Origin: Microbacterium sp. 4R-513
GTDB lineage: Bacteria; Actinomycetota; Actinomycetes; Actinomycetales; Microbacteriaceae
Length of the DNA stretch: 64,000 nt
NCBI RefSeq assembly: GCF_011046485.1
Contig: NZ_CP049256.1
Location: 1,736,001 to 1,800,000, forward strand
Direction: 5' to 3'
The notes beneath the pieces are model-generated. The model worked only from the letters and a program-made list of their open reading frames with translations, had not been told where the DNA came from and ran no database searches. The translations under genes and the position numbers were made by a program. Positions 1 to 64,000 of this stretch are shown here, one piece after another (the first letter of the stretch is position 1; every line of letters starts with the position of its first letter).

Positions 1-932
1 CGCAGGTCGTCACCCCGACCGCGGAGAACGCGTCGGAGCCCCGCCGCCCCGCGCCCATCACCGCAGTGCCGCTGCGCCACCCGTGGAGGTGGGTGTCCGG
101 CATCATCGTCGGACTCGTCGCCGCCTCGCTCATCCTCGCCTTCGCGCAGAACCCGAACATCGACTGGCCGACCGTCGGCGAGTACCTCTTCGCGCCGCTG
201 ACGCTCCAGGGCCTCGCGACCACGATCTTCCTCACGGTCGCCGCCATGGTGATCGGCCTCGGCGGCGGCATCGTCGTCGCCATCATGCGCCTCTCGCCCA
301 ATCCCGTCATGCGTGTCGTGAGCGGTCTGTTCGTCTGGGTCTTCCGCGGCACCCCGGTGCTCCTGCAGCTCATCTTCTGGGGCTTCATCGGCGCGTTCCT
401 GCCGAAGATCGTGCTCGGCGTCCCCTTCACGAGCATCGAGTTCTGGTCGGTCGAGACGAGCGACCTGATCCCGGCGACGATCGCGGCCCTCCTCGCCCTG
501 GGCCTGAACGAGATGGCGTACGCCTCCGAGATCGTGCGTGCCGGCATCCAGTCCGTCGACCACGGACAGACCGAGGCCGCGCACTCGCTCGGCATGACGC
601 CGGGTCGGACCATGCGGCGGATCGTCCTGCCGCAGGCCATGCGGGTGATCGTGCCGCCGATGGGCAACGAGGTCATCACGATGCTCAAGACGACCGCACT
701 CGTATCGGTCATCGCCGGCCGCGACCTCATGTCGAACCTGCAGGCCGCCTACGCGCAGAACTTCAAGATCATCCCGCTCCTCATCGTGGCGGCGATCTGG
801 TACCTCGCTCTCACGAGCATCCTGGCCATCCCGCAGGCATGGCTCGAGCGCCGATTCGGCCGCGGCGTCGCAGGCGCCCGCGAGTCGGCCTTCAGCCGCG
901 TGCTGCGCACCTGGAAGGGCGGAAAGAAGTGA
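1..932 (+). CDS. Amino-acid ABC transporter permease (5' partial)
   Basis: Inner-membrane permease of a polar amino-acid (HisM/GlnP type) ABC importer. Several hydrophobic segments are visible, and counting from the GTG at 66 the EAA loop [11 protein letters not shown] lies at about residues 170-180, the site that contacts the ATPase. The reading frame is open from base 3 to the GTG at 66 with no stop, so the true start probably lies before the window and position 66 is only the first visible start codon. The stop overlaps the start of the ATP-binding gene (GTGA), so the two are cotranscribed. The binding protein is not in view and is probably upstream. The substrate cannot be told from sequence. 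Confidence 0.92.
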
Positions 933-1738
933 CCATCATGCTCCCCACAGACCCCAACCCGGCCCTGGCCACCGACACGACGGCGATCATCGACGCACGC
1001 GATGTGCACAAACGCTTCGGCTCGCTCGAGGTGCTCAAGGGCATCACGCTCCAGGTCGAGCGCGGGCAGGTCGCCTGCCTCCTCGGCCCGTCCGGCTCGG
1101 GCAAGTCGACGTTCCTCCGCTGCATCAACCACCTCGAGAAGATCGACGCGGGCATGATCCGGGTCGCCGGTCGCACGGTCGGCTACGAGGAGCGCAACGG
1201 CAAGCTGTACGAGCTACGGGAGAAGGATGTCGCGCGCCAGCGCCGCGGCGTCGGGATGGTCTTCCAGCGGTTCAATCTCTTCCCGCACATGACCGCGCTC
1301 GAGAACATCATCGAGGCGCCGATGCAGGTGCGGGGCACCTCGCGCGCCGCCGCCAGAGAGCGGGCCGCCGAGCTCCTCGACCGCGTCGGTCTCGGCGACA
1401 AGGCGGGCGCCTACCCGAGCGCGCTCTCGGGTGGTCAGCAGCAGCGGATCGCGATCGCGCGCGCTCTCGCGATGGACCCCGAGGTCATGCTCTTCGACGA
1501 GCCGACTTCGGCGCTCGACCCCGAGCTCGTCGGCGACGTGCTCGACGTCATGCGCGACCTGGCGGCATCCGGCATGACCATGATCGTCGTGACCCACGAG
1601 ATCGGCTTCGCCCGCGAGGTCGGCGACGTGGCGGTCTTCATGGACGGAGGCGTCGTGGTCGAGCAGGGTCGCCCTGCGGATGTGCTGGTCAACCCGCGCG
1701 AGGCGCGGACTCAGGCGTTCCTCGCCAAGGTGCTGTGA
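929..1738 (+). CDS. Amino-acid ABC transporter ATP-binding protein
   Basis: Cytoplasmic ATPase partner of the upstream permease, about 269 residues, the usual GlnQ/HisP length. Walker [10 protein letters not shown] is at about residues 53-61, the signature LSGGQQQR near 166-173, Walker B VMLFDE near 187-192, and the switch histidine sits in VVTHE. The GTG at 929 overlaps the permease stop as GTGA; an in-frame ATG at 938 is an alternative. The open frame extends far upstream, but that part is a shadow of the permease. The stop overlaps the next gene as TGATG, so permease, ATPase and peptidase form one translationally coupled operon. Confidence 0.95.
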
Positions 1739-2931
1739 TGACGGCCGCTTCCCGCGCCGCGGCGGCGCCGTCCGCCGTCGCGCTCCGCGACCTCGCGCAA
1801 TCGGCTCTCCCCGTCTTCCGGCGGGAGCTCGCCGAGCTCGTGTCGATCGACTCGGGCTCCGACTCGCCCGAGGGAGTCGACGCCGCCGGCGACTGGTGCG
1901 CGGCTCGACTCGCCTCCCTCGGGTTCGACGTCGAGCGGATCGCCACGCCGCCGGTCGACGGCAGGCGCTTCGGCGGCGTCGTGATCGGGCGACTGCGGGG
2001 AAGCGGCGCGCGACGCATCCTCCTCTTCGCGCACCTCGACACCGTGTTCGCCGAGGGCACCGCCGCGGCGCGCCCCTACCGCGAGGAGGGCGGGCGCGCC
2101 TACGGGCCCGGCGTCTGCGACGACAAGGGCGGCGCGCTGGCCGGGATCCACGCGGCGGAGCTGCTCATCGGCACGGGCTTCACCGACTTCGCCGAGCTCG
2201 TGATCGCACTGACCCCCGATGAGGAGGTGGGTTCCCCGGCATCCGGCAGCGTCCTGACAGCGCTCGCCGCAGAAGCCGATGCCGCGCTCTGCCTCGAGTG
2301 CGCGCGGGAGAACGGGGACCTCGTCGTCGCGCGGAAGGGCGTCGCCGACGTGCGCATCGACATCCGGGGTCGCGCTGCGCACTCAGGCGTCGAACCCCAC
2401 CGCGGCCGCAATGCCGCCGTCGAGGCCGCCCACCTGCTGCTCGACGTGCAGGCGCTCAATGGGATCCGGCCGGACGTCGCGGTCAACATCGGCGTCGTGA
2501 GCGCGGGGGAGCGCACCAACGTCATCCCCGCCGCGGCGCTGCTCTCAGGCGAAGTGCGGTCGACGACGCTGGCCGACCTCGAATGGGCGCTCGACTCGAT
2601 CGAGGAACGCGCGGCGGCCACCGTGGTCGACGGCGTCACCGTCGGCGTCGAGCGCCTCGCGGTCTGCCCTCCGCTCGAGACGGCGTCGACGCACGCGCTC
2701 TTCCGGAAGGCGATCGCGGCCGCCGACGAGCTCGGTATCGAGCTTTCCGGCGCCGCGACCGGCGGGGTATCCGACGCGAACTTCGTCGCCGCGACCGGCA
2801 CGCCTGTGCTCGACGGCTTGGGCCCGATCGGCGGCGACGACCATGCGGATTCGGAGTGGCTCGACCTCGAGAGCGTCCCGGAGCGGCTCGCTCTGCTCGC
2901 CGCGCTCGTGGTGCGCATCGCGAGCGAGTGA
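1735..2931 (+). CDS. M20-family metallopeptidase (CPG2/ArgE-like)
   Basis: Zinc-dependent exopeptidase or deacylase of the M20 family, 398 residues. The metal-binding AHLDTV motif is at about 99-104, the bridging aspartate in DDKGG near 130, and the catalytic acid pair in DEEVG near 162-166. A dimerisation-domain-like segment with AAHSGVEP follows. There is no signal peptide, so it is cytoplasmic. It is coupled to the amino-acid importer (TGATG) and followed by an RpiR-type regulator, so it probably cleaves an imported dipeptide or acylated amino acid; that substrate is inferred from context only. Glutamate carboxypeptidase-like is the closest family description. Confidence 0.9.
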
Positions 2932-3821
2932 GCGCGATACTGTCGACTCCGGAGGTGCTCGAGATGGCCGATGCCGGCATCGCGGAGTCGATTCGCCGCG
3001 GATTGAGCGACTGCTCTCCCGCCGAGCGCAAGGTCGCCCGGGTTCTGCTCGCCGCGTACCCCTCGGCGGGTTTCGAGACCGTCGCGCGCCTCGCCGACCG
3101 CGCCGGGGTGAGCGGGCCGACCGTCCTGCGTTTCGTGCAGCGGCTCGGCTACCGCGGGTTCCCGGACTTCCAGGAGGCCCTGCGCCGCGACCTCGATGAG
3201 CGCTCCGCCTCTCCGCTGAGGATCCACCAGACCCGCGTTCCCGGCGAGGAGCGGAGCGGGTCGCTTCACAGCCGGGCGTCGGCGATCTCGACGGCCACTC
3301 TGCAGCGCACGTTCGACGAGCTCAGCACGCACGACCTCGACAGATGCGTCGAGCTCATCTCGGGGGCATCCGGCTCCGTCATCATCGCCGGCGGCCGCTA
3401 CAGCGGGCTGCTCGGACGCATCCTCGCACTCCACCTGGAGCAGCTGCGTCCCCGCGTGCGGGTGCTCCCCGACGAGCCGTCCGCGCGCGCCGCGATGGCG
3501 GCCGATCTCGGCCGGCGCGACGTCGTGGTGCTCTTCGACTACCGGCGCTACGAAGACCACACCCTGCGGCTCGCTCGCGTCGCCCGCGCCCAGCACGCAC
3601 CCGTCGTGCTCTTCACGGATGCCTGGCTCTCGCCCATCTCGTCGGAGGCCGACGTCGTCCTCACGAGCGAGACGGCTGCTCCGTCGCCGTTCGACGCACT
3701 GACGCCGGCCATGGCGCTGATCGAGACCGTCGTGGCAGGATGCTTCGACCGGCTCGGCGACGCCGCCGTGGGCCGCATGGCCCAGGCCGACCAGCTTGCG
3801 GGCGAGCTCGGCCTCTACTGA
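2928..3821 (+). CDS. MurR/RpiR-family transcriptional regulator
   Basis: DNA-binding regulator of about 297 residues. The N-terminal RpiR-type helix-turn-helix is recognisable (VARLADRAGVSGPTVLRFVQRLG, roughly residues 48-70), and the C-terminal half matches a SIS-like phosphosugar-binding fold (SGSVIIAGGRYSG at about 149-161). The GTG start overlaps the peptidase stop as GTGA, so it is the last gene of the transporter-peptidase operon and probably controls it. RpiR members linked to amino-acid importers are common in actinobacteria. The effector is unknown. A hairpin terminator follows. Confidence 0.88.
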   Translation: MSAILSTPEVLEMADAGIAESIRRGLSDCSPAERKVARVLLAAYPSAGFETVARLADRAGVSGPTVLRFVQRLGYRGFPDFQEALRRDLDERSASPLRIHQTRVPGEERSGSLHSRASAISTATLQRTFDELSTHDLDRCVELISGASGSVIIAGGRYSGLLGRILALHLEQLRPRVRVLPDEPSARAAMAADLGRRDVVVLFDYRRYEDHTLRLARVARAQHAPVVLFTDAWLSPISSEADVVLTSETAAPSPFDALTPAMALIETVVAGCFDRLGDAAVGRMAQADQLAGELGLY

Positions 3822-3903
3822 CCGGGACCTGAACTCCGACGCGGCGGACCCGCCGCAGCACAGCGCGGCCGCCTGGCCCCGGCAGGGCGTGCCGCAGCAC
3901 AGC

Positions 3904-3937
3904 GATGCGCCCGGCCGTCGCAACGGCCGGGCGCATC
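3904..3937. terminator. Hairpin terminator between convergent genes
   Basis: A perfect inverted repeat GATGCGCCCGGCCGT / ACGGCCGGGCGCATC lies between the convergent regulator and cyanophycinase-like genes. It is very GC-rich and has no T tract on either side, typical of high-GC actinobacteria. It could serve both directions. Confidence 0.7.
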
Positions 3938-3949
3938 GGTATCCGCGGG

Positions 3950-5260
3950 TCAGTCCGCCGGGGCGATGTCGACGCGAAGGTCGGAGAACGACACGAGCCC
4001 ACCTGCCGTGGTCCAGGCTCGCGTGCTCTGGTCGCGAGTGAGGGTCGTCTGGAATTGCGGGTCGGTCTCGTAGGTCAGGCCCACGCCCGTGCCCGAGACC
4101 GAGGCCACCACGGCCTGCCCGAGATCGCGCATCGTGTACGTGCCGCCTGCGCCGTCGATCGAGTCCCAGACATCGGCGACGGACGCGGCATCCTGCGCAC
4201 CGGCCTTCACCTTGGCCGCACCCTTGCCCTTCGCGATCGTCGCGCCGTGGCGCAGGTCGACCGTGTCGCCGGCATTGGCGTAGCTCCAGCGCACGCCCGT
4301 GACGGTGCGGTCGCTCTGGACCGCGCCGGAGACGTCGATGATCGAGGCGCCGTGCTCGCCGATGACACGTCCCTGTCCCGTCGTGCGGTCCAGGACGACA
4401 GCGGTCGTCTCGTCGACGCCGAGCACATACGGATGCTGAGTGGCGAGCGCGAGCTGGATCGCCCGGCCCTCGCGGCCCCACGTCGTGAAGTGGCTGTCGA
4501 GCAGAACGCCGTCGACGAAGCCGAAGCCGCCGTACGGAAGGTAGCCGAGCGCCGTCGCATCGTCGAGGTATCCGGCGGTCGCTCCGTCGCGCCACGCCTG
4601 GTACGACTCTCCGCCCGTGACCATGTAGGCCCCCTGCTGGATCGTGAGGCCGGCGCTGACGCCTGCTACGACTCCGCGCGCGGCGACGCTTCGGATGGCG
4701 GCCATCGCGGGGGTGTCGGCGCAATCCGTGAACGCCTCGAGCTCGGCATCCGTGCAGGCGAACAGCGTCCGGACGTACCGCATCTGGTCGCCTCCGCCGA
4801 AGAAGACGCCCGTGGAAGCCGCGATCTCCGCGGCCACGCCGGCGTCGAGAGCGTTCGCCGGGGTGTAGCCGTCGCCGGCGTAGTCGACGGCCTCGTCGAC
4901 CGGCACGGAGTAGGTCTCGGCCCCGAAGCTCTGGAAGAGCGCGGAGTAGTAGAGGCCGTTGGCGGCCGCGTTGTTCTCGTCGGGGTTGGCGGCCTCCTCC
5001 GGGGTCGCGGCGGATGACGCGGCCGCCGTCACGATCGCGATGCGCGCCCGGAGAGGGCCGGAGCCGTCCGGGTCGGCGAGGTCGACGATCGCCTGCAGGA
5101 TCTCGGCGTTCTCTTTGAGGTTGCCGCCGATGAGGACGGCGTGCGGCGCGGGCTTCTTCGCCGCATGAGCCGGGGGAGCAGCGCTCGCGGATGCCGCGGG
5201 GACGAGGACCAGCGCGGTGCCCAGGGCGAGGGCCCCGAGCGCGGAGGAGGGTCGGTGCAC
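3950..5260 (-). CDS. Secreted cyanophycinase-like protein (peptidase S51)
   Basis: Predicted exported hydrolase, 436 residues. An N-terminal signal peptide ends in an Ala-rich region near ASASA at about 24-28. The S51 hallmarks are GGNLKEN (about 45-51), FFGGGDQM (about 153-160) and the nucleophile elbow GVSAG (serine about 202). The family hydrolyses cyanophycin or related beta-aspartyl polymers to dipeptides. The C-terminal 130 residues lie beyond the core domain. It is monocistronic and convergent with the amino-acid importer operon. Real cyanophycin cleavage is a family-based inference; the nucleophile context is conserved, but substrate residues could not be checked. Confidence 0.85.
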   Translation of the reverse strand: MHRPSSALGALALGTALVLVPAASASAAPPAHAAKKPAPHAVLIGGNLKENAEILQAIVDLADPDGSGPLRARIAIVTAAASSAATPEEAANPDENNAAANGLYYSALFQSFGAETYSVPVDEAVDYAGDGYTPANALDAGVAAEIAASTGVFFGGGDQMRYVRTLFACTDAELEAFTDCADTPAMAAIRSVAARGVVAGVSAGLTIQQGAYMVTGGESYQAWRDGATAGYLDDATALGYLPYGGFGFVDGVLLDSHFTTWGREGRAIQLALATQHPYVLGVDETTAVVLDRTTGQGRVIGEHGASIIDVSGAVQSDRTVTGVRWSYANAGDTVDLRHGATIAKGKGAAKVKAGAQDAASVADVWDSIDGAGGTYTMRDLGQAVVASVSGTGVGLTYETDPQFQTTLTRDQSTRAWTTAGGLVSFSDLRVDIAPAD

Positions 5261-5348
5261 GGTTTCTCCTTTGAAACGTCAGATACAGAATGAGTAGTGT
5301 TATGCAGGAATCTAACGCACGTTACAGAACGAGGGAAGAGGCTGCGCA

Positions 5349-6782
5349 ATGATGCGACTCGATTCGATGCTCGACGTCGAAAAGCAGGACGAACGGGCAC
5401 CCGCCGATGTGCGCGCGATGGAGATGCACGCGGTCTCGCCCGAGACCGAGGCGCTCGTCGACGAGGTGCTGAGGTACGCGCGGGAGCGGATGCTGTTCAC
5501 CGCCGTGCCTCTCGACCGGCCGATGCCGGTGGCCGAACTCGAACGGCTCGCCGGTGCCTCCGTTCGCCGGGAGGGCCTGGGTGCACGGCGGGCGCTCGGC
5601 GTCTTCGAGCATGTGCTCGCTCCCGCGTGCCTCTCGACCGACCACCCGGGGTATCTCTCCTTCATCCCGTCTGCACCGACCAAGGCGGCGCTCGCGTTCG
5701 ACCTCGTCGTCTCGGCCTCGGCGATCTACGGAGGATCGTGGATGGAGGGCGCAGGTGCCGTCTACGCCGAGAACGAGGTGCTGCGCTGGCTCGCCGACGA
5801 GTTCGGCCTGCCCCGCACCGCCGGCGGGGTCTTCGTCCAGGGCGGGACCATCGGCAATCTCTCGGCCCTCGTGACCGCGCGCGACGAAGCCCGCCGGCGA
5901 GCGCACGCCCAGGGCCGCCCGTCGCCCGAGCGCTGGGCCGTGGTCTGCAGCGCCGAGGCGCACTCGTCGATCGCGTCCGCCGCAGCCGTGATGGACGTCG
6001 ACGTCGTCGCCGCCCGTGTGGATGACCAGGGCCGACTGACCGGGGACGCCGTGGCCGAGGCGCTCGCCGGGCGCGAGGCATCCGTCTTCGCCATCGTCGC
6101 GACGGCCGGCACGACCAATTTCGGGATCGTCGACGACATCGCGACCATCGCCGAGGTGGCCGACGCCGCCGGGATCTGGCTTCATGTCGACGGCGCGTAC
6201 GGGCTCGCCGCCATGCTCGCCCCGAGCACACGTCACCTCTTCGCCGGCGTCGAGCGTGCGGACTCGCTCATCGTCGACCCGCACAAGTGGCTCTTCGCCC
6301 CGTTCGACGCCTGCGCCCTCCTCTACCGTCGGCCCGCGACCGCCCTCGCCGCTCATACCCAGAAGGCCGAATACCTCGACACACTGACGGAGTCGGCGGA
6401 CTGGAATCCGTCGGATCTCGGCATCCAGCTCACACGGCGTGCTCGAGGACTTCCGCTCTGGTTCTCGCTGGCCGTCCACGGGACGGACCACTACCGGCTG
6501 GCGATCGAGGATGCCGTGACGAAGGCTCGCCTCCTCGCGGCGGAGATCGACCGACGTCCGGGACTCTCGCTCGTGCGGGAGCCCGACCTCTCGGTCGTCG
6601 TCTTCCGGCGTGACGGATGGTCGCAGTCCGACTACGAGTCGTGGTCCGATGCTCTGCTCGACCAGCAGAAGGCGTTCGTGGTCCCGAGCTCGTGCGCCGG
6701 AGAGCCGGTGCTGCGGATCGCGATCATCTCGCCGCTGACGACGATCGAGCTGCTGTGGGAGATCCTCGACTCCCTGAGCTGA
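5349..6782 (+). CDS. Pyridoxal-phosphate-dependent decarboxylase (group II)
   Basis: Cytoplasmic PLP enzyme of the aromatic-L-amino-acid/glutamate decarboxylase superfamily, 477 residues. The cofactor lysine is in VDPHKWLF (K at about 313), the upstream HVDGAYG motif supplies the aspartate that binds the pyridine nitrogen, and FVQGGTIGNL is the phosphate-binding stretch. Two start codons lie side by side at 5349 and 5352; a purine-rich GAGGGAAGAGG sits about 8 bases upstream. It stands alone, divergent from the cyanophycinase-like gene. The amino-acid substrate cannot be assigned. Confidence 0.9.
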   Translation: MMRLDSMLDVEKQDERAPADVRAMEMHAVSPETEALVDEVLRYARERMLFTAVPLDRPMPVAELERLAGASVRREGLGARRALGVFEHVLAPACLSTDHPGYLSFIPSAPTKAALAFDLVVSASAIYGGSWMEGAGAVYAENEVLRWLADEFGLPRTAGGVFVQGGTIGNLSALVTARDEARRRAHAQGRPSPERWAVVCSAEAHSSIASAAAVMDVDVVAARVDDQGRLTGDAVAEALAGREASVFAIVATAGTTNFGIVDDIATIAEVADAAGIWLHVDGAYGLAAMLAPSTRHLFAGVERADSLIVDPHKWLFAPFDACALLYRRPATALAAHTQKAEYLDTLTESADWNPSDLGIQLTRRARGLPLWFSLAVHGTDHYRLAIEDAVTKARLLAAEIDRRPGLSLVREPDLSVVVFRRDGWSQSDYESWSDALLDQQKAFVVPSSCAGEPVLRIAIISPLTTIELLWEILDSLS

Positions 6783-6791
6783 CCGGAGACT

Positions 6792-8048
6792 TCAGCGGAC
6801 CGCATCGCCCGGCACGACGCCGCCGCCACCGCCGGAGTCATCTGCACGGCGGTGCAGGACGGCCTCGATCCCGGCGATCACGCCCATCAGACCGACGGCG
6901 ATGAGAAGGGCTCCCATCGACGGAACCATCGCGAGGACCGGGATCGCCGCGAGCAGCACGAGTGCCTCGACGATGCGCATGATCGGCCGTCGGACTCCGA
7001 CGAAGAACGCGAACACCGCAGTGCCGACAGCGAACGCGGCGATGCCGGCGCCGAGCGCGATCGCGCCGAACCATCCGAACGGCTCGGGCTCGCTCACGTG
7101 CTTCATGGCGTCCTCGACGCCGAGAGCCGTGACGATGATGCCCGCGATGATGACGAAGTGCGCGTACGAGTAGGCGTCGGCGGCGAGCGTCGCGCGGGCG
7201 CGCTCGTCGGTCTCGGCGAGTCGTCGCTCTCCCTGGGCGTCCAGTCGCGCGAAGTACGACCACCAGAGCAGCAGCGACAGGACGATGGATGCCGCAGACC
7301 CCAGGATGATGGCGAGGTCGATCGGCTCCTGCGCGACGCCGACGCCGATCGCGACGATGGACTCGCCCAGGGCGAGGATGACGACGAGCCCGTACCGCTC
7401 CGCCCAGTGCTCGGCCGAGGAGACCCGCCATCCCTGGCCGACGGCCGATCCCACGCGGGTCGCCGCGAGGTCGTAGACCACGGCGATGATCCACAGCCAT
7501 AGCTGCGCGGGACCGCCGACGAGGGCCCCGATCAGGATCAGCGCGATCGCCGGGACGAGGGCGATGAGGAAGATCATGAGCTGGCGGCGGAGTGCGGGAT
7601 CCCCCGCCGAGAGCGCGGAGTAGATCGAGTAGTGCATCGTCCGCACGACCGTGTAGGCGAGAGCGAACACGAAGGGTCCGCTCAGGCCGCCCTCGAGGTC
7701 CTGCCATGCCTCGGGGATCGTGAGGGCGGCCACGAAGACGGCGATCATCGTGATCGTCATGCCGGCTCGGAGCAACGGCTGATCGACGGATGCCTGGTTC
7801 GAGATCCAGCTGAAGCCCACCCAGGTCCACCACATCAGCGCGAGCACGATGAGCGCCTGCAGGACGCCGAAGCCCGAATGGGTCTCGGCCATCAGGCGCG
7901 ACACCTGCGTAAACGCGAAGACGTAGACGAGGTCGAAGAACAGCTCGAACGTCGTCACTCGGGCGGGGGAGTCGTCCGTGCTCGGAGTGGGAAGGGGGAG
8001 GCGCCGTCCCTTCCGCGTCGAGGCCGGCTCGTCAGCGGCGCTGCTCAC
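6792..8048 (-). CDS. Low temperature requirement protein A (LtrA) family membrane protein
   Basis: Integral membrane protein of 418 residues with about ten to twelve hydrophobic segments. The diagnostic LtrA start is present: a short polar tail followed by TTFELFFDLVYVFAFTQVS (about residues 31-49), with AEHWAERYGLVVILALGESI in the middle. The family was first linked to cold growth in Listeria, but its molecular role is not established. It is convergent with the decarboxylase, with only 9 bases between stops. It is probably monocistronic and constitutive core genome. Confidence 0.9.
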   Translation of the reverse strand: MSSAADEPASTRKGRRLPLPTPSTDDSPARVTTFELFFDLVYVFAFTQVSRLMAETHSGFGVLQALIVLALMWWTWVGFSWISNQASVDQPLLRAGMTITMIAVFVAALTIPEAWQDLEGGLSGPFVFALAYTVVRTMHYSIYSALSAGDPALRRQLMIFLIALVPAIALILIGALVGGPAQLWLWIIAVVYDLAATRVGSAVGQGWRVSSAEHWAERYGLVVILALGESIVAIGVGVAQEPIDLAIILGSAASIVLSLLLWWSYFARLDAQGERRLAETDERARATLAADAYSYAHFVIIAGIIVTALGVEDAMKHVSEPEPFGWFGAIALGAGIAAFAVGTAVFAFFVGVRRPIMRIVEALVLLAAIPVLAMVPSMGALLIAVGLMGVIAGIEAVLHRRADDSGGGGGVVPGDAVR

Positions 8049-8110
8049 GGTGCGAGTGTACGGCCCCCTGCAGGTGCTGGCTCCGCCCGGCGGGCAGAGT
8101 CAGACTGAGG

Positions 8111-8195
8111 CGGAGGGTGTGGGATTCGAACCCACGGGACATTGCTGCCCACTGGTTTTCAAGACCAGGTCCATCGGCCGCTCGGACAACCCTCC
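8111..8195 (-). tRNA. tRNA-Ser(UGA)
   Basis: Read on the minus strand, the acceptor stem GGAGGGT pairs with ACCCTCC. The anticodon loop CTTGAAA within CTGGTCTTGAAAACCAG gives anticodon UGA. The T loop GGGTTCGAATCCC and a long variable arm typical of tRNA-Ser are present. CCA is not encoded. This tRNA-Ser gene is intact and shows no island next to it, unlike the tRNA-Ser(GCU) at 15801. Confidence 0.93.
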
Positions 8196-8331
8196 CGACG
8201 GCTGCCGAGGCATCCGTCGAACGGCGTCGAGTCTATCCGCTCGCGCTCGACGAACCGCGCCCCCGTCGGCAGACCTACGTCGCATCGCGGGCGTTGCGAC
8301 GGCGTAGGTGCGGCGCCGTCGCCTCCTACGC

Positions 8332-9336
8332 CTACGCCACGTATCCTCCGGTCATCGCCTCGTGGATCTCGCGAGCCTTGACGGTGCGGTAGGTGGTCGC
8401 GGGCTTCGTCGCGAGGACGACTTTGCCGCGGGAGTGCAGGTGGGCGAGGTCGTCGTATGCCTCAACGATGTCGTTGAGCGGATACAGGCCCGAGATCAGC
8501 AGGCGGAAGGCGCCCGCGCGGGCGAGTTCGGCGAGGCGGGCGAGCTGCGTCGTGCCGTGCTCGACGGAGTCGGGATCGTCCTGGAGGAGGCTCAGCTCGA
8601 CGTCTCGCCGGTCGGCGCTCGAACGGTACCGGGACTCGGGTACCCCGAGGTCCTCCGCGAGGTCGCGACCGTCTTTGCCGAAGTTGTCGATGAAGGCGGT
8701 CACCGGCCCCTCGGCGACACGGCGGATGCGGTCGGCCATGCCGTCGCCGTAACGCACCGGGATGATGCCGAGCTGGCGGAGGTAGTCGAAGTTGCGGTCG
8801 CCGCACGTCCCGATGACGCGAGCGCCGCGGTGCTTGGCCAGCTGCGTCTCGATGCTGCCGACGCCGCCGGCGGCGGCCGAGACGACGATCGTGTCACCCT
8901 GTCCGATGCGCAGCTGCTCGAGTGTGTCGAGGGCGGTGACCCCCGCCAGATACAGGGCGCCCGCGACCTCCCACATGACACTCGGCGGCTTGAGCACGAG
9001 CGCGCTCTCCGACACGTTGAGGTGCGACGCATGGGCTCCGGTCCGGACGTGCCCGATGACCTGGGAGCGCAACGGCAGCCGGCTTCCCGGGCCGGTCGCG
9101 ACGACGATGCCCGCGAAATCGCTGCCGGATCGGCGCGGCCACGGATCGTCCGACCAGGTGGACTCCTTGCCGTTCCGCAGGAACGCCTCCATGTGGTTCA
9201 GCGAGGTGGTGATCACCTCCACGGTGACTTCGCCCTCGCCGGGCGGAGGGAGCGCTTCGCTGCGCTCGACGAGCACGTCGGCGTCGCCGTAGCGGTCGTA
9301 CTCGAACCAGGTGGCCTGGATGACTCTGCTCTTCAT
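8332..9336 (-). CDS. Zinc-type/quinone oxidoreductase-like MDR protein
   Basis: NAD(P)H-dependent oxidoreductase of the medium-chain dehydrogenase/reductase superfamily, quinone-reductase branch, 334 residues. The GroES-like half includes GEVTVEVITTSLNHMEAFLR and the SGSDFAGIV motif; the Rossmann nucleotide-binding motif is VVSAAAGGVGS at about residues 151-161. The catalytic-zinc cysteines of true alcohol dehydrogenases are absent. The ATG at 9336 has an AGGA-type ribosome site (GAAAGGATCCTC). It is a single gene; a strong hairpin separates it from the upstream fasciclin gene. Confidence 0.87.
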   Translation of the reverse strand: MKSRVIQATWFEYDRYGDADVLVERSEALPPPGEGEVTVEVITTSLNHMEAFLRNGKESTWSDDPWPRRSGSDFAGIVVATGPGSRLPLRSQVIGHVRTGAHASHLNVSESALVLKPPSVMWEVAGALYLAGVTALDTLEQLRIGQGDTIVVSAAAGGVGSIETQLAKHRGARVIGTCGDRNFDYLRQLGIIPVRYGDGMADRIRRVAEGPVTAFIDNFGKDGRDLAEDLGVPESRYRSSADRRDVELSLLQDDPDSVEHGTTQLARLAELARAGAFRLLISGLYPLNDIVEAYDDLAHLHSRGKVVLATKPATTYRTVKAREIHEAMTGGYVA

Positions 9337-9378
9337 GAGGATCCTTTCCTCGTGCGCCGGCAGCGCGGGCGAGGGGAG

Positions 9379-9420
9379 AAGCCCCGCTCACCGCCGGAGG
9401 TCGCAGCGGTGAGCGGGCTT
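9379..9420. terminator. Hairpin terminator after the fasciclin gene
   Basis: Inverted repeat AAGCCCCGCTCACCGC / GCGGTGAGCGGGCTT with one bulged base, just downstream (minus strand) of the fasciclin gene and upstream of the oxidoreductase start. There is no T tract. It isolates the two minus-strand genes. Confidence 0.7.
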
Positions 9421-9432
9421 CCCTGGGGGAGG

Positions 9433-10026
9433 TCAGGACGCGGGCACCAGCACCCGGTCGATCGTGTGGATGACGCCGTTCGACGCCTGGATGTTGATCT
9501 TCCACAGCACGAGCCGGGGGTCGGTGAGCGACGGCGTCTCGTCACGCAGCGTGATGAGGCGCGGCCGCACCGTCCCGCCGTTGGCCATCGTGAGCGAGCC
9601 CGCCGAGAGGACGCGAAGGGGTCCGAGCTTCTGGCCCGCGACGACGTGGTACAGCAGGATGTTCTTGATCTGGTCGACCGAGAACGTGGTCGTGATGGCG
9701 GTGAGGGCATCCGCCTCGGATGCCGGAGCCGAACCGGTGAGGTCCTGCACGAGCCGCAGGAACGCGCGGTCATTCGGGGCGAACACCGTGAACTGGGTGC
9801 TCGTGTCGGAGAGGGTCGGTGCGAGACCCGTCGCGAGGATGGCCTGCACGAGGATGTCGTAGTCCCACGGGTTGGCGTCGGGCGTTCCGCCGCCCGACGC
9901 GGCGACCGCGACGTCGACGATGGTTCCCGACGGGGCACTGCCGCCCGTTGCGTGGGCGGGAGTGGCGGCGAAGGCCAGCGCGGCCGCCGCGATCGCCGCG
10001 ATGGAGGCGCGGGTGATCTTGTTCAT
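9433..10026 (-). CDS. Secreted fasciclin-domain protein (MPT70/MPT83-like)
   Basis: Exported protein of 197 residues with a signal peptide ending around ATPAHA (about residues 21-26) and a single fasciclin (FAS1) domain: H1-like FTVFAPNDRAF and H2-like ILLYHVVAG at about 127-135. There is no lipobox or transmembrane tail, so it is probably secreted. The start has a strong ribosome site (GAAGGAGATG). It is divergent from a DUF4397-sortase-SigK-RskA operon. In mycobacteria, SigK controls the fasciclin proteins MPT70 and MPT83, so it is probably part of the same regulon. Role: cell-surface adhesion or envelope (inferred). Confidence 0.9.
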   Translation of the reverse strand: MNKITRASIAAIAAAALAFAATPAHATGGSAPSGTIVDVAVAASGGGTPDANPWDYDILVQAILATGLAPTLSDTSTQFTVFAPNDRAFLRLVQDLTGSAPASEADALTAITTTFSVDQIKNILLYHVVAGQKLGPLRVLSAGSLTMANGGTVRPRLITLRDETPSLTDPRLVLWKINIQASNGVIHTIDRVLVPAS

Positions 10027-10075
10027 CGTTCATCTCCTTCGATGGGGGAGGCGCTCGGAACCGTGCGCTGATGAG

Positions 10076-10109
10076 TTCTTCCGGACGGATGCCTCGGGCG
10101 GATGCACTT
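10076..10109 (-). promoter_or_regulatory. Putative SigK-type ECF promoter for the fasciclin gene
   Basis: Read on the minus strand: AAGTGCATCC, 17 bases, then GGAAGAA, about 50 bases before the fasciclin ATG. The same two-block pattern occurs on the plus strand at 10178-10209 facing the sigma-factor operon. Mycobacterial SigK promoters use a CCATCC-type -35, which resembles GCATCC here. Caution: gcatcc is also a very frequent hexamer across this genome. Confidence 0.4.
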
Positions 10110-10177
10110 CGCGAAGAATCCGTTTCCATCACTTCACCTGGGGGCCTCGACAGGCTCATACGACGACTTTTCATGCA

Positions 10178-10209
10178 AGTGCATCCAAAACCGGAGAGGC
10201 CCGGGAAAG
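10178..10209 (+). promoter_or_regulatory. Putative SigK-type ECF promoter for the DUF4397-sortase-sigma operon
   Basis: AAGTGCATCC, 16 bases, then GGGAAAG, about 48 bases before the GTG of the DUF4397 gene. It mirrors the candidate promoter at 10076-10109 on the opposite strand. This would allow autoregulation of the sigma factor. Confidence 0.4.
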
Positions 10210-10256
10210 CACCTTCGAAGGGCGGTGACCGACCGCTCACGATTTGGAGGAAGACA

Positions 10257-11087
10257 GTGCGCAAGACAGCAGCCGCCGGCCTCGCGGTCGGCCTCATCGC
10301 CGCCCTCGGCTTCGCCGCTCCCGCATCTGCGAGCACGAGCGCCTCGGCGCAGCTCTCGGTGCTCCACGGCATCCCCGACACTCCCGTCGACGTCTACGTC
10401 AACGGGGAGCTGACGCTCGACGACTTCCAGCCGGGCGACCTCGCCGGCCCCCTCACGCTCCCCGCCGGCGACTACGAGGTCGCGCTGACGGCACCGGATG
10501 CCGCCGACGCCAGCACTCCGATCCTGGGGCCGGCGACCCTGACGCTCGCCGGCGGCGGCAACTACACCGCCGCCGCGTACCTCAGCGAGGGTGGTGACCC
10601 GTCGCTGAAGCTCTTCCAGAACGACACCGCGACGACGTCGGCCGGACAGGGGCGCCTGACCGTCCGGCACATCGCCGCGGCCCCCGCCGTCGACGTGCTC
10701 GCGGGCGGCACCCCGGTCATCGAAGACCTCACGAACCCGAACGAGGCGACGCTGAACCTGCCGGCCGGCACGGTCTCGGCATCCGTCGCCCTCGCAGGGA
10801 CCACCGATCCGGTTCTCGGACCGACCGACGTGCCGATCCAGGACGGCGTCCTCACGATCGTCTACGCGTGGGGCAGCGCCGAGGACGAGAACCTGGCGCT
10901 CGCCGTCCAGACCGTCACGGTGTCGCACTCGAACCCCGGTGGCGTTCCCTCGGGGACGGCCGGATACCTCGCCCAGCGCGATGCCACGATGTCGTTCATC
11001 GGCCTCGCCGCTGCAGGCGCCCTCGCCATCGCCGCCGCGGCAGCCACCGCAGTGGCGATGCGCCGCCGTCAGGAGGCGCGCCGCTGA
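10257..11087 (+). CDS. DUF4397-domain exported surface protein
   Basis: Exported protein of about 276 residues: signal peptide ending near APASAS (about 22-27), then a DUF4397 region with two related halves (LSVLHGIPDTPVDVYVNG, and LTVRHIAAAPAVDVLAGG about 115 residues later). It ends with a C-terminal hydrophobic helix and an Arg-rich tail (MRRRQEARR). This is cell-wall sorting architecture, but no LPXTG motif is visible ahead of the helix, so it may simply be membrane anchored. The GTG at 10257 is preceded by GGAGGA at a good distance; the longer upstream frame is rejected because the signal peptide starts here. The stop overlaps the sortase start (TGATG). Confidence 0.85.
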   Translation: MRKTAAAGLAVGLIAALGFAAPASASTSASAQLSVLHGIPDTPVDVYVNGELTLDDFQPGDLAGPLTLPAGDYEVALTAPDAADASTPILGPATLTLAGGGNYTAAAYLSEGGDPSLKLFQNDTATTSAGQGRLTVRHIAAAPAVDVLAGGTPVIEDLTNPNEATLNLPAGTVSASVALAGTTDPVLGPTDVPIQDGVLTIVYAWGSAEDENLALAVQTVTVSHSNPGGVPSGTAGYLAQRDATMSFIGLAAAGALAIAAAAATAVAMRRRQEARR

Positions 11088-11752
11088 TGCGCCGGGGCAC
11101 GCCGCGAACACACGGCCGGGACGGGCTGGCGATGGCCACCCTCATCGGCGCGGTGCTCGCGGCGTGCCTCACCGGCTGTTCGACCGCGGGTGCGGGGGTG
11201 TCTGCGACATCCCCGGCGCCATCCACCCCCGCACCCGCACCCCCGCCCACCGCGGTCGTCGACGTCCCGGTCGCCCCGGCGCAGGTCGCGCCGGCTGCCG
11301 CTCCCGTCGCCCCGACCCGCCTCGTCATCGATTCGCTCGGCGTCGACATGCCCGTGACGGACGTCGGTGTCGAGTCCTCCGGGCAGATGCAGCTCCCGGT
11401 GGACCCCGCCGTCGCCGGCTGGTACCGCTACGGTCCGGATGCCGCGGCGACCGCCGGACACATCGTGCTGGCGGCCCACGTCGACGCCGTCGACTATCCG
11501 ATCGGCCCGCTCGCCAACCTGCGCGACGTCGCTGTCGGCTCGCCCGTCGTGGTCACCGCCGCCGACGGCTCGGCGAGGACCTGGACGGTGGAATCCCTCA
11601 CCTACTACGAGAAGGCCGCCCTCCCCACCGCCGAACTCTTCGCCCGGGAGGGCGATCCGGCGCTCGTGATCATCACGTGCGGTGGCCCCTTCGACAGCAC
11701 GACCGGCCATTACCGGGATAACGTGGTCGCCATCGCAAGACCGCAATCATGA
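11087..11752 (+). CDS. Class F sortase
   Basis: Transpeptidase-like enzyme of 221 residues with the sortase catalytic triad: histidine in AAHVD (about 131), cysteine in IITCGG (about 198) and arginine in HYRDNV (about 210). The N-terminus has a membrane segment whose end resembles a lipobox (LTGC, Cys about 31), followed by a Pro/Ala-rich linker of about 40 residues. Class F sortases are typical of actinobacteria and their substrates are mostly unknown. It is coupled to the DUF4397 gene upstream (TGATG) and to the sigma factor downstream (ATGA), so the DUF4397 protein is the natural candidate substrate. Confidence 0.9.
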   Translation: MRRGTPRTHGRDGLAMATLIGAVLAACLTGCSTAGAGVSATSPAPSTPAPAPPPTAVVDVPVAPAQVAPAAAPVAPTRLVIDSLGVDMPVTDVGVESSGQMQLPVDPAVAGWYRYGPDAAATAGHIVLAAHVDAVDYPIGPLANLRDVAVGSPVVVTAADGSARTWTVESLTYYEKAALPTAELFAREGDPALVIITCGGPFDSTTGHYRDNVVAIARPQS

Positions 11753-12342
11753 GAAGCGAGGAGACCGTGGAGCCGGATGCCGCTCCCGATGCCGCGGCGG
11801 ACGCCGAGGCGGATCTCAACGCGCGCTTCGTCGCCGGCGACGAGCAAGCGCTCGCCGAGGTGTACCGGCGCTGGTCGCCGGTGGTCTTCACGCTCGCGCT
11901 CCGCTCGCTGGGCGACCGGGGCGATGCGGAGGACGTCACCCAGCGCACCTTCGTCTCGGCCTGGACCTCGCGGGCGACCTACGACGCGTCGAAAGCCCGC
12001 CTCTCGACCTGGCTCGTCGCGATCGCACGCCGGCGCATCGCCGACACGCACGAGTCACGGGCGAAGATCCGCGCCCTGCAGGCCGAGATGGAGCGGGTCA
12101 CGAGCCCCGACGATCTCATCCGCGAGACCCCAGATCTCTCCGAAACGCTCCTCGTGGCCAACGAGATGCAGCAGCTCGAGCCGGACGCGCAGGTCGTCAT
12201 GCGTCTCGCGTTCTTCGACGACCTGACCCACGAAGAGATCTCGCGCCGGCTCGGCATGCCGCTCGGTACCGTCAAGAGCCACATACGGCGAAGTCTCACC
12301 CGCATGCGCAACCGATTGGAGGTGACTCGTGTCACACCTTGA
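11749..12342 (+). CDS. sigK: ECF RNA polymerase sigma factor, SigK-like
   Basis: Sigma-70-family ECF factor of 197 residues: region 2 (about 27-95, with the RTFVSAWTSRATYD and ARRRIAD stretches) and a region 4 helix-turn-helix (LTHEEISRRLGMPLGTVKSHIRR, about 162-184). The start overlaps the sortase stop as ATGA; a GTG at 11767 is possible. The stop overlaps the anti-sigma gene. The SigK label rests on adjacency to an RskA-type anti-sigma factor and a fasciclin gene, the same linkage seen in mycobacteria (sigK-rskA, mpt70/mpt83), not on a computed phylogeny. Expected to be held at the membrane by the anti-sigma factor. Confidence 0.88.
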   Translation: MRSEETVEPDAAPDAAADAEADLNARFVAGDEQALAEVYRRWSPVVFTLALRSLGDRGDAEDVTQRTFVSAWTSRATYDASKARLSTWLVAIARRRIADTHESRAKIRALQAEMERVTSPDDLIRETPDLSETLLVANEMQQLEPDAQVVMRLAFFDDLTHEEISRRLGMPLGTVKSHIRRSLTRMRNRLEVTRVTP

Positions 12343-13132
12343 CCCCGAACAGCTCGCCCTGATCGCGTTGGGCGAGCCCGTCGCCTCTGCCGCGGAGCGC
12401 GAGCACCTCGCCTCGTGTGACGTCTGCGCCGCCGACGTCGCCGAGATGAGCCATGCCGCCGTCGTCGCGCGATCGACGATGGACGACGCGGAGCTCGAGG
12501 CGCCGCCTGACCGCGTCTGGGCCCGCATCGCCGAGGAGCTTCGGCTGGGCGGCGACGTCACCTCCGACGCCGTCCCTTCGGTGGGCGCTGCCTCGCCCGC
12601 GCCCGCCTCGCCGGTGCCCGCGCAGACGATGACGGATGCCACGCCCCCGGCCGAGGCATCCGTCTCCTCCTCCTCTGCGCGGCCCCGCCGAGGCCGTTGG
12701 TCGCAGCGGGCATGGTGGGCGCTCGCAGCATCCGTCGCCCTCGTCCTCGTGATCGGCGGGGGAGTGTGGGTCGGCCTCGGGTCGCTCGCGCCGACCTCGA
12801 TCGCATCGGCGTCGCTCGAGGCGTTCCCCGACCACCCGAAGGCCGTCGGAACGGCCGAGGTCGACGAGTCCAGGGACGGATCGCGCACGCTCACGGTCAC
12901 GCTGGACGGGGCCGCCTCCTCGGGCGAATACCGCGAGGTGTGGCTCATCCGCAACGACGGCGGAGCGCTCATCAGCCTCGGGGTGCTCGACGGGAAGAAG
13001 GGCTCGTTCCCGATCCCGGAGGGCGTGGACCTCTCGGAGTACGACCTCGTCGACATCTCGTTCGAGCCCGTCGACGGTGACCCGGCGCACTCGGGCGACT
13101 CGATCGTGCGCGGTCAGCTGTCTTTCGCCTGA
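12329..13132 (+). CDS. rskA: Anti-sigma-K factor, RskA-like
   Basis: Membrane anti-sigma factor of 267 residues. The cytoplasmic N-terminus has a zinc anti-sigma motif H-x3-C-x2-C (His about 26, Cys about 30 and 33). A Pro/Ala/Ser linker leads to one transmembrane helix (about 128-150), then an extracytoplasmic RskA domain with the conserved YREVWLIRNDGG and FEPVDGDP. The GTG at 12329 lies inside the sigma gene (14-base overlap), so translation is coupled. It probably sequesters the SigK-like factor until regulated proteolysis; the inducing signal cannot be read from sequence. Confidence 0.9.
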   Translation: MSHLDPEQLALIALGEPVASAAEREHLASCDVCAADVAEMSHAAVVARSTMDDAELEAPPDRVWARIAEELRLGGDVTSDAVPSVGAASPAPASPVPAQTMTDATPPAEASVSSSSARPRRGRWSQRAWWALAASVALVLVIGGGVWVGLGSLAPTSIASASLEAFPDHPKAVGTAEVDESRDGSRTLTVTLDGAASSGEYREVWLIRNDGGALISLGVLDGKKGSFPIPEGVDLSEYDLVDISFEPVDGDPAHSGDSIVRGQLSFA

Positions 13133-13290
13133 GGGCGGCGTTCAGCGGCGCCACAGGGGCGCGTGAGAATATGGACGGGTTTCTGACGAGAATCTGAGTA
13201 CTCGTCCCTCAGGTCGAAGCCGACACCCGCCGTTGAACGACGGCGGGCGTGCGTGGGCTTGAGGGCGTGATCCACCCCGAGAGGACCCGA

Positions 13291-14580
13291 GTGAGCGAGA
13301 CGACCAAGCCTGAGCGCGGCCGTCGCACGGTGGCCCGCCACGGCGCGCTGAAGTCGCCGCATCCGTTCGCGCAGATCATGAAGATCCTCGGGATCGTGAT
13401 CGCCGTCGCGCTTGTCTCGGGAGCCGGCGTCGCGGCCTACGCCGCGATCGACATCACGTCGAACTTCACGAAGGACGCCGTCGAGCTCGAGGGCCAGGCG
13501 TCCGTTCCGCCCGACATCGGCGCGATCGAGGGCGGCGTCAACCTCTTCCTGGCGGGGACGGATGCCTGTGAAGAGGCGTACGCGCAGTACTTCGGCGATC
13601 GCTGCACGGGCAAGGACGCCGAGGGCGAACTGAACGACGTCAACATGCTCGTCCACATCTCGGACAACCCGCGTCGCGTCACGGTCATCTCGTTCCCGCG
13701 CGACCTGATGGTGCCGATCCCCTCCTGCACGAAGGAGGACGGGTCGACGACGTCTGCGATGAGCAAGCAGATGCTCAACTCGGCCTACATGTACGGCGGA
13801 CTGGGATGCGTCGTCAAGACGGTCTCGCAGCTCACCGGGCTCGAGATCCAGTACGCCGCGAAGATCACGTGGGGCGGCGTCATCGAGGTGACGAACGCCG
13901 TCGGCGGCGTGGACGTGTGCCTCGCGAACGGCATCAAGGACCCGTACACCGGAATCAACTGGCCGGCGGGCACGCGGAACATCCAGGGGATCGAGGCACT
14001 GCAGTTCCTCCGCACGCGCCACGGCGTCGGCAACGGCGGTGACCTCGGCCGCATCTCCAACCAGCAGCAGTACATGTCCCGCCTCGCCCGCAAGCTCGTC
14101 AGCGAAGAGGTGCTCTCGAACCCGGCGACGCTCTACAAGCTCGCGACGACGGCGGTCGACAACATCACGCCTTCGCAGAGCCTCACGAACCCGCTGACGC
14201 TCGTGCAGATCGCGCTCGCGGTGAAGAACGTGCCGTTCGACGAGATCGTCTTCATCCAGTACCCCGTGAACGACGATCCGGCCGACGAGAACCGCGTCGT
14301 GCCGAACAAGTCAGCGGCCGATGCGCTGTGGGCGGCCCTTGCGGCGAACCAGCCCATCCAGCTGACCGGAGACGTCAGCCAGGGCGATGGCGTCGTTGTC
14401 GTCCAGCCGACGGATCCCGCCACCGAGCCGACGACGCCGGTGGAGCCCGCGCCCGAAGCCTCGGCGACGCCGGGTGAGACGCCCGCGCCGACCGAGACCG
14501 CGGTCGAGCTCCCGTCGACGATCGCCGGTCAGACTGCCGCGCAGGAGACCTGCTCGAACGGCAACGTCAAGAGCCGCTGA
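13291..14580 (+). CDS. LCP (LytR-CpsA-Psr) family cell-wall glycopolymer ligase
   Basis: Membrane-anchored phosphotransferase of about 429 residues that attaches glycopolymers to peptidoglycan (family knowledge). It has a cytoplasmic basic N-terminus, one transmembrane helix (IMKILGIVIAVALVSGAGVAAYAAI), then an LCP domain with VTVISFPRDLMVPIP and the Arg-containing LQFLRTRHGVGNGGDLGRISNQQQ. The C-terminus is a Pro/Thr/Glu-rich tail of about 60 residues. The GTG at 13291 has GAGAGG about 6 bases upstream; the frame is open to a GTG at 13249, which lacks a ribosome site. Followed by a hairpin. Confidence 0.9.
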   Translation: MSETTKPERGRRTVARHGALKSPHPFAQIMKILGIVIAVALVSGAGVAAYAAIDITSNFTKDAVELEGQASVPPDIGAIEGGVNLFLAGTDACEEAYAQYFGDRCTGKDAEGELNDVNMLVHISDNPRRVTVISFPRDLMVPIPSCTKEDGSTTSAMSKQMLNSAYMYGGLGCVVKTVSQLTGLEIQYAAKITWGGVIEVTNAVGGVDVCLANGIKDPYTGINWPAGTRNIQGIEALQFLRTRHGVGNGGDLGRISNQQQYMSRLARKLVSEEVLSNPATLYKLATTAVDNITPSQSLTNPLTLVQIALAVKNVPFDEIVFIQYPVNDDPADENRVVPNKSAADALWAALAANQPIQLTGDVSQGDGVVVVQPTDPATEPTTPVEPAPEASATPGETPAPTETAVELPSTIAGQTAAQETCSNGNVKSR

Positions 14581-14609
14581 GGCTCGACCCCCCGAAGGAG
14601 TCGAGCCTC
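14579..14609 (+). terminator. Hairpin terminator after the LCP gene
   Basis: Inverted repeat GAGGCTCGAC / GTCGAGCCTC beginning at the LCP stop codon, with an 11-base loop. No T tract. It separates the convergent LCP gene and membrane-protein gene. Confidence 0.65.
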
Positions 14610-14642
14610 GAAGCCGGGGTTATCCGCCTTGCGTTCGGCGGG

Positions 14643-15623
14643 TCACTCCTCGTAGCCGAGGCCCACGCGGTCGACCCGTCGGTGGTAGCGCATGCCCGTG
14701 ATTCCTCCGAGCAGCGCCCCGACGAGGGTGACGACGGCGGCGCCGACAGCGGTCAGGATGCCGGTGAGCGTGAGCTGATCGGACGTGACGGGGATGCGGG
14801 GGAAGCTGTTGAGGCTTCCGAAGATGTCCCACTGGCTGCCCGCGATCGCCGTGATGATCGCGACGACGATGGCGATGATGATCGCCCACAGCCACACGCC
14901 GAGACCCTGCATCAGACCGCTGAAGCGGGCCATGCGGCCGGCGACGTAGCCACCGGCGAAGTAGCCCACGAACAGCACGATCCCGATGACGATCGCCCCG
15001 ATGATGGTGGCGGCGCCCATGTTCTGCTGGGCGGCGTTGGCCGCATCCTCGGCGGTCTGGGGTGAGGTCATGCCGATGGCGCCGCCGATCGCCGCGACGA
15101 CCGCGGTCAGGAGGACGACGAGTCCCATCGCTGTCAGCCATCCGAAGAAGGCCGAGCCGAACTTCATGCCGCCGAAGCGCTCGCGCTCCCGCGCCACGAC
15201 GGCGTCGCTGGCGACCACGGAGCTGGCATCGCCGGCATAGACGGGGCGGCCGTCGACCGTCCGGTCGGTGGCGACGGCGCGGTCAGCGGCGACGGTGCGA
15301 TCGGCGTAGCCGTCACCGTTGGTGTCGATCCGCCGATCGGGGTAGCCGTCCGCGTTCGCGTCGCGGGTCGTGGCGGCGGCCGGGCGGTCGGCGTAGCCGT
15401 CGCCGTTCGTGTCTCGAGGGGTGGCGACCGTGCGATCGGCGTAGCCGTCATCGTCGGTGTCGCGCCGGTCGTATACCGGCTGATCCATCGCGACGGTGCG
15501 GTCAGGGTCGGTGGTGCCCGTGCGGTCGCCGGAGGCGGCGCGCTCGGCTGCCACCGTACGATCGGGATCAGTCTCCCGCGAGACGGGCTCCCGCGGGTCG
15601 GGGGGATTGTGCTCATGCCACAA
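14643..15623 (-). CDS. Multi-pass membrane protein with N-terminal calcium-loop-like repeats
   Basis: About 326 residues. The C-terminal 170 residues form four hydrophobic helices with a GYFAGGYVAGRMARF segment, like the YrzE/TIGR04086 type of small membrane protein. The N-terminal 150 residues are hydrophilic and repetitive: four copies of D-x-N/D-x-D-G-Y-x-D followed by R-T-V-A-type stretches. No signal peptide precedes them. Start unclear: an in-frame stop closes the frame upstream, the first start codon is a TTG at 15623 without a clear ribosome site, and the first ATG is at 15488. Function unknown. Confidence 0.75.
   Translation of the reverse strand: MWHEHNPPDPREPVSRETDPDRTVAAERAASGDRTGTTDPDRTVAMDQPVYDRRDTDDDGYADRTVATPRDTNGDGYADRPAAATTRDANADGYPDRRIDTNGDGYADRTVAADRAVATDRTVDGRPVYAGDASSVVASDAVVARERERFGGMKFGSAFFGWLTAMGLVVLLTAVVAAIGGAIGMTSPQTAEDAANAAQQNMGAATIIGAIVIGIVLFVGYFAGGYVAGRMARFSGLMQGLGVWLWAIIIAIVVAIITAIAGSQWDIFGSLNSFPRIPVTSDQLTLTGILTAVGAAVVTLVGALLGGITGMRYHRRVDRVGLGYEE
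15300..15464 (-). repeat. DxNxDG-type tandem repeats inside a membrane protein
   Basis: Four imperfect units encoding DTNGDGYAD, DANADGYPD, DTNGDGYAD and DTDDDGYAD, at 36-51 base spacing. The pattern matches the metal loop of dockerin/thrombospondin-3-like calcium sites, which are normally extracellular. Confidence 0.75.
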
Positions 15624-15737
15624 AGCCTGGCCGCCGGGCGCCCGGCAGACACTGGGGTTGTCAGCGGGGGCTCATCGTCGTACTCTCTGGCGCGGCATCC
15701 CTTCTCGTTTAGCGTTTTCGTCTCGCGACCCGGCGTT

Positions 15738-15766
15738 TTCTGGCATCGCCGCGGGCAGGTTATGAT
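15738..15766 (+). promoter_or_regulatory. Probable promoter of tRNA-Ser(GCU)
   Basis: A TATGAT -10 hexamer at 15761-15766 with a TTCTGG-like -35 17 bases upstream; the tRNA starts 35 bases after the -10. It is the only close -10 match in the 177-base gap before the tRNA. Confidence 0.45.
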
Positions 15767-15800
15767 TGCTGGGCGCATCCTCGCTTCGGCACGGATGCCT

Positions 15801-15889
15801 GGAGACGTCGCATAGTCAGGCCTAGTGCACCACCCTGCTAAGGTGGAGTCCCCTTACGGGGACCGAGGGTTCAAATCCCTCCGTCTCCG
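15801..15889 (+). tRNA. tRNA-Ser(GCU), integration target
   Basis: Full-length serine tRNA: acceptor GGAGACG / CGTCTCC, three-base D stem, anticodon stem-loop CCACCCTGCTAAGGTGG giving anticodon GCU, long variable arm GTCCCC-TTAC-GGGGAC, and T arm GAGGGTTCAAATCCCTC. CCA is not encoded. Copies of its 3' part from the anticodon loop on recur at 32273, 38768, 50111 (T arm to 3' end only) and 54702, so it is the attB end of a stacked island array. Confidence 0.95.
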
Positions 15890-15991
15890 CGTGAAAACCC
15901 CCGGTAAATGGGGTTTTCTTTTGCAGCGAGCCGCATCTCGAACTGTGTGTGGAGTGCGTGGAGAGGACTGAGTGCGAACCGCCGGTTCGCC
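15833..15991 (+). repeat. Attachment repeat R1: tRNA 3' part plus right arm
   Basis: 159 bases from the anticodon loop (CCCTGCTAAGG) through the tRNA end and about 100 bases beyond. It recurs at 32273-32432 with one substitution (TTACGGGG to TCACGGGG) and one extra T in a T run. The near identity marks the two ends of the first module as its attachment sites. Confidence 0.9.
15894..15923 (+). terminator. Rho-independent terminator after tRNA-Ser(GCU)
   Basis: Stem AAAACCCC / GGGGTTTT followed by CTTTT. The same hairpin style follows every downstream tRNA fragment (32336, 38828, 50150, 54762), so it moves with the attachment site. Confidence 0.8.
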
Positions 15992-16073
15992 TCGGTTCGA
16001 GTCCGGTACGCGAAAAGGCGTCTCGAGTCTGGATGCAGGCGGCGAATGCCTGGTCAGAGGTAGGTTCTCCGTC

Positions 16074-16106
16074 GCGGTGCTCCACCTGATCGAGGTGGAG
16101 CACCGC
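16074..16106. repeat. Perfect inverted repeat in the module 1 left end
   Basis: GCGGTGCTCCACCT / AGGTGGAGCACCGC with a 5-base loop, inside the 341-base stretch 15890-16230, which holds no gene. Weaker forms with an AGGTGGAG or CAGTGGAG core lie at a similar distance after the tRNA fragments at 32273 and 54702. It may be a terminator for the minus-strand manA gene or part of a recombination arm. Confidence 0.6.
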
Positions 16107-16230
16107 CGCTGCATTGGGGCCTCCACGGCGTTCGACTTGTCCACTGGCTGAACTGCCGCGGGCGCCATCTCGTCGTCTGGCGCGAACGCGACGGCTGGCG
16201 CCATTCATGAACGCCTGCGAGCGGTCTCGG

Positions 16231-17445
16231 TCAGTGCTGCGCGGCGGGGTCTGGGCTCGTGACCGCGAGCCAGAGCAGGCCGGAGCCATGCACCGTCAGC
16301 GGGGACTCATCTGGCGAGATGAAGCCAGCGCCACCGCGGGGGAGGGTGAGCGAGGCGTCTGACGACTCCAGGGTCACGTCCGCTCCCTCGACGAGCGCGA
16401 GGGCGGCTCCCGTGAGAGGGATCTCCAGGCCGGGCTGGGCCGAGTCTGCGGCCCACAGGGCGAAGGGCGCTGGAGGTTCGTACGCGACGAGGCCGGGGGC
16501 TACGCGCCTGGCTTCGAGCAGCTCGGGAGGCTGCTGCTCGAAGGAGAGCAATCGAAGCAACTCGAGGGTGTCGATGTGTTTAGGGGTCAAGCCGCCCCGC
16601 ACCACGTTATCGCTGGCGATCATGAGCTCCACACCGACGCCGCTGAGGTACGCGTGGAGCATCCCGGCGGGAGCGAAGAGCGCCTGTCCGCGCTGGAGCG
16701 ACACGCGATTCATCACCAGCGCTACGACGATTCCGGGATCGCCCGGGTAGTGAGTCGCGATCTCGCGAACAGTTGCCCACGACGGAGCCGACGGCGAGGT
16801 CGCAGTTGCCTCCTTCTGCGCGAACGACTCGACGGAGACCGCACATTCAGCTGCCTCAGGCGCGCCGGAGAGCAACCATGCGAGGGCGTCGCCGATACGC
16901 GTCGGGTCGGCGAGGATCTCTCGCAGGGCGCGAGTGGCCGGCACGTCATGCTCCTCGAGTTCGGCCATTATCGCGGCAACCTCGTCCGCTGGTCGGAACC
17001 CGCAGAGCGCATCGAAGCGCCGGCTCACGGCGACGATGATCTCGGGCTTCGGGAACGGATCCTTGTAGTTGCGCGCGGGATCATCGACCGGGATCCCGCG
17101 CGCGTTCTCATCCTCGAATCCGGCGCGTGCCTGTTCGAGCGTGGGGTGCACCTGGAGCGAGAGCGGGGACTCCGCGGAGAGGAGCTTGAGCAGGATCGGG
17201 AGACCTGCGGCCGCGGCATCCGCTCCCGCCAGATGAGGGTGCGCGTGCAACCAATCCGAGAGCGTTGGGTGGCGTTCTTCGCGGTCGGGTGCGACGCGCA
17301 CCGCGCGAGCCGGCGACCCCGCATGAGTGCCGAGCCACAGCTCGGCCTGGGGGCGCCCATCGGGCTCGATGCCTAGGAACTCCGGGATGCCGGTGGTCGA
17401 TCCCCACGAATAGTCGCGCGGCGTGTTGGCCAATTCGATGATCAT
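16231..17445 (-). CDS. manA: Mannose-6-phosphate isomerase, class I
   Basis: Zinc-dependent phosphomannose isomerase (mannose-6-P to fructose-6-P), about 404 residues, the usual class I length. The family start TPRDYSWGS is clear; the zinc-binding LSLQVHPTLEQARAGF and the later ALFAPAGMLHAYLSGVGVELMIASDNVVRGGLTPKHID block are intact. The ATG at 17445 has GAGAGGA upstream; the open frame extends 20 codons further but no ribosome site is there. It is divergent from a LacI gene across a palindromic operator. Within a mannan module it would feed mannose into glycolysis. Confidence 0.95.
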   Translation of the reverse strand: MIIELANTPRDYSWGSTTGIPEFLGIEPDGRPQAELWLGTHAGSPARAVRVAPDREERHPTLSDWLHAHPHLAGADAAAAGLPILLKLLSAESPLSLQVHPTLEQARAGFEDENARGIPVDDPARNYKDPFPKPEIIVAVSRRFDALCGFRPADEVAAIMAELEEHDVPATRALREILADPTRIGDALAWLLSGAPEAAECAVSVESFAQKEATATSPSAPSWATVREIATHYPGDPGIVVALVMNRVSLQRGQALFAPAGMLHAYLSGVGVELMIASDNVVRGGLTPKHIDTLELLRLLSFEQQPPELLEARRVAPGLVAYEPPAPFALWAADSAQPGLEIPLTGAALALVEGADVTLESSDASLTLPRGGAGFISPDESPLTVHGSGLLWLAVTSPDPAAQH

Positions 17446-17480
17446 GGATTCCTCTCGGGGGGCGCGGCGACCATCATACA

Positions 17481-17492
17481 TAAAGCGCTTTA
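17481..17492. promoter_or_regulatory. LacI-type operator TAAAGCGCTTTA
   Basis: A perfect 12-base palindrome TAAAGCGCTTTA in the manA/lacI divergent gap, abutting the -35 region of the lacI gene. The identical palindrome lies at 19785-19796 ahead of the sugar ABC operon. The centre CG with A/T flanks is the LacI/CcpA-family pattern. Confidence 0.8.
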
Positions 17493-17530
17493 GTGACTCG
17501 CGCACGCGAGCGGCGGGTAGGGTTCACTAC

Positions 17531-18577
17531 GTGGTCTCCGAACCTCGGACGCCGGGTTCGCGCGTCACGATCAGCGATATCGCGGCGCGCGCGGGGGTGT
17601 CGATCGGCGCCGTTTCGTTCGCGCTCAACGGTCGTAAGGGCGTCTCCGAGGCGACGCGGAAGCGGGTGCTGGAAGTCGCCGACGAGCTGGGCTGGGCGCC
17701 GGCGAGTGCGGCGCGGTCGCTCGCCGGAGCGCGGACGGACACGTTCGGCATGGTGCTCGCCCGGGACCCGCAGAATCTCGGGGTCGAGTCGTTCTACATG
17801 AAGTTCCTCGCCGGGCTCGAGTCCGAGCTGGCGCAACGCGCCTACGGGCTGTTGCTGCAGGTAGTCCCCGGCGCCGAGCAGGAGCGGGCGACACATGAGG
17901 CCTGGCGGCGCGGTCGCCGCGTCGACGGCGTCATCCTCGTCGACCTACAGGTGGACGACCCGCGAGTCCGCGCCTTTCAGAAGCCGGCCGCCCTCCCCGT
18001 CGTGATCGTCGGCGATCCGAGCCTCGCCGGCGGACTGACGAGCGTATGGACGGATGACGCGGCATCGATGCGCGAGGCCGTGCGCGAGCTCGCCGACCGA
18101 GGTCATCGTCGGATCGCCCGCGTCGCCGGTCTGGAGCATCTCGCGCACACGCGCATCAGGGACGACGCCTTCCTCGACGAGATGGGTTCTCTCGGCCTTC
18201 AGGGCGTGCTGCTTCGCACGGACTACACGCCCGACGAAGGCGCACGGGCCACGCGCGCGGCGCTGGACGGCGATGCGCCGCCGACCGGATTCATCTACGA
18301 CAACGACGTCATGGCAGTCGCCGGGCTCACCGTCGCGCTCGAGCGCGACCTGCGGGTTCCAGACGACCTCTCGATCATCGCGTGGGATGACTCCGTGCTT
18401 TGTGAGCACACCTACCCGGCGCTCAGTGCGCTGAGCCACGACATCGTCGCGTTCGGGGCACACGTGGCGAGGCGATTGTTCGACGTCGTCGACGGCGCCC
18501 AGCCGGGAGCCTTCCTCGACTCGACTCCTCGACTGCGTGCCCGCGCGTCGATCGGTCCCGCACCATCCACTCGGTGA
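17531..18577 (+). CDS. LacI-family transcriptional regulator
   Basis: 348 residues: N-terminal helix-turn-helix VTISDIAARAGVSIGAVSFALNGRKGVSEATR (about 12-43) with a hinge helix, then a periplasmic-binding-protein-like sugar domain. Note SFALNG in place of the usual SRVLNG recognition helix. The GTG at 17531 lies 6 bases after a TAGGGT -10 box (17519-17524), so the transcript is probably leaderless; the operator overlaps the -35. It shares the gap with manA. Either this protein or the LacI at 18614 could bind TAAAGCGCTTTA. Confidence 0.9.
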   Translation: MVSEPRTPGSRVTISDIAARAGVSIGAVSFALNGRKGVSEATRKRVLEVADELGWAPASAARSLAGARTDTFGMVLARDPQNLGVESFYMKFLAGLESELAQRAYGLLLQVVPGAEQERATHEAWRRGRRVDGVILVDLQVDDPRVRAFQKPAALPVVIVGDPSLAGGLTSVWTDDAASMREAVRELADRGHRRIARVAGLEHLAHTRIRDDAFLDEMGSLGLQGVLLRTDYTPDEGARATRAALDGDAPPTGFIYDNDVMAVAGLTVALERDLRVPDDLSIIAWDDSVLCEHTYPALSALSHDIVAFGAHVARRLFDVVDGAQPGAFLDSTPRLRARASIGPAPSTR

Positions 18578-18613
18578 AGCCGATCCTCGAGGCTGGCTGT
18601 GCGCTCCCGCGCA

Positions 18614-19618
18614 TCACGAAGCCGGCGGTCGCTCTCCGCTCCCGCGTGCGAGGAGACGCGTAGGCAGCTCGATGCGGGTCGTGAAACCCGCGGGATCTGC
18701 CATCCGCTCGATCGCGAGCTGCGCCGCGCGCCGCCCGAGCTCGACCGGATCGTGGGTCACAACCGTCACCCCAAGGATGTCCGCCGTGTCGAAGTCATCG
18801 AAACCGATGAGCGAGGGAGTCGCCCCGACATCCCGCATCGCGCGCAGCGCGCCGACGCACATACGGTTGTTGCCCGCGAAGATCGCGGTCGGGGGGTCCT
18901 CGCGCTCGAGCAGCTGGCGCACGACGACGTCTGGCGGCACCGACGTGTCGTCGAGGAGGACCTCCAGCCGCGCATCGGTGAGCCCCGACTCGGCCATGGC
19001 CTCCCGATAGCCGCGGCAGCGCTCGGTCTGCGTGTAGACCGATGCGGGATTGCACACGTAGGCGATGCGGCGATGGCCGTGCCCCAGCAGGTGGCGCGTC
19101 GCCTCGTACGCGCCGGCGCGATTGTCGAGCACGACAGCATCCGCAACGAGGTTCCGCGCCGGACGGTCGATCGCGATGACGGGAGTGCCAAGCTGGCGCT
19201 CACCTTCCAGGTACGACTGGTCCTCGCCGACCGGCACGAGCATCAGCGCGCCCACCCGTTGGGCGAGGAGCGTGTCGGCGACGCGCTCCTCACCCTCTGC
19301 GGAATCGTCTGTCGTCGCGACGACGAGCGTGTAGCCCGCGCCGGCCAGTTCCTTCTCGATGCCCGCTGCGATCGTGTAGTAGAAGGGGTTGCGCAGCTCT
19401 CCCATGATGAACCCGACGGTCGACGAGGCACCTCCTCGGCGCAGCGTACGCGCGATGGTGTTGGGCCGGAAGCGAAGCCGCTTGCCGGCGCTCAGCACCC
19501 GCTCCACGGTCTGTGGGGCGACCTTGTCCCGGTGCGAATAGACGCGCGAAACGGTCTTCGCGCTCACGCCTGCCAGCCGCGCGACGTCGTCCAGGGTGGC
19601 GCGCTGCTGCACGGTCAT
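18614..19618 (-). CDS. LacI-family transcriptional regulator
   Basis: 334 residues: helix-turn-helix ATLDDVARLAGVSAKTVSRVYSHRDKVAPQTVERV (about 7-41), then a ligand-binding domain with VGFIMGELRNPFYYTI. The ATG at 19618 has a strong site (GAGGAGGA) and is preferred over longer in-frame starts near 19777. It is divergent from the sugar-binding protein gene, with the palindrome TAAAGCGCTTTA in between, and convergent with the first LacI gene. It probably represses the importer and glycosidase operon until manno-oligosaccharide or mannose is present (inferred). Confidence 0.92.
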   Translation of the reverse strand: MTVQQRATLDDVARLAGVSAKTVSRVYSHRDKVAPQTVERVLSAGKRLRFRPNTIARTLRRGGASSTVGFIMGELRNPFYYTIAAGIEKELAGAGYTLVVATTDDSAEGEERVADTLLAQRVGALMLVPVGEDQSYLEGERQLGTPVIAIDRPARNLVADAVVLDNRAGAYEATRHLLGHGHRRIAYVCNPASVYTQTERCRGYREAMAESGLTDARLEVLLDDTSVPPDVVVRQLLEREDPPTAIFAGNNRMCVGALRAMRDVGATPSLIGFDDFDTADILGVTVVTHDPVELGRRAAQLAIERMADPAGFTTRIELPTRLLARGSGERPPAS

Positions 19619-19784
19619 GAGTCCTCCTCGTTGGGGTCGACGATCCGATGATATCGCCGATGACGACGTAGGACATTTCACCGACATCCGATCCACGGTG
19701 TGCTCACCGAAGTGCGCCCACAGCCGCGGATTGTCGCGCAGCACCGAGGTTGCGGGCCACCGGACATTTCGGGACATCGCGAAC

Positions 19785-19796
19785 TAAAGCGCTTTA
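19785..19796. promoter_or_regulatory. LacI-type operator TAAAGCGCTTTA
   Basis: Second exact copy of the 12-base palindrome, about 95 bases upstream of the binding-protein ATG. It ties manA and the importer-glycosidase operon into one regulon. Confidence 0.8.
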
Positions 19797-19891
19797 CATC
19801 GCGCTCAACTTGTCCTACGCTGACATCCCGAACCCCGAGGCGCGGAACGTCCCGCGCCGAGCACCGGGGACAGATACAAGGGAGTAATCAC

Positions 19892-21214
19892 ATGGCACCT
19901 CGCAAGGCAGTGTTCGGCCTTGTCGCTCTGGCCGCGGTCTCGACGCTCGCGCTGACATCGTGCTCGGGCGCAGGATCCAGCGAGTCAGACTCGGGCGAGC
20001 CCAGCGGCGACATCACGTTCCTGACGAACCGCACGGACCTCGAGACGGACGGCACCTGGGAGACGTACGTCGCGGAGTTCAACAAGGAGTTCCCCGACGT
20101 CAACGTCAAGGTCGAGGCGATCACCAGCTACGCCGACGACGTCAAGACCCGCATGAGCAGCCCGAACGGGTACGGCGACGTCCTGATGATCCCGCCGAGC
20201 GTCTCGGCCGACCAGTTCCCCGACTTCTTCGAGTCGCTCGGCACCGTGGACGAGCTGGCCGAGACCTACCGATTCCAGGCTCCCGCGAGCTACGACGGCG
20301 AGCAGTACGGCATTGCTCTCGGCGGCAACGCGAATGGCGTCCTGTACAACACGGCCGTCTGGGAGGGCGCCGGCATCACCGAGCTGCCGAAGTCGGCCGA
20401 TGAGTTCCTCGCCGACCTCGAGCTCATCGCCGACAACACCGACGCGACACCCCTCTACACGAACTACAAGGACGGCTGGCCTCTGGGTGGCCAGTGGTTC
20501 TCGAACGTCGGCGCCGTCTCCGGGAACGCCGAAGCGCAGAACGAGATGGCTCACGACGAGTCGCCGTGGACGGAGGGCAACGACGTCTACGCCATCGACG
20601 GGCTGCTGTACGACATCGTGCACGAAGGCCTGAGCGAAGAGGACCCGCTGACGACCAACTGGGAGCAGTCGAAGGGCGACTTCGCGACCGGGAAGATCGC
20701 GACCATGGTGCTCGGCTCGTGGGCGATCTCGCAGTTCCAGGCCGCCGCCGAGGACGCGGGTGTCGACCCCAGCGCGGTGGGCTTCATGGCCTGGCCGGCC
20801 ACCGCGGACGACGGTACGCAGTACGCCACGATCGGCGGCGACTACAACATCGCGATCAACAAGAACTCGTCCAACAAGGCGGCGGCTGAGGCGTGGATGA
20901 ACTGGCTGCTCGAGGACTCGGGCTTCACCGAGTCGCAGGGGATGATCTCGGCACTCCGTTCGGCGTCGCTTCCCGCCAACCTCGGGTCCCTCTCGGAGAA
21001 CAGCGTCGAGCTTATCGAGGCCGCTCCTGCTCCTGAGGGTGAGGAGGGTCTGCTCAACAACATTGCCGACCAGTCGCAGGTCGACGTGTGGGGCAACATC
21101 TACCGCCAGAAGATCGTCGACATCGCCCGCGGTCAGGCCGACGGCGATAAGGACTCGTTCTTCGCCCAGCTCAACGAGCAGTGGGGCGCGGCCGTGAGCG
21201 AGCTCGCCGGCTGA
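19892..21214 (+). CDS. Sugar ABC transporter substrate-binding lipoprotein
   Basis: Extracellular solute-binding protein (family 1, MalE-like), 440 residues. A signal peptide with lipobox LTSC (Cys about 24) makes it a lipoprotein. The mature part starts with an Asp/Glu/Ser-rich stretch, then FLTNRTDLETDGTWETYVAEFNKEFPDVNVKVE. It is the first gene of the importer operon; the ATG has AAGGGAG upstream. Context (two permeases, GH2, GH113, GH36 genes) suggests manno-oligosaccharides or galactomanno-oligosaccharides. No ATPase gene is in the operon, as is usual for actinobacterial importers that share an MsiK-type ATPase. Confidence 0.93.
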   Translation: MAPRKAVFGLVALAAVSTLALTSCSGAGSSESDSGEPSGDITFLTNRTDLETDGTWETYVAEFNKEFPDVNVKVEAITSYADDVKTRMSSPNGYGDVLMIPPSVSADQFPDFFESLGTVDELAETYRFQAPASYDGEQYGIALGGNANGVLYNTAVWEGAGITELPKSADEFLADLELIADNTDATPLYTNYKDGWPLGGQWFSNVGAVSGNAEAQNEMAHDESPWTEGNDVYAIDGLLYDIVHEGLSEEDPLTTNWEQSKGDFATGKIATMVLGSWAISQFQAAAEDAGVDPSAVGFMAWPATADDGTQYATIGGDYNIAINKNSSNKAAAEAWMNWLLEDSGFTESQGMISALRSASLPANLGSLSENSVELIEAAPAPEGEEGLLNNIADQSQVDVWGNIYRQKIVDIARGQADGDKDSFFAQLNEQWGAAVSELAG

Positions 21215-21219
21215 TCCCC

Positions 21220-21240
21220 TGCCCGCGTACGGCGCGGGCA
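21220..21240 (+). terminator. Hairpin between binding protein and permease genes
   Basis: TGCCCGCG / CGCGGGCA with a short loop, followed by a second small hairpin (GACCCC TGA GGGGTC type) near 21254. It is likely a partial terminator or mRNA stabiliser that gives more binding protein than permease, a common arrangement. Confidence 0.55.
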
Positions 21241-21322
21241 CATCGAATCACCATGACCCCTGAGGGGGTCGGAGTCCCATCAGAGGAGAAGTCCATGTCC
21301 GTCTCGACGAACGCACCACTTC

Positions 21323-22294
21323 GTGCGGGAATCTCCGGCCCCCCTCAGCGAGTCGATCGACGCCGGGGCGCGCAAGCGCCGCAAGAAGGGCGGGCGCGCC
21401 AGCGCCGGCGGGTCGGGTCCCGCTGGCCGCGGCCGGTTCGCCCGAGTCACGCCCTACCTGTTCATCGCAGCCGCCGTCGGGCTGCTCCTGCTGCTGACGT
21501 ATGTGCCCGCTGTCAACATGATGTGGTACTCGGTCCACGAGTGGCGGGGCCTCGGCCCCATGGGCGACTTCGTGGGCCTGGACAACTACGTCGAGGTCTT
21601 CACCAACCCGCGCATCTTCGCGGTGTTCGGCGTCAGCCTGTACTACTTTGTCGGGTCCTTCGTCCAGATGGCGATCGCGCTGTACTTCGCAACCCTCCTC
21701 AGCTTCAGCACGCGCTTCTCGAACTTCTTCCGTGGCGTCATCTTCTTCCCCTACCTCATCAACGGCGTCGCGATCGGATTCGTGTTCCTCTACTTCTTCC
21801 AGCCGGGAGGCACGCTCGACACGCTCCTGTCGTGGGTCGGCGTGACCGATCCGCCGCAGTGGCTCGGCGACGCGTCGATCGCGAACTTCTCCCTCGCCGG
21901 CACGTCGGTGTGGCGCTACACCGGCCTCAACTTCGTGCTCTTCCTGGGTGCGATCCAGTCGATCCCCGCCGAGCTGTACGAAGCGGCGCAGATCGACGGC
22001 GCGAGCCGCTGGCAGCAGTTCGTCAACATCATCTTCCCCGGGATCCGCCGCATCATCGGTCTGTCGTTCATCCTCGCGGTCGCGGGTAGCCTCTCCGTGT
22101 TCGAGATCCCCTACATCATGACGACCGGCGCCAACGGCACGGCGACCTTCGTCATCCAGACGATGCAGACCGCATTCAACTTCCGCCAAGTGGGTCTCGC
22201 CTCGGCGATGGCCGTCGTGCTGCTCGTCATCGTGCTGCTCGTCACCTGGATCCAGCGGAAGGCATTCCCCGACGAGAAGGTCGACCTGTCATGA
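21323..22294 (+). CDS. Sugar ABC transporter permease (MalF type), start frameshifted
   Basis: Inner-membrane permease, about 323 residues with six main helices and the EAA motif EAAQIDGASRWQQFVNIIFPGI. The frame as written opens at a GTG (21323) with no ribosome site. A convincing start, ATG 21295 with GAGGAG upstream, is in another frame and would join exactly if the six-C run at 21339-21344 had five C: it would then read RAGISGPLSESIDAGARKRRK. So either one C was gained or it is a sequencing error. The protein downstream is full length. The stop overlaps the next permease (ATGA). Confidence 0.88.
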   Translation: MRESPAPLSESIDAGARKRRKKGGRASAGGSGPAGRGRFARVTPYLFIAAAVGLLLLLTYVPAVNMMWYSVHEWRGLGPMGDFVGLDNYVEVFTNPRIFAVFGVSLYYFVGSFVQMAIALYFATLLSFSTRFSNFFRGVIFFPYLINGVAIGFVFLYFFQPGGTLDTLLSWVGVTDPPQWLGDASIANFSLAGTSVWRYTGLNFVLFLGAIQSIPAELYEAAQIDGASRWQQFVNIIFPGIRRIIGLSFILAVAGSLSVFEIPYIMTTGANGTATFVIQTMQTAFNFRQVGLASAMAVVLLVIVLLVTWIQRKAFPDEKVDLS

Positions 22295-23109
22295 AACGCA
22301 CACTGCCCGGAATCGGGAAGTACGCCTCGCTCATCCTCGCGACGATCGTCGTGCTGCTCCCACTCTCGGTGCTCCTGTTCGCGAGCTTCAAGACCAAGCA
22401 GGAGTATGCGACGACCGGCCCCCTGACGCTCCCGCAGAGTTGGTTCAACTTCGACAACTTCGTCACGGCGTTCCAGCAGGGCGACATGCTCTCCGGCTTC
22501 GTCAACACGACAATCGTCCTCGTGATCTCGCTCGTCGGCACGATCCTCATCGGGTCGATGGCGGCCTATGCGATCGACCGGTTCCACTTCCGGGGCAAGG
22601 CGCTCGTGATGGCGCTCTTCCTCATTGCGACGCTCATCCCGAGCGTCACCAGCCAGGTCGCGACCTTCCAGATCATCAACGGTCTTGGCCTGTTCAACAC
22701 GAAGGCCGCGCTCATCCTGCTCTTCATGGGCACCGACATCATCGCGATCTACATCTTCATCCAGTTCATGCAGTCGATCCCCGTCTCGCTCGACGAAGCC
22801 GCCATGCTCGACGGCGCCAATCGCTGGACGATCTACTGGCGCGTCATCCTGCCGTTGCTCAAGCCCGCGATCGCGACCGTCGTCATCATCAAGGGCATCG
22901 CGATCTACAACGAGTTCTACCTGCCGTTCTTGTACCTGCAGTCGGAAAGTCTGATCTCGACGGCGCTGTTCCGCTTCAAGGGCCCGTTCGGTGCCCAATG
23001 GGAGGTCATCGCCGCCGCGACCATCCTCGTCATCGTCCCCACCGTCATCGCATTCGTCTTCCTTCAGCGCTGGATCTACAAGGGCCTCGTGGCCGGAGCC
23101 GTCAAATGA
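22291..23109 (+). CDS. Sugar ABC transporter permease (MalG type)
   Basis: Second membrane subunit of the importer, 272 residues, six helices, EAA motif DEAAMLDGANRWTIYWRVILPLLKPA (about 169-194). The ATG overlaps the previous stop and its own stop overlaps the beta-mannosidase ATG (ATGA), so permeases and intracellular glycosidases are translationally coupled. Confidence 0.94.
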   Translation: MKRTLPGIGKYASLILATIVVLLPLSVLLFASFKTKQEYATTGPLTLPQSWFNFDNFVTAFQQGDMLSGFVNTTIVLVISLVGTILIGSMAAYAIDRFHFRGKALVMALFLIATLIPSVTSQVATFQIINGLGLFNTKAALILLFMGTDIIAIYIFIQFMQSIPVSLDEAAMLDGANRWTIYWRVILPLLKPAIATVVIIKGIAIYNEFYLPFLYLQSESLISTALFRFKGPFGAQWEVIAAATILVIVPTVIAFVFLQRWIYKGLVAGAVK

Positions 23110-25589
23110 CCCTCATCACAACCGACAACCCAACCCTTCTCGCTGCGCGCGACCTGACCGCGGGGTGGACCGTGACGGCCGCCGCGGGCCCGGTGCCCGG
23201 TGCGATCGCCGGCGCCGTCGTGACGGCATCCGTTCCCGGCACCGTGCACACCGACCTGCTCTCCGCGGGCCTGATCGCGGACCCCTACCTCGACGAGAAT
23301 GAGGCGGCCCTCTCCTGGATCGGGCTCGTTGACTGGACGTACGAGACCACCTTCGATCTGACGCATGCCGAGATCGCCGCCGCCGAGCGCCACGATCTCG
23401 TCTTCGACGGCCTCGACACCGTCGCGACGGTGACGCTCAACGGCGTCGTGCTCGGCGACGTCGCGGATCAGCATCGCGTCCACCGCTTCGACGTCGCACC
23501 GCTGCTGCACGCCGGGGCGAACCGGCTCATCGTCGCGTTCCGCAGCCCCGTCCGCTACGCGAACGCGCAGAGCCTCGTGCTCGGCGCACGCGAGCGTCCC
23601 TATGCCCTGCCGTATGAGGCGATCCGCAAGTCCGCGTGCAGCTTCGGCTGGGACTGGGGGATCGCGGCCTACACGAGCGGCATCTGGAAGCCCGTGCGGC
23701 TCGAGTCATGGTCCGGCGCGCGGCTCGCGCGGGTCCTCGTGCACGCTGAGCCGGCGCACGGCGGCGGAGTCCTCACCGCTCGCGCGCTCGTCGAGCGCGC
23801 GAGCGCGGGAGAAGTCGAGATCGAAGTCGACGTTGCCGGCGTCACTGCGCGCACGACTCTCGCGGCCGACGACGAAGAAGCAGTCGTACGGGTCGACGTC
23901 GATGACGTCGAACTCTGGTGGCCCATCGGCTACGGGGCGCAGCCGCTGTACGACGTTGCGGTGCGGCTCTCCGCCGCCGAGCAGGCCGTGGATTCGACGG
24001 TGCGCCGTGTGGGCTTCCGGACCGCGCGATGGGACACCGAGAAGGATGCCGCCGGTCGGCCCTTCCAGCTGCTGGTCAACGAGGTACCGGTGTGGGTCAA
24101 GGGCGTCAACTGGATCCCTGACGACGCGCTCTTCACGCGTGTCGACCGCGTCCGCTACGAGCGTCGCCTTCGGCAGGCGGCACGCGCGAACATCAACCTC
24201 GTGCGGGTCTGGGGCGGCGGCATCTACGAATCCGACGACTTCTACGACCTGTGCGACGAGCTCGGGCTGCTCACGTGGCAGGACTTCCTCTTCGCGTGCG
24301 CGGCCTACCCCGAGGAGGAGCCGCTGCGCTCGGAGATCGAGGCCGAGGCCCGCGACAACGTTACGCGCCTTGCACACCACGCGTCGCTCGTGCTCTTCAC
24401 GGGGAACAACGAGAACCTGTGGGGATATGAGGACTGGGGCTGGAAGGAACGGCTCGACGGCAAGACCTGGGGCGCTCACTACTATTACGACCTGCTCCCG
24501 GGGATCGTCGCCCAACTGTCGCCGCACGTGACCTACGCTCCCGGGAGCCCCTTCAGCCCCGGCGACGAGGGCGTGCACCCCAACGCCGAGACGCACGGGA
24601 CCAACCACCTGTGGGAGCAGTGGAACCGCAAGGACTGGGCGACGTATCGCGAGCACACGCCGCGGTTCGTCGCCGAGTTCGGCTGGCAGGGGCCGCCGAA
24701 CTGGTCGACCCTCGAGCGCGCGCTCCACGACGACCCGCTGACGCCGGAATCGCCCGGCATGATCGCGCATCAGAAGGCCATCGACGGCAACGTCAAGCTC
24801 ACGGGTGGGCTCGTGCGGCACCACCGCGTGCCGAGCGACATGGCAACGTGGCACTGGGCGATGCAGCTCAACCAGGCCAACGCCGTCGGCTTCGCACTCG
24901 ACCACTTCCGCTCGCACGCCCCGCACACGTCGGGTGCGATCGTGTGGCAGCTCAACGACTGCTGGCCTGTCACTTCCTGGGCGGCGATCGACGGCGATGG
25001 GCGCGAGAAGCCGCTGTACTTCGCGCTGCGCAACGCGTTCGCGTCGCGGGTCGTCACCATCCAGCCTCGCGACGACGGCGATGCCGTCATCGTCGGGAAC
25101 GACACCGACGATCCGTGGACGGGCGAGCTCGTCGTCACGAGACGGCGATACGACGGCGGCATCCTCGACGTGTTCCGGACGGATGTCGCCATCCCGGCGC
25201 GCTCGTCGCTGACCATCGCCATCCCGGCCGAAATCGCGACCCCGAGCGATCCGGCGGACGAGCTGCTCGTCGCCGAGCTCAGCGGCGTGCGGGGTTTCTC
25301 GTTCTTCTCCGAGGCGCGTGACAGCGCCCTCGCGGCACCGCGACTGTCGGTCGCCGTCGCGCGAGACGGTCACGAGCACGTTGTGACGGTCACCAGCGAG
25401 GGCCTCACGCGCGACCTCGTGCTGAACGTCGATCGACTCGACCCAGACGCGACGGTCGACGAGGGCCTCGTGACGCTCCTGCCGGGGGAGTCGACGACGT
25501 TCCGCGTCCGCGGACTCGACAGCCTCGACGCCGACCAGGCGGCCCATCCTCTCGTCCTCCGCTCGGCCAACCAGCTGGTGGCCTCGTGA
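23106..25589 (+). CDS. Beta-mannosidase, GH2 family
   Basis: Cytoplasmic exo-beta-mannosidase, 827 residues. It has a GH2 sugar-binding domain at the N-terminus (ASVPGTVHTDLLSAGLI, WTYETTFDL), an Ig-like domain and a TIM barrel. The acid/base glutamate is in TGNNEN (about residue 436) and the nucleophile in VAEFGWQG (about 524); the family hallmark WNRKDW lies between. There is no signal peptide, so it acts on imported manno-oligosaccharides. Coupled to the permease upstream and to a GH113-like gene downstream (overlapping GTGA). Beta-mannosidase rather than beta-galactosidase is judged from the motifs and operon. Confidence 0.93.
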   Translation: MTLITTDNPTLLAARDLTAGWTVTAAAGPVPGAIAGAVVTASVPGTVHTDLLSAGLIADPYLDENEAALSWIGLVDWTYETTFDLTHAEIAAAERHDLVFDGLDTVATVTLNGVVLGDVADQHRVHRFDVAPLLHAGANRLIVAFRSPVRYANAQSLVLGARERPYALPYEAIRKSACSFGWDWGIAAYTSGIWKPVRLESWSGARLARVLVHAEPAHGGGVLTARALVERASAGEVEIEVDVAGVTARTTLAADDEEAVVRVDVDDVELWWPIGYGAQPLYDVAVRLSAAEQAVDSTVRRVGFRTARWDTEKDAAGRPFQLLVNEVPVWVKGVNWIPDDALFTRVDRVRYERRLRQAARANINLVRVWGGGIYESDDFYDLCDELGLLTWQDFLFACAAYPEEEPLRSEIEAEARDNVTRLAHHASLVLFTGNNENLWGYEDWGWKERLDGKTWGAHYYYDLLPGIVAQLSPHVTYAPGSPFSPGDEGVHPNAETHGTNHLWEQWNRKDWATYREHTPRFVAEFGWQGPPNWSTLERALHDDPLTPESPGMIAHQKAIDGNVKLTGGLVRHHRVPSDMATWHWAMQLNQANAVGFALDHFRSHAPHTSGAIVWQLNDCWPVTSWAAIDGDGREKPLYFALRNAFASRVVTIQPRDDGDAVIVGNDTDDPWTGELVVTRRRYDGGILDVFRTDVAIPARSSLTIAIPAEIATPSDPADELLVAELSGVRGFSFFSEARDSALAAPRLSVAVARDGHEHVVTVTSEGLTRDLVLNVDRLDPDATVDEGLVTLLPGESTTFRVRGLDSLDADQAAHPLVLRSANQLVAS

Positions 25590-26545
25590 CGGCCGTCGAC
25601 GCGCTCGCGGAACCCGTCCTCGGCATGACGTGGGGCTGGGTCGGCACGCGCGGTACGTGGACGACCCCCGAGGCCGACGAGTCCATGCGCCTCATGGCCG
25701 AGCACGGCGTCACCTGGACGGCGCTCGCGTACGCCGCCGAGCAGGAGCACATCTTCTCAACCGACATCCCCTTCGAGGAAGGCCCCGCGGTCGGCGACGA
25801 CGAGATCGTTCATGCTGTCCGCCGTGCCCATGCGTTGGGGCTCAAGGTGTGCCTCAAGCCCGTCGTCAACGTCTCGGACGGCACGTGGCGCGCCTACATC
25901 GGGTTCTTCGACCAGGACGTTCCGAACGAGCCGACCTGGACCGAATGGTTCGCTTCGTACCGGAGGTTCATCCTGCACGCCGCCCGGATCGCGCAGGCGG
26001 AAGGGTGCGAAATGCTCTGCATCGGCTGCGAGATGGTGCGCGCCGACGGGCAGGAGGCGCTGTGGCGGGCCCTCATCGCGGAGGTCCGCGGGGTTTACGA
26101 CGGCCTCATCACGTACAACTGCGACAAGTACCAGGAAGACCGGCTCACATGGTGGGATGCCGTTGACGTCATGTCGTCGAGCGGTTACTACCCCGTCGAC
26201 GACTGGGACGACCAGCTCGACCGCGTCGGCCGAGCCGTCGAGCGGGAAGGCAAGCCCTTCTTCTTCATGGAGGCCGGATGCCCCTCGCGCGTCGGGTCAC
26301 CTGACCTTCCCAACGACTGGAACCTCGCCGGTGCCCCGTCCGGTGCCGAGCAGCTGCGCTACTACGAGGAGATGCTCCGCGCGTGCCGCGCCCGGCCGTG
26401 GCTCCGAGGGCTCATGCTGTGGGACTGGCCCGCGACGCTCTATTCACGCGAGGAGGCGCATCTGAACGACGACTACTGCCCCTACGGAAAGCCCGCGGGC
26501 TCATACATCGCAGAGGCATTCCGGGCATGGGAGCACGCAGCATGA
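25586..26545 (+). CDS. GH113-like glycoside hydrolase (beta-mannanase/mannosidase)
   Basis: Cytoplasmic TIM-barrel hydrolase of 319 residues. It resembles GH113: WGWVGTRGTW at the start, LKPVVNVSDGTWRA at about 90-103, putative acid/base glutamate in CIGCEM (about 149) and putative nucleophile in FFMEAGCPSR (about 229), ending with RGLMLWDWPATLYS. The family acts on beta-1,4-mannans; its coupling to GH2 and a kinase supports breakdown of imported mannan oligosaccharides. The Cys beside the acid/base (GCEM instead of GTE-type) is unusual. The family call is by motif only. Confidence 0.75.
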   Translation: MTAVDALAEPVLGMTWGWVGTRGTWTTPEADESMRLMAEHGVTWTALAYAAEQEHIFSTDIPFEEGPAVGDDEIVHAVRRAHALGLKVCLKPVVNVSDGTWRAYIGFFDQDVPNEPTWTEWFASYRRFILHAARIAQAEGCEMLCIGCEMVRADGQEALWRALIAEVRGVYDGLITYNCDKYQEDRLTWWDAVDVMSSSGYYPVDDWDDQLDRVGRAVEREGKPFFFMEAGCPSRVGSPDLPNDWNLAGAPSGAEQLRYYEEMLRACRARPWLRGLMLWDWPATLYSREEAHLNDDYCPYGKPAGSYIAEAFRAWEHAA

Positions 26546-27468
26546 CGGGACGCCTGACGCTCGCGGTCGACGCGGGCCAGACCGGTACCAAGGTGCGCTC
26601 AGGCGGCATCGGCGAGCCCGTAGAGTTCGTCCTGCCGGGCGTGCGCACACACGAACCGCTCCTGCCACAGCTCGCAGAGTCTGTCCGGCACGTTGCGCGA
26701 GAGCTCGGCGGCCCGGTGTCGGTCGTCTCGACCGGCACCAGCGGCCTCACCGCCCCGGACGCAGACGCTTCGCTCCTGCGCGCGCTGCTCGACGACGTCG
26801 CCCCCGAACGTGTGCTCCTGGCCCACGACTCCGTGACGTCATTCCTCGGCACGCTCGGGGATCGCCGCGGCGCCGTCGTCGCGGCGGGCACGGGCGTCGT
26901 CACACTCGCCGTCGGCGCGAGCACCGTCGCGCGTGTCGACGGGTGGGGCAACATCATGGGCGATGCAGGCAGCGCGTACTGGATCGGCCGAGCCGGGCTG
27001 GATGCCGCGATGCGCGGCTACGACGGCCGCGGGCCTGCGACCCCCCTGACCGACCGGCTCCGTGAGCGCTGGACCGACATCGAGGACGCATACATGGCAT
27101 TGCAGGGCGACGCCGACCGCGTGCGGATCGTCGCGTCGTTCTCCGAGACGGTCTCCGAGCTCGCCGGCGACGACGCAACGGCAGCGGACATCTGCCGCGC
27201 GGCAGCGGCGGAACTCGCCCTCTCGGTGACCACGGCCCTGCGACGCGTCGGCATCGAATCGACTGAGCGGCCCGCCGTGAGCGCGATCGGTGGAGTGTTC
27301 CGCTCGCCTCTCGTCCGCGACCGCTTCGAACAGATCATCAGCGCGTCGCACCCCGACACGATCTTCGAGGCGGCACACGGCACGGGACTCGACGGCGCGG
27401 CGGCGCTCGCAGCACTCGACGCCGCGCATCCGCTGATGGCGCACGTCTCGGAGGCGCGCTCGCATTGA
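26542..27468 (+). CDS. BadF/BadG-type sugar kinase (N-acetylglucosamine-kinase-like)
   Basis: ASKHA-fold ATPase/kinase of 308 residues: phosphate-1 motif AVDAGQTGTKVRSG (about 8-21), phosphate-2 RGAVVAAGTGVVTLA (about 108-122) and the adenosine motif near AIGGVFRSPLVRD. The ATG overlaps the GH113-like stop, so it is the last gene of the coupled block. The family phosphorylates GlcNAc, glucosamine or related hexoses. Together with manA in the same regulon, mannose kinase activity would complete the pathway, but that is inference. Confidence 0.85.
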   Translation: MTGRLTLAVDAGQTGTKVRSGGIGEPVEFVLPGVRTHEPLLPQLAESVRHVARELGGPVSVVSTGTSGLTAPDADASLLRALLDDVAPERVLLAHDSVTSFLGTLGDRRGAVVAAGTGVVTLAVGASTVARVDGWGNIMGDAGSAYWIGRAGLDAAMRGYDGRGPATPLTDRLRERWTDIEDAYMALQGDADRVRIVASFSETVSELAGDDATAADICRAAAAELALSVTTALRRVGIESTERPAVSAIGGVFRSPLVRDRFEQIISASHPDTIFEAAHGTGLDGAAALAALDAAHPLMAHVSEARSH

Positions 27469-27575
27469 CCAGGGTCGCGGTCGGGCCACCGCGACTCGAC
27501 CCCGGACGTCCGCACGGGCGCGCCGGCCCCAGCTCGCGGCATCCGTCGCGGGCTCCTGCATCAAGGAGATCGAAG

Positions 27576-29615
27576 ATGACTCCCTCACGGAGTAGAGGCA
27601 CCACACGCATCACCGCGGCGCTCATGGCCCTGGGCGTCGCAACAGCAGCACTCGTCGGCGTCGCCACGCCTGCGAGTGCGGCGCCCGCGTCGCAGTTCGT
27701 CAAGGCGAAAGGCTCTCAGCTGCAGCTCGCCGGCAAGACCTACGAGTTCGCGGGCACCAACAACTACTACCTCGGCTACAAGTCCCCTGCGATGGTCGAC
27801 GCCGTGCTCGACGACGCCAAGGCCGCGGGCTTCGACGCCATCCGCACCTGGGGGTCGCAGGACTACCAGAACCCCGACGGCACGGGCTCCGTGCACCAGA
27901 ACTTCGAGGGCGTCTGGTACCAGGCGTGGGATGCCGCGGCAGGGAAGCCCGTTGTCAACACCGGTGCCGACGGGCTGCAGAAGCTCGACTACGCGATCGC
28001 CGAGGCAGGCGAGCGCGGGCTCAAGCTCGTCATCCCGTTCACGAACAACTGGAACGCGTTCGGCGGCATGGACCAGTACGTCCGGTGGGCCGGACTCGAC
28101 GAGCACGCCGACTTCTACACCGACCCGACGATCAAGTCGTGGTTCAAGAGCTGGATCGAGACGCTGCTCAACCGCACCAACTCGATCACAGGGGTCAAGT
28201 ACAAGGACGACCCGACGATCCTCTCGTGGGAGTTGGCGAACGAGCCCCGCTGCACGAGCGCGGGCGTCTACCCGAACGGGACCTGCGACACGGCCACCAT
28301 CACCGCGTGGGCGGACGAGATGAGCACGTATGTGAAGTCCATCGACAAGAACCACCTTCTCTCCGCCGGTGACGAGGGCTTCTTCTGCCGGCCTGACTCG
28401 CAGTGGACGCTCACGCAAAAGTACGGCGCATCAGGCTACGGGCCGGGCTTCGGCGAGAACTGCGCGGACGGCGTCGACACCATCGCACTCGCCTCGCTCA
28501 AGAACATCGACTGGATGTCGATGCACCTGTACCCCGACCACTGGAAGACGACGGTCGACTGGGGCACGGGCTGGATCACCGAGCACGCACGCGCCGCCGC
28601 GAAGATCGGCAAGCCGGTGTACCTCGGCGAGTTCGGCGTCATGGACAAGGCCACCCGTATGCCCACGTACAAGAAATGGCTCGAGACGATCCGTCTCACG
28701 GGAGTCGACGGCACCCTGTACTGGATGCTGGCATCTCGACAGGACGACGGCACGCTGTACTCCGACTACGACGGATTCACCGTGTACTGTCCCAGCCCTG
28801 TCTGCACGCTCATGTCTGCGCAGGCCAAGCTCGTCCCGCTGACCGCAGCGGGAGCGAAGACCCTGCTCGACACGATCGCCGACGACGACACCCTCACGGT
28901 GGAGCGCGACACCACGGCGACTGTGGACATCCTCGCGAACGACGTGTCGCTGTCGATCCCGATCAGGAAGTCCACGCTCGACCTCGACCCCGCGGCGTCG
29001 GGACGCCAGACCTCGGCGACCGTCGCCGGTGGCTCGTTGGCGGTGAACGCGGACAGCACCGTTCTCTTCACCCCGACCCCCGGCTACACAGGCAAGGCGG
29101 CGTTCCCCTATGCCGTCGGCAACGGCGTGACGACCTCGACGGCGACGCTCACGATCACGGTGCGCCCCGCGCCCGGCGACCCCGTCGTGCTCGCGTCGTG
29201 GGAGTCGGGGGTTGAGGGCTGGGCGCCGGCGAACTGGCAGTCTGACCCTGGTGCGCTCTCGACAGGGCCCGCGGGCGCGACCGACGGCGAGTCCGCTCTG
29301 CAGGTGACCTCGAACGGCGCGTGGTTCGGCTCACCCGCCGACAACCCCACGCTGGATCTGTCTACCCGCGCGTCGATCGAGTTCGACATCACGACGGCAT
29401 CCGCCGGGACCTCAGTCGCGGTCGCCGTCCGCTCCGGCGAGAGCTGGTCGTGGTGCCAGTCCGGGTGGACGTGGATCCCCGAGAACACGAGCCAGATCGT
29501 CGCGGTCCCGCTCGACACGTTCGGCTGCGACGCGTCGACGCTCACGAGCGTTCACGACGTCCTGGTCTATTTCAACGCCGGCACGTTCTCGATCGATCGG
29601 CTCACCGTCAAGTGA
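27576..29615 (+). CDS. Secreted GH5 endo-beta-1,4-mannanase, modular
   Basis: Extracellular endo-mannanase, 679 residues. The signal peptide ends near ASAAPAS (about 29-35). The GH5 catalytic domain runs to about 430, with acid/base glutamate in LANEPRC (about 223) and nucleophile in GEFGVMDK (about 352). Next is an Ig/cadherin-like domain (TVDILANDV to TITVRPAP), then a C-terminal jelly-roll-like carbohydrate-binding module with Trp-rich SWSWCQSGWTWIPE and a final SIDRLTVK. The ATG at 27576 has AAGGAG upstream; the longer frame lacks a signal peptide. It cuts mannan outside the cell to feed the importer. A terminator follows. Confidence 0.93.
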   Translation: MTPSRSRGTTRITAALMALGVATAALVGVATPASAAPASQFVKAKGSQLQLAGKTYEFAGTNNYYLGYKSPAMVDAVLDDAKAAGFDAIRTWGSQDYQNPDGTGSVHQNFEGVWYQAWDAAAGKPVVNTGADGLQKLDYAIAEAGERGLKLVIPFTNNWNAFGGMDQYVRWAGLDEHADFYTDPTIKSWFKSWIETLLNRTNSITGVKYKDDPTILSWELANEPRCTSAGVYPNGTCDTATITAWADEMSTYVKSIDKNHLLSAGDEGFFCRPDSQWTLTQKYGASGYGPGFGENCADGVDTIALASLKNIDWMSMHLYPDHWKTTVDWGTGWITEHARAAAKIGKPVYLGEFGVMDKATRMPTYKKWLETIRLTGVDGTLYWMLASRQDDGTLYSDYDGFTVYCPSPVCTLMSAQAKLVPLTAAGAKTLLDTIADDDTLTVERDTTATVDILANDVSLSIPIRKSTLDLDPAASGRQTSATVAGGSLAVNADSTVLFTPTPGYTGKAAFPYAVGNGVTTSTATLTITVRPAPGDPVVLASWESGVEGWAPANWQSDPGALSTGPAGATDGESALQVTSNGAWFGSPADNPTLDLSTRASIEFDITTASAGTSVAVAVRSGESWSWCQSGWTWIPENTSQIVAVPLDTFGCDASTLTSVHDVLVYFNAGTFSIDRLTVK

Positions 29616-29639
29616 TTGGCTGAGTTCACCGACTGGCCG

Positions 29640-29669
29640 GTGGGTGCGGAAGGCCCGTTCCGCACCCAC
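29640..29669 (+). terminator. Hairpin terminator after the mannanase gene
   Basis: GTGGGTGCGGAA / TTCCGCACCCAC with a short loop. It separates the mannanase from the alpha-galactosidase gene, which probably has its own promoter in the 29670-29730 gap or is reached by readthrough. Confidence 0.7.
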
Positions 29670-29730
29670 CCGTCTCTGCGCGCGACGGCTCCGCCCCGAG
29701 CGCCGAACAAGCCCTACAGAGAGGCACCCC

Positions 29731-31911
29731 GTGGCACAGCACACCCCCTCCACCAGTGCATCGATCATCGGCAGGCCCGACGGTCCCTTCGTCCTGGAAA
29801 GGGACGGTGTCGCGGTCGTCATGGCGCACACTCCCACGGGGCTCCCGTCGGTGCTGCACTGGGGCCATGCGCTTGGAGCCCTCACCATCGACGACCTGGG
29901 GGCGATCCCCGCAGGCGTCGGACGGCAGACGCCCGGTGCGACCCTCGACGCGGCGTGGGAGCTGTCGATCGCACCGCAGGAAGGCGACGGCTGGTCGGGT
30001 CGCCCAGCGATGCAGCTGCGCAGAGACGGAGTCCTGCATCACACGCGCTGGCGCGAAGTCGAGCTCGACCGCGGAGATGACGCCTTCACCGTCACAGCCC
30101 TCGATCGGAGCTCGAGCCTGCGGCTCACGATTCGGATCGGGATCGAGGCGGGGGGTGTCGTCGCGGTCGACGCGGCGCTGCGCCACGAAGGCGCGGCCGA
30201 TGCCGCTCCCGTCGAGATCGATTGGCTCGAGGCGACACTCCCCGTGCCGACGACCACCGACACTCTCACCACTTTCGACGGCCGCTGGACCCGTGAGAAG
30301 CGTCCCGTCACGATGGCCATGCCGCCCGGCTCGACTCTCAGACAGTCCCGGCGCGGACGGCCCGGGCACGACGCGCCGACGATGCTCATTGCATCCGAGC
30401 GTCCGCCCCTATGGCACAGCGGCCGTGCGTGGGCGGCCCACGTGGCCTGGTCGTCCGATGCCACGTATCGCATCGATCGCGTCACGGACGCCGTGACGCT
30501 CATTGGCGGCGGGGAACTTCTGCGACCCGGCGAGGTCGTGCTCGCACCGGGCGAGGAGTACTCCGCTCCGCGTGTGCTGTTCATGCAAACCGATGAGGGT
30601 CTCGACGGCCTCGCCGCTCGTACCCACACCTGGCTGAGAGCGCGGGAGCAGCATCCGTCGTCTCCTCGCCCCCTAGTCCTCAACACGTGGGAGGCGGTCT
30701 ACTTCGATCACGACGAGGCTCGCCTGCTTGCACTCGCAGAGAGGGCCGCAGACGTCGGCGTCGAGCGATTCGTCCTCGACGACGGATGGTTCCAGGGGCG
30801 CCGCGACGACTCGACGAGCCTGGGCGACTGGGTCATCGACGCCGACGTCTGGCCAGACGGGCTCGCACCACTCTCCGGTCGCGTGCACGAACTGGGCATG
30901 CAGTTCGGGCTGTGGTTCGAGCCCGAGATGATCTCGCTCGACTCCAACCTGGCACGCGCCCACCCGGACTGGCTGCTCCACGACCCCGGTCACCTCGACC
31001 ACGGGCCCGATCTCTCCTGGCGCACTCAATACGTGCTCGATCTCGCGAATCCCGAGGCCTACGCGCACGTGCTCAATCAGATCGACGCGGTCGTGCGCGA
31101 GGTCGGCGTCGACTTCATCAAATGGGACCACAACCGCGACCTCGTCGAGTCGACGCACAGCGGTCGGCCCGGTGGGCGCGAGCACACGCTCGCGGTGTAC
31201 CGCCTGATCCGCGAACTCAAGGAACGGCATCCGTCGCTCGAGATCGAGTCGTGCTCGAGCGGGGGAGCGCGCACCGACCTCGGCATCCTCGACCTCTGCG
31301 ACCGCGTCTGGGCCAGCGATTCGAACGACCCCGTCGAACGGCAGGACATCCAGCGCTGGACGGGACTGCTCCTGCCCCCCGAGCTGGTCGGCGCACACGT
31401 CGGCCCCACGACGTCTCACAGTTCGGGGCGTACGACCGCACTTTCGTACCGCATGGCCACAAGCCTCATGGGCTCGGCGGGATTCGAATGGAACATTCTG
31501 GAGTGCGACGAGGCCGAGACCGCCGCGATCCGGCGCTTCGCGACGCTCTACAAGGAGCTCCGCGCCGTAATCCACACGGGGAGGGTCGTGCACGCCGACC
31601 TTCGCGACCCCGCCTGGCGAGTCACCGGCTTCGCGACGGACGACGCCTCGGTCGTCATCGTCGCGACCGTGGCAAGTCTCGAGGACGCGCGGGCAGAACG
31701 GCTCCGGATGCCGTGGCTCGATCCCGACCGGCGATACATCGTGCGAGTGCGCCGCGAGATCGGCGACGCCGAGTACGGATGGATCGCACCGGAATGGTTC
31801 ACCCCCGGCCAGATCGAAGTGTCGGGGCGGGTTCTCGCGGAGGTGGGCTTGCAGCTGCCGACGCTCTGGCCGGTCCAGGCGTTCGTTCTGCACCTGGTTC
31901 CCGCTGGGTGA
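29731..31911 (+). CDS. Alpha-galactosidase, GH36 family
   Basis: Cytoplasmic enzyme of 726 residues removing alpha-1,6-galactose from galactomannan oligosaccharides. The N-terminal beta-sandwich is followed by a TIM barrel with the nucleophile aspartate in FIKWDHNRD (about 466) and the acid/base aspartate in WASDSND (about 530); ESCSSGGARTD and the barrel motif VLDDGWF are also intact. No signal peptide. The GTG at 29731 has AGAGAGG upstream. Its C-terminal end (LAEVGLQLPTLWPVQAFVLH) is the region also seen as a remnant at 55142-55374. Confidence 0.94.
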   Translation: MAQHTPSTSASIIGRPDGPFVLERDGVAVVMAHTPTGLPSVLHWGHALGALTIDDLGAIPAGVGRQTPGATLDAAWELSIAPQEGDGWSGRPAMQLRRDGVLHHTRWREVELDRGDDAFTVTALDRSSSLRLTIRIGIEAGGVVAVDAALRHEGAADAAPVEIDWLEATLPVPTTTDTLTTFDGRWTREKRPVTMAMPPGSTLRQSRRGRPGHDAPTMLIASERPPLWHSGRAWAAHVAWSSDATYRIDRVTDAVTLIGGGELLRPGEVVLAPGEEYSAPRVLFMQTDEGLDGLAARTHTWLRAREQHPSSPRPLVLNTWEAVYFDHDEARLLALAERAADVGVERFVLDDGWFQGRRDDSTSLGDWVIDADVWPDGLAPLSGRVHELGMQFGLWFEPEMISLDSNLARAHPDWLLHDPGHLDHGPDLSWRTQYVLDLANPEAYAHVLNQIDAVVREVGVDFIKWDHNRDLVESTHSGRPGGREHTLAVYRLIRELKERHPSLEIESCSSGGARTDLGILDLCDRVWASDSNDPVERQDIQRWTGLLLPPELVGAHVGPTTSHSSGRTTALSYRMATSLMGSAGFEWNILECDEAETAAIRRFATLYKELRAVIHTGRVVHADLRDPAWRVTGFATDDASVVIVATVASLEDARAERLRMPWLDPDRRYIVRVRREIGDAEYGWIAPEWFTPGQIEVSGRVLAEVGLQLPTLWPVQAFVLHLVPAG

Positions 31912-31963
31912 CCGCTCTGAGCGGGGTGGCTCGCGTGCGGCGAGAACTCGGCGGTGGTGTCGC

Positions 31964-32026
31964 ATGACGGGGCCGCTGCTCGTCATCGGCGGCTCCATGA
32001 TCGGCAAGGGCATCGGGAGCCTCTAG
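31964..32026 (+). pseudogene. Possible truncated gene start (PfkB-like?)
   Basis: A 20-codon frame, MTGPLLVIGGSMIGKGIGSL then stop, resembling the first strand-turn of a ribokinase/PfkB-type kinase (LVIGGS...). It sits 52 bases after the alpha-galactosidase, at the right edge of module 1, so it may be a gene cut off at the module boundary. Very short; low confidence. Confidence 0.25.
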
Positions 32027-32094
32027 GCCCGGTGACCGGCGTTGACATTGCGGCCACGGCTACATCGTTGATTGCACAAGGGCTTCTACATCAG

Positions 32095-32272
32095 GTGTCC
32101 CCCAAGTGTCCCCGAGCATCCCGAGTGCGCCGATTCTGGGCAACTCCGGAGTGCATAAAGTGCGAGGCGTGCGGTCGGCCGAAGCGCGGGAGTCGCCTGG
32201 TGACGCTTGGAATCCGCGCGATTCCGCGGCAGAACGGCCCAGCGCCGTTGAGGCCGCGGATCCCTGAATCTA
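32095..32272 (+). repeat. Left-arm repeat before attachment site R2
   Basis: 178 bases ending at the tRNA fragment. It begins GTGTCCCCCAAGTGTCCCC then GAGCATCCCGAG, contains CCGCGCGATTCCGCGGCA at 32214-32231, and ends GGCCGCGGAT...CTGAATCTA. It is clearly homologous to 54523-54701 (179 bases, same order, same distance to the tRNA fragment). No gene is seen between 32027 and 32603 other than these repeats. Confidence 0.85.
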
Positions 32273-32432
32273 CCCTGCTAAGGTGGAGTCCCCTCACGGG
32301 GACCGAGGGTTCAAATCCCTCCGTCTCCGCGTGAAAACCCCCGGTAAATGGGGTTTTTCTTTTGCAGCGAGCCGCATCTCGAACTGTGTGTGGAGTGCGT
32401 GGAGAGGACTGAGTGCGAACCGCCGGTTCGCC
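32273..32432 (+). repeat. Attachment repeat R2: tRNA-Ser 3' fragment plus terminator and right arm
   Basis: Copy of 15833-15991 with one substitution and one indel. The first 58 bases are the tRNA from anticodon loop to 3' end without its 5' half; a terminator hairpin (AAAACCCC...GGGGTTTTT) and the shared arm follow. It marks the end of module 1 and the start of module 2. The following 171 bases (to 32603) hold no gene; a weak GTCCACT/AGTGGAG inverted repeat lies near 32520. Confidence 0.92.
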
Positions 32433-32603
32433 GGGGTTCGCGTCCAGTTCGCGCACGCGCCCTTTGGGTGCAATCGACGAATGCAAATACCAGGTGAGAA
32501 GCCAAATCCTGGCGGAAGTAGTCCACTCTTCCGCAGTGGAGCATTGCGACGCAGTCGGCGCCGGCAATCCGACTGTTCCGAAATGAGACCGCACAACGTG
32601 GTC

Positions 32604-33443
32604 TCAAGCGTCGTGATCGAGGCCCGTGGAGAGGTCGAGGTGCGCGTCGGCCTGCTCGATGAGCGTCTGCCCCTTCCCTTTCACGGCCCGCACCGCGTCC
32701 GCGCCGGCCACCCAGCGCGGGGGCGGGTCGTCCAGTTCGAGGATCTTCACGAGGCTGGCGGCGAGCTTCGCGGGGTCCCCGCTCTGCTTCCCGTTCATCG
32801 ACTTCCACCCGTCGATCGTGGCGGCCGTATCGGCATAGTCGTCGATCGACAAGGCGGGCCAGAGTGTTGATGACCTCTCGACGAGCAGTTGGGTGCGGAA
32901 GAAGCCCGGTTCAACGGCGGTGACCCGGATGCCGAATTGCGCGACCTCTTCGCGGAGCGATTCCGTCCATCCCTCCAGTGCGAACTTCGATGCGCCGTAC
33001 GCGCTGCCGAAGCCTCGTGAGACGATCCCGGCGGTAGAGGTGATGGTCACGATGTGACCTGAGCGCTGCCCACGCATCACACGCAGCACGGCGCGGGTGA
33101 CATGCAGAGGTCCGAAGAAGTTCGTCTCCATCTGCGCCCGGAACTGCTCTGGGCTCATTTCCTCGAAATAGCCGGCCTGGAAGTTGCCCGCGTTGTTGAC
33201 CAGCACGTCGATGCGACCGAACCGATCGATCGCCGCTTCGACGGCCGCGTCGATCGAATCGGTGTCGGTGATATCGAGGGACACGGCGAGCAGGTCGTCG
33301 TGCTCACCGACCGCCGCGATGACGTTCGCCGCGGCCCGTGCGGTGGCCAGAACACGGTAACCGGCCGCGAGCCCTGCCTGCGCGATGTCGACGCCCATGC
33401 CGCGGCCCGCACCAGTGATAAGCCAAACCTTGCTGTATGTCAT
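32604..33443 (-). CDS. Short-chain dehydrogenase/reductase
   Basis: Classical SDR oxidoreductase, 279 residues: NAD(P) motif ITGAGRGMG (about 9-17), NNAG at about 83-86, catalytic Ser in ITSTAG, Tyr-x3-Lys in YGASK. The ATG at 33443 has GAAGG upstream. Substrate unknown; the C-terminus (TIDGWKSMNGKQSGDPAKLA) matches SDRs found beside aldo/keto reductases in stress or xenobiotic clusters. The candidate operator GGGAGACCCTGTCGGTACACCC lies about 45 bases upstream and resembles sites ahead of the MFS gene. Confidence 0.9.
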   Translation of the reverse strand: MTYSKVWLITGAGRGMGVDIAQAGLAAGYRVLATARAAANVIAAVGEHDDLLAVSLDITDTDSIDAAVEAAIDRFGRIDVLVNNAGNFQAGYFEEMSPEQFRAQMETNFFGPLHVTRAVLRVMRGQRSGHIVTITSTAGIVSRGFGSAYGASKFALEGWTESLREEVAQFGIRVTAVEPGFFRTQLLVERSSTLWPALSIDDYADTAATIDGWKSMNGKQSGDPAKLAASLVKILELDDPPPRWVAGADAVRAVKGKGQTLIEQADAHLDLSTGLDHDA

Positions 33444-33486
33444 TTCTTGCCTTCGCTGCCGACGGTACGTCGCGTCAGGCAAACGA

Positions 33487-33509
33487 GGGAGACCCTGTCG
33501 GTACACCCG
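33487..33509. promoter_or_regulatory. Candidate shared operator upstream of the SDR gene
   Basis: AGGGAGACCCTGTCGGTACACCC. Similar strings occur in the XRE/MFS divergent gap: GGGAGACCCTGGCAGAGTACCCC (35543-35565) and CCCTGTCAGTACACCC (35581-35596). It may be the target of the XRE regulator at 34621. No symmetry is evident. Confidence 0.35.
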
Positions 33510-33588
33510 CCGACCGCGAGGTCTGCATACTTGCCCCCAGGGCCCCGGACCAATCCGGGTGAGCGAGACGTCTCCGCCCCGATATCCC

Positions 33589-34555
33589 CTAGTACCAGTA
33601 CGGATCCTGTGGGGTATAGGGGGCCTCGAGACGGGTGACTTCGTCGTCGGTGAGGATCACGTCGAGCGCGGCGACGGCGTCGGCCAAGTGCTTGTCCTTC
33701 GTCGCACCGACGATCGGGGCGGCGACGACTGGGTTGCGGAGCACCCAAGCCAGCGCGATCTGCGCCATGGGCAGGCCGCGTTCGCCGGCGATCCGCTCGA
33801 CGACGTCGACGATGCGTCCGTCGGCGGGGGAGTCGAAGGTCTTGGCGACGGCGTCGGCTTCGGCTCGCTGCGTCTGTTGTCCCCATGGGCGGGTGAGGCG
33901 TCCCTTTCCGACCGGGAGTAGGGCGTGAGTCCGACTCCCATGTCGAGGCACATCGGGATCATCTCCCGTTCCTCCTCGCGCTTGAGCAGGTTGTACTGGT
34001 CCTCCATCGCCGAGAACGGCGTCCACCCGCCGACGGCGGCGGCGACTGCAACTTCGCGAACTGCCACGCGAACATCGAAGACGCGCCGAGGAAGCGGACC
34101 TTCCCGGCCTGGACGATGTCGTGGAGTGCTTCCATCGTCTCTTCGACCGGCACAGTGTCGTCGAACCGGTGGATGTAATAGACGTCGATGTAGTCGGTGC
34201 CGAGCCGCCGAAGGGATGCGTCGACTTGTTCCATGATGGCGCCGCGGGAGAGTCCCTGCCCGGTGGGTCCGTCGTGCATCTTGCCGAAGACTTTGGTGGC
34301 AAGGGTGATGTCTTCACGGTGTGCGTACTTCTTGATGGCGCGTCCGACGAATTCCTCGCTGCTGCCGGCCTGGTAGGTGTTCGCGGTGTCCCAGAACGTG
34401 ACACCGAGTTCGACGGCCTGGCGGAAGAACGGCTGGGACGCATCCTCGTCGAGGGTCCATCGGTGCAATCCGGTCACGGGGTTGCCGTAGCTCATGCAGC
34501 CCAATGCGATGCGACTCACCGTCAGGTCGGTGCGGCCGAGGCGGGCGTGTTCCAT
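33589..34555 (-). pseudogene. Aldo/keto reductase, two frame breaks
   Basis: Aldo/keto reductase spread over three minus-strand frames. MEHARLGRTDLTVSRIALGC to WQFAKLQ (about 170 residues) runs from 34555 to about 34045. GGWTPFSAMEDQYNLLKR to GVGLTPYS is in a second frame to about 33915. GKGRLTRPWGQQTQ to TPQDPYWY is in a third frame, ending at 33589. The pieces join without loss of family sequence, so one indel lies near 34035 and one in the CCC run near 33913. Catalytic Asp (FWDTANTY), Lys (LATKVFG) and His (YYIHRFD) are all present. Either a young pseudogene or sequencing errors. It follows the XRE gene by 65 bases on the same strand. Confidence 0.85.
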
Positions 34556-34620
34556 GGTGATCCTTCGTCGTGGCGATCGTCATCCGCTGATCTGCCTCGC
34601 GGGGTGCGATCGTGTCGTAA

Positions 34621-35511
34621 CTAATCCGCGGTCTCCGACCCTGTTGCGGCGGCGGCGGTGTGCTGGGCGCTCCACGACGCCAGGAGTCGGAGTCGCTCCG
34701 CGGAGGGTGAGCCCGGTTCGGCGGTGTAGATGAGGAGCACGTTGCCGGGTTCGGCGGTGATGGCGAGTTCTTCGTAGGCGAGGATGAGTTCGCCGACGAC
34801 GGGGTGGTGGAATCGTTTCGTGCCCGCACCGTGGGTGCGCACGTTGTGCGCGGCCCAGAGCTCGCGGAAGGTGTCGCTGCGCAGGGAGAGTTCGCCGACC
34901 AGGTCTTGGAGTGCCTTGTCGTGCGGGTCTCGGCCGGCCTCGGCGCGCATGACGCCGACGCACATTTCGGCGAAGCGGTCCCAGTCGGGGTAGAAGTCGC
35001 GGGCGGCGGGGTCGAGGAACTGGAAGCGGGCGAGGTTCGGGGTGCGGCCGCCGTCGCCGATGACAGGTGAGTAGAAGGCGCGCCCGAGGTCGTTGACGGC
35101 GAGGATGTCCTGACGGGCATCGCGGACGAACGCGATGCCGTCGGTGATCGCGGCTAGTGCCCATTCCAGGCTGAGGCGCGAGCCGCCGGCTTTGCTCGCA
35201 CGCCGGCGGGGGCGTCCGGAGGTGGGGATGCCGTCGGCGGCGCGCGCGAGGTCGAGGAGGTGGGCGCGCTCGGTGTCGTCCAGCTGCAGAGCGCGGGAGA
35301 TCGCGTCGAGCACGGAGGCGGATGCGCCGGCGATCGCGCCGCGCTCGAGCTTCGCGTAGTACTCCACGCTCACCCCGGCGAGGGAGGCGACTTCGCTGCG
35401 CCGCAGTCCGACCACCCGACGATTAGGCCCGCTGGTGAGCCCCGCGTCGTCCGGGGACACCCTCGCGCGTCGGGTCATGAGGAACTCGCGCACCTCTGCC
35501 TTGTTGTCCAT
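34621..35511 (-). CDS. XRE-type regulator with MmyB-like ligand domain
   Basis: 296 residues. N-terminal helix-turn-helix of the XRE family (RRSEVASLAGVSVEYYAKLERG, about 37-58), then an MmyB-like ligand-binding domain (NDLGRAFYSPV, YPDWDRFAEMCVGVMRAEAGRDP, FRELWAAHNVRTHGAGTKRFHHP). It is a close relative of 51438-52340 in module 4, sharing the MDNKAEVREFL start. It is divergent from the MFS exporter and upstream of the aldo/keto reductase, so it probably controls both. The family commonly senses small molecules to regulate redox enzymes or efflux. Confidence 0.92.
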   Translation of the reverse strand: MDNKAEVREFLMTRRARVSPDDAGLTSGPNRRVVGLRRSEVASLAGVSVEYYAKLERGAIAGASASVLDAISRALQLDDTERAHLLDLARAADGIPTSGRPRRRASKAGGSRLSLEWALAAITDGIAFVRDARQDILAVNDLGRAFYSPVIGDGGRTPNLARFQFLDPAARDFYPDWDRFAEMCVGVMRAEAGRDPHDKALQDLVGELSLRSDTFRELWAAHNVRTHGAGTKRFHHPVVGELILAYEELAITAEPGNVLLIYTAEPGSPSAERLRLLASWSAQHTAAAATGSETAD

Positions 35512-35542
35512 ACGAGGAGGCTACGTCGCGGCAATTGCGTGG

Positions 35543-35597
35543 GGGAGACCCTGGCAGAGTACCCCTTGGCATCACGGGTGCCCTGTCAGTACACCCT
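35543..35597. promoter_or_regulatory. Candidate operator pair in the XRE/MFS divergent gap
   Basis: Two strings sharing CCCTG-x-C-A-G and GTACnCCC: CCCTGGCAGAGTACCCC and CCCTGTCAGTACACCCT, 15 bases apart. They match the element ahead of the SDR gene. The divergent promoters must lie in this 132-base gap. Confidence 0.35.
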
Positions 35598-35643
35598 CCA
35601 TCAGAGACTCCCCCTCCGCGTGCCGTGCGCTCAGGCTGGACTC

Positions 35644-36876
35644 ATGTGTGACACGACCCGGGAACGCCCCGCCTTCAGCAGGCTGCTTCCTAGCCTGCTG
35701 CTCTTGCTCACCGTCTTCGGTCCGATCTCGATGGACCTGTACCTGGCCGCGCTACCCGCGCTGACGGTCGAGCTCGGTGCCGCAACCTCGATCGCGCAGC
35801 TGACCATCACGGCGTGCCTGATCGGCCTCGCCGCCGGCCAGCTGGTCGCCGGGCCCCTCTCGGACCGGTTCGGACGGCGCGGCATCCTGCTCATCGGCAT
35901 CGTCGCCTACATCCTCACTTCATTGCTGTGCGCGATCAGCCCGACGGTGGAGTTACTCATCGTGGCTCGCTTCGTTCAGGGTCTTGCCGGTGGGGTGGGC
36001 ATCGTGATCGCTCAAGCTGCGGGCCGTGACATCTACACCGGCACGCACTTGATCCGCTTCTACGGCCGGCTGACGGTGATCGGCGGGTTCGCGGCGATCG
36101 TCGGGCCGCTCTTGGGGGGTGTGCTCAACACGGTGACCGACTGGCGGGGACTGTTCGTCTTCCTCGCCGCGATCGGCGCCGGCATCCTGACCATCACGCT
36201 CGCCGTGTTCCATGAGACTCTGCCCGCGGGTCAGCGGACCTCCGGCGGATTCGATCAGACGCTGCGAGACTTCCGCACGCTCCTGACCGACAGGCTGTTC
36301 CTCGGTGCAGTTCTGAATCAAGGCTTCCTGTACGCCGCACTGTTCGCCTACCTGGCGGGGGCGACGTTCGTGCTGCAGGACATATACGGACTGACGCCAT
36401 TCGCCTACTCGCTCGCGTTCGGGCTGAACTCCGCCGGGTTCATGATGTTCGGATACCTCGCGGGCCGCGCCGCGGAGCGGTGGAGCATCCGCGGCACCCT
36501 CACGGTCGGAATCGCTGTGGCCGGGCTCGGCGCAGTCGGGCTGCTCATCGCGGGACTGACCGTGCTGCCGCTGTGGGTAGTCATCGTGTCGCTGTTCCTC
36601 CTCGCCAGCGGGGTGGCGATCTCGTCTCCTCCGGCTACGACGCTCGCCCTCGCCGATTACCCGCAGATCGCCGGGACCGCCTCGTCGCTGCTCGGAATGG
36701 TGCGGTTCGGGTTCGGCGGCGTCGCCGCACCCCTCGTCGGCATCGCCGGCGCCACCAGCATCCTGCCCCTCGGGCTCGTCACCGTCATCGCCGTGATCCT
36801 CGCCGGCGCCGCCTACTTCCGCCTCGCCCGCACCGCCTCGCCGGTCCAGCCGTTCCCGGTAGCCCTCACCCACTAA
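35644..36876 (+). CDS. MFS multidrug exporter, Bcr/CflA type
   Basis: Twelve-helix drug:proton antiporter, 410 residues. Motif A between helices 2 and 3 is present as GPLSDRFGRRG, and the first helix carries the Bcr/CflA hallmark PISMDLYLAALP. The ATG at 35644 is chosen because the hydrophobic start follows within 12 residues; no strong ribosome site is seen. It is divergent from the XRE regulator and 10 bases ahead of the alcohol dehydrogenase gene, so efflux and redox detoxification may be coexpressed. Substrate unknown. Confidence 0.9.
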   Translation: MCDTTRERPAFSRLLPSLLLLLTVFGPISMDLYLAALPALTVELGAATSIAQLTITACLIGLAAGQLVAGPLSDRFGRRGILLIGIVAYILTSLLCAISPTVELLIVARFVQGLAGGVGIVIAQAAGRDIYTGTHLIRFYGRLTVIGGFAAIVGPLLGGVLNTVTDWRGLFVFLAAIGAGILTITLAVFHETLPAGQRTSGGFDQTLRDFRTLLTDRLFLGAVLNQGFLYAALFAYLAGATFVLQDIYGLTPFAYSLAFGLNSAGFMMFGYLAGRAAERWSIRGTLTVGIAVAGLGAVGLLIAGLTVLPLWVVIVSLFLLASGVAISSPPATTLALADYPQIAGTASSLLGMVRFGFGGVAAPLVGIAGATSILPLGLVTVIAVILAGAAYFRLARTASPVQPFPVALTH

Positions 36877-36886
36877 GGAGCCCACC

Positions 36887-37906
36887 ATGCGTGGAGTCAT
36901 CATGTACGCACCCGGCGACGTCCGCGTCGAAGACCGCGACGACCCGACGATCATCGAATCCACCGACGCGATCATCCGGATCACCGCGACCTGCATCTGC
37001 GGGTCCGACCTGTGGCCCTACCGCGGCGCGGAACCCGTCGACCACGCCCCGATGGGACACGAGTATGTCGGCGTCGTCACCCAGATCGGCGAGGACGTCA
37101 AAACGATCAACGTCGATGACTTCGTAGTCGGGTCGTTCTGGTCCTCCGACAACACATGCGAGATCTGCCGGGCCGGCTACCAGTCTTACTGTGTGCACCG
37201 CACCCTGATGGGCACGATCGGGACTCAGGCCGAATACGCCCGGATCCCCCTCGCCGACGGGACCCTCGTCGCGACCCCCGAACATCCGGATGCGGACCTC
37301 ATCCCGTCGCTGCTCGCCGCGTCCGACGTGCTGGGCACGGGATGGTTCGCAGCCGTAGCCGCGGAAGCCGGCCCAGGCAAGACCGTCGCTGTCGTCGGCG
37401 ACGGCGCGGTCGGACTGCTCGGCATCCTCGCCGCGAAGGAACTCGGAGCAGAGCGCATCATCGCGATGTCGCGTCACGCCGACCGTCAAGCGCTCGCCCG
37501 CCGATTCGGCGCGACCGACATCGTCGAGCAGCGCGGAGACGCCGGCGTCGCAAAGATCAAAGAGCTCACGAATGGGCTGGGCGCTCACAGTGTGATCGAG
37601 GCCGTCGGCACCCAGGAGTCGATCGAACAGGCCATGGGCGCGACCCGCCCCGGCGGTCACGTCGGATTCGTCGGCGTCTCGCATGACGTCTCGATCGACG
37701 GCCTCGAGCTGTTCGGCGCCGGCATCCACTTGCACGGCGGCGCCGCGCCCGTGCGGAAGTACCTCCCCGAGTTCATCCGACTCATCTGCGAGCGCAAGAT
37801 CGACCCGGGTGTCGTCTTCGACCTCACCCTCCCACTCGAGGACGCGGCAGAAGGCTATCGAGCGATGGATGAGCGTCGCGCGACGAAGGTGCTCCTCACC
37901 GTCTGA
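36887..37906 (+). CDS. Zinc-dependent alcohol dehydrogenase family protein
   Basis: MDR-superfamily dehydrogenase of 339 residues. Catalytic zinc ligands: Cys in TCICGSDLWPYRG (about 38-40) and His-Glu in GHEYVG. The structural zinc loop is reduced (DNTCEICRAGYQSYC). Rossmann motif VVGDGAVGLLG is at about 168-178. The ATG follows AAGGAG. It sits between the MFS exporter and a broken lipoprotein gene, all on the plus strand. It resembles formaldehyde/threonine-dehydrogenase-like members of unknown substrate. Confidence 0.93.
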   Translation: MRGVIMYAPGDVRVEDRDDPTIIESTDAIIRITATCICGSDLWPYRGAEPVDHAPMGHEYVGVVTQIGEDVKTINVDDFVVGSFWSSDNTCEICRAGYQSYCVHRTLMGTIGTQAEYARIPLADGTLVATPEHPDADLIPSLLAASDVLGTGWFAAVAAEAGPGKTVAVVGDGAVGLLGILAAKELGAERIIAMSRHADRQALARRFGATDIVEQRGDAGVAKIKELTNGLGAHSVIEAVGTQESIEQAMGATRPGGHVGFVGVSHDVSIDGLELFGAGIHLHGGAAPVRKYLPEFIRLICERKIDPGVVFDLTLPLEDAAEGYRAMDERRATKVLLTV

Positions 37907-37939
37907 CCCATGCACGCACGAGAACGTTTGGAACCCTCC

Positions 37940-38223
37940 ATGAATCGTCGCTCCCTGACCGGCCTCGGTGCCCTGCTGCTTGCCGCGACCATCACCGCGT
38001 GCGCCCCGCACCGCAGGCGTCGTCACCGAGCCCCGCGGCCTCGACGAGGGCTCCGGCTATTTCCCCAACGGCCGCAGAGACAGCACGCATCGACACGGCG
38101 AGCGGCCAGATCGTCGGGATCATGCCCCTCGACACGATCGATGACATCTCCGAACTGCGCGCAGCGACGGAGAGCTTCCCCGCCACCATCCGACGCGCCC
38201 GAGAAACAGAAGGACAGAGATGA
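37940..38223 (+). pseudogene. Small lipoprotein gene with a frame break
   Basis: ATG 37940 starts a lipoprotein signal peptide, MNRRSLTGLGALLLAATITAC; then the frame changes. A second frame from about 37997 continues APQASSPSPAASTRAPAISPTAAETARIDTASGQIVGIMPLDTIDDISELRAATESFPATIRRARETEGQR to the TGA that overlaps the cupin ATG. One missing base in the CCCC run near 37997 would join them as TACAPAPQAS. The mature protein would be about 75 residues. No family recognised. Broken by mutation or by sequencing error. Confidence 0.6.
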
Positions 38224-38639
38224 CCACGAAGAAGCAGCCGCAATCCCAGACGGTGAAAGGTCCGGCGGAGTGGTTCACCGGCGACGTCTACTTCAACGCC
38301 TACTACGCCGGTGAAACCCCTTCGCGCACGCGACTGAACCTCGTTCGGTTTACCCCCGGCGCGCACACTGGATGGCATCGACATGCTGTCGGCCAGACGC
38401 TGCACGTGACCGAAGGGTTCGGCTACGTCCAATCCCGCGGCGAACCCGTCATCGAACTGCGTCCCGGCGACACCGTGTACACCCCGCCCGGGGAATGGCA
38501 CTGGCACGGTGCCCAGGCCGATCAATTCATGTGCCACCTCGCGCTCTGGGAAGCATCCGGTCCTGACTCTGCTGAGCCGGAGACCGTGTGGGGGGACAAG
38601 CTCACTGCAGAAGAGTACGCATCGGCGGCACAAGGCTAA
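38220..38639 (+). CDS. Cupin-domain protein
   Basis: Single-domain cupin of 139 residues. Motif 1 is GAHTGWHRHAVGQTLHVTEGFG (about 49-70) with metal-type histidines; motif 2 is PGDTVYTPPGEWHWHG (about 84-99). The ATG overlaps the previous stop (ATGA). Similar cupins sit with CMD-family proteins and reductases, as in module 4 (52780). Enzymatic role unknown. It is the last gene of module 2. Confidence 0.88.
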   Translation: MTTKKQPQSQTVKGPAEWFTGDVYFNAYYAGETPSRTRLNLVRFTPGAHTGWHRHAVGQTLHVTEGFGYVQSRGEPVIELRPGDTVYTPPGEWHWHGAQADQFMCHLALWEASGPDSAEPETVWGDKLTAEEYASAAQG

Positions 38640-38767
38640 CCATCGCGTCGAGCCGCGTCGGGGCCGTGCGTACTCAGGGCGAACCGTTGGTCGCGGAGGA
38701 TGCGGTGTTTTGAGTGCGCAACCGGCAGCGAGAGTGCGCATTTTCGCTTGTGATGGGCAGAATATGG

Positions 38768-38855
38768 CCCTGCTAAGGTGGAGTCCCCTCACGGGGACCG
38801 AGGGTTCAAATCCCTCCGTCTCCGCGGAAAAACCCCCGGTAAAGCGGGGGTTTTC
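38768..38855 (+). repeat. Attachment repeat R3: tRNA-Ser 3' fragment plus terminator
   Basis: 58 bases identical to the tRNA from anticodon loop to 3' end, apart from the TCACGGGG variant shared with R2, followed by the hairpin AAAAACCCCCG / CGGGGGTTTT. Upstream (38640-38767) there is no gene and no match to the left arms at R2 or R5. Downstream (38856-39089) there is no gene; GGACCCAGGGGTCCACCAGGGGTCCC at 38901-38926 recalls the GGGGTCCCC repeats of other arms. Confidence 0.92.
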
Positions 38856-39089
38856 TTGTGCCGATCAAAACAGGGTCGTGCCATTGTCGGGGTCGAAATC
38901 GGACCCAGGGGTCCACCAGGGGTCCCGGACAAAATCGGGACCTGCGGGAGCGAGGGATCCGCGTCTTCCGCACCCGGGGAATCCGGGTCTTCCGCCGTGC
39001 CATCCGATCGGCGTGCGCCCCCGTGCGCCCGCGATGCATGCACCCAAATGGCCGATTTGCGCCGCGCCGCGGCATGTGATGAGGTGTCA

Positions 39090-39101
39090 TGAAACGTTCC
39101 A
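39090..39101. promoter_or_regulatory. LacI-type operator TGAAACGTTCCA (site 1)
   Basis: Near-palindrome TGAAACGTTCCA just upstream of the ADP-ribosylglycohydrolase start. Exact copies occur at 40644-40655 and 47454-47465, each ahead of a module 3 transcription unit, which defines a module-wide regulon. Confidence 0.8.
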
Positions 39102-39113
39102 TGGGAGGCGATG

Positions 39114-40589
39114 ATGCTCACGCGTGAAAAGGTGCTGGGATGCTGGCTCGGTAAGGCCGTGGGGGGAACTCTCGGCCAGAACTTCGAGGGCCTGGAAGGT
39201 CCACTCGAGGTCGACTTCTACACGCCCGTCCCGACGGAGATGATTCCCAACGACGACCTGGATCTTCAGGTTCTGTACGCGGTGAAGCTCGCGGAGCAGG
39301 CGAATCCGAGTGTCGATCGGCATTGGATTGCCGACGCGTGGCGCCGGCATGTTGAGTTCCCGTGGAACGAGTACGGCGTCGGTCTGCGAAACCTCGCCGA
39401 AGGCCTGACGCCGCCTCACACCGGTTCGTTCGACAACTGGTTCAGCTGCGGCGAAGGCGCTGCGATCAGGAGCGAACTCTGGGCATGCTTGGCGGCTGGC
39501 GACCCTGACCGCGCGGCTGCCTACGCGTACGAAGACGCTTGCTTCGACCACGCCGGCGACGGCATCCACGCTGCGGTGTTCCTGGCCAGGATGCAGGCGC
39601 TGGCCTTCGTCGTGTCCGACTTGGATGCCCTTATCGACTGCGGTCTCGAGGGTGTGCCGAGGGACTCGGAGTTGCGCCGAGCCGTGGAGATGGTTCGATC
39701 CCTCATCGCCTCGGGGGCGAACTGGATCGCGGCGAAGGAGAAGGTCGACGCCGAGTTCGCACGCGATGACTTCACGGACGTGCGGGTCAACACGGCCTAC
39801 GTCATCCTCGGCTTGCTCGCCGGCGCCGACTTCTCCGAACGCATACTGATCACGAACAACTGCGGCGCTGACACGGACAGCACCACGGCCTCGTTGGGCG
39901 CCCTCTTGGGAATCATGGACCCCAGCTGTATCGATGAGAGGTGGCTCGCGCCAATCGGGCGTGATCTCGTGCTGAGTGAAGAAGTCGTTGGCATTCTGGC
40001 GCCCCCAACCTTGGATGACTTCACCGACCTGGTTCTCGACCTGTCCAAGCGGCTGGACGGAGCGTATCCGCCCCCGGTGGACGATTCATCACCCGCCGGC
40101 CTTCCCATTCCCGTCCGGCTCAACTGGACTAACACGATTGGCGGCCGATGGGACATCCGCGACCTGTCAGAGCTCCCGCCCGAGGGTGCTCCGCCGCCCG
40201 CCGAAGAAGATGAGCCCATTCCGTGCGAGATTCCGGGCACATGGATGCAATTGCACCAAGAACGGTTCGAGGACCGGATCCTACTCCTCCGTTACAGCCT
40301 CTTCAGCCGCGGGCGCGCCCGCATCCGTCTGATGATCAACAGCACTGTCGAATACAGAGTGTGGATCGACGGAAACTACGTGCACGGCGCGCAAGGCAGC
40401 CGCATCATGATGCCGGCTCCTCATGCTGCGCCTTTCGGGCAGGCGGTCGACCTGGATGCGCCTCGCGAGGGCGCCGAACTGCTTGTCGCCTTCAAGCGAC
40501 CGCCCCGGCATGAGCCGATCGCCGAATGGGTCGTCGCCGTCGCGGAGCCGGGAACCGGACAGTGGATTCCGCACGCGCTTCGACCGTGA
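39114..40589 (+). CDS. ADP-ribosylglycohydrolase-family protein in a sugar cluster
   Basis: About 491 residues. The DraG-like fold is marked by LGCWLGKAVGGTLGQ (residues 8-22; canonical members have GDA where this has GKA), the metal motif NDDLDLQ (about 44-50) and NNCGADTDSTTASLGALLG (about 247-265). A further C-terminal beta-rich domain of about 150 residues (WTNTIGGRWDIRDLSELPP onward) is not in classical DraG. Of two tandem ATGs, 39114 is better spaced from GGAGG. It leads a sugar-importer operon under the TGAAACGTTCCA operator, so a glycoside may be the real substrate. Confidence 0.85.
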   Translation: MLTREKVLGCWLGKAVGGTLGQNFEGLEGPLEVDFYTPVPTEMIPNDDLDLQVLYAVKLAEQANPSVDRHWIADAWRRHVEFPWNEYGVGLRNLAEGLTPPHTGSFDNWFSCGEGAAIRSELWACLAAGDPDRAAAYAYEDACFDHAGDGIHAAVFLARMQALAFVVSDLDALIDCGLEGVPRDSELRRAVEMVRSLIASGANWIAAKEKVDAEFARDDFTDVRVNTAYVILGLLAGADFSERILITNNCGADTDSTTASLGALLGIMDPSCIDERWLAPIGRDLVLSEEVVGILAPPTLDDFTDLVLDLSKRLDGAYPPPVDDSSPAGLPIPVRLNWTNTIGGRWDIRDLSELPPEGAPPPAEEDEPIPCEIPGTWMQLHQERFEDRILLLRYSLFSRGRARIRLMINSTVEYRVWIDGNYVHGAQGSRIMMPAPHAAPFGQAVDLDAPREGAELLVAFKRPPRHEPIAEWVVAVAEPGTGQWIPHALRP

Positions 40590-40643
40590 CCGGCTCGTTA
40601 TCAGCGCTGCTTGCACAGCCGCAGGCAACTGTGTTTGACTTCG

Positions 40644-40655
40644 TGAAACGTTCCA
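40644..40655. promoter_or_regulatory. LacI-type operator TGAAACGTTCCA (site 2)
   Basis: Second copy, 60 bases before the binding-protein start; a TTGACT -35-like hexamer lies at 40635-40640, so the operator sits in the promoter. Confidence 0.8.
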
Positions 40656-40714
40656 TCACCCGAGGCGTTACGGTGCCCGGCACCATCCCGAGAATCATGC
40701 AAAGGAGCAAGATG

Positions 40715-42037
40715 ATGAGCAAGACCCGGACGTCGCTCAAAGCCCTGGCCGGATTGACCCTACTGTCGACGGCCGTGCTCGCCGGATGCAGCGCTGGCAC
40801 GGAGGCATCGAACGACGACAATGAGAAGGTCACCTTGACGTGGTGGTCATGGGACATCGCCGATCCCAAGGCGGTTGCTTCTCAGTACGAGGAAGCGCAC
40901 CCCAACGTCACGATCGAGGTGTCACAGCCGCAATACAACGACTATCTGACCACGCTTCGCCCCGCCCTGACTTCAGGGGAGGGTCCGGACGTCTTCCAGG
41001 TCGCCCCCGGGACGCTTCTCGCGAATTACGGACCTCTCGCAGACGACCTCGCGCCGCTCGCGGAGTCAGCCTGGGGGGCGGATTGGCGCGACAACTACAG
41101 CGAGGTTGCCGTCAGCCAGCTCTCCGACGGCGACAAGGTGGTGGCTCTGCCGAACTACATGAGCGGCGCGGGCCTCATGTACTACAACGCGTCCCTCGTT
41201 GAGGAGCTGGGCATTGAGATCCCGACAACCGTTTCGGAGTTCGTTGACGCATGCAGCACGGTGACCGCGGCCGGATACGACTGCCTGGCGCACGGCGCAA
41301 AAGATGCGTGGGTGAACACCGATGTGTTCCAGGCGCTCGCGATCAGCGCGGACGGCGACGCGCTGCAGGCCGCGATCGCCGGCGAAGGCGAATGGACTGA
41401 TCCCGCTCTGGTAAAGGCCATGACCGCTTGGCAACGCCTGTTCACCGACGGAGTCATCCCATCAGGCGCTTCCGCGCTCAGCGAGTATCCCGACGCGAAC
41501 ACCAACTGGCTTTCGAACAAGGCCGTGTTCATCGCGCTGGGGACATGGAACACGCCGTACACGCAGATCGCCAGTGGGGTGGAGAGCCAGCAAGAAGCTG
41601 TGACCACCCCGATCGATGGGGTCTTCCTCTCGGCACCGTTCCCCGCTGTGGACGGCAACGAGCCCGCCGGCCTCTTCGGCGGAGTGGCAAACGGGTGGGC
41701 GCTCAATTCCGCGAGTGCATCGAAGGACGCGGCCTTCGAGTTCATCTCCTGGCTCTCCGGCAAGGATGGACAGCAGTATCTGGCCGACAATGCGATCTTC
41801 CCCGCCTATCTCGGCCTGTCTATCGACACCTCCGACGTGGTGGACCCCCGCCAGCTGGATGACATCGCCAATCAGCAGACCTTGCTTAGTGAGATCACCT
41901 ATCCGCGCGAGATCCCCTACCCCGACCTCGCAACGGCAATCGGACAGGCGCTGTCCGAAGTGGCCGCTGGGACTGCCACTCCTGCCGCCGCTCTGGAGAC
42001 CCTTCAGGCCGCATCCGAGAGCATCGCACGCGGATAG
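40715..42037 (+). CDS. Sugar ABC transporter substrate-binding lipoprotein
   Basis: Extracellular solute-binding protein (family 1), 440 residues; lipobox LAGC with Cys about 23 after MSKTRTSLKALAG. The mature start EKVTLTWWSWDIADPKAVASQYEEAHPNV is typical of oligosaccharide binders. Of two tandem ATGs (40712, 40715) the second is better spaced from AAGGAG. The hairpin at 42052 separates it from the permease genes. It is not a close copy of the module 1 binding protein. Confidence 0.93.
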   Translation: MSKTRTSLKALAGLTLLSTAVLAGCSAGTEASNDDNEKVTLTWWSWDIADPKAVASQYEEAHPNVTIEVSQPQYNDYLTTLRPALTSGEGPDVFQVAPGTLLANYGPLADDLAPLAESAWGADWRDNYSEVAVSQLSDGDKVVALPNYMSGAGLMYYNASLVEELGIEIPTTVSEFVDACSTVTAAGYDCLAHGAKDAWVNTDVFQALAISADGDALQAAIAGEGEWTDPALVKAMTAWQRLFTDGVIPSGASALSEYPDANTNWLSNKAVFIALGTWNTPYTQIASGVESQQEAVTTPIDGVFLSAPFPAVDGNEPAGLFGGVANGWALNSASASKDAAFEFISWLSGKDGQQYLADNAIFPAYLGLSIDTSDVVDPRQLDDIANQQTLLSEITYPREIPYPDLATAIGQALSEVAAGTATPAAALETLQAASESIARG

Positions 42038-42051
42038 CCGCAGACTGACAA

Positions 42052-42079
42052 GGGGCGGGGACGCTTGGCTCCCCGCCCC
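42052..42079 (+). terminator. Hairpin between binding protein and permease genes
   Basis: GGGGCGGGGA / TCCCCGCCCC with an 8-base loop, followed directly by the permease gene. Probably a partial terminator that lowers permease expression, matching the arrangement at 21220 in module 1. Confidence 0.7.
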
Positions 42080-42098
42080 GCCTGAAGTGAGAGATGCA

Positions 42099-43049
42099 AT
42101 GACCACCGAAGCAACGGCGCGGAGCGTGCCCTTCCAGCGCCGCAACCAGACCACCGAGAAGTCATCGATGACCCGCCGCAGATCCGCGCTCATGGCCACG
42201 GTGGAGGGTTACGCGTTTCTGCTTCCTTCCTTGGTGCTCGTGGTCGGACTCATCTACGTGAGCATTGCGGCGAACATCGTGTACTCCACCTGGCAGTGGA
42301 ACGGCGTGTCGCCGACGCACCAGACCATTGGTTTCGACAATTACATCCGGCTCGCCGCAGATCCGACGTTCTGGCGCGCCCTCGCCAACACCCTTCTCTT
42401 CGGACTGATCGCCGTCTTCACTCAGCTGCTGCTCGGTTTCGCGTTAGCCGTACTGGTGAGGACGAGATCGTATGGAACCGGACTGCTGCGCACCCTCCTG
42501 TTCGTCCCGGTGGTCCTGTCGCCAGCGGTCGTTGCGACTTCCTTCCGGCTCCTGCTTACACCGGATGGACAGTTCAACGAGTTGCTCCGACTGATCGGTG
42601 TCCCTGCAGAGGTGCCGTGGGTCGCGGATCCGAACATCGCACTGTTCTCCTTGGCAGTGATCAACATCTGGCAGTACACCGGCTACAGCTTCGTCATCTA
42701 TGACGCGGCGCTTGGACAGCTTGACGCGTCAGTACTCGAAGCCGCCCGCGTCGACGGAGCATCAACGGGACAACTCATCCGCCACATCGTCTTCCCGCTC
42801 CTGCGCGGATCGCACCTGATCCTGATCGTGCTGGGCTTCATCGGAGCTCTGAAGACCTTCGAGCTCGTATTCCTCATCACCGGGGGAGGACCGGGCACGT
42901 CCACCGAGTTCCTGACCACGTACATCTACCGTCAAGTCGTAACCCAGTTCAATGCCGGGTACGGTGCAGCGCTGTCTATGGCGCTGGTTGGCGTGGCTCT
43001 GCTCTTCGCGGTCCTGCAGGTCCGCCTCACGCGAGCGAATAACAGCTGA
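42099..43049 (+). CDS. Sugar ABC transporter permease (MalF type)
   Basis: Membrane subunit of 316 residues: a basic N-terminus, six helices, EAA motif EAARVDGASTGQLIRHIVFPLL. The ATG at 42099 follows GTGAGAG; the longer open frame is a shadow of the upstream gene. The stop overlaps the next ATG (TGATG). Confidence 0.92.
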   Translation: MTTEATARSVPFQRRNQTTEKSSMTRRRSALMATVEGYAFLLPSLVLVVGLIYVSIAANIVYSTWQWNGVSPTHQTIGFDNYIRLAADPTFWRALANTLLFGLIAVFTQLLLGFALAVLVRTRSYGTGLLRTLLFVPVVLSPAVVATSFRLLLTPDGQFNELLRLIGVPAEVPWVADPNIALFSLAVINIWQYTGYSFVIYDAALGQLDASVLEAARVDGASTGQLIRHIVFPLLRGSHLILIVLGFIGALKTFELVFLITGGGPGTSTEFLTTYIYRQVVTQFNAGYGAALSMALVGVALLFAVLQVRLTRANNS

Positions 43050-43837
43050 TGTTCATACGCCAGACATTCATCGGGCGGGCCCTCTCGCAGATCGCCGTCC
43101 TTCTTTCGATCGTCCTCGTCGCGCTTCCGCTTGTCATGATCGGATGGCAATCATTGCAGGGGCAGGGGGGCTTGAACTATCTAGTTGTGCTCACCGGCAC
43201 GCCGTTTGTCACCTTCATCGGCAACAGCCTTGTGATCGCCGTCGCCACCGTCGCCATCGTGCTGGTCTGCTCGCTCGCCGGTGCCTTTGCGATAGAACTC
43301 CTACGTCCGCGCGGCTCTCGCCTGATGCTCGCCCTGTTGCTGGGCGGACTCACGCTGCCGGCCGTTGCTCTCATCGCCCCGCTGTTCACGATCATCCAGT
43401 CGCTGCAACTCGACAACACGCATTGGGCCGTCATCCTGCCACAGGCGGCGATCGCGCTTCCGTTCGGAGTGCTGCTGTGCTCCAACTACATCCGCGGGCT
43501 GCCTATCGAGGTCTGGGAGGCCGCTCGAATCGACGGCGCCGGCACCGTTCGATTCTTCGTGAGCATCCTTGTCCCGTTGGCACGGCCGATTCTTTTCGTG
43601 ATAGCCGTTTTCACCTTCCTCGGGGCATGGAACGAGTACGTGCTCCCTTTGCTTTTCCTCCAGGCCCCCGACCTGAGAGTGGCCACACAAGTACCTACCT
43701 ATTTTGCGAGTGAGAGACGAATGGACCTTCCCAAGATATTCGCGGCAAACATACTCATCAGTATCCCGGTCGTCGTGCTGTACCTGCTGACGCAGTCGCA
43801 GTTCAGGCGCGGCCTTTCGGGCGGAGCGGTCAAGTAG
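43049..43837 (+). CDS. Sugar ABC transporter permease (MalG type)
   Basis: Second membrane subunit, 262 residues, six helices; EAA motif EVWEAARIDGAGTVRFFVSILVPLARP. Start overlaps the previous stop. The GH99/WbsX-like gene starts directly after its stop codon, so the hydrolase is cotranscribed. As in module 1, no ATPase gene is present. Confidence 0.93.
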   Translation: MFIRQTFIGRALSQIAVLLSIVLVALPLVMIGWQSLQGQGGLNYLVVLTGTPFVTFIGNSLVIAVATVAIVLVCSLAGAFAIELLRPRGSRLMLALLLGGLTLPAVALIAPLFTIIQSLQLDNTHWAVILPQAAIALPFGVLLCSNYIRGLPIEVWEAARIDGAGTVRFFVSILVPLARPILFVIAVFTFLGAWNEYVLPLLFLQAPDLRVATQVPTYFASERRMDLPKIFAANILISIPVVVLYLLTQSQFRRGLSGGAVK

Positions 43838-44980
43838 ATGCGTCCTACCCCCAAAGTCCTCGCCTACTACTTTCCGAATTACCATGTCGATCCCCGTAAC
43901 GAACGGTGGTTCGGGCAAGGGTGGACGGAGTGGGACATCGTCGCCGCGGCGACGCCCCGGTTCCAGGGACATCAGCAGCCGAAACGGCCTATGCTCGGCG
44001 CGTTCGACGAGAGCGATCCCTCGACAGCCGAGGCGCAGATCGAGCTCGCACGACGCGGCGGCTTGGACGGCTTCATCTTCGACCACTACTGGTATGAAGA
44101 TGGTCCATTCCTCAACGGCGCCCTGGAGAAGGGCTTCTTCGGCGCCCGGAATTTCACGGACATCGAGTTCTCCATCATGTGGGCGAATCATGACTACGTG
44201 AACATCTTCCCCTCGTCGGCCCCACACGAGCCCGCGCCGCTCCTGGCCCGAGGCGAGATCTCGGCAGATGCCTTCAGACAGTTCTTCCGCTATGTAATAG
44301 CCAACTACTTCTCGCGACCGAATCACACGCGCATTGAAGGTCGCCCGCGATTCTCGATCTATGAGCCGTCCCGCTTCATTCGCGGCGTCGGGGGACGCGA
44401 CGTCGCGCGACACTTGCTGCGCGAGTTCGACGATGAGACGCGACGCGCCGGTCATGAAGGGGTCCATATAGATTTCCTGATCTGGGACTCAGCGATTCTT
44501 CCCACAGATCTCAGCGGTTCGATCGCCCCCACGGATCTCGAGTACCTCGGCGTGGCGAGCGCCAGCTCTTACGTCTGGATCCATCACATGGACCACGACG
44601 ACACCGCGTTTCCTGTCGGCGGATCGTGGACCGAACAGGCGGACCGTGTGTACGACGTATACGAGCGATACGCTCAGCGTCTGCCCGTTCCGTTCTTCCC
44701 CAATGTGACCGTCGGATGGGACAGCTCACCTCGGACTAATCAGGCCCGGGCTTTCCAGCAAGGCGACTACCCGTGGATCTCGGCATGGCGATCAACCCCA
44801 GCCGAATTCGAGGCCGCGCTGAAGAAGGCAATCGAGTTCGCTCGCCGACACCACGACCGGTACTCGGAGATCTCGATCAACGCGTGGAACGAATGGACCG
44901 AGGGGTCCTACTTGCTTCCGGACTCAGAGCACGGCTACGCGTACCTCGATGCTATTGCGGCACTTCGCGCGACCGTGTGA
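43838..44980 (+). CDS. GH99-like / WbsX-family protein
   Basis: 380 residues matching the glycoside-hydrolase-99-like (WbsX) domain: AYYFPNYHVDPRN and GWTEWDIVAAATPRFQGHQQPKRP at the N-terminus, LDGFIFDHYWYEDG, FSIMWANHDY, and the C-terminal SINAWNEWTEGSYLLPD. There is no signal peptide, so it acts inside the cell on an imported glycan. GH99 itself cleaves alpha-mannoside linkages, while WbsX was named as a putative glycosyltransferase; with an importer, hydrolysis is the better guess. A decayed second copy follows. Confidence 0.85.
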   Translation: MRPTPKVLAYYFPNYHVDPRNERWFGQGWTEWDIVAAATPRFQGHQQPKRPMLGAFDESDPSTAEAQIELARRGGLDGFIFDHYWYEDGPFLNGALEKGFFGARNFTDIEFSIMWANHDYVNIFPSSAPHEPAPLLARGEISADAFRQFFRYVIANYFSRPNHTRIEGRPRFSIYEPSRFIRGVGGRDVARHLLREFDDETRRAGHEGVHIDFLIWDSAILPTDLSGSIAPTDLEYLGVASASSYVWIHHMDHDDTAFPVGGSWTEQADRVYDVYERYAQRLPVPFFPNVTVGWDSSPRTNQARAFQQGDYPWISAWRSTPAEFEAALKKAIEFARRHHDRYSEISINAWNEWTEGSYLLPDSEHGYAYLDAIAALRATV

Positions 44981-45105
44981 TCGCTCGGCACATGTGAGGG
45001 GCGGGCGAGGCCCCGCCAATGAGCCCAGGAGCAACTGCGCTGACGGCCACCGGCACGCGAACATCCGTCCCCCTGCCGGCGCACTCACATGTCACAAGGA
45101 CGACG

Positions 45106-46227
45106 ATGACACCCGCCGTCGGTACGTACTGGTACGACAATTGGCACGTAGACCCGCGGTAAGAGACGTGGATGGCGGAGGGATACTCCGAGTGGCGGGT
45201 GGTGAGGCAGGCCACCAAGCGATTCGAGGACCACCAGCAGCCCGTCGCTCCGCTGTGGGGATTCACCAACGACTGCGACGTGCATGCCGCCCACCGATCC
45301 GCGCGGTTGGCTGCTGCAGCCGGTGTCAGCGCTTTCATCGTGGACTGGTATCGGGGCGAACGAGCACCCTTCCAGGACCGTCAGCTCGATGAGGTGATTG
45401 CCCGCCCCGGCTTTCCGTTGCCCTTCTCCCTCATGTGGGGCAATCACCACTTGGTCGACGTCTGTCCCGCACCAGCCAACGAAATCCCCCCGCCCTCTGG
45501 CCTCCGCGACGGTAGACCCATACGACTTCAACCTCCTCACCGAACGCGTCCTGAGCCGATACATGTCTCTGAACCATTACTGGCGCGATGAGGGTGGGGC
45601 ATACTCCTCGATCCTCGAGCCAGCCCACCTCATGGATCATCTCGGCGCGCCTGGCGCCCTCCGCAACGCGCCCTCGTCCTTCCGAGAGCGGGCGCGCGAG
45701 GTCGGCGTGGGGGACCTGCACATCGCTGGCATCTGCCCGCCGGACGGCGAGGCCGTGCCTCCCGGCGCCTCGGACGCGGGTTTCGACAGCTTCACCGACT
45801 ACACCTGGGACCGCCCACACGTGGTTCCGACGATGGCCTACAGCCGATGGTTCTCCGAGGCCCGCTCCCGGTGCAGTAAAGATGCAGCGTCCCTGCCGCT
45901 TCCATTTGCGCCCACAGTGGCAGCCGGATGGGACTCCACACCCCGCACGGAGAGAGGCGAGCCGATCCGCTGCGACAAATGGCACCACTTTCCCGTCGTG
46001 GTGGACAACTCACCGCAACTGTTCGGGAAGCGATCATGACTGCGATCACCTAGGCGGCGACGCGCGAAGTGCCCCATATCACCGCCAACGCTTGGAACGA
46101 GTCGACCGAGAGAAGCTTTGTCGAACCGGATCATATCCACGGGTTCGCACGGGTGCAGGCGCTCACCGAGGCCCTGGGACGCGATCGCCTCGACGAGGAA
46201 GCCTTCGCAGCGCCGCCCAACTCGTGA
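45106..46227 (+). pseudogene. Decayed second GH99-like/WbsX gene
   Basis: Paralogue of the previous gene broken several times. ATG 45106 gives MTPAVGTYWYDNWHVDPR then TAA at 45160. The same frame continues ETWMAEGYSEWRVVRQATKRFEDHQQPVAPLWG to about 45490. A frame change leads to SATVDPYDFNLLTERVLSRYM through TVAAGWDSTPRT to a stop at 46039. A third frame carries ITANAWNESTERSFVEPDHIHG to 46227. The family motifs are in the right order, so the homology is firm. Multiple lesions argue for a true pseudogene rather than sequencing error. Gap 44981-45105 shows nothing else. Confidence 0.85.
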
Positions 46228-46277
46228 CTCGCTCATCGGCTGAGGAGGAAGTGACTACCCTCTCCGCCGATCGCTCG

Positions 46278-47306
46278 TCATGTCCTCGTAGTGCTGGCTC
46301 TGACGACGACCTTCGGTGAGTACACCAGCTGCCTGGGTGCGCCACGCCGACCCTCGATGGCATCCATCAGCAGGCCCGTGGCGGTCACCCCGAAGTCGAC
46401 GCTCGCCTGGCTCACCGAAGTGATGGGGACTGCCGCGCCCGCGGTATAAGGCGTGTCGTCGTAGCCCACGATCGCGAGATCGGCGGGCACACGCGTGCCT
46501 CGGACCGTGGACGCCTGCAGAGCCCCCAGAGCAAGCAGGTGGTTCGCGCCGAATACCGCCGACGGGGCATTGGGCGAGTTCAGGAGTTCGAGTGTGGCGG
46601 CGTAGCCGGCCTGGATGCTGTCCTCCGCTACTCGCTGCACCTGCAGGACGGCACTATGTCCGAATTCCGAGATCGCCGCGTGCGCGCCCGATGAGCGCGC
46701 CTTGTACGCCTCGAGGGTGTCGGGCCTACTGATCAGGGCAATTCTTCGGTGTCCTTGCTCCAGAAGGTGCTGGACAGCCATCCGACCCCCGGCGTAATTG
46801 TCGCCCGTCACCGAGTCCAACTCCGGACTGTCGAACAGGTGGCCGATGACCACTACCGGCGTGCCTCGCTGCTCGATCTCGTTGAGCTGCGCCTGCCGCT
46901 CAGCGCTCAGGCGCGTACTGACGAAGACGATCCCGTCAACCCTGCTTTGCTCGAGCGTCGCAAGATAGGCGCTCTCCCGATCGTCGCGACCGTTCGCGTT
47001 GCACGTCAGCACGGTGTATCCGGCACTGTTGGCCGCCTCTTCGACTCCCGCTGCAACGTCTACGAAGAACGGATCTCCGGCGTCCGGGAGCACTACCCCG
47101 AGAGTGGAGCTGCGACCAGACTTGAGCTGTCGGGCGGACTCATTCCGAACGTAGCCGATGCGTGCTATCGCTGACATCACGCGCTCACGCAGATCTGGGT
47201 CGACGGTTGGCAAGCCGTTCAAGACATTGGAAACTGTGCCGGTCGATACGCCCGCCGCACGGGCAACGTCACGCATCGTAAGACTGCGTATGCCGCTGCC
47301 TGACAT
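46278..47306 (-). CDS. LacI-family transcriptional regulator
   Basis: 342 residues: helix-turn-helix LTMRDVARAAGVSTGTVSNVLNGLPTVDPDLRERV (about 9-43), then a sugar-binding domain (LGVVLPDAGDPFFVDVAAGVEEAAN). The ATG at 47306 is chosen because the domain starts there; GGAAGG lies upstream, rather close. It is divergent from the isomerase gene, whose promoter holds TGAAACGTTCCA. It is one of two LacI candidates for the module 3 regulon. Confidence 0.92.
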   Translation of the reverse strand: MSGSGIRSLTMRDVARAAGVSTGTVSNVLNGLPTVDPDLRERVMSAIARIGYVRNESARQLKSGRSSTLGVVLPDAGDPFFVDVAAGVEEAANSAGYTVLTCNANGRDDRESAYLATLEQSRVDGIVFVSTRLSAERQAQLNEIEQRGTPVVVIGHLFDSPELDSVTGDNYAGGRMAVQHLLEQGHRRIALISRPDTLEAYKARSSGAHAAISEFGHSAVLQVQRVAEDSIQAGYAATLELLNSPNAPSAVFGANHLLALGALQASTVRGTRVPADLAIVGYDDTPYTAGAAVPITSVSQASVDFGVTATGLLMDAIEGRRGAPRQLVYSPKVVVRASTTRT

Positions 47307-47453
47307 CGCCTTCCAATCGTCCGGCCGTTCGAGGTGTCGCCGCGCATAGCCCCGCATGACGACCCGGCTCTCATCCGGGCGCCGAGTCAGCAAGCGGAAT
47401 CAGCAGTGCTGGGCCTGGCTCCATGTAACCACGTTGACAACCACATGCTATCG

Positions 47454-47465
47454 TGAAACGTTCCA
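47454..47465. promoter_or_regulatory. LacI-type operator TGAAACGTTCCA (site 3)
   Basis: Third exact copy, 32 bases before the isomerase ATG and downstream of a TTGACA hexamer (47434-47439). Confidence 0.8.
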
Positions 47466-47496
47466 TGACTATCCTTCCCTACGTCGCAGAGGACTG

Positions 47497-48933
47497 ATGA
47501 CACCCACTCTTCGAGATGACCTGCTGCGCACGCGACCCCGACGCAAGCCCAAGATTGGGCTGGTCGCAGGCGGCCTCGGAACCTACTGGCCCCAATTCCC
47601 GAGTCTCTTGCCGCAATTGAGGGAATCGGCTCGGTACGTTTCCGAGCGCTTCGCGGCCATGAATGCAGATGTCGAGGACGCCGGCTTCATCTCGGATGCC
47701 ATCGACGGTGCCGTCGCAGCAGAGAAGCTGCGCCGCGCTGATTGCGACCTGATCGTCCTCTTCCTCACGACCTATCTCACAAGCTCGATGGTCCTTCCAA
47801 TCGCAAAGCGTTCCGGGGCGCCCGTTCTGGTGATCGATCTCCAACCGAGCGAAAAGATGGATCACGCGGCCTTCGATACCGGGGCGTGGCTGGCCTACTG
47901 CGGGCAATGCCCGGTCCCAGAGCTCGGGAACGTATTTCGGCGCGCGGGCATTGAGTTCCGCTCGGTCTCGGGTTGGTTACGACAGGAGTCGGCTTGGCGG
48001 CGGATAGAGGAATGGATCGACGCGGCGCACATCCGCGCCGCTCTGCGGCATGCGCGCCACGGCTTGATGGGACACCTCTATCCAGGCATGTTGGACGTGT
48101 CCACCGATCTCACTCTGCTGCCTGCTCACTTCGGATCACACATTGAGGTACTTGAGTTCGACGATCTTCGGGTTCGTGTCGATGCCGTCAGCGATGCAGA
48201 CGCTCGGGAGAGGATGCGGTTCGCACGGGAGATCTTCACGATCGACCAATCGGTGAACGAGGAAGATTTCGCTTGGGGCGCGAAAGTATCCGTTGGTTTG
48301 GATCGGCTGGTCGAGGATTTCCAGCTGGACTCGCTGGCCTACTATCACAGGGGCTTGGGGGGTGAGCTGCATGAGCGGCTCGGGGCAGGTATGATCCTCG
48401 GCGCTTCGCTCTTGACCGCGCGGGGCATCCCGACCACCGGGGAGTACGAATTGCGTACAACCTTGGCTCAGCTCACCACCCAGGTCGTCGGGGCTGGCGG
48501 CTCCTTTTGCGAGATCCAGGCGCTCAACTTCGCCGACGGAGTCGTGGAGATGGGGCACGACGGGCCCGCTCACCTTGCGGTGTCATCGAAGTCTCCCCTG
48601 TTGCGCGGGTTGGGCGTCTATCACGGCAAACGTGGGTGGGGAGTATCGGTGGAGTTCGACGTTCGCCACGGACCGGTCACGCTTCTCGGCCTCGGCCAAG
48701 ATCGCGACGGCCGGTTATCCTTCGTGGCTTCTGAGGGCGAGGTGGTGCCGGGACCGTTGCTCGAGATCGGCAACACCACCAGCCGCGTGAGCTTCCGGCG
48801 CGACCCCGGCGAATGGGTCGACGAGTGGTCCGGTACGGGCGTCGGTCATCACTGGAGCCTCTCCCTTGGATATCGCGCGTCCACCTATCGGGCGGCGGCA
48901 TCTCTCCTGGGCATCGACTTTCGGTCAGTATGA
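47497..48933 (+). CDS. L-fucose/L-arabinose isomerase-family protein
   Basis: 478 residues. The N-terminal half is like arabinose/fucose isomerases (KIGLVAGGLGTYWPQFPSLLPQL, LIVLFLTTYLTSS), with the middle metal-domain segment GLGGELHERLGAGMILGASLLTARGIPTTGEYELRTTLAQL and a C-terminal barrel. The family converts aldoses to ketoses using Mn2+. It is probably the intracellular step after the hydrolases of module 3, but the sugar is unknown. The ATG at 47497 has GAGGAC upstream; the longer frame has no support. A TGAAACGTTCCA operator lies in its promoter. Confidence 0.85.
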   Translation: MTPTLRDDLLRTRPRRKPKIGLVAGGLGTYWPQFPSLLPQLRESARYVSERFAAMNADVEDAGFISDAIDGAVAAEKLRRADCDLIVLFLTTYLTSSMVLPIAKRSGAPVLVIDLQPSEKMDHAAFDTGAWLAYCGQCPVPELGNVFRRAGIEFRSVSGWLRQESAWRRIEEWIDAAHIRAALRHARHGLMGHLYPGMLDVSTDLTLLPAHFGSHIEVLEFDDLRVRVDAVSDADARERMRFAREIFTIDQSVNEEDFAWGAKVSVGLDRLVEDFQLDSLAYYHRGLGGELHERLGAGMILGASLLTARGIPTTGEYELRTTLAQLTTQVVGAGGSFCEIQALNFADGVVEMGHDGPAHLAVSSKSPLLRGLGVYHGKRGWGVSVEFDVRHGPVTLLGLGQDRDGRLSFVASEGEVVPGPLLEIGNTTSRVSFRRDPGEWVDEWSGTGVGHHWSLSLGYRASTYRAAASLLGIDFRSV

Positions 48934-49012
48934 CCGGCGGGTCAACGAAGTTCGGTCCGTCCCGAGCTCATCGCCTATTCAGGCGGACGGCTCGAGAGGA
49001 GTGAGGACGCTC

Positions 49013-50164
49013 ATGAGACCTGAGACCCCCGGTTCAACGAAGCGGCCCAGCATCTACGATGTCGCGAAACTCGCTGGCGTCTCGCACATGACAGTGTCGC
49101 GGGTGCTCAACAAGTCCGCGAATATCAAACCCGCGACCCGCGAGCGTGTGCAGGCGGCGATAGACGAGATCCACTACCGCCCCAGCTCGGCTGCTCGCAC
49201 CTTGGCCACGCAGCGCACTCTCCGCATCGGGGCGATGGTCAATGCACCGACCGAGTTCGGCCCGAAGAGCACACTTCTCGCGCTGGAGCAGGCGGCCCGA
49301 TCCTCACGATTGTCAGTGGTGGCATTTTCGCACCGGGGGAGTGATGACGAGTTCGCCGAAGGCATCATGCAGCTGGAAGATCAGGGCGTCGATGCACTGT
49401 GCGTGATCGGACCGCCGCTGAAGACTCCGGCAATTCTCACGGAGATGGCGAACCGGATGCCGGTGGTCCTCGTCGGCGGCGAGCCGGTTGACGGTCTCCT
49501 GCACGTGGATATCGACCAGGCGCGAGGAGCGCGCGCCGTGGTCGACTATCTCGTCGGACTGGGCCACCGCTCGGTGCTGCACATCGCCGGCCCTTCGAGC
49601 AGCACCGTTGGGGTGGCGCGGCGGAGGGCGGCTGTCGCCGCGGCCGCCCGAGCGGGCGTACGTGTCGGCGTTGTGGTCGGCGACTGGTCATCCGAGAGCG
49701 GGTTCCAGGTGGGAGCGGACCGGCAGATCATGGGAGATGCGACGGCCGTGTTCGCGGGGAACGATCAGATGGCGCTCGGAGTGATCCATGGCCTGTCGAC
49801 CCGCCGCTTGCACGTTCCCGACGACATCAGCGTGGTCGGGTTCGACGACATGCCGGGTGCGGCGCACCTCATGCCGCCGCTCACCACGGTTCGTCAGGAC
49901 TTCGACGAGCTCGGCGAAGCGGTCATGTCGGCGATCATTCTGGCCCTCCGTCACGAACCGGTCAGCTCGACCACGATCCCGCCGAATCTCGTGATCCGGA
50001 ACTCCGCAGCGCCCGTCGCCGCCGAGGCATCCCGATTCATTGACCGAGCCGGGCTCGAGACGACCCACGGCAGTTCCTCCGCCTCATCCGGCAGCGAACG
50101 CGCTGGCGACCCAGGGGGACCGAGGGTTCAAATCCCTCCGTCTGCGCAGAAAAATCCCCGGTAA
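49013..50164 (+). CDS. LacI-family regulator with C-terminus read through a tRNA fragment
   Basis: 383 residues: helix-turn-helix SIYDVAKLAGVSHMTVSRVLNKSANI (about 13-38), then a full ligand-binding domain ending near LVIRNSAAPVAAEA. The last 50 residues are atypical, and from GDPGGPRVQIPPSAQKNPR they are encoded by attachment repeat R4 (the tRNA T arm and 3' end read as protein). So the original 3' end was replaced when the neighbouring module joined. The ATG at 49013 is 6 bases after GAGGA; a GTG at 49001 is possible. Probably functional, since the domain is complete. Confidence 0.88.
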   Translation: MRPETPGSTKRPSIYDVAKLAGVSHMTVSRVLNKSANIKPATRERVQAAIDEIHYRPSSAARTLATQRTLRIGAMVNAPTEFGPKSTLLALEQAARSSRLSVVAFSHRGSDDEFAEGIMQLEDQGVDALCVIGPPLKTPAILTEMANRMPVVLVGGEPVDGLLHVDIDQARGARAVVDYLVGLGHRSVLHIAGPSSSTVGVARRRAAVAAAARAGVRVGVVVGDWSSESGFQVGADRQIMGDATAVFAGNDQMALGVIHGLSTRRLHVPDDISVVGFDDMPGAAHLMPPLTTVRQDFDELGEAVMSAIILALRHEPVSSTTIPPNLVIRNSAAPVAAEASRFIDRAGLETTHGSSSASSGSERAGDPGGPRVQIPPSAQKNPR

Positions 50165-50178
50165 GCCGGGGTGTTCCT
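50111..50178 (+). repeat. Attachment repeat R4: truncated tRNA-Ser 3' fragment plus terminator
   Basis: Only the end of the variable arm, T arm and acceptor 3' strand remain (GGGGGACCGAGGGTTC...CCCTCCGTCTGCGC), with one C-to-G change in the acceptor, followed by ATCCCCGG / CCGGGGTG. It is the most diverged copy, which suggests the oldest boundary. It lies inside the end of the LacI gene. Confidence 0.85.
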
Positions 50179-50340
50179 ATTAGATGAATTCCGACTTATG
50201 CCTCCACCTAGGGCATTTTCGGTGTCCAAGGGTCCCCCAAGGGGACCCTTGGGGGAGCCCTGCGGTGCACTACCCGAACTGCATGGCGCGTTGGAGCAGC
50301 AGGAGCCGCGTGATTCCGCGGTTGTGCAGGTCGCGGGCCG
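50179..50340 (+). repeat. Right-arm repeat of module 4
   Basis: Homologous to 54791-54955: CATTTTCGGTGTCCAAGGG.. / CACTTTGGGCGCCCAGGGG.., a GGGTCCCC inverted repeat (AAGGGTCC...GGACCCTT at 50228-50250), CCTGCGGTGC, then AGGAGCCGCGTGATTCCGCGGT (50302-50322). No gene is seen in 50165-50447. Confidence 0.8.
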
Positions 50341-50447
50341 CCGCAGTGCGACACCCTTCCACAGGTGGTGTACGTAAGGGGCCCAGTCGGCAACGCCGTC
50401 AAATGCTAACGCTGGGCTGAGGTGTTCCCTCGGAGGGCAGCTGTCTT

Positions 50448-51437
<990 letters not shown>

Positions 51438-52340
51438 TCAGTCCTTTCCGGCCGTGGCGTCGGCGTTGTGCGTCGTCGGGTCGGAGCCTGCAGCATCCTG
51501 TGTCGCCTGCCAGCTGGCGAGCAGGCGGAAGCGCTCTTCGCTCTCGGATCCGTACTGCGGCACGTAGATGAGGAACGTGAGCCCGGGATGCTGTACGAAC
51601 TGCAGGTCTTCGTAACGCAGCTCGAGCGCGCCGACGATGGGGTGGGTGAAGTGTTTGACCCCGGCGCCATGCTGGCGCACGTTGTGCGCGCCCCAGCGCA
51701 CGCGGAATTCGTCGCTGCGGGTGGAGAGTTCGCCGACGAGGTCTTGGAGGCCCCGGTCGTAGGGGTCGCGGCCGGCCTCGGTGCGGAGGATCGCGACGGT
51801 GATGTCGGCGGCCTTGCCCCAATGCGGGTGGAAGTCGTGCGAGCGGGGGTCGAGGAAGGTATAGCGGGCGAGGTTGCCGCCGGCCGGGGATTCGAGAACT
51901 TCGGCGTACACGGCGCGCCCGAGCACGTTGGCGGCGAGGATGTCCATTCGGCCGTTGCGCACCACTGCCGCGCCTCCCGTTATCGCGTCGAGCATCAGCT
52001 GCATGTCGGACCGGATGGATGTTGTCAGGCCGCGCGTGCGCCGCGATCGCGCGGGCACAGATCCCGCGGCGCGGGCCAAGTCGGCGAGGTGCTCGCGCTC
52101 GGCGTCATCGAGCTGCAGGGCCTGCGCGATCGCGTGTAGCACGGACTCGGAGGCGCCCGCGATCTGACCGCGTTCGAGCTTGGCGTAGTACTCGATACTG
52201 ACACCGGCGAGCATCGCGACCTCGCTTCGCCGCAGACCCGGCACGCGACGGTTGCTGCCACCCGGGATTCCCGCCTTGTCGGGGGTGAGCTTCGCACGAC
52301 GCGAGGTGAGGAACTCACGCACCTCTGCCTTGTTGTCCAT
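51438..52340 (-). CDS. XRE-type regulator with MmyB-like ligand domain
   Basis: 300 residues, paralogue of 34621-35511: same MDNKAEVREFL start, helix-turn-helix RRSEVAMLAGVSIEYYAKLERGQIAGASESVLHA, and MmyB-like domain (GKAADITVAILRTEAGRDPYDRGLQDLVGELSTRSDEFR). It is divergent from the CMD-cupin-AKR operon and operonic with the aldo/keto reductase at 50448. Probably a local redox/xenobiotic switch; effector unknown. Confidence 0.93.
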   Translation of the reverse strand: MDNKAEVREFLTSRRAKLTPDKAGIPGGSNRRVPGLRRSEVAMLAGVSIEYYAKLERGQIAGASESVLHAIAQALQLDDAEREHLADLARAAGSVPARSRRTRGLTTSIRSDMQLMLDAITGGAAVVRNGRMDILAANVLGRAVYAEVLESPAGGNLARYTFLDPRSHDFHPHWGKAADITVAILRTEAGRDPYDRGLQDLVGELSTRSDEFRVRWGAHNVRQHGAGVKHFTHPIVGALELRYEDLQFVQHPGLTFLIYVPQYGSESEERFRLLASWQATQDAAGSDPTTHNADATAGKD

Positions 52341-52457
52341 GCCGTCACGCTACGCGCGGTACCGGGCCAGGGGGGTGCTCTACGAGTACACGTTCCGCAA
52401 GGGACTCCCTCGATCATGCGGGCAGGGGTTGGGTGGAGTCTGGCGAAGGAGGACACC

Positions 52458-52793
52458 ATGGCGGATGAGCAGAGCGGATGGACCGGCGGGCAGCGTGCGT
52501 TCGGAGAGTTCGCACCGGGATTGGTGCATTACACCGACGATGTGCTGTTCGACGAGGTGTGGGAGCGGGATGACCTGTCCAAGCGCGACCGAGGCCTCGT
52601 CACGGTCGCCGCGCTGACAGCGCTGGGCAAGACGGATCAACTGCGATTCCACCTCGACTTCGCCCGTCAGAACGGGGTCACCGACCAGGAGCTGAAGGAA
52701 GCCATCCTGCACCTCGCGTTCTACACCGGCTGGCCCAACGGCATGGCTGCGATGACCGTCTTGAAGGACATCACGACCAATGAGAACAACTGA
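52458..52793 (+). CDS. Carboxymuconolactone decarboxylase (CMD)-family protein
   Basis: Small alpha-helical protein of 111 residues: FGEFAPGLVHYTDDVLFDEVWERDDLSKRDRGLVTVAALTALGKTDQL, then AILHLAFYTGWPNGMAAM. There is no Cys pair, so it is not the AhpD-type peroxidase and resembles gamma-CMD proteins. The ATG has a strong GAAGGAGGA site. It is first of a coupled set CMD-cupin-AKR-DUF2255. Function outside protocatechuate breakdown is usually unknown. Confidence 0.9.
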   Translation: MADEQSGWTGGQRAFGEFAPGLVHYTDDVLFDEVWERDDLSKRDRGLVTVAALTALGKTDQLRFHLDFARQNGVTDQELKEAILHLAFYTGWPNGMAAMTVLKDITTNENN

Positions 52794-53217
52794 GATGAGC
52801 TTCGACAGCCTGTTCCCGCGGGGGGAGAAGAACGATGCGTTCGGGCAGTACTTCATCGGGCAGAGCTATCTCCAGCCGCTGGCGAGCCTCGGGATGAGCG
52901 TCTCCAACGTGACGTTCGAGCCCGGATGCCGCAACAACTGGCACCGTCACAATGCGACCTCCGGCGGTGGCCAGATCCTGCTCGCGACCGTCGGGAGCGG
53001 CTGGTTCCAGGCGGAGGGGGAGGAGCCGCTCAGCCTCGAACCCGGGACTGTGGTCGAGATCCCCGCCGGGCAGAAGCATTGGCATGGTGCGAAAGCCGAC
53101 TCGTGGTTCAGCCATGTCGCCATCGCAGTCCCTGGCGAGGACACCGCCAACGAGTGGCTTGAACCCGTCACCGACGAGTACTACGAGACCCTGAACGAGA
53201 AGCGGAGCAACGCGTGA
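52780..53217 (+). CDS. Cupin-domain protein
   Basis: 145 residues, one cupin: motif 1 NNWHRHNATSGGGQILLATVGSGWF, motif 2 PGTVVEIPAGQKHWHGA, then SWFSHVAI. The histidines for metal binding are kept. The start at 52780 overlaps the CMD gene by 14 bases; an ATG at 52795 (MSFDSLFPRG) is an alternative just after the CMD stop. The stop overlaps the AKR start (GTGA). CMD-cupin pairs are common; the enzyme activity is unknown. Confidence 0.9.
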   Translation: MRTTEMSFDSLFPRGEKNDAFGQYFIGQSYLQPLASLGMSVSNVTFEPGCRNNWHRHNATSGGGQILLATVGSGWFQAEGEEPLSLEPGTVVEIPAGQKHWHGAKADSWFSHVAIAVPGEDTANEWLEPVTDEYYETLNEKRSNA

Positions 53218-54071
53218 GCATCCTCACCGAGAGATACAACCTGGCGAACGGTGTCGAAATCCCGAGACTCGGGCTGGGCACCTGGTTCATCGACGACGAC
53301 AAGGCGGCGGATGCGGTGCGCAGTGCCGTCGAGATCGGCTACCGGCACATCGACACCGCGCAGGCGTACGGTAACGAGCGCGGGGTCGGCCAGGGCATCC
53401 GCACCGCCGGCGTGCCCCGATCCGACCTGTTCGTGTCGACCAAGCTCGCCGCGGAGATCAAGGACTACGACACGGCCGCCGCTTCGATCGACGAGTCGCT
53501 CGACCGGCTGGGTCTGGAGTATGTGGACCTCATGCTGATCCACAGCCCGCAGCCCTGGGCGGACTTCCGCGGCGGAGACTACGCCGACGGCAACCGCGCG
53601 GCATGGCGTGCTCTTGAAGAAGCGCACACTGCCGAGAAGCTCCGCGCGATCGGCGTCTCGAACTTCCTCGAGGCGGACCTCGAGAACATCATCGACAGCG
53701 GCACCGTCGTGCCGCACGTGAACCAATTGCTCGTGCACGTCGGCAACACCCCCACCGACCTGCTGAAGTCCTGCGACGACCGCGGCATCCGTGTGCAGGC
53801 GTACTCGCCAATCGCACACGGGCAGATGCTGAAGAACAGTTTCGTTGCCGAAATGGCGAAGACCTACGGTGTGACCGTGCCGCAGCTCTGCATCCGATAC
53901 ACCCTCCAACTGGGCACCGTCTCACTACCGAAGACCGCGAACCCCGACCACATGCGGGCAAACGCCGACGTCGACTTCGAGATCTCCGACGTCGACATGG
54001 CCGATCTGCGGAACATGGAGGCGCGGGACTACGGCGACGACAGCCGGTTCCCCGTCTACAGCGGGAAGTGA
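53214..54071 (+). CDS. Aldo/keto reductase (2,5-diketo-D-gluconate reductase type)
   Basis: 285 residues of the AKR5-like group: GLGTWFIDDDKAADAVRSAVEIGYRHIDTAQAYGNERGVGQ (catalytic Asp and Tyr), Lys in FVSTKL, His in MLIHSPQP. Cofactor loop SLPKTANPDHMRAN. The GTG overlaps the cupin stop and its stop overlaps the DUF2255 gene, so it is translationally coupled. It differs from the other AKRs in modules 2 and 4. Confidence 0.94.
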   Translation: MSILTERYNLANGVEIPRLGLGTWFIDDDKAADAVRSAVEIGYRHIDTAQAYGNERGVGQGIRTAGVPRSDLFVSTKLAAEIKDYDTAAASIDESLDRLGLEYVDLMLIHSPQPWADFRGGDYADGNRAAWRALEEAHTAEKLRAIGVSNFLEADLENIIDSGTVVPHVNQLLVHVGNTPTDLLKSCDDRGIRVQAYSPIAHGQMLKNSFVAEMAKTYGVTVPQLCIRYTLQLGTVSLPKTANPDHMRANADVDFEISDVDMADLRNMEARDYGDDSRFPVYSGK

Positions 54072-54430
54072 GAGCGGAAGGACGACCCGCGAGCGAGGGC
54101 ATGATGGCCGGCTGGGATGCCGTTCAGGACGGCACCACCTATGGCACGCCGACGGGGATCTGGTCTGTCGTCGTCGACGGGGAGCTGTACGTGCGCGCCT
54201 GGCATGGCACCGGCTCCCGCTGGTATCAGGCAGCAGTGACCCAGCACCGCGGACGAATTCGAGTTGCCGGACACGTGCGCAAGGTGCGGTTCGAACAAGC
54301 CGACGCATCCGTCGGCGATGCGGTCGATGACGCCTACCGGACCAAATATGCGGGGAGTCTCTACCTGCCCCCGATAATCGGCTCTGGTCCTCAGGCTGCG
54401 ACCGTGCCCACCAGCCCTTCGCGCGGATGA
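54068..54430 (+). CDS. DUF2255-family protein
   Basis: 120 residues. The core GIWSVVVDGELYVRAWHGTGSRWYQAAVTQHRGRIRVAGHVRKVRF followed by VDDAYRTKY matches DUF2255, often found beside aldo/keto reductases and SDRs in actinobacteria. The GTG at 54068 overlaps the AKR stop (GTGA). It is probably a small ligand- or nucleotide-binding protein; no function is established. It is the last gene of module 4. Confidence 0.8.
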   Translation: MRAEGRPASEGMMAGWDAVQDGTTYGTPTGIWSVVVDGELYVRAWHGTGSRWYQAAVTQHRGRIRVAGHVRKVRFEQADASVGDAVDDAYRTKYAGSLYLPPIIGSGPQAATVPTSPSRG

Positions 54431-54522
54431 CGTCGCCGATATTGTTTGTGGGCCGGTTCCCGCGTCCACCTAGTCGAGCGACATCCACGTCCGTGGCGGC
54501 TGGCGCGGACGGCCCGAGACCA

Positions 54523-54701
54523 GGGGTCCCCCAGGGGTCCCCGAGCATCCCGAGCACGCCGAGTCCCGGTGACTGTGAAGTGTGCGGAGTGTGTGGAGTG
54601 CGGCCGGCCTCAGGACGGGAATCACCCGGTGAAGCACCAAATCCGCGTGATTCGGCGGCAGAACGCTAGCGCGCCACCGAGGCCGCGGATGGCTGAATCT
54701 A
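54523..54701 (+). repeat. Left-arm repeat before attachment site R5
   Basis: 179 bases homologous to 32095-32272: GGGGTCCCCCAGGGGTCCCC then GAGCATCCCGAG at the left, GTGGAGTGCGGCCGGCC in the middle, CCGCGTGATTCGGCGGCA at 54643-54660, and GGCTGAATCTA at the tRNA fragment. Same length and distance to the core as at R2. Confidence 0.88.
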
Positions 54702-54790
54702 CCCTGCTAAGGTGGAATCCCCTTACGGGGACCGAGGGTTCAAATCCCTCCGTCTCCGCATGAAAACCCCAGGTTATCCAGGTTTTTTCG
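54702..54790 (+). repeat. Attachment repeat R5: tRNA-Ser 3' fragment plus terminator
   Basis: 58 bases of the tRNA from anticodon loop to 3' end with one G-to-A change next to the anticodon stem (GGTGGAATCCCC), keeping the TTACGGGG variable loop of the intact tRNA. The hairpin GAAAACCCCAGG / CCAGGTTTTTTC follows. No tRNA 5' half precedes it. Confidence 0.92.
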
Positions 54791-54995
54791 CTTTGTGTGC
54801 CGTCGGTCGCATGCCCCTCATCGAAGGCACTTTGGGCGCCCAGGGGTCCCCCAGGGGGACTCTTCGGGGACCCCTGCGGTGCGCCGCCCTCACTACGCTG
54901 ACACCTCGGAGCGTCAGGAGCCGCGTGATTCCGCGGTAGTTCCCGTCGGAGGCGGCTGCAAGCGCAACACCCCTCCAGAGGTGGAGCACCCTCGC
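54791..54995 (+). repeat. Right-arm repeat of module 5
   Basis: Homologous to the arm at 50179. It contains a strong inverted repeat CAGGGGTCCCC / GGGGACCCCTG (54841-54876), CCTGCGGTGC, AGGAGCCGCGTGATTCCGCGGT (54917-54937) and CTCCAGAGGTGGAGCACC (54974-54991). Between 54431 and 55141 only repeats are seen, no intact gene. Confidence 0.8.
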
Positions 54996-55141
54996 TTGGT
55001 TATGGCAGCTGACTAGCGATTGTCCGCTCGCATCAGTGCCGGCGGCGACGCGTTCTTCGGAGCTCGCCGGGTCGGACACTTGGTCTAACGTGTCCAGTTC
55101 CGCAGCGGCGGCTCGCACCCGGGCAGCCGCGTCTTCGGAGG

Positions 55142-55374
55142 GGCGAGTTCCCTGGCGATTGTTCATGACGAGGGAGACCGCGTACCCGTCAGGCCGGATC
55201 ACCCTTCCCGGGCTCGACCCGGCACGAAAGTACCGGGTCGAGCCTTTCGGGATGCAGGACACCCACGGGTCGGGGCTTTCCGACCTGGAATGGATGAGGG
55301 CGCCGCTCGTCGCCAGCGGACGAGAACTCGCGGTCGTCGGCCTGCGCCCGATGACGGATGTGCCACAACGCTGA
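55142..55374 (+). pseudogene. Alpha-galactosidase (GH36) C-terminal remnant
   Basis: An open stretch encoding LFMTRETAYPSGRITLPGLDPARKYRVEPFG...WMRAPLVASGRELAVVGLRPMTDVPQR. GRITLPGLDP..KYRVE and the terminal SGRELAVVGL match the last about 70 residues of GH36 enzymes (compare VSGRVLAEVGLQLPTLWP at the end of the gene at 29731). The catalytic barrel is missing. It shows that a sugar module once lay next to R5. Confidence 0.7.
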
Positions 55375-55461
55375 CTGGTGCTCAGCGTGACGGCCGCGGA
55401 CTGACCCGTCCGAGATCCCGCCCGACCTCGGTTGCGCTGCAAAGGGCCGTCCGCGGCTGAG

Positions 55462-56457
55462 TCATGTGAGGGTGATGACGGTCTTGCCGCGCGTGCCTGC
55501 CACGCTGAGGGAAGCGAGCGCCTCAGGTGTCTGCGCGAAGGGGAAGGTCCTCCCGACGACCGGGCGAATCGCGCGGGCGTCCACCAGTTCGGCGATCTGG
55601 CGAAGCTGCTCACCCGAGGCCTGCATGAACAGGAACTCGTAGCTGACTCCCGCCTGTGCCGCCTGTGCCCGGACCTTCCTGCTGAGGCCCCTGATCGCGA
55701 GGCGAAGAATCGGATTCAGTCCCGCCTTCTTGGCGAATGCCGGGGTCGGCGGCCCGGAGATCCCGATGGCCTTCCCGCCGCGCTTGAGCACTCGCAGAGA
55801 CTTCGCCAGGTTCTCGCCGCCGAGACTGTCGAGGACGAAGTCGTAGTCCGACAGTTCCTGCGTGAAGTCTTGCGTGCGGTGGTCGATCACGACATCCGAT
55901 CCCAGATCTCGCAGGAAGTCGGCGTTCCTGCCGGATGCTGTCGTCGCGACGAAAGCCCCGAGATGCTTGGCGAGCTGGATGGCGATCGTGCCCACGCCTC
56001 CGCTGCCGGCGTGGATGAGCACCTTCTGACCGGGTTGCACGTCGCCGAGCACCACGAGAGCCTGCCATGCGGTCAGCGAGACCAGTGGTAGCGACGCGGC
56101 CTCTGCCAGGCTGACCGAAGTGGGGCTGGGGGCGAGATCGGACTCGTGCACGGCGATGCGCTCAGCGAAGGTTCCGATCCGGTGATCGCGGAGGCGGGCG
56201 TACACGGCGTCGCCCGCTTGGAATCCCCGGACTTTACTGCCCGTTCGGATAACCGTCCCGGCCAGGTCGTGGCCGAGCGTCAGCGGGAGACTGTAGTGGA
56301 GGATCCGCTTGAACTCGCCGAAACGGATCTTCTCGTCGAGCTGGTTCACTCCCGCCGCTGCCACCTGGACGAGAACGTCGTGGTCGCCCACGGTCGGCTC
56401 AGCGACATCCGCCTCATGCAGGGGATGCTTGTACGAATCGAAGACGAACGCTCTCAT
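55462..56457 (-). CDS. NADP-dependent quinone-oxidoreductase-like MDR protein
   Basis: 331 residues, MDR superfamily without catalytic zinc: MRAFVFDSYKHPLHEADVAEPTVGDHDVLVQVAAAGVNQLDEKIR at the start, LTLGHDLAGTVI, and the Rossmann motif LIHAGSGGVGTIAIQLAKHLGA at about 146-167. Related to zeta-crystallin/QOR and to 8332-9336, but not a close copy. It is 15 bases downstream of the SDR gene on the same strand, so the two are cotranscribed, with the TetR gene divergent. Confidence 0.92.
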   Translation of the reverse strand: MRAFVFDSYKHPLHEADVAEPTVGDHDVLVQVAAAGVNQLDEKIRFGEFKRILHYSLPLTLGHDLAGTVIRTGSKVRGFQAGDAVYARLRDHRIGTFAERIAVHESDLAPSPTSVSLAEAASLPLVSLTAWQALVVLGDVQPGQKVLIHAGSGGVGTIAIQLAKHLGAFVATTASGRNADFLRDLGSDVVIDHRTQDFTQELSDYDFVLDSLGGENLAKSLRVLKRGGKAIGISGPPTPAFAKKAGLNPILRLAIRGLSRKVRAQAAQAGVSYEFLFMQASGEQLRQIAELVDARAIRPVVGRTFPFAQTPEALASLSVAGTRGKTVITLT

Positions 56458-56472
56458 GACTCGCCCCGACCT

Positions 56473-57186
56473 TCACGCGCCCGCTGCAAGCTGCGGGTAC
56501 ACAGCCTCGAGCGGTGCCGACAAGCCCGCCTTCGCGCGGCGAGAGGTGTCATCCGCCAGCAGTTCGATCCCGCCCGCCTCCAGCGTGTCGAACACCATGA
56601 CGGCCAACTCGGCCGGGTCGAGCTTCGGGTCTGCGCTGTGCGCCGCCATGGCCGTGTCGACGTAGCCGACGTGCACGCCCAGAACCTGCACGCCCGCAGG
56701 CTGCAGCTCTAGGCGAAGGGAGTTCGTTACCGACCACAGCCCCGCCTTCGTCGCCGAATAGATGCCCGCCACGGCGTACCAGGACAGGGCGGAGTGGATG
56801 TTGACGATCGCCGTGTTGCCACCCCGGGCCGCGAGCGCCGGAGCGTACGCACGCGACAGCATCAGCGGTCCGACGAGATTGGTCTCGACATTGCCGCGGA
56901 TCTCCTCGTCGCTCTGAGAGAGGATGCGGCCCGTGGATGCCGAGGCGCCCGCGTTGTTGATGAGCACCGTGACGTCGGGAGCCGCCTCGAGGACGCCCCG
57001 GATGGAAGCCGGAGCGGTGACGTCGAGCACCACGGGAACGACCCGGTCGTCGCCCCACGCGCGCGGTGTGCGCGCGGTGGCATACACCTTGGAAGCGCCG
57101 CGAGCGAGGGCCTGATCCACGAGCCGGGTGCCGATCCCGCCGTTCGCGCCCGTGATGAGCACGACGGCTCCGTCGAGAGAGGTCAT
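56473..57186 (-). CDS. Short-chain dehydrogenase/reductase
   Basis: SDR of 237 residues: VVLITGANGGIGTRLVDQAL (NADP motif, about 8-27), INNAG, catalytic Ser in NIHSALSWYAVAGIYSATKAG with Tyr-x3-Lys (YSATK). The ATG at 57186 is favoured because the Rossmann strand follows at once; longer in-frame starts enter the operator. It is the first gene of an operon with the oxidoreductase and faces a TetR gene across a palindrome, so it is probably TetR repressed. Confidence 0.92.
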   Translation of the reverse strand: MTSLDGAVVLITGANGGIGTRLVDQALARGASKVYATARTPRAWGDDRVVPVVLDVTAPASIRGVLEAAPDVTVLINNAGASASTGRILSQSDEEIRGNVETNLVGPLMLSRAYAPALAARGGNTAIVNIHSALSWYAVAGIYSATKAGLWSVTNSLRLELQPAGVQVLGVHVGYVDTAMAAHSADPKLDPAELAVMVFDTLEAGGIELLADDTSRRAKAGLSAPLEAVYPQLAAGA

Positions 57187-57284
57187 CTGATTCCGCTTTC
57201 TGTCGATTTCGATGGGTCGCAGACTCTCCCCGCTTGTCACGCGTGGCATGGGAAGATCGTGGAGAGGCCGAGTTTTGTCATTAC

Positions 57285-57312
57285 TGACTCCACTCATAAC
57301 TGAGTTTGGTCA
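57285..57312. promoter_or_regulatory. Probable TetR operator
   Basis: Interrupted palindrome TGAC-TCC-ACTCA-TAAC-TGAGT-TTG-GTCA, 28 bases, in the gap between the SDR and tetR genes. Both the outer and inner arms are perfect. Confidence 0.7.
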
Positions 57313-57336
57313 CCAGCTATTCCCGAGAGGCGGAGA

Positions 57337-57945
57337 ATGACGGAGACATCGATTCCGGCCGGCCGCCGGGAACGCAACAAGCAGGCGAAGCTCGAACGGA
57401 TCATCGCCGCAGCCAGCACTCTGTTCGCCGAGCGCGGCGTGGACGACGTGACCACGCAGCAGATCGCGGATGCCGCCGACATCGGCACCGGAACACTCTT
57501 CCTCTACGCCAAGACGAAGGGCGAGCTGCTCCTGCTCGTGCAGAATGCCCACTACGAAGAAGCGCTCGGTCGCGGACGAGCCGCCGCCGACGGTATGGAG
57601 GACCTGGTCGACGCGCTGATGGCGATAATCGGGCCGATCGTGGAGTGCAACCGCGTGCACATCGACAACGGACGCAGCTACCTGCGCGAAATGGTCTTCG
57701 GAGACCCCGGTGAGCCGCGGCACGCGGAGGCGCTCGCGATTGCCGCGAAGACCGAAGCCGCTCTCGCGGCCGTGATCGCACGCGGGGCCGAGATCAGCGC
57801 GGCGGAAGCGGCCGCACTGGCGCGGGCGGTGTCGTCGGTGATGTTCCTCACCATGGCCGCGGGCATCAATGCGACTGCAGACACGGAGGCGCTCCTCGAC
57901 GACATCCGCACCCAAGTGAGCGTGCTCACGCCGCGTGCGGAGTAG
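57337..57945 (+). CDS. TetR-family transcriptional regulator
   Basis: 202 residues. N-terminal helix-turn-helix RIIAAASTLFAERGVDDVTTQQIADAADIGTGTLFLYAKTKGELL (about 20-64); the C-terminal helical domain is variable. The ATG has GAGGCGGAG upstream. It is divergent from the SDR-oxidoreductase pair, with a palindrome between, so local autorepression and repression of that operon is likely. The ligand is unknown. Confidence 0.92.
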   Translation: MTETSIPAGRRERNKQAKLERIIAAASTLFAERGVDDVTTQQIADAADIGTGTLFLYAKTKGELLLLVQNAHYEEALGRGRAAADGMEDLVDALMAIIGPIVECNRVHIDNGRSYLREMVFGDPGEPRHAEALAIAAKTEAALAAVIARGAEISAAEAAALARAVSSVMFLTMAAGINATADTEALLDDIRTQVSVLTPRAE

Positions 57946-57964
57946 CGCGACGCCTTCTGCCTCA

Positions 57965-57992
57965 AGGGTCCCCCAGGGGTCCCCGAGCATCC
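57965..57992 (+). repeat. Left-arm remnant, lost end of a fifth module
   Basis: AGGGTCCCCCAGGGGTCCCC then GAGCATCC, nearly identical to the outer end of the left arm at 54523. No tRNA fragment follows within 200 bases, so the attachment core has been lost or overwritten by the gene ending at 58044. Confidence 0.65.
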
Positions 57993-58043
57993 GTGCCGGT
58001 CCCGGCGCGTCCGCATGGGGGTCCTCAACCGGGCGGGGACCTG

Positions 58044-58532
58044 TTAGGCCAGCGTGTCTAGGATGGTCGCGTGGTCCCACTCGTTGCTGATGACGGCGGC
58101 CAGCGTGGTGTCTGGACTGGCGACGTAGTACGGAGTGTGGTCATCGTCAAGCACGCGCAATGAGACCCGCAAGCCGTAGAGGCCCCAGGGTTCCACGACG
58201 TTTGCGAGGGTGCCCTCGAGTTGCAGCTCGGCGTATTCCGGCTTCCACCACACGTCGATGACATGGGGCAAGTCGGCGGCGTCGATCGCGACCCAGACAC
58301 CGTAGGTCACCGCGTAGCCGCCGGTCAGTTGCACGGGGAGCAGAGCGCGGACGAATGCGCCGAGCCCCTGAACCTGCATGAGCACGGACTCGGCGGCGTC
58401 CTTCCCGGTCATCCAGATGTCCGAGGGACTGATGTCCAGAGCACGAAGGACCGGCTCAGGATGAGTGAAGCGGAGATCGCGGTCGTGAAGGTCGATCGGA
58501 GCGCCGCAGTGCACGCACGTCTCGATACTCAT
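58044..58532 (-). CDS. DUF2199-like protein
   Basis: About 162 residues. It starts MSIETCVHCGAPIDLHDRDLRF with one Cys-x2-Cys pair; the core SDIWMTGKDAAESVLMQVQ...LTGGYAVTYGVWVAIDAADLPHVIDVWWKPEY resembles DUF2199 proteins (GYGVWVSL-type strand). Function unknown. Alternative in-frame start nine codons upstream. Isolated minus-strand gene. Confidence 0.7.
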   Translation of the reverse strand: MSIETCVHCGAPIDLHDRDLRFTHPEPVLRALDISPSDIWMTGKDAAESVLMQVQGLGAFVRALLPVQLTGGYAVTYGVWVAIDAADLPHVIDVWWKPEYAELQLEGTLANVVEPWGLYGLRVSLRVLDDDHTPYYVASPDTTLAAVISNEWDHATILDTLA

Positions 58533-58670
58533 GCTGCCCGAGCTAGCAATGGGGATCACCTGGTTCTGCTGTCTCTACAGTCCTAGAGGGAGGGTCGCTC
58601 GGCGCGCGTTGTTACGTACGATCCGGGGCCGGTTGACGGGGCGCGCGGGCCGAGCGTCCGAATTCGGGTG

Positions 58671-58847
58671 TCAGTGTCCGCCGATCGCGCCGGTGCCGCC
58701 GTGCCGGCGGGAGTCGGTCGCCTCGTACTTCTGCGTTTCGAGCCCGGGTGCGGGTTCACCGGCACGCGGGCGACGCGTGTCGTAGGTCTCCGGCTCGGGG
58801 CGAAAGAACCTCTTCACACGAGTCCACGTTGATGACTTCTGGGTCAC
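58671..58847 (-). CDS. Small basic hypothetical protein
   Basis: 58 residues, VTQKSSTWTRVKRFFRPEPETYDTRRPRAGEPAPGLETQKYEATDSRRHGGTGAIGGH. GTG start with a strong AAAGGAGCGATC site, which supports expression. Charged and Pro/Gly-rich, no domain recognised. Confidence 0.6.
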   Translation of the reverse strand: MTQKSSTWTRVKRFFRPEPETYDTRRPRAGEPAPGLETQKYEATDSRRHGGTGAIGGH

Positions 58848-58995
58848 GATCGCTCCTTTGGTCGTCCCACCACCGTAGACGAGCCGACCACGCTCACAAG
58901 GGGTCCTCACTCGGGCATGCCTGCCCGTAGGCCGGAGCCTGATCCGGTACACCTAGCCGTCCGGTAGAGCGGCACCGGTCGCGATAACGTTCGCC

Positions 58996-59715
58996 ATGTG
59001 GCAACCATCCCGAGATCCTCGAGCGATTGGGCTTGACGTCGTGACTGACCTCGTGCAGCTGAAGTTCAAACGCAATCGCGGCTGGCCGTGGCCCGAAGTG
59101 TCGTTCGGTCTAACGCCGATGTATGGCGAGGACGGGTGGTGCCACGCTTGCGGCGTACCAAACGGGCCTCAGACCGGGTCGCTCGTCCTGCAACGAAAAT
59201 CGATGCGGCCCGAGGGCGGGTGGGTTCCGTACTGGCATTACGACAGCCCCTGTGTGGGCGAGAAGGCCGCTGACGCTATTCGTGGCCGCTTCGCTGTCGA
59301 GTTGCGCGAAGTTCAGTGGCACGCATCTTCACCTGGGCGGGCATTCCAGATCCTGATCCCTGTGGTGGGCGAGCGGTGGTTCGCGCCTGAGGGGCTCGAG
59401 AAGAAGGGCCTTGAACACCATGGGCGAGCAGGGGCGCAGTGTGCCGACTGCGGAGTGTGGAGATGGGTGCCATTGGATTTCGGCATCTTGCCGCCCATGA
59501 TCGATCCGGGGATCCTGGCGGGGCACGACGTGGCGGCGAGCCCCGAGTGGTTCGGTGACGGGCTGATGGCGTTCCGCCAGTGGCTCATGAACCCCGAACT
59601 GGCGGCAATCATCGCGGAGGCTAGCCCCCGGGACTTCGTCGTAAAGAAGCCAGTGGAACTGACAGGAGCCGAGGGAACGGATCCTGTATGGCACCCCGGA
59701 GGAGGGTCATCCTGA
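58996..59715 (+). CDS. Hypothetical protein with two Cys-x2-Cys sites
   Basis: 239 residues of unknown family. CHAC in GWCHACGVPNG (about 49-52) and CADC in GAQCADCGVWRW (about 148-151) could bind a metal. Trp-rich. The ATG lies 6 bases after a TAACGT-like -10 (58985-58990), so the transcript may be leaderless. Neighbours include an Imm26-like gene, but no toxin is near. It could be an immunity or zinc-ribbon protein; no assignment. Confidence 0.7.
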   Translation: MWQPSRDPRAIGLDVVTDLVQLKFKRNRGWPWPEVSFGLTPMYGEDGWCHACGVPNGPQTGSLVLQRKSMRPEGGWVPYWHYDSPCVGEKAADAIRGRFAVELREVQWHASSPGRAFQILIPVVGERWFAPEGLEKKGLEHHGRAGAQCADCGVWRWVPLDFGILPPMIDPGILAGHDVAASPEWFGDGLMAFRQWLMNPELAAIIAEASPRDFVVKKPVELTGAEGTDPVWHPGGGSS

Positions 59716-59756
59716 CGGCTACCCCCGACCGATGCTCATCGGCTACCGAACGGTGA

Positions 59757-59921
59757 ATGGCGATGAACGATGATTGCGATGACGCAGCCGCCCGCGCCGG
59801 CAGGAGCACCTGCAACACCGACCACATCCTCAGCGTGCACGCGAACGGTCTATTGCGGACGGGATTCAGCATGGACCGCGAACACTTCACCCGCATCGCA
59901 GGTGAGCTATACGACCGTTAG
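59757..59921 (+). CDS. Short hypothetical ORF
   Basis: 54 residues, MAMNDDCDDAAARAGRSTCNTDHILSVHANGLLRTGFSMDREHFTRIAGELYDR. The last 25 residues look coding, the first 20 do not. No ribosome site. It may be the tail of a truncated gene. Confidence 0.3.
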   Translation: MAMNDDCDDAAARAGRSTCNTDHILSVHANGLLRTGFSMDREHFTRIAGELYDR

Positions 59922-59934
59922 GGTGGCCGATTGA

Positions 59935-60201
59935 GAACTGAGCTGCCAGATTGGTCGCTCCCCGGAATATCTGCAGTGCTTCCGGCCGCTACCGGACCGG
60001 CGTCTGCTTTCCCGCATCCGGGCCGTGTTCAGCTTCGGAATTGAAGCGGAGCCTGGTGTCCAACTCGACCGTGCGGAAGCGTTCTTCATCCGTCAGGCGG
60101 GCGGCCCGGCAAACCCCAGCAATTCGGACGGTGGACTCCAGGACGCTCGGCACCAGATGAATGATGCGAGGTACTGGGATGTGGGAGGAGACGTGTGGTG
60201 A
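59935..60201 (+). pseudogene. Gene fragment without a start codon
   Basis: A frame open from 59935 to a TGA at 60199-60201 with protein-like content (RSPEYLQCFRPLPDRRLLSRIRAVFSFGIEAEPGVQLDRAEAFFIRQAGGP...) but no usable ATG or GTG near its beginning. It overlaps the next gene start by 4 bases, as real genes in this genome do. Probably the 3' end of a deleted gene. Confidence 0.4.
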
Positions 60202-60704
60202 GACGGAAGACCGAGGTTGGCGATGTATTCATCGTGCCGGTGGGTGACGGGCGTGCCGGTGTCGGGCAAGTCGTCGCTAACTACCGCTCTAGCGCGCTCT
60301 ATTTCGCCATCCTGGAAGACCTTGTGCCCGTGGACGCGACGGAAGCTCAGGCTGTCAAGGCGACAGGGTCGCCTGTGGTGCTACTTGCCCTCTCGCTGGA
60401 CGCAAAGCTTCACGTTGGTGACTGGGTGACAGTCGGCAATGCCCCGGTGGCTGCCGGCATGCCGTTGCCGGCCTATAAGGAGCTCGTTGCGGTGCCGGAC
60501 CAATTCGACGTGGTCGACTACTCAGGGAACCGTCGAAGAAGAGCAACCCCTGCGGAGGTAGAGCTCCTGTCGAATCGGAGGGTGCTCGCCCCGATCCTCG
60601 TCGAGGAGGCCTTGAGAGCTTTGATCGGGGTGGGAACGTGGCTCGATATCTTCGACGATCTCCGCCCGCATGCGGGCCTCACCACGGCGGACTTGTTCAC
60701 TTGA
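60198..60704 (+). CDS. Immunity protein 26 (Imm26)-like
   Basis: About 168 residues: RRKTEVGDVFIVPVGDGRAGVGQVVANYRSSALYFAILEDLVP, the usual Imm26 start (K-x-GD-x-F-x-IP...G-x-GQV), then a beta-rich body. Imm26 proteins neutralise polymorphic-toxin domains or act as orphan immunity genes. No toxin gene is seen nearby. GTG start (60195 or 60198) overlapping the preceding fragment's stop. Confidence 0.65.
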   Translation: MRRKTEVGDVFIVPVGDGRAGVGQVVANYRSSALYFAILEDLVPVDATEAQAVKATGSPVVLLALSLDAKLHVGDWVTVGNAPVAAGMPLPAYKELVAVPDQFDVVDYSGNRRRRATPAEVELLSNRRVLAPILVEEALRALIGVGTWLDIFDDLRPHAGLTTADLFT

Positions 60705-61028
60705 GGCCGGGGTCCCCTGACGCCGGTCAGCACTCTCGAGCGCGATCGGTACGTGTCGACGAGCGTCGGTGGATACAGCGCCCACGTGACGTCCAAGCCG
60801 CGTACGCTGCCACCGCGGCCCGGATTCCGGCTCAGACGTTCCGCGCTTTGTCGACGACGTGAGCGACGATTCGTGACCCTGACAAGTGTCCGACCCATGA
60901 GGCCAACGCCAATCGAACGCGTCAGCGCCGCACGCCAGGGACGGCTGTTGGGCGCGGCACGTTCATGGGTCCTTGATCGAGCGCTGGTGCTGCGGCTGGA
61001 CCTGTCCGCGGGCACGCCTGGCTTCGTG
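60705..61028. other. 324-base stretch without a supported gene
   Basis: Short frames exist on both strands (for example a plus-strand frame from 60753), but they are Arg/Pro-rich with no start context or family resemblance. No repeat or terminator stands out. Confidence 0.5.
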
Positions 61029-61790
61029 TCAGGTGACACTCGTGGCTTCCACGTTGTCTGCCTCTGCGGGGTGGGCGCCGTCGGGCCATGCCGCCAAGCA
61101 CACCTTGTTGCCTGACCGATCCGCGAGGATCCACGCGCTCGGGGCTTCCGAGTCGTCGACGATTCGTCCCCCGGCGGCGACCGCCTGAGCAAGACGTTCT
61201 TCGATCTGGTCGCGGGCGAGCGAAACGTCCAGATGCATGGCGTGGCGGAGCGGTTTGGACGGGGGGAGATCTTGCATCCAGACGGTCGAACCTTGGCCGA
61301 GCGGATCAATGCAGTTGTCTTCGTGCAACGGCGCGTAGCCAAGCACGGCACGCCAGAACGGCAGGTCGATCGCCGTGGGCTTCGCGGCGATCGCAATTTG
61401 GATCTCCTGCACCGCCTGCCGATCCGCGATCGCACCCTGCCGACGCGCGAGTGCGGAGATCATGCGGGCGACCTCGAGATGATCGCGCTCTGTTCCCCAC
61501 ATCTCACGAGTGAGCTTTACTGTCAGGCGATCCGAGGTCGCCGTGAGCAGTGTGCGCGGCCCAAGGCCGGGCACTTCCGACACGGCCGCCGCTAAGCGGA
61601 CAGCGTCGCCTAGCGATGCCACCTTGAACACCGCCGTCGGCCCACCGTGCAGAATCACCCAGTCCTCGACACCGTCGCCGGACAGGAAAGCGCGCCACCC
61701 GTCTTCGCCCATGGCGATCACCCTACGCACGGCGCCACTTTCTGGATAGAACAACCACCAGCGCTCAACACTCATGCCCTGCTCATGCAC
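61029..61790 (-). CDS. VOC-family protein with N-terminal pterin-dehydratase-like domain
   Basis: 253 residues. The N-terminal half resembles a 4a-hydroxytetrahydrobiopterin-dehydratase-like domain (SDRLTVKLTREMWGTERDHLEVARMISALARRQG); the C-terminal half is one vicinal-oxygen-chelate (glyoxalase) repeat (PFWRAVLGYAPLHEDNCIDPLGQGSTVWMQDL, MHLDVSLARDQIEERLAQAVAAGGRIV). Such two-domain proteins recur in actinobacteria without a known function. The ATG at 61790 has GAGG upstream; an ATG at 61775 is possible. Confidence 0.75.
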   Translation of the reverse strand: MHEQGMSVERWWLFYPESGAVRRVIAMGEDGWRAFLSGDGVEDWVILHGGPTAVFKVASLGDAVRLAAAVSEVPGLGPRTLLTATSDRLTVKLTREMWGTERDHLEVARMISALARRQGAIADRQAVQEIQIAIAAKPTAIDLPFWRAVLGYAPLHEDNCIDPLGQGSTVWMQDLPPSKPLRHAMHLDVSLARDQIEERLAQAVAAGGRIVDDSEAPSAWILADRSGNKVCLAAWPDGAHPAEADNVEATSVT

Positions 61791-61916
61791 CGCCTCGAGG
61801 TAAGGGGGAACCGGACCGGGACCCGCAACTCAGCGTCCGCTGACCGGTGCTCATACGCGCTGCGCGTTCAGCGCCAATTTGCATGGTCGCTGGCGGCTGA
61901 CGCGCCACTCGACATA

Positions 61917-62849
61917 TCACCCTCCATGGAGCAGACCCAGGTCGATGGACGGGTCATCCCATTCGCCCTGACGGGCAAGCGCCACTTCCTCGTCAGTGGC
62001 ACCGGGGCCAAGACGCCTGCGGACGAACTCGACGCGGTCCCGTTCCGTCAACGTGCGTTCGGCGGTCTCGAACCAGTCGCCGTCATGCCAGTTCCAGAAC
62101 TGAAACTCGATGTCGTGGTTCCTCAGCCAGGTCACGAACCCGGGGGTGTTGATCGTCTGGATCTGCGCCGCCCAGGCGTCCGGTATTCCGTCGACGTCCG
62201 TTGCGAGCGCCTCCGCCAGCTTCACCAACGCCTCACCACGAACCGTGGCGGCGTACTCGTATTGGGCGTCACCCGGCTTTGTGTCCTCGCCCATTACCCG
62301 GAAGGTGTCGTCCTTCCACTCCCAATGGACAGTGCTGGTGATCCCGGACGGGTAGCGCGACTGATGCTCACGCGGAGCGCTGGGCTCATCCCCATCGTCG
62401 GGGACGAAGTCTCGGGTTTCGACGTCTGCGTCTGATGGGTCAACGGGCCACGGCTGCGCGAGGAACAGTTCAAGCCCCTGCACGACCTCCGTAGCCTTGG
62501 CGGCGAGCTCGTCGTCGACACCGGCGAGCGACGCGGCGGCGGCTTCGAAATGATCAGCGGCGACGCGCGCGTAGTGCATGTAGTCCGGGGACAGGAACGG
62601 GGCCTTGTCGGCTCGCTCCAGAGCAGCGACGCCGGCGGCGAACTGATCCTTGCCGCTGCGAGCCGCGGCCTGTTCCGACGCCTCCGCGTGGGGGTCGAAG
62701 TCGTCGGGCTCCTCCCAGACGGTACCGCCCCAAGGCTCGCCGGGCTGAATCTCCAACGACGCCAGAGCCTCAGCTTCCGACTCGAACGGCCCCTTCCATG
62801 TCGGGTCTACATCGAACGGATCTGGTTGCCTCGACCACCACTTCGTCAC
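61917..62849 (-). CDS. Hypothetical protein
   Basis: 310 residues, acidic, with short helical repeats in the middle (AAGVAALERADKAPFLSPDYMHYARVAADHFEAAAASLAGVDDELAAKA) and a Trp-rich C-terminal half (FQFWNWHDGDWFETAERTLTERDRVEFVRRRLGPGATDEEVALARQG). No signal peptide or membrane helix. The GTG at 62849 has GGAGGCGAAGAC upstream, better than the longer frame. No family recognised. Confidence 0.75.
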   Translation of the reverse strand: MTKWWSRQPDPFDVDPTWKGPFESEAEALASLEIQPGEPWGGTVWEEPDDFDPHAEASEQAAARSGKDQFAAGVAALERADKAPFLSPDYMHYARVAADHFEAAAASLAGVDDELAAKATEVVQGLELFLAQPWPVDPSDADVETRDFVPDDGDEPSAPREHQSRYPSGITSTVHWEWKDDTFRVMGEDTKPGDAQYEYAATVRGEALVKLAEALATDVDGIPDAWAAQIQTINTPGFVTWLRNHDIEFQFWNWHDGDWFETAERTLTERDRVEFVRRRLGPGATDEEVALARQGEWDDPSIDLGLLHGG

Positions 62850-63064
62850 GTCTTCGCCTCCTCGGATGCAACGCGATGCGCTCGGACCGTCGAGCAACGC
62901 CAGGCTAGCGTTTGCGACCCGCTCAGAAATGGCAACTACGACCCCCGCCGCCCGGTGGCCCGAGTGTGCGCTGGTCGTCTCCGCGCACGGTAACCCGCGC
63001 CCCGATAGGGGGTCCCTCGCCGAGCACCCCGCCGGCTACGTGGGTGCCGTGATACAACATCGGG

Positions 63065-63547
63065 ATGACCGTCCCCCTGGCTGAGCTATTCAACACTTCC
63101 AAGGGTGAGCCCATAGAGCTCGACGGGGAGCTAGTGCATCTGTGGGTTGAGGTAGGTCCACTGCCGCAGTCGCGGTTCACAATTGAACTGTCCGCGGGGA
63201 CCGACCGTCCCCAAGCGCTATGCATTGAAGCGCGCGGCGGGACACTGGAAGTTGCGGGACAGCGGTCCACGAGCATCGTCTTATGGACGGATACCGCACC
63301 ACCCGTCATCGATCTTGATGCGGTGCCGACGACAGCGCAGGCAGTGGTGCTCCGGTTCTGGAACGCTTGGCGGGGTACCCGCGACGTCATGCACACCGGC
63401 ATGGGCAATGTCGGTATTCGCAAGGTCGCGCCTACCGCAAACCGCCTGACACTCATGTGTAGCAACGGCTGGGGACCTGTCAACTTTCAGGACCTTCACG
63501 TTGGGATGACCTGGAAGACATCCGCGACCGATGCGGGCATGCGCTAG
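63065..63547 (+). CDS. Hypothetical beta-rich protein
   Basis: 160 residues, MTVPLAELFNTSKGEPIELDGELVHLWVEVGPLPQSRF onward, alternating hydrophobic strands; no domain recognised. A TACAAC -10 box (63053-63058) lies 6 bases before the ATG, so the transcript is probably leaderless. Isolated plus-strand gene among small unknowns. Confidence 0.65.
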   Translation: MTVPLAELFNTSKGEPIELDGELVHLWVEVGPLPQSRFTIELSAGTDRPQALCIEARGGTLEVAGQRSTSIVLWTDTAPPVIDLDAVPTTAQAVVLRFWNAWRGTRDVMHTGMGNVGIRKVAPTANRLTLMCSNGWGPVNFQDLHVGMTWKTSATDAGMR

Positions 63548-63623
63548 TCGCTGAGCGCGCACGGATCTGTGCCCCGGGTTGAGCGTCTGGCGGTTCGGGG
63601 CTGATAGCGCGGCCCAACTCATG

Positions 63624-64000
63624 TCAGTGTATTGACGGCTGCAGGTGCGCGTTGAGTTCGGCGGCCATTGCCGCGACATCGGACGGACGGGCCTTGTCGT
63701 ACGCGCCCACGAGGGGAGTCAGCGGCACGGTGAGTTCAGTTGTGCCTCGCCGGACGGTGACCCACAAGGACGGGTAAGTTCGCGATAGGAAGGTGCCCTT
63801 CGGTCTGAGCGATGCATCCCGCGCTTCGATCGATGCGATGTCTTCCAGCGGGATGACGAGGATCTCGCCGATCTTCTTGTCGCGAATGATCAGTGATCGA
63901 TTGTCCACCGTCACGACCGGGATTGTGTACCTGGTGATGCGGGGTGCGGGCGTGGGCTGGCCGAGCAGCGCCCGGAGGCGTGCCACATCGGCGGGGAATG
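63624..64000 (-). CDS. Hypothetical protein, 5' partial
   Basis: At least 120 residues from a GTG at 63986, but the frame stays open to the window edge, so the start is probably outside. The sequence TIPVVTVDNRSLIIRDKKIGEILVIPLEDIASIEARD suggests a PH-like or bacterial membrane-associated beta domain. No transmembrane helix is seen in the visible part. Family not certain. Confidence 0.6.
   Translation of the reverse strand, partial: FPADVARLRALLGQPTPAPRITRYTIPVVTVDNRSLIIRDKKIGEILVIPLEDIASIEARDASLRPKGTFLSRTYPSLWVTVRRGTTELTVPLTPLVGAYDKARPSDVAAMAAELNAHLQPSIH

Follow-up and report, generated by a model that had tools for sequence, protein, structure and literature searches.

The window, by which we mean the whole 64,000-nucleotide stretch of the Microbacterium sp. 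4R-513 genome analysed here, raises the question of how gene units without a recombinase came to be stacked behind a tRNA gene, each bounded by pieces of that tRNA. The initial annotation had described five such units over about 42 kb, set off by an intact tRNA-Ser(GCU) and by copies of its 3' part in the same orientation. Both the gene (called as tRNA-Ser(GCT) by ARAGORN at 15801–15890) and the copies were confirmed, as a scan with the 59-nt core over 144 kb gave five sites with 0–3 mismatches and the truncated copy with 16. The next-best site had 28 mismatches, which excludes a chance origin of the cores; this gap, together with same-strand stacks in relatives (at least 18 genomes among 47 listed, with 69 searched and our own included, and three more in another survey), led us to reject chance or a local oddity.

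15801..15890, + strand: intact tRNA-Ser(GCU), the target gene, which borders the stack on its left
32272..32330, + strand: second core, a 3' copy of the tRNA (sequence match)
38768..38825, + strand: third core (sequence match)
50115..50147, + strand: fourth core, truncated on its 5' side (sequence match)
54701..54759, + strand: fifth core (sequence match)

The in-window copies all lie on the + strand, like the intact tRNA, with 97–98% identity across the retained part. That the units are stacked at the 3' end of the tRNA, separated by copies starting in the anticodon loop, was supported, and the hairpins reported after the cores could be read from the letters as an inverted repeat that is rich in GC and accompanied by T residues (weakest after 54759). 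The extent, however, proved larger than the 42 kb described: a sixth core (95% identical) lies at genome position 1862596, or 126596 in window numbering, 62.6 kb beyond the window, and with it the whole array measures ~111 kb. The fifth unit does start at the fifth core, but it ends at a right-end arm repeat (57963–57984), with the next core ~68.6 kb further. At the distal end of the array, the downstream flank varies among the genomes compared.

That the units hold no recombinase was borne out by own-genome Pfam searches, Pfam scans of ORFs and a local integrase HMM. The genome has three Phage_integrase (PF00589) matches, one of XerD size and another B-like and next to a tRNA-Arg, and two Resolvase (PF00239) matches, all outside the array. 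No family-A integrase was seen among the three PF00589 matches, and the stack may therefore be immobile at present. The ORF scans covered 40 window ORFs and 15 ORFs at 64–127 kb, leaving out ten at 87–108 kb, with five further ORFs beyond the last core and outside the array; array ORFs encoded metabolic, transport, regulatory or unknown proteins, and the sole mobile-element-like match was a below-cut-off transposase HTH within a LacI regulator. The local HMM had no match in the five units or in 54.8–126.7 kb, and tblastn of five integrases of relatives against the array gave a best E of 0.019, antisense inside a glycosidase gene. A hidden integrase in the array was rejected on these searches.

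Beyond the initial annotation, we found that the unit ends form recurrent, conserved, non-coding families (alpha, beta and gamma) that pair the tRNA core with repeats resembling integrase arm sites, and that many left ends hold a second core-like palindrome (the core mimic) 145–215 bp inside, with tRNA-arm flanks and a different spacer.

15891..32271: unit 1, with a mannose-6-P isomerase-like protein, two LacI regulators, sugar ABC transporter, GH2-like protein, GH113, BadF-type kinase, GH5 and GH36
15945..15981, + strand: beta-type left-end repeat of unit 1, GTGTGTGGAGTGCGTGGAGAGGACTGAGTGCGAACCG
16077..16104: core mimic in unit 1, scoring 20 of 21, with spacer TGATCGA
32092..32113, + strand: alpha-type right-end arm repeats of unit 1
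32331..38767: unit 2, with an SDR, aldo/keto reductase (split over two frames), MmyB-type regulator, MFS transporter and zinc alcohol dehydrogenase; beta-type left end
32386..32422, + strand: beta-type left-end repeat of unit 2
32518..32545: weak core mimic in unit 2, scoring 14 (the background level), in a position that agrees with unit 1
38667..38686, + strand: right-end motif of unit 2, TGCGTACTCAGGGCGAACCG
38826..50114: unit 3, with an ADP-ribosylglycohydrolase family protein, sugar ABC transporter, WbsX-like protein and LacI regulators
38906..38927, + strand: alpha-type left-end arm repeats of unit 3
50148..54700: unit 4, with two aldo/keto reductases, MmyB-type regulator, carboxymuconolactone decarboxylase family protein and cupin; both ends of alpha type
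50227..50262: alpha-type arm repeats at the left end of unit 4, in direct and inverted copies
50346..50374: core mimic in unit 4, scoring 17, with spacer CTTCCACA
54521..54542, + strand: exact alpha-type arm repeats at the right end of unit 4
54760..57990: unit 5, with a zinc alcohol dehydrogenase, SDR and TetR regulator; no right core
54841..54876: alpha-type arm repeats at the left end of unit 5, in direct and inverted copies
54962..54990: core mimic in unit 5, scoring 19, with spacer CCTCCAGA
57963..57984, + strand: alpha-type right-end arm repeats without a core, at the end of unit 5

Unit 1, with a beta-type left and an alpha-type right end, may be a fusion product, to judge from ends of two different families. 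The arm repeats (CAGGGGTCCCC in our genome) also flank integrase genes at the tRNA-Ser(GCU) of relatives, and the alpha repeats are placed identically after the core in integrase-bearing elements; for the gamma ends, a partner integrase was not found. The exact word CCCAGGGGTCCCC occurs three times in our genome, every time at a unit end, but with one mismatch allowed 4 of 12 arm words also occur elsewhere in it (3 for the reversed control). The position of the mimic is fixed, at +172 to +174 in nine gamma ends and +186 to +214 in nine alpha or beta ends. Among 400 random windows of the region, which may include true sites, 69 reached a mimic score of 14, 21 reached 15, 6 reached 17 and none reached 20. 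No clear mimic was found in unit 3. The mimic was rejected as a known RNA, Rfam matching only the tRNA within 15601–58600.

Integrase-free stacking is not confined to our array: in 18 related genomes, the local HMM found no integrase in 23 of 28 core-to-core units, and the five units with one (a fragment in one case) all adjoin the intact tRNA. We consider it likely, from sequence comparison, that the tRNA-Ser(GCU) 3' end carries stacked integrative cassettes of a non-autonomous kind, moved in trans. A unit would consist of a left end (tRNA core, arm-type repeats and often a mimic whose spacer differs), cargo, and a right end made up of arm repeats and a core, and a tyrosine integrase from another element with the same tRNA and arm repeats would recombine the cores in trans. 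Newcomers would insert next to the intact tRNA and displace older units outward, and the older units could fuse or lose cores. Core borders, conserved ends, arm repeats common to integrase-bearing elements and an integrase-free unit in six genomes are established by the comparison; we infer enzyme action in trans, a circular intermediate and mobility of the window's own units. The movement in trans that the initial annotation proposed is thus plausible, given integrase-free units with shared ends, but for our own units it is put forward conditionally, because units 2 and 4, the two searched against 247 genus genomes, gave no near-identical whole-unit match, only partial matches at 69–84%, most of them not near the tRNA. 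In the two collections searched, no phage or plasmid record matching the core region was found; the 21-nt core is present in three IMG/VR contigs.

Single modules with exact borders, suggested at the outset as a check, did not emerge for units 2 and 4, but one exists in other species. An integrase-free Wadjet cassette of 8.9 kb (8.3 kb in one genome) lies core to core in six genomes, and the only contents found were Wadjet genes, a toxin-antitoxin-like pair and one unassigned ORF. Wadjet is an anti-plasmid system, and its spread on a near-cargo-only cassette draws attention because it acts against plasmids. Cargo identity was 84.3–99.0% over 15 pairs, with flanks 63–72% alike or unalignable. 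In one pair (L123 and G177) the cargo is 99.0% and the left end 67.7% identical; in another (L142 and G138) the values are 88.9% and 96.3%. By these alignments, cargo and left end are of different history, changing at the inner palindrome. This switch and the fixed position of the mimic lend support to a more tentative idea, which we hold possible rather than probable: a tRNA-anchored two-site cassette system in which the tRNA core and the inner mimic are two core-type sites with different spacers. One integrase would insert or remove whole units at the core and swap cargo between left ends at the mimic, amounting to a natural recombinase-mediated cassette exchange, or integron-like shuffling without integron parts.

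The rival that survives best is ordinary accretion and decay, by which each unit was once complete and later lost its integrase by deletion (classical CIMEs), leaving ends that are attL/attR relics and never moved in trans. This is the standard account of CIMEs as outlined in PMC5704250, it predicts the broken integrases found after cores in five relatives (G177, G013, G085, G069 and G093), and it fits the truncated fourth core, the missing right core of unit 5 and the mixed ends of unit 1; integrase relics, which do occur in relatives, were not found in our own array. We nevertheless judge decay unlikely, since integrase-free alpha left ends keep a common layout in several species (inverted arm repeats, then mimic) that is absent from integrase-bearing alpha left ends, where the integrase gene occupies that place, and since the Wadjet unit recurs integrase-free from core to core. 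Homologous recombination of uptaken or conjugated DNA, for which the tRNA repeats would provide short stretches of homology, could draw on the ~200-bp conserved ends and would suit the differing histories of cargo and left ends, but it is very improbable: the identity of the Wadjet unit breaks off at the right core of 21 nt, beyond which the sequence is unrelated, and 21 nt is short for RecA-type exchange. A single ancestral catabolic block with tRNA pieces inserted afterwards can be practically dismissed, for although adjacent units are broadly alike in function and close in GC content (63.5–67.8%), homologues of units 2 and 4 are scattered across relatives, the arm repeats flanking the cores show that these are not bare tRNA pieces, and the nearest named relatives (L078–L080, one tRNA copy each) have no array DNA match in the 7.6–9.0 kb after the tRNA except the core region and 338 bp at 61.5% (L080). 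The block that would have spoken against the initial annotation was not seen; nor was a clean empty site, because downstream synteny with our genome is absent in L078–L080.

The cassettes favoured here allow gene packages otherwise regarded as islands deprived of their integrase to be defined by sequence, through core, arm repeats and mimic, and short DNA sites make it possible to test whether tRNA-site integrases move such packages in trans. One exchange point across the genus links catabolic operons, a complete Wadjet system and a toxin-antitoxin-like pair.

Among known systems, MITEs and pdif modules retain their ends and have the enzyme provided in trans; the array likewise keeps its ends, with an enzyme proposed in trans, but has neither transposase nor dif sites. 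The integrase and mobilisation genes that IMEs carry themselves were not found in it. Like CALINs (PMC11389934), it is an integrase-free array of cargo units with recombination sites, its enzyme presumably encoded elsewhere; unlike CALINs as that source presents them, its sites are tRNA 3' ends and its units 2–22 kb operons. 'Integron-like', the term first applied to it, fits the layout but not the enzyme, as the searches of the array yielded no integron-type integrase, nor any other tyrosine recombinase. Tycheposons also place cargo at tRNA genes, but carry a tyrosine recombinase as described in PMC10872708, whereas the array has none. Among the Microbacterium papers listed (10 of 93 in the largest set), no title or abstract opening describes such an arrangement. 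Closer are the additive flexible genomic islands of Alteromonas (PMC4119200) and Ca. Methylopumilus (PMC10872708, with varying numbers of tRNA-Lys 3'-end repeats), where cassettes are added at a tRNA; the array shares the tRNA insertion point, variable cassettes and tRNA-end repeats, but has arm repeats, an inner core mimic and a candidate integrase partner that those accounts, as far as they go, do not include. CIMEs, outlined in PMC5704250 as decayed elements that move with a neighbour and form tandems with ICEs and IMEs by site-specific accretion, are likewise attL/attR-bounded and arranged in tandem at their target gene. In the array, units 1 and 2 are flanked by full cores, units 3 and 4 have one truncated core each and unit 5 has no right core, and no integration or transfer genes were found inside by the Pfam-scanned ORFs, own-genome searches and local HMM. 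What sets the cassettes apart from CIMEs as outlined there is that the integrase-free ends recur as families marked by inverted arm repeats plus a core mimic, and that six genomes share one integrase-free unit that lacks a matching neighbour. The best reading is that the cassettes resemble both CIMEs and additive islands and differ from them in their dedicated ends.

The initial annotation described an intact tRNA-Ser(GCU) followed by four copies of its 3' end (cores) on the same strand, and all five were confirmed in the window sequence. A sixth copy lies beyond the window at genome position 1862596 of the 3.91-Mb, single-contig genome, and the six sites were unrivalled over 144 kb, the next-best place being mismatched at 28 of 59 positions. 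The protein encoded upstream of the tRNA assigns the genome to Microbacterium, with its best identities in Microbacterium sp. SS28 (84%), M. ulmi (81%) and Microbacterium sp. RU33B (79%). The units between cores were also said to lack an integrase, which held, with no integrase or resolvase within the array. Unit 1 is a mannan/galactoside cluster and unit 3 a sugar-transport cluster, while units 2, 4 and 5 carry oxidoreductases with MmyB-type or TetR regulators; the 15 ORFs scanned at 64–127 kb were mainly genes for catabolism or transport, or unassigned. Cargo of the array recurs at tRNA-Ser(GCU) in other species, because counterparts of the unit 2 SDR gene lie immediately 3' of this tRNA in M. 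yannicii (locus L112, 83.9%) and in the related genome G226 (84%), and relatives of the genes at 78–94 kb sit after the same tRNA at loci L115 and L121. Elsewhere, units 2 and 4 found only partial matches, mainly at sites other than the tRNA. Separately, the unit 2 aldo/keto reductase (window 33589–34555) has its N-terminal part (33959–34555) and its C-terminal part (33589–34443) in two different reading frames and is thus probably a broken gene or a sequencing slip, and the MmyB-type regulators of unit 2 (34621–35511) and unit 4 (51438–52340) share ~72–75% DNA identity.

The tRNA 3' end was searched in 69 single-contig Microbacterium genomes and matched in all of them. At least two same-strand GCU-type copies within ~190 kb were found in 18 of the 47 genomes listed, including that of strain 4R-513 but leaving out G176, whose second copy is ~370 kb off; further stacked genomes beyond these were G174, G188 and G045. 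Relatives carry tyrosine integrases of two families (A and B) immediately downstream of the tRNA, in convergent orientation. Among 28 core-to-core units delimited in 18 relatives, picked for having two cores in the DNA examined, 23 held no integrase and 5 held an integrase gene or fragment, all five adjoining the intact tRNA. Outside this set, genome G138 shows a family-A integrase following its first three cores, and none was found in its two outer units; integrase pieces also follow cores in G177, G013, G085, G069 and G093.

Same-strand 3'-copy stacks were likewise observed at a second tRNA-Ser (3' end GGGTTCAAATCCCACCGTCACCGC) in G242 (C1:394–448 kb; L171–L173), G216 (C1:3838–3902 kb; L174, L175) and G085 (L180), the four copies in G242 (396–445 kb) having no tyrosine-integrase match between them. 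A 1.7-kb unit in M. pullorum (L121:12737–14480) has an alpha left end and a single predicted gene, an APH-type phosphotransferase. The 21-nt core is also present in three IMG/VR viral contigs, with an intact tRNA-Ser and then an integrase-like frame in L181, and a core of right-end type in L182 and L183.

Clustering covered 135 segments that follow cores and 39 that precede partial cores, and yielded recurring families. Alpha ends carry CAGGGGTCCCC-type repeats and gamma ends TTCTGCCACG repeats, in each case at both ends of the unit, and the beta family has the motifs GTGGAGTGCGTGGAG and GAGTGCGAACCG. Unit 1 of the window, with a beta left end and an alpha right end, looks like a fusion; the right end of unit 5 is an arm without a core. 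In the genome of 4R-513, the exact word CCCAGGGGTCCCC occurs three times, each at a unit end, and with one mismatch at 12 sites (seven at unit ends, one at 1800259 just past the window and four elsewhere), compared to 3 sites for the reversed pattern. A 22-nt double repeat has seven occurrences in the window, which fall at six unit ends, and none in 100 shuffles. In A2, a subgroup of integrase family A, an arm-like word stands as two direct repeats in the same position behind the core; this word varies by element (GGGGTCCCC, GGTGACCCC, AGTGTCCC or GTGTACG).

Many integrase-free left ends contain a second core-like palindrome, here termed the core mimic. The mimic of alpha and beta ends has the anticodon-arm flanks GTGCACCACC ... 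GGTGGAGCACC around a different 7–8 nt spacer, and nine sites with a score of 16 or more out of 21 are located +186 to +214 from a core. A search of 2.27 Mb gave 202 matches, of which roughly half were the tRNAs themselves and the remainder were scattered. Reversed sequences gave 138, so that it is the position of this mimic that counts and not its number. The gamma mimic, with T-arm flanks, had 17 matches at +145 to +282 (nine of them within +172 to +174), and the reversed control had 1; of the other 95 matches, most were a single sequence, tRNA-Ser(UGA) to judge by its location, upstream of the target tRNA. Among the units of the window, 1, 4 and 5 have clear mimics, that of unit 2 scores no better than background, and unit 3 shows none that is clear.

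One gamma unit, 8.9 kb long (8.3 kb in G113), was found core to core in six genomes (L123 of M. kunmingense, L142 of M. schleiferi, G157, G177, G138 and G113), and no integrase was found in this cassette in any of them. The L123 copy (11783–20192) encodes JetA, JetB, JetC and JetD, the full type I Wadjet gene set, and an HTH_17/PIN_3 pair, the region of which was also observed near the tRNA in other units (a 3.1-kb unit of G177, and L081). In G177, with four delimited units, and in G138, with five, the cassette is the last; in L123, L142, G157 and G113 it directly follows the tRNA. Over 15 pairs, cargo identity was 84.3–99.0%. The 3 kb leading up to the left core aligned in 7 of these pairs (six at 63–72%, and G177–G138 at 79% over 76 bp only) and failed to align in 8; the 3 kb beyond the right core matched in only one pair, over 206 bp. 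The left 165 bp and the cargo have separate histories, with identities of 67.7% vs 99.0%, respectively, between L123 and G177, and 96.3% vs 88.9% between L142 and G138. The switch between them falls at the mimic. The nearest match to the G177 left end (78%) is another left end in G177, and the G113 cassette has a different left end with ~0.65 kb missing behind it, the break lying ~30 bp past the mimic.

Based on where the tRNA copies begin, we infer that crossover occurs in the anticodon loop. Since their arm words match, A2 integrases are likely agents for alpha units; no partner integrase was identified for beta and gamma units. Strain 4R-513 has one tyrosine integrase related to family B (L017, G000:C1:2649397 region), located beside tRNA-Arg(CCT) and with 48.5–50.5% identity to the tRNA-Ser(GCU)-using integrases of relatives. 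In the proposed mechanism, an integrase would act on the units in trans, the units would pass through circles, and the mimic may be used in the recombination system.

Neither dedicated integrase-free ends nor a core mimic is described in the consulted portions of published accounts, which deal with CIMEs and with site-specific accretion (PMC5704250), additive islands (PMC4119200, PMC10872708), CALINs (PMC11389934) and an archaeon with a partial tRNA copy and no integrase nearby (PMC3119063).
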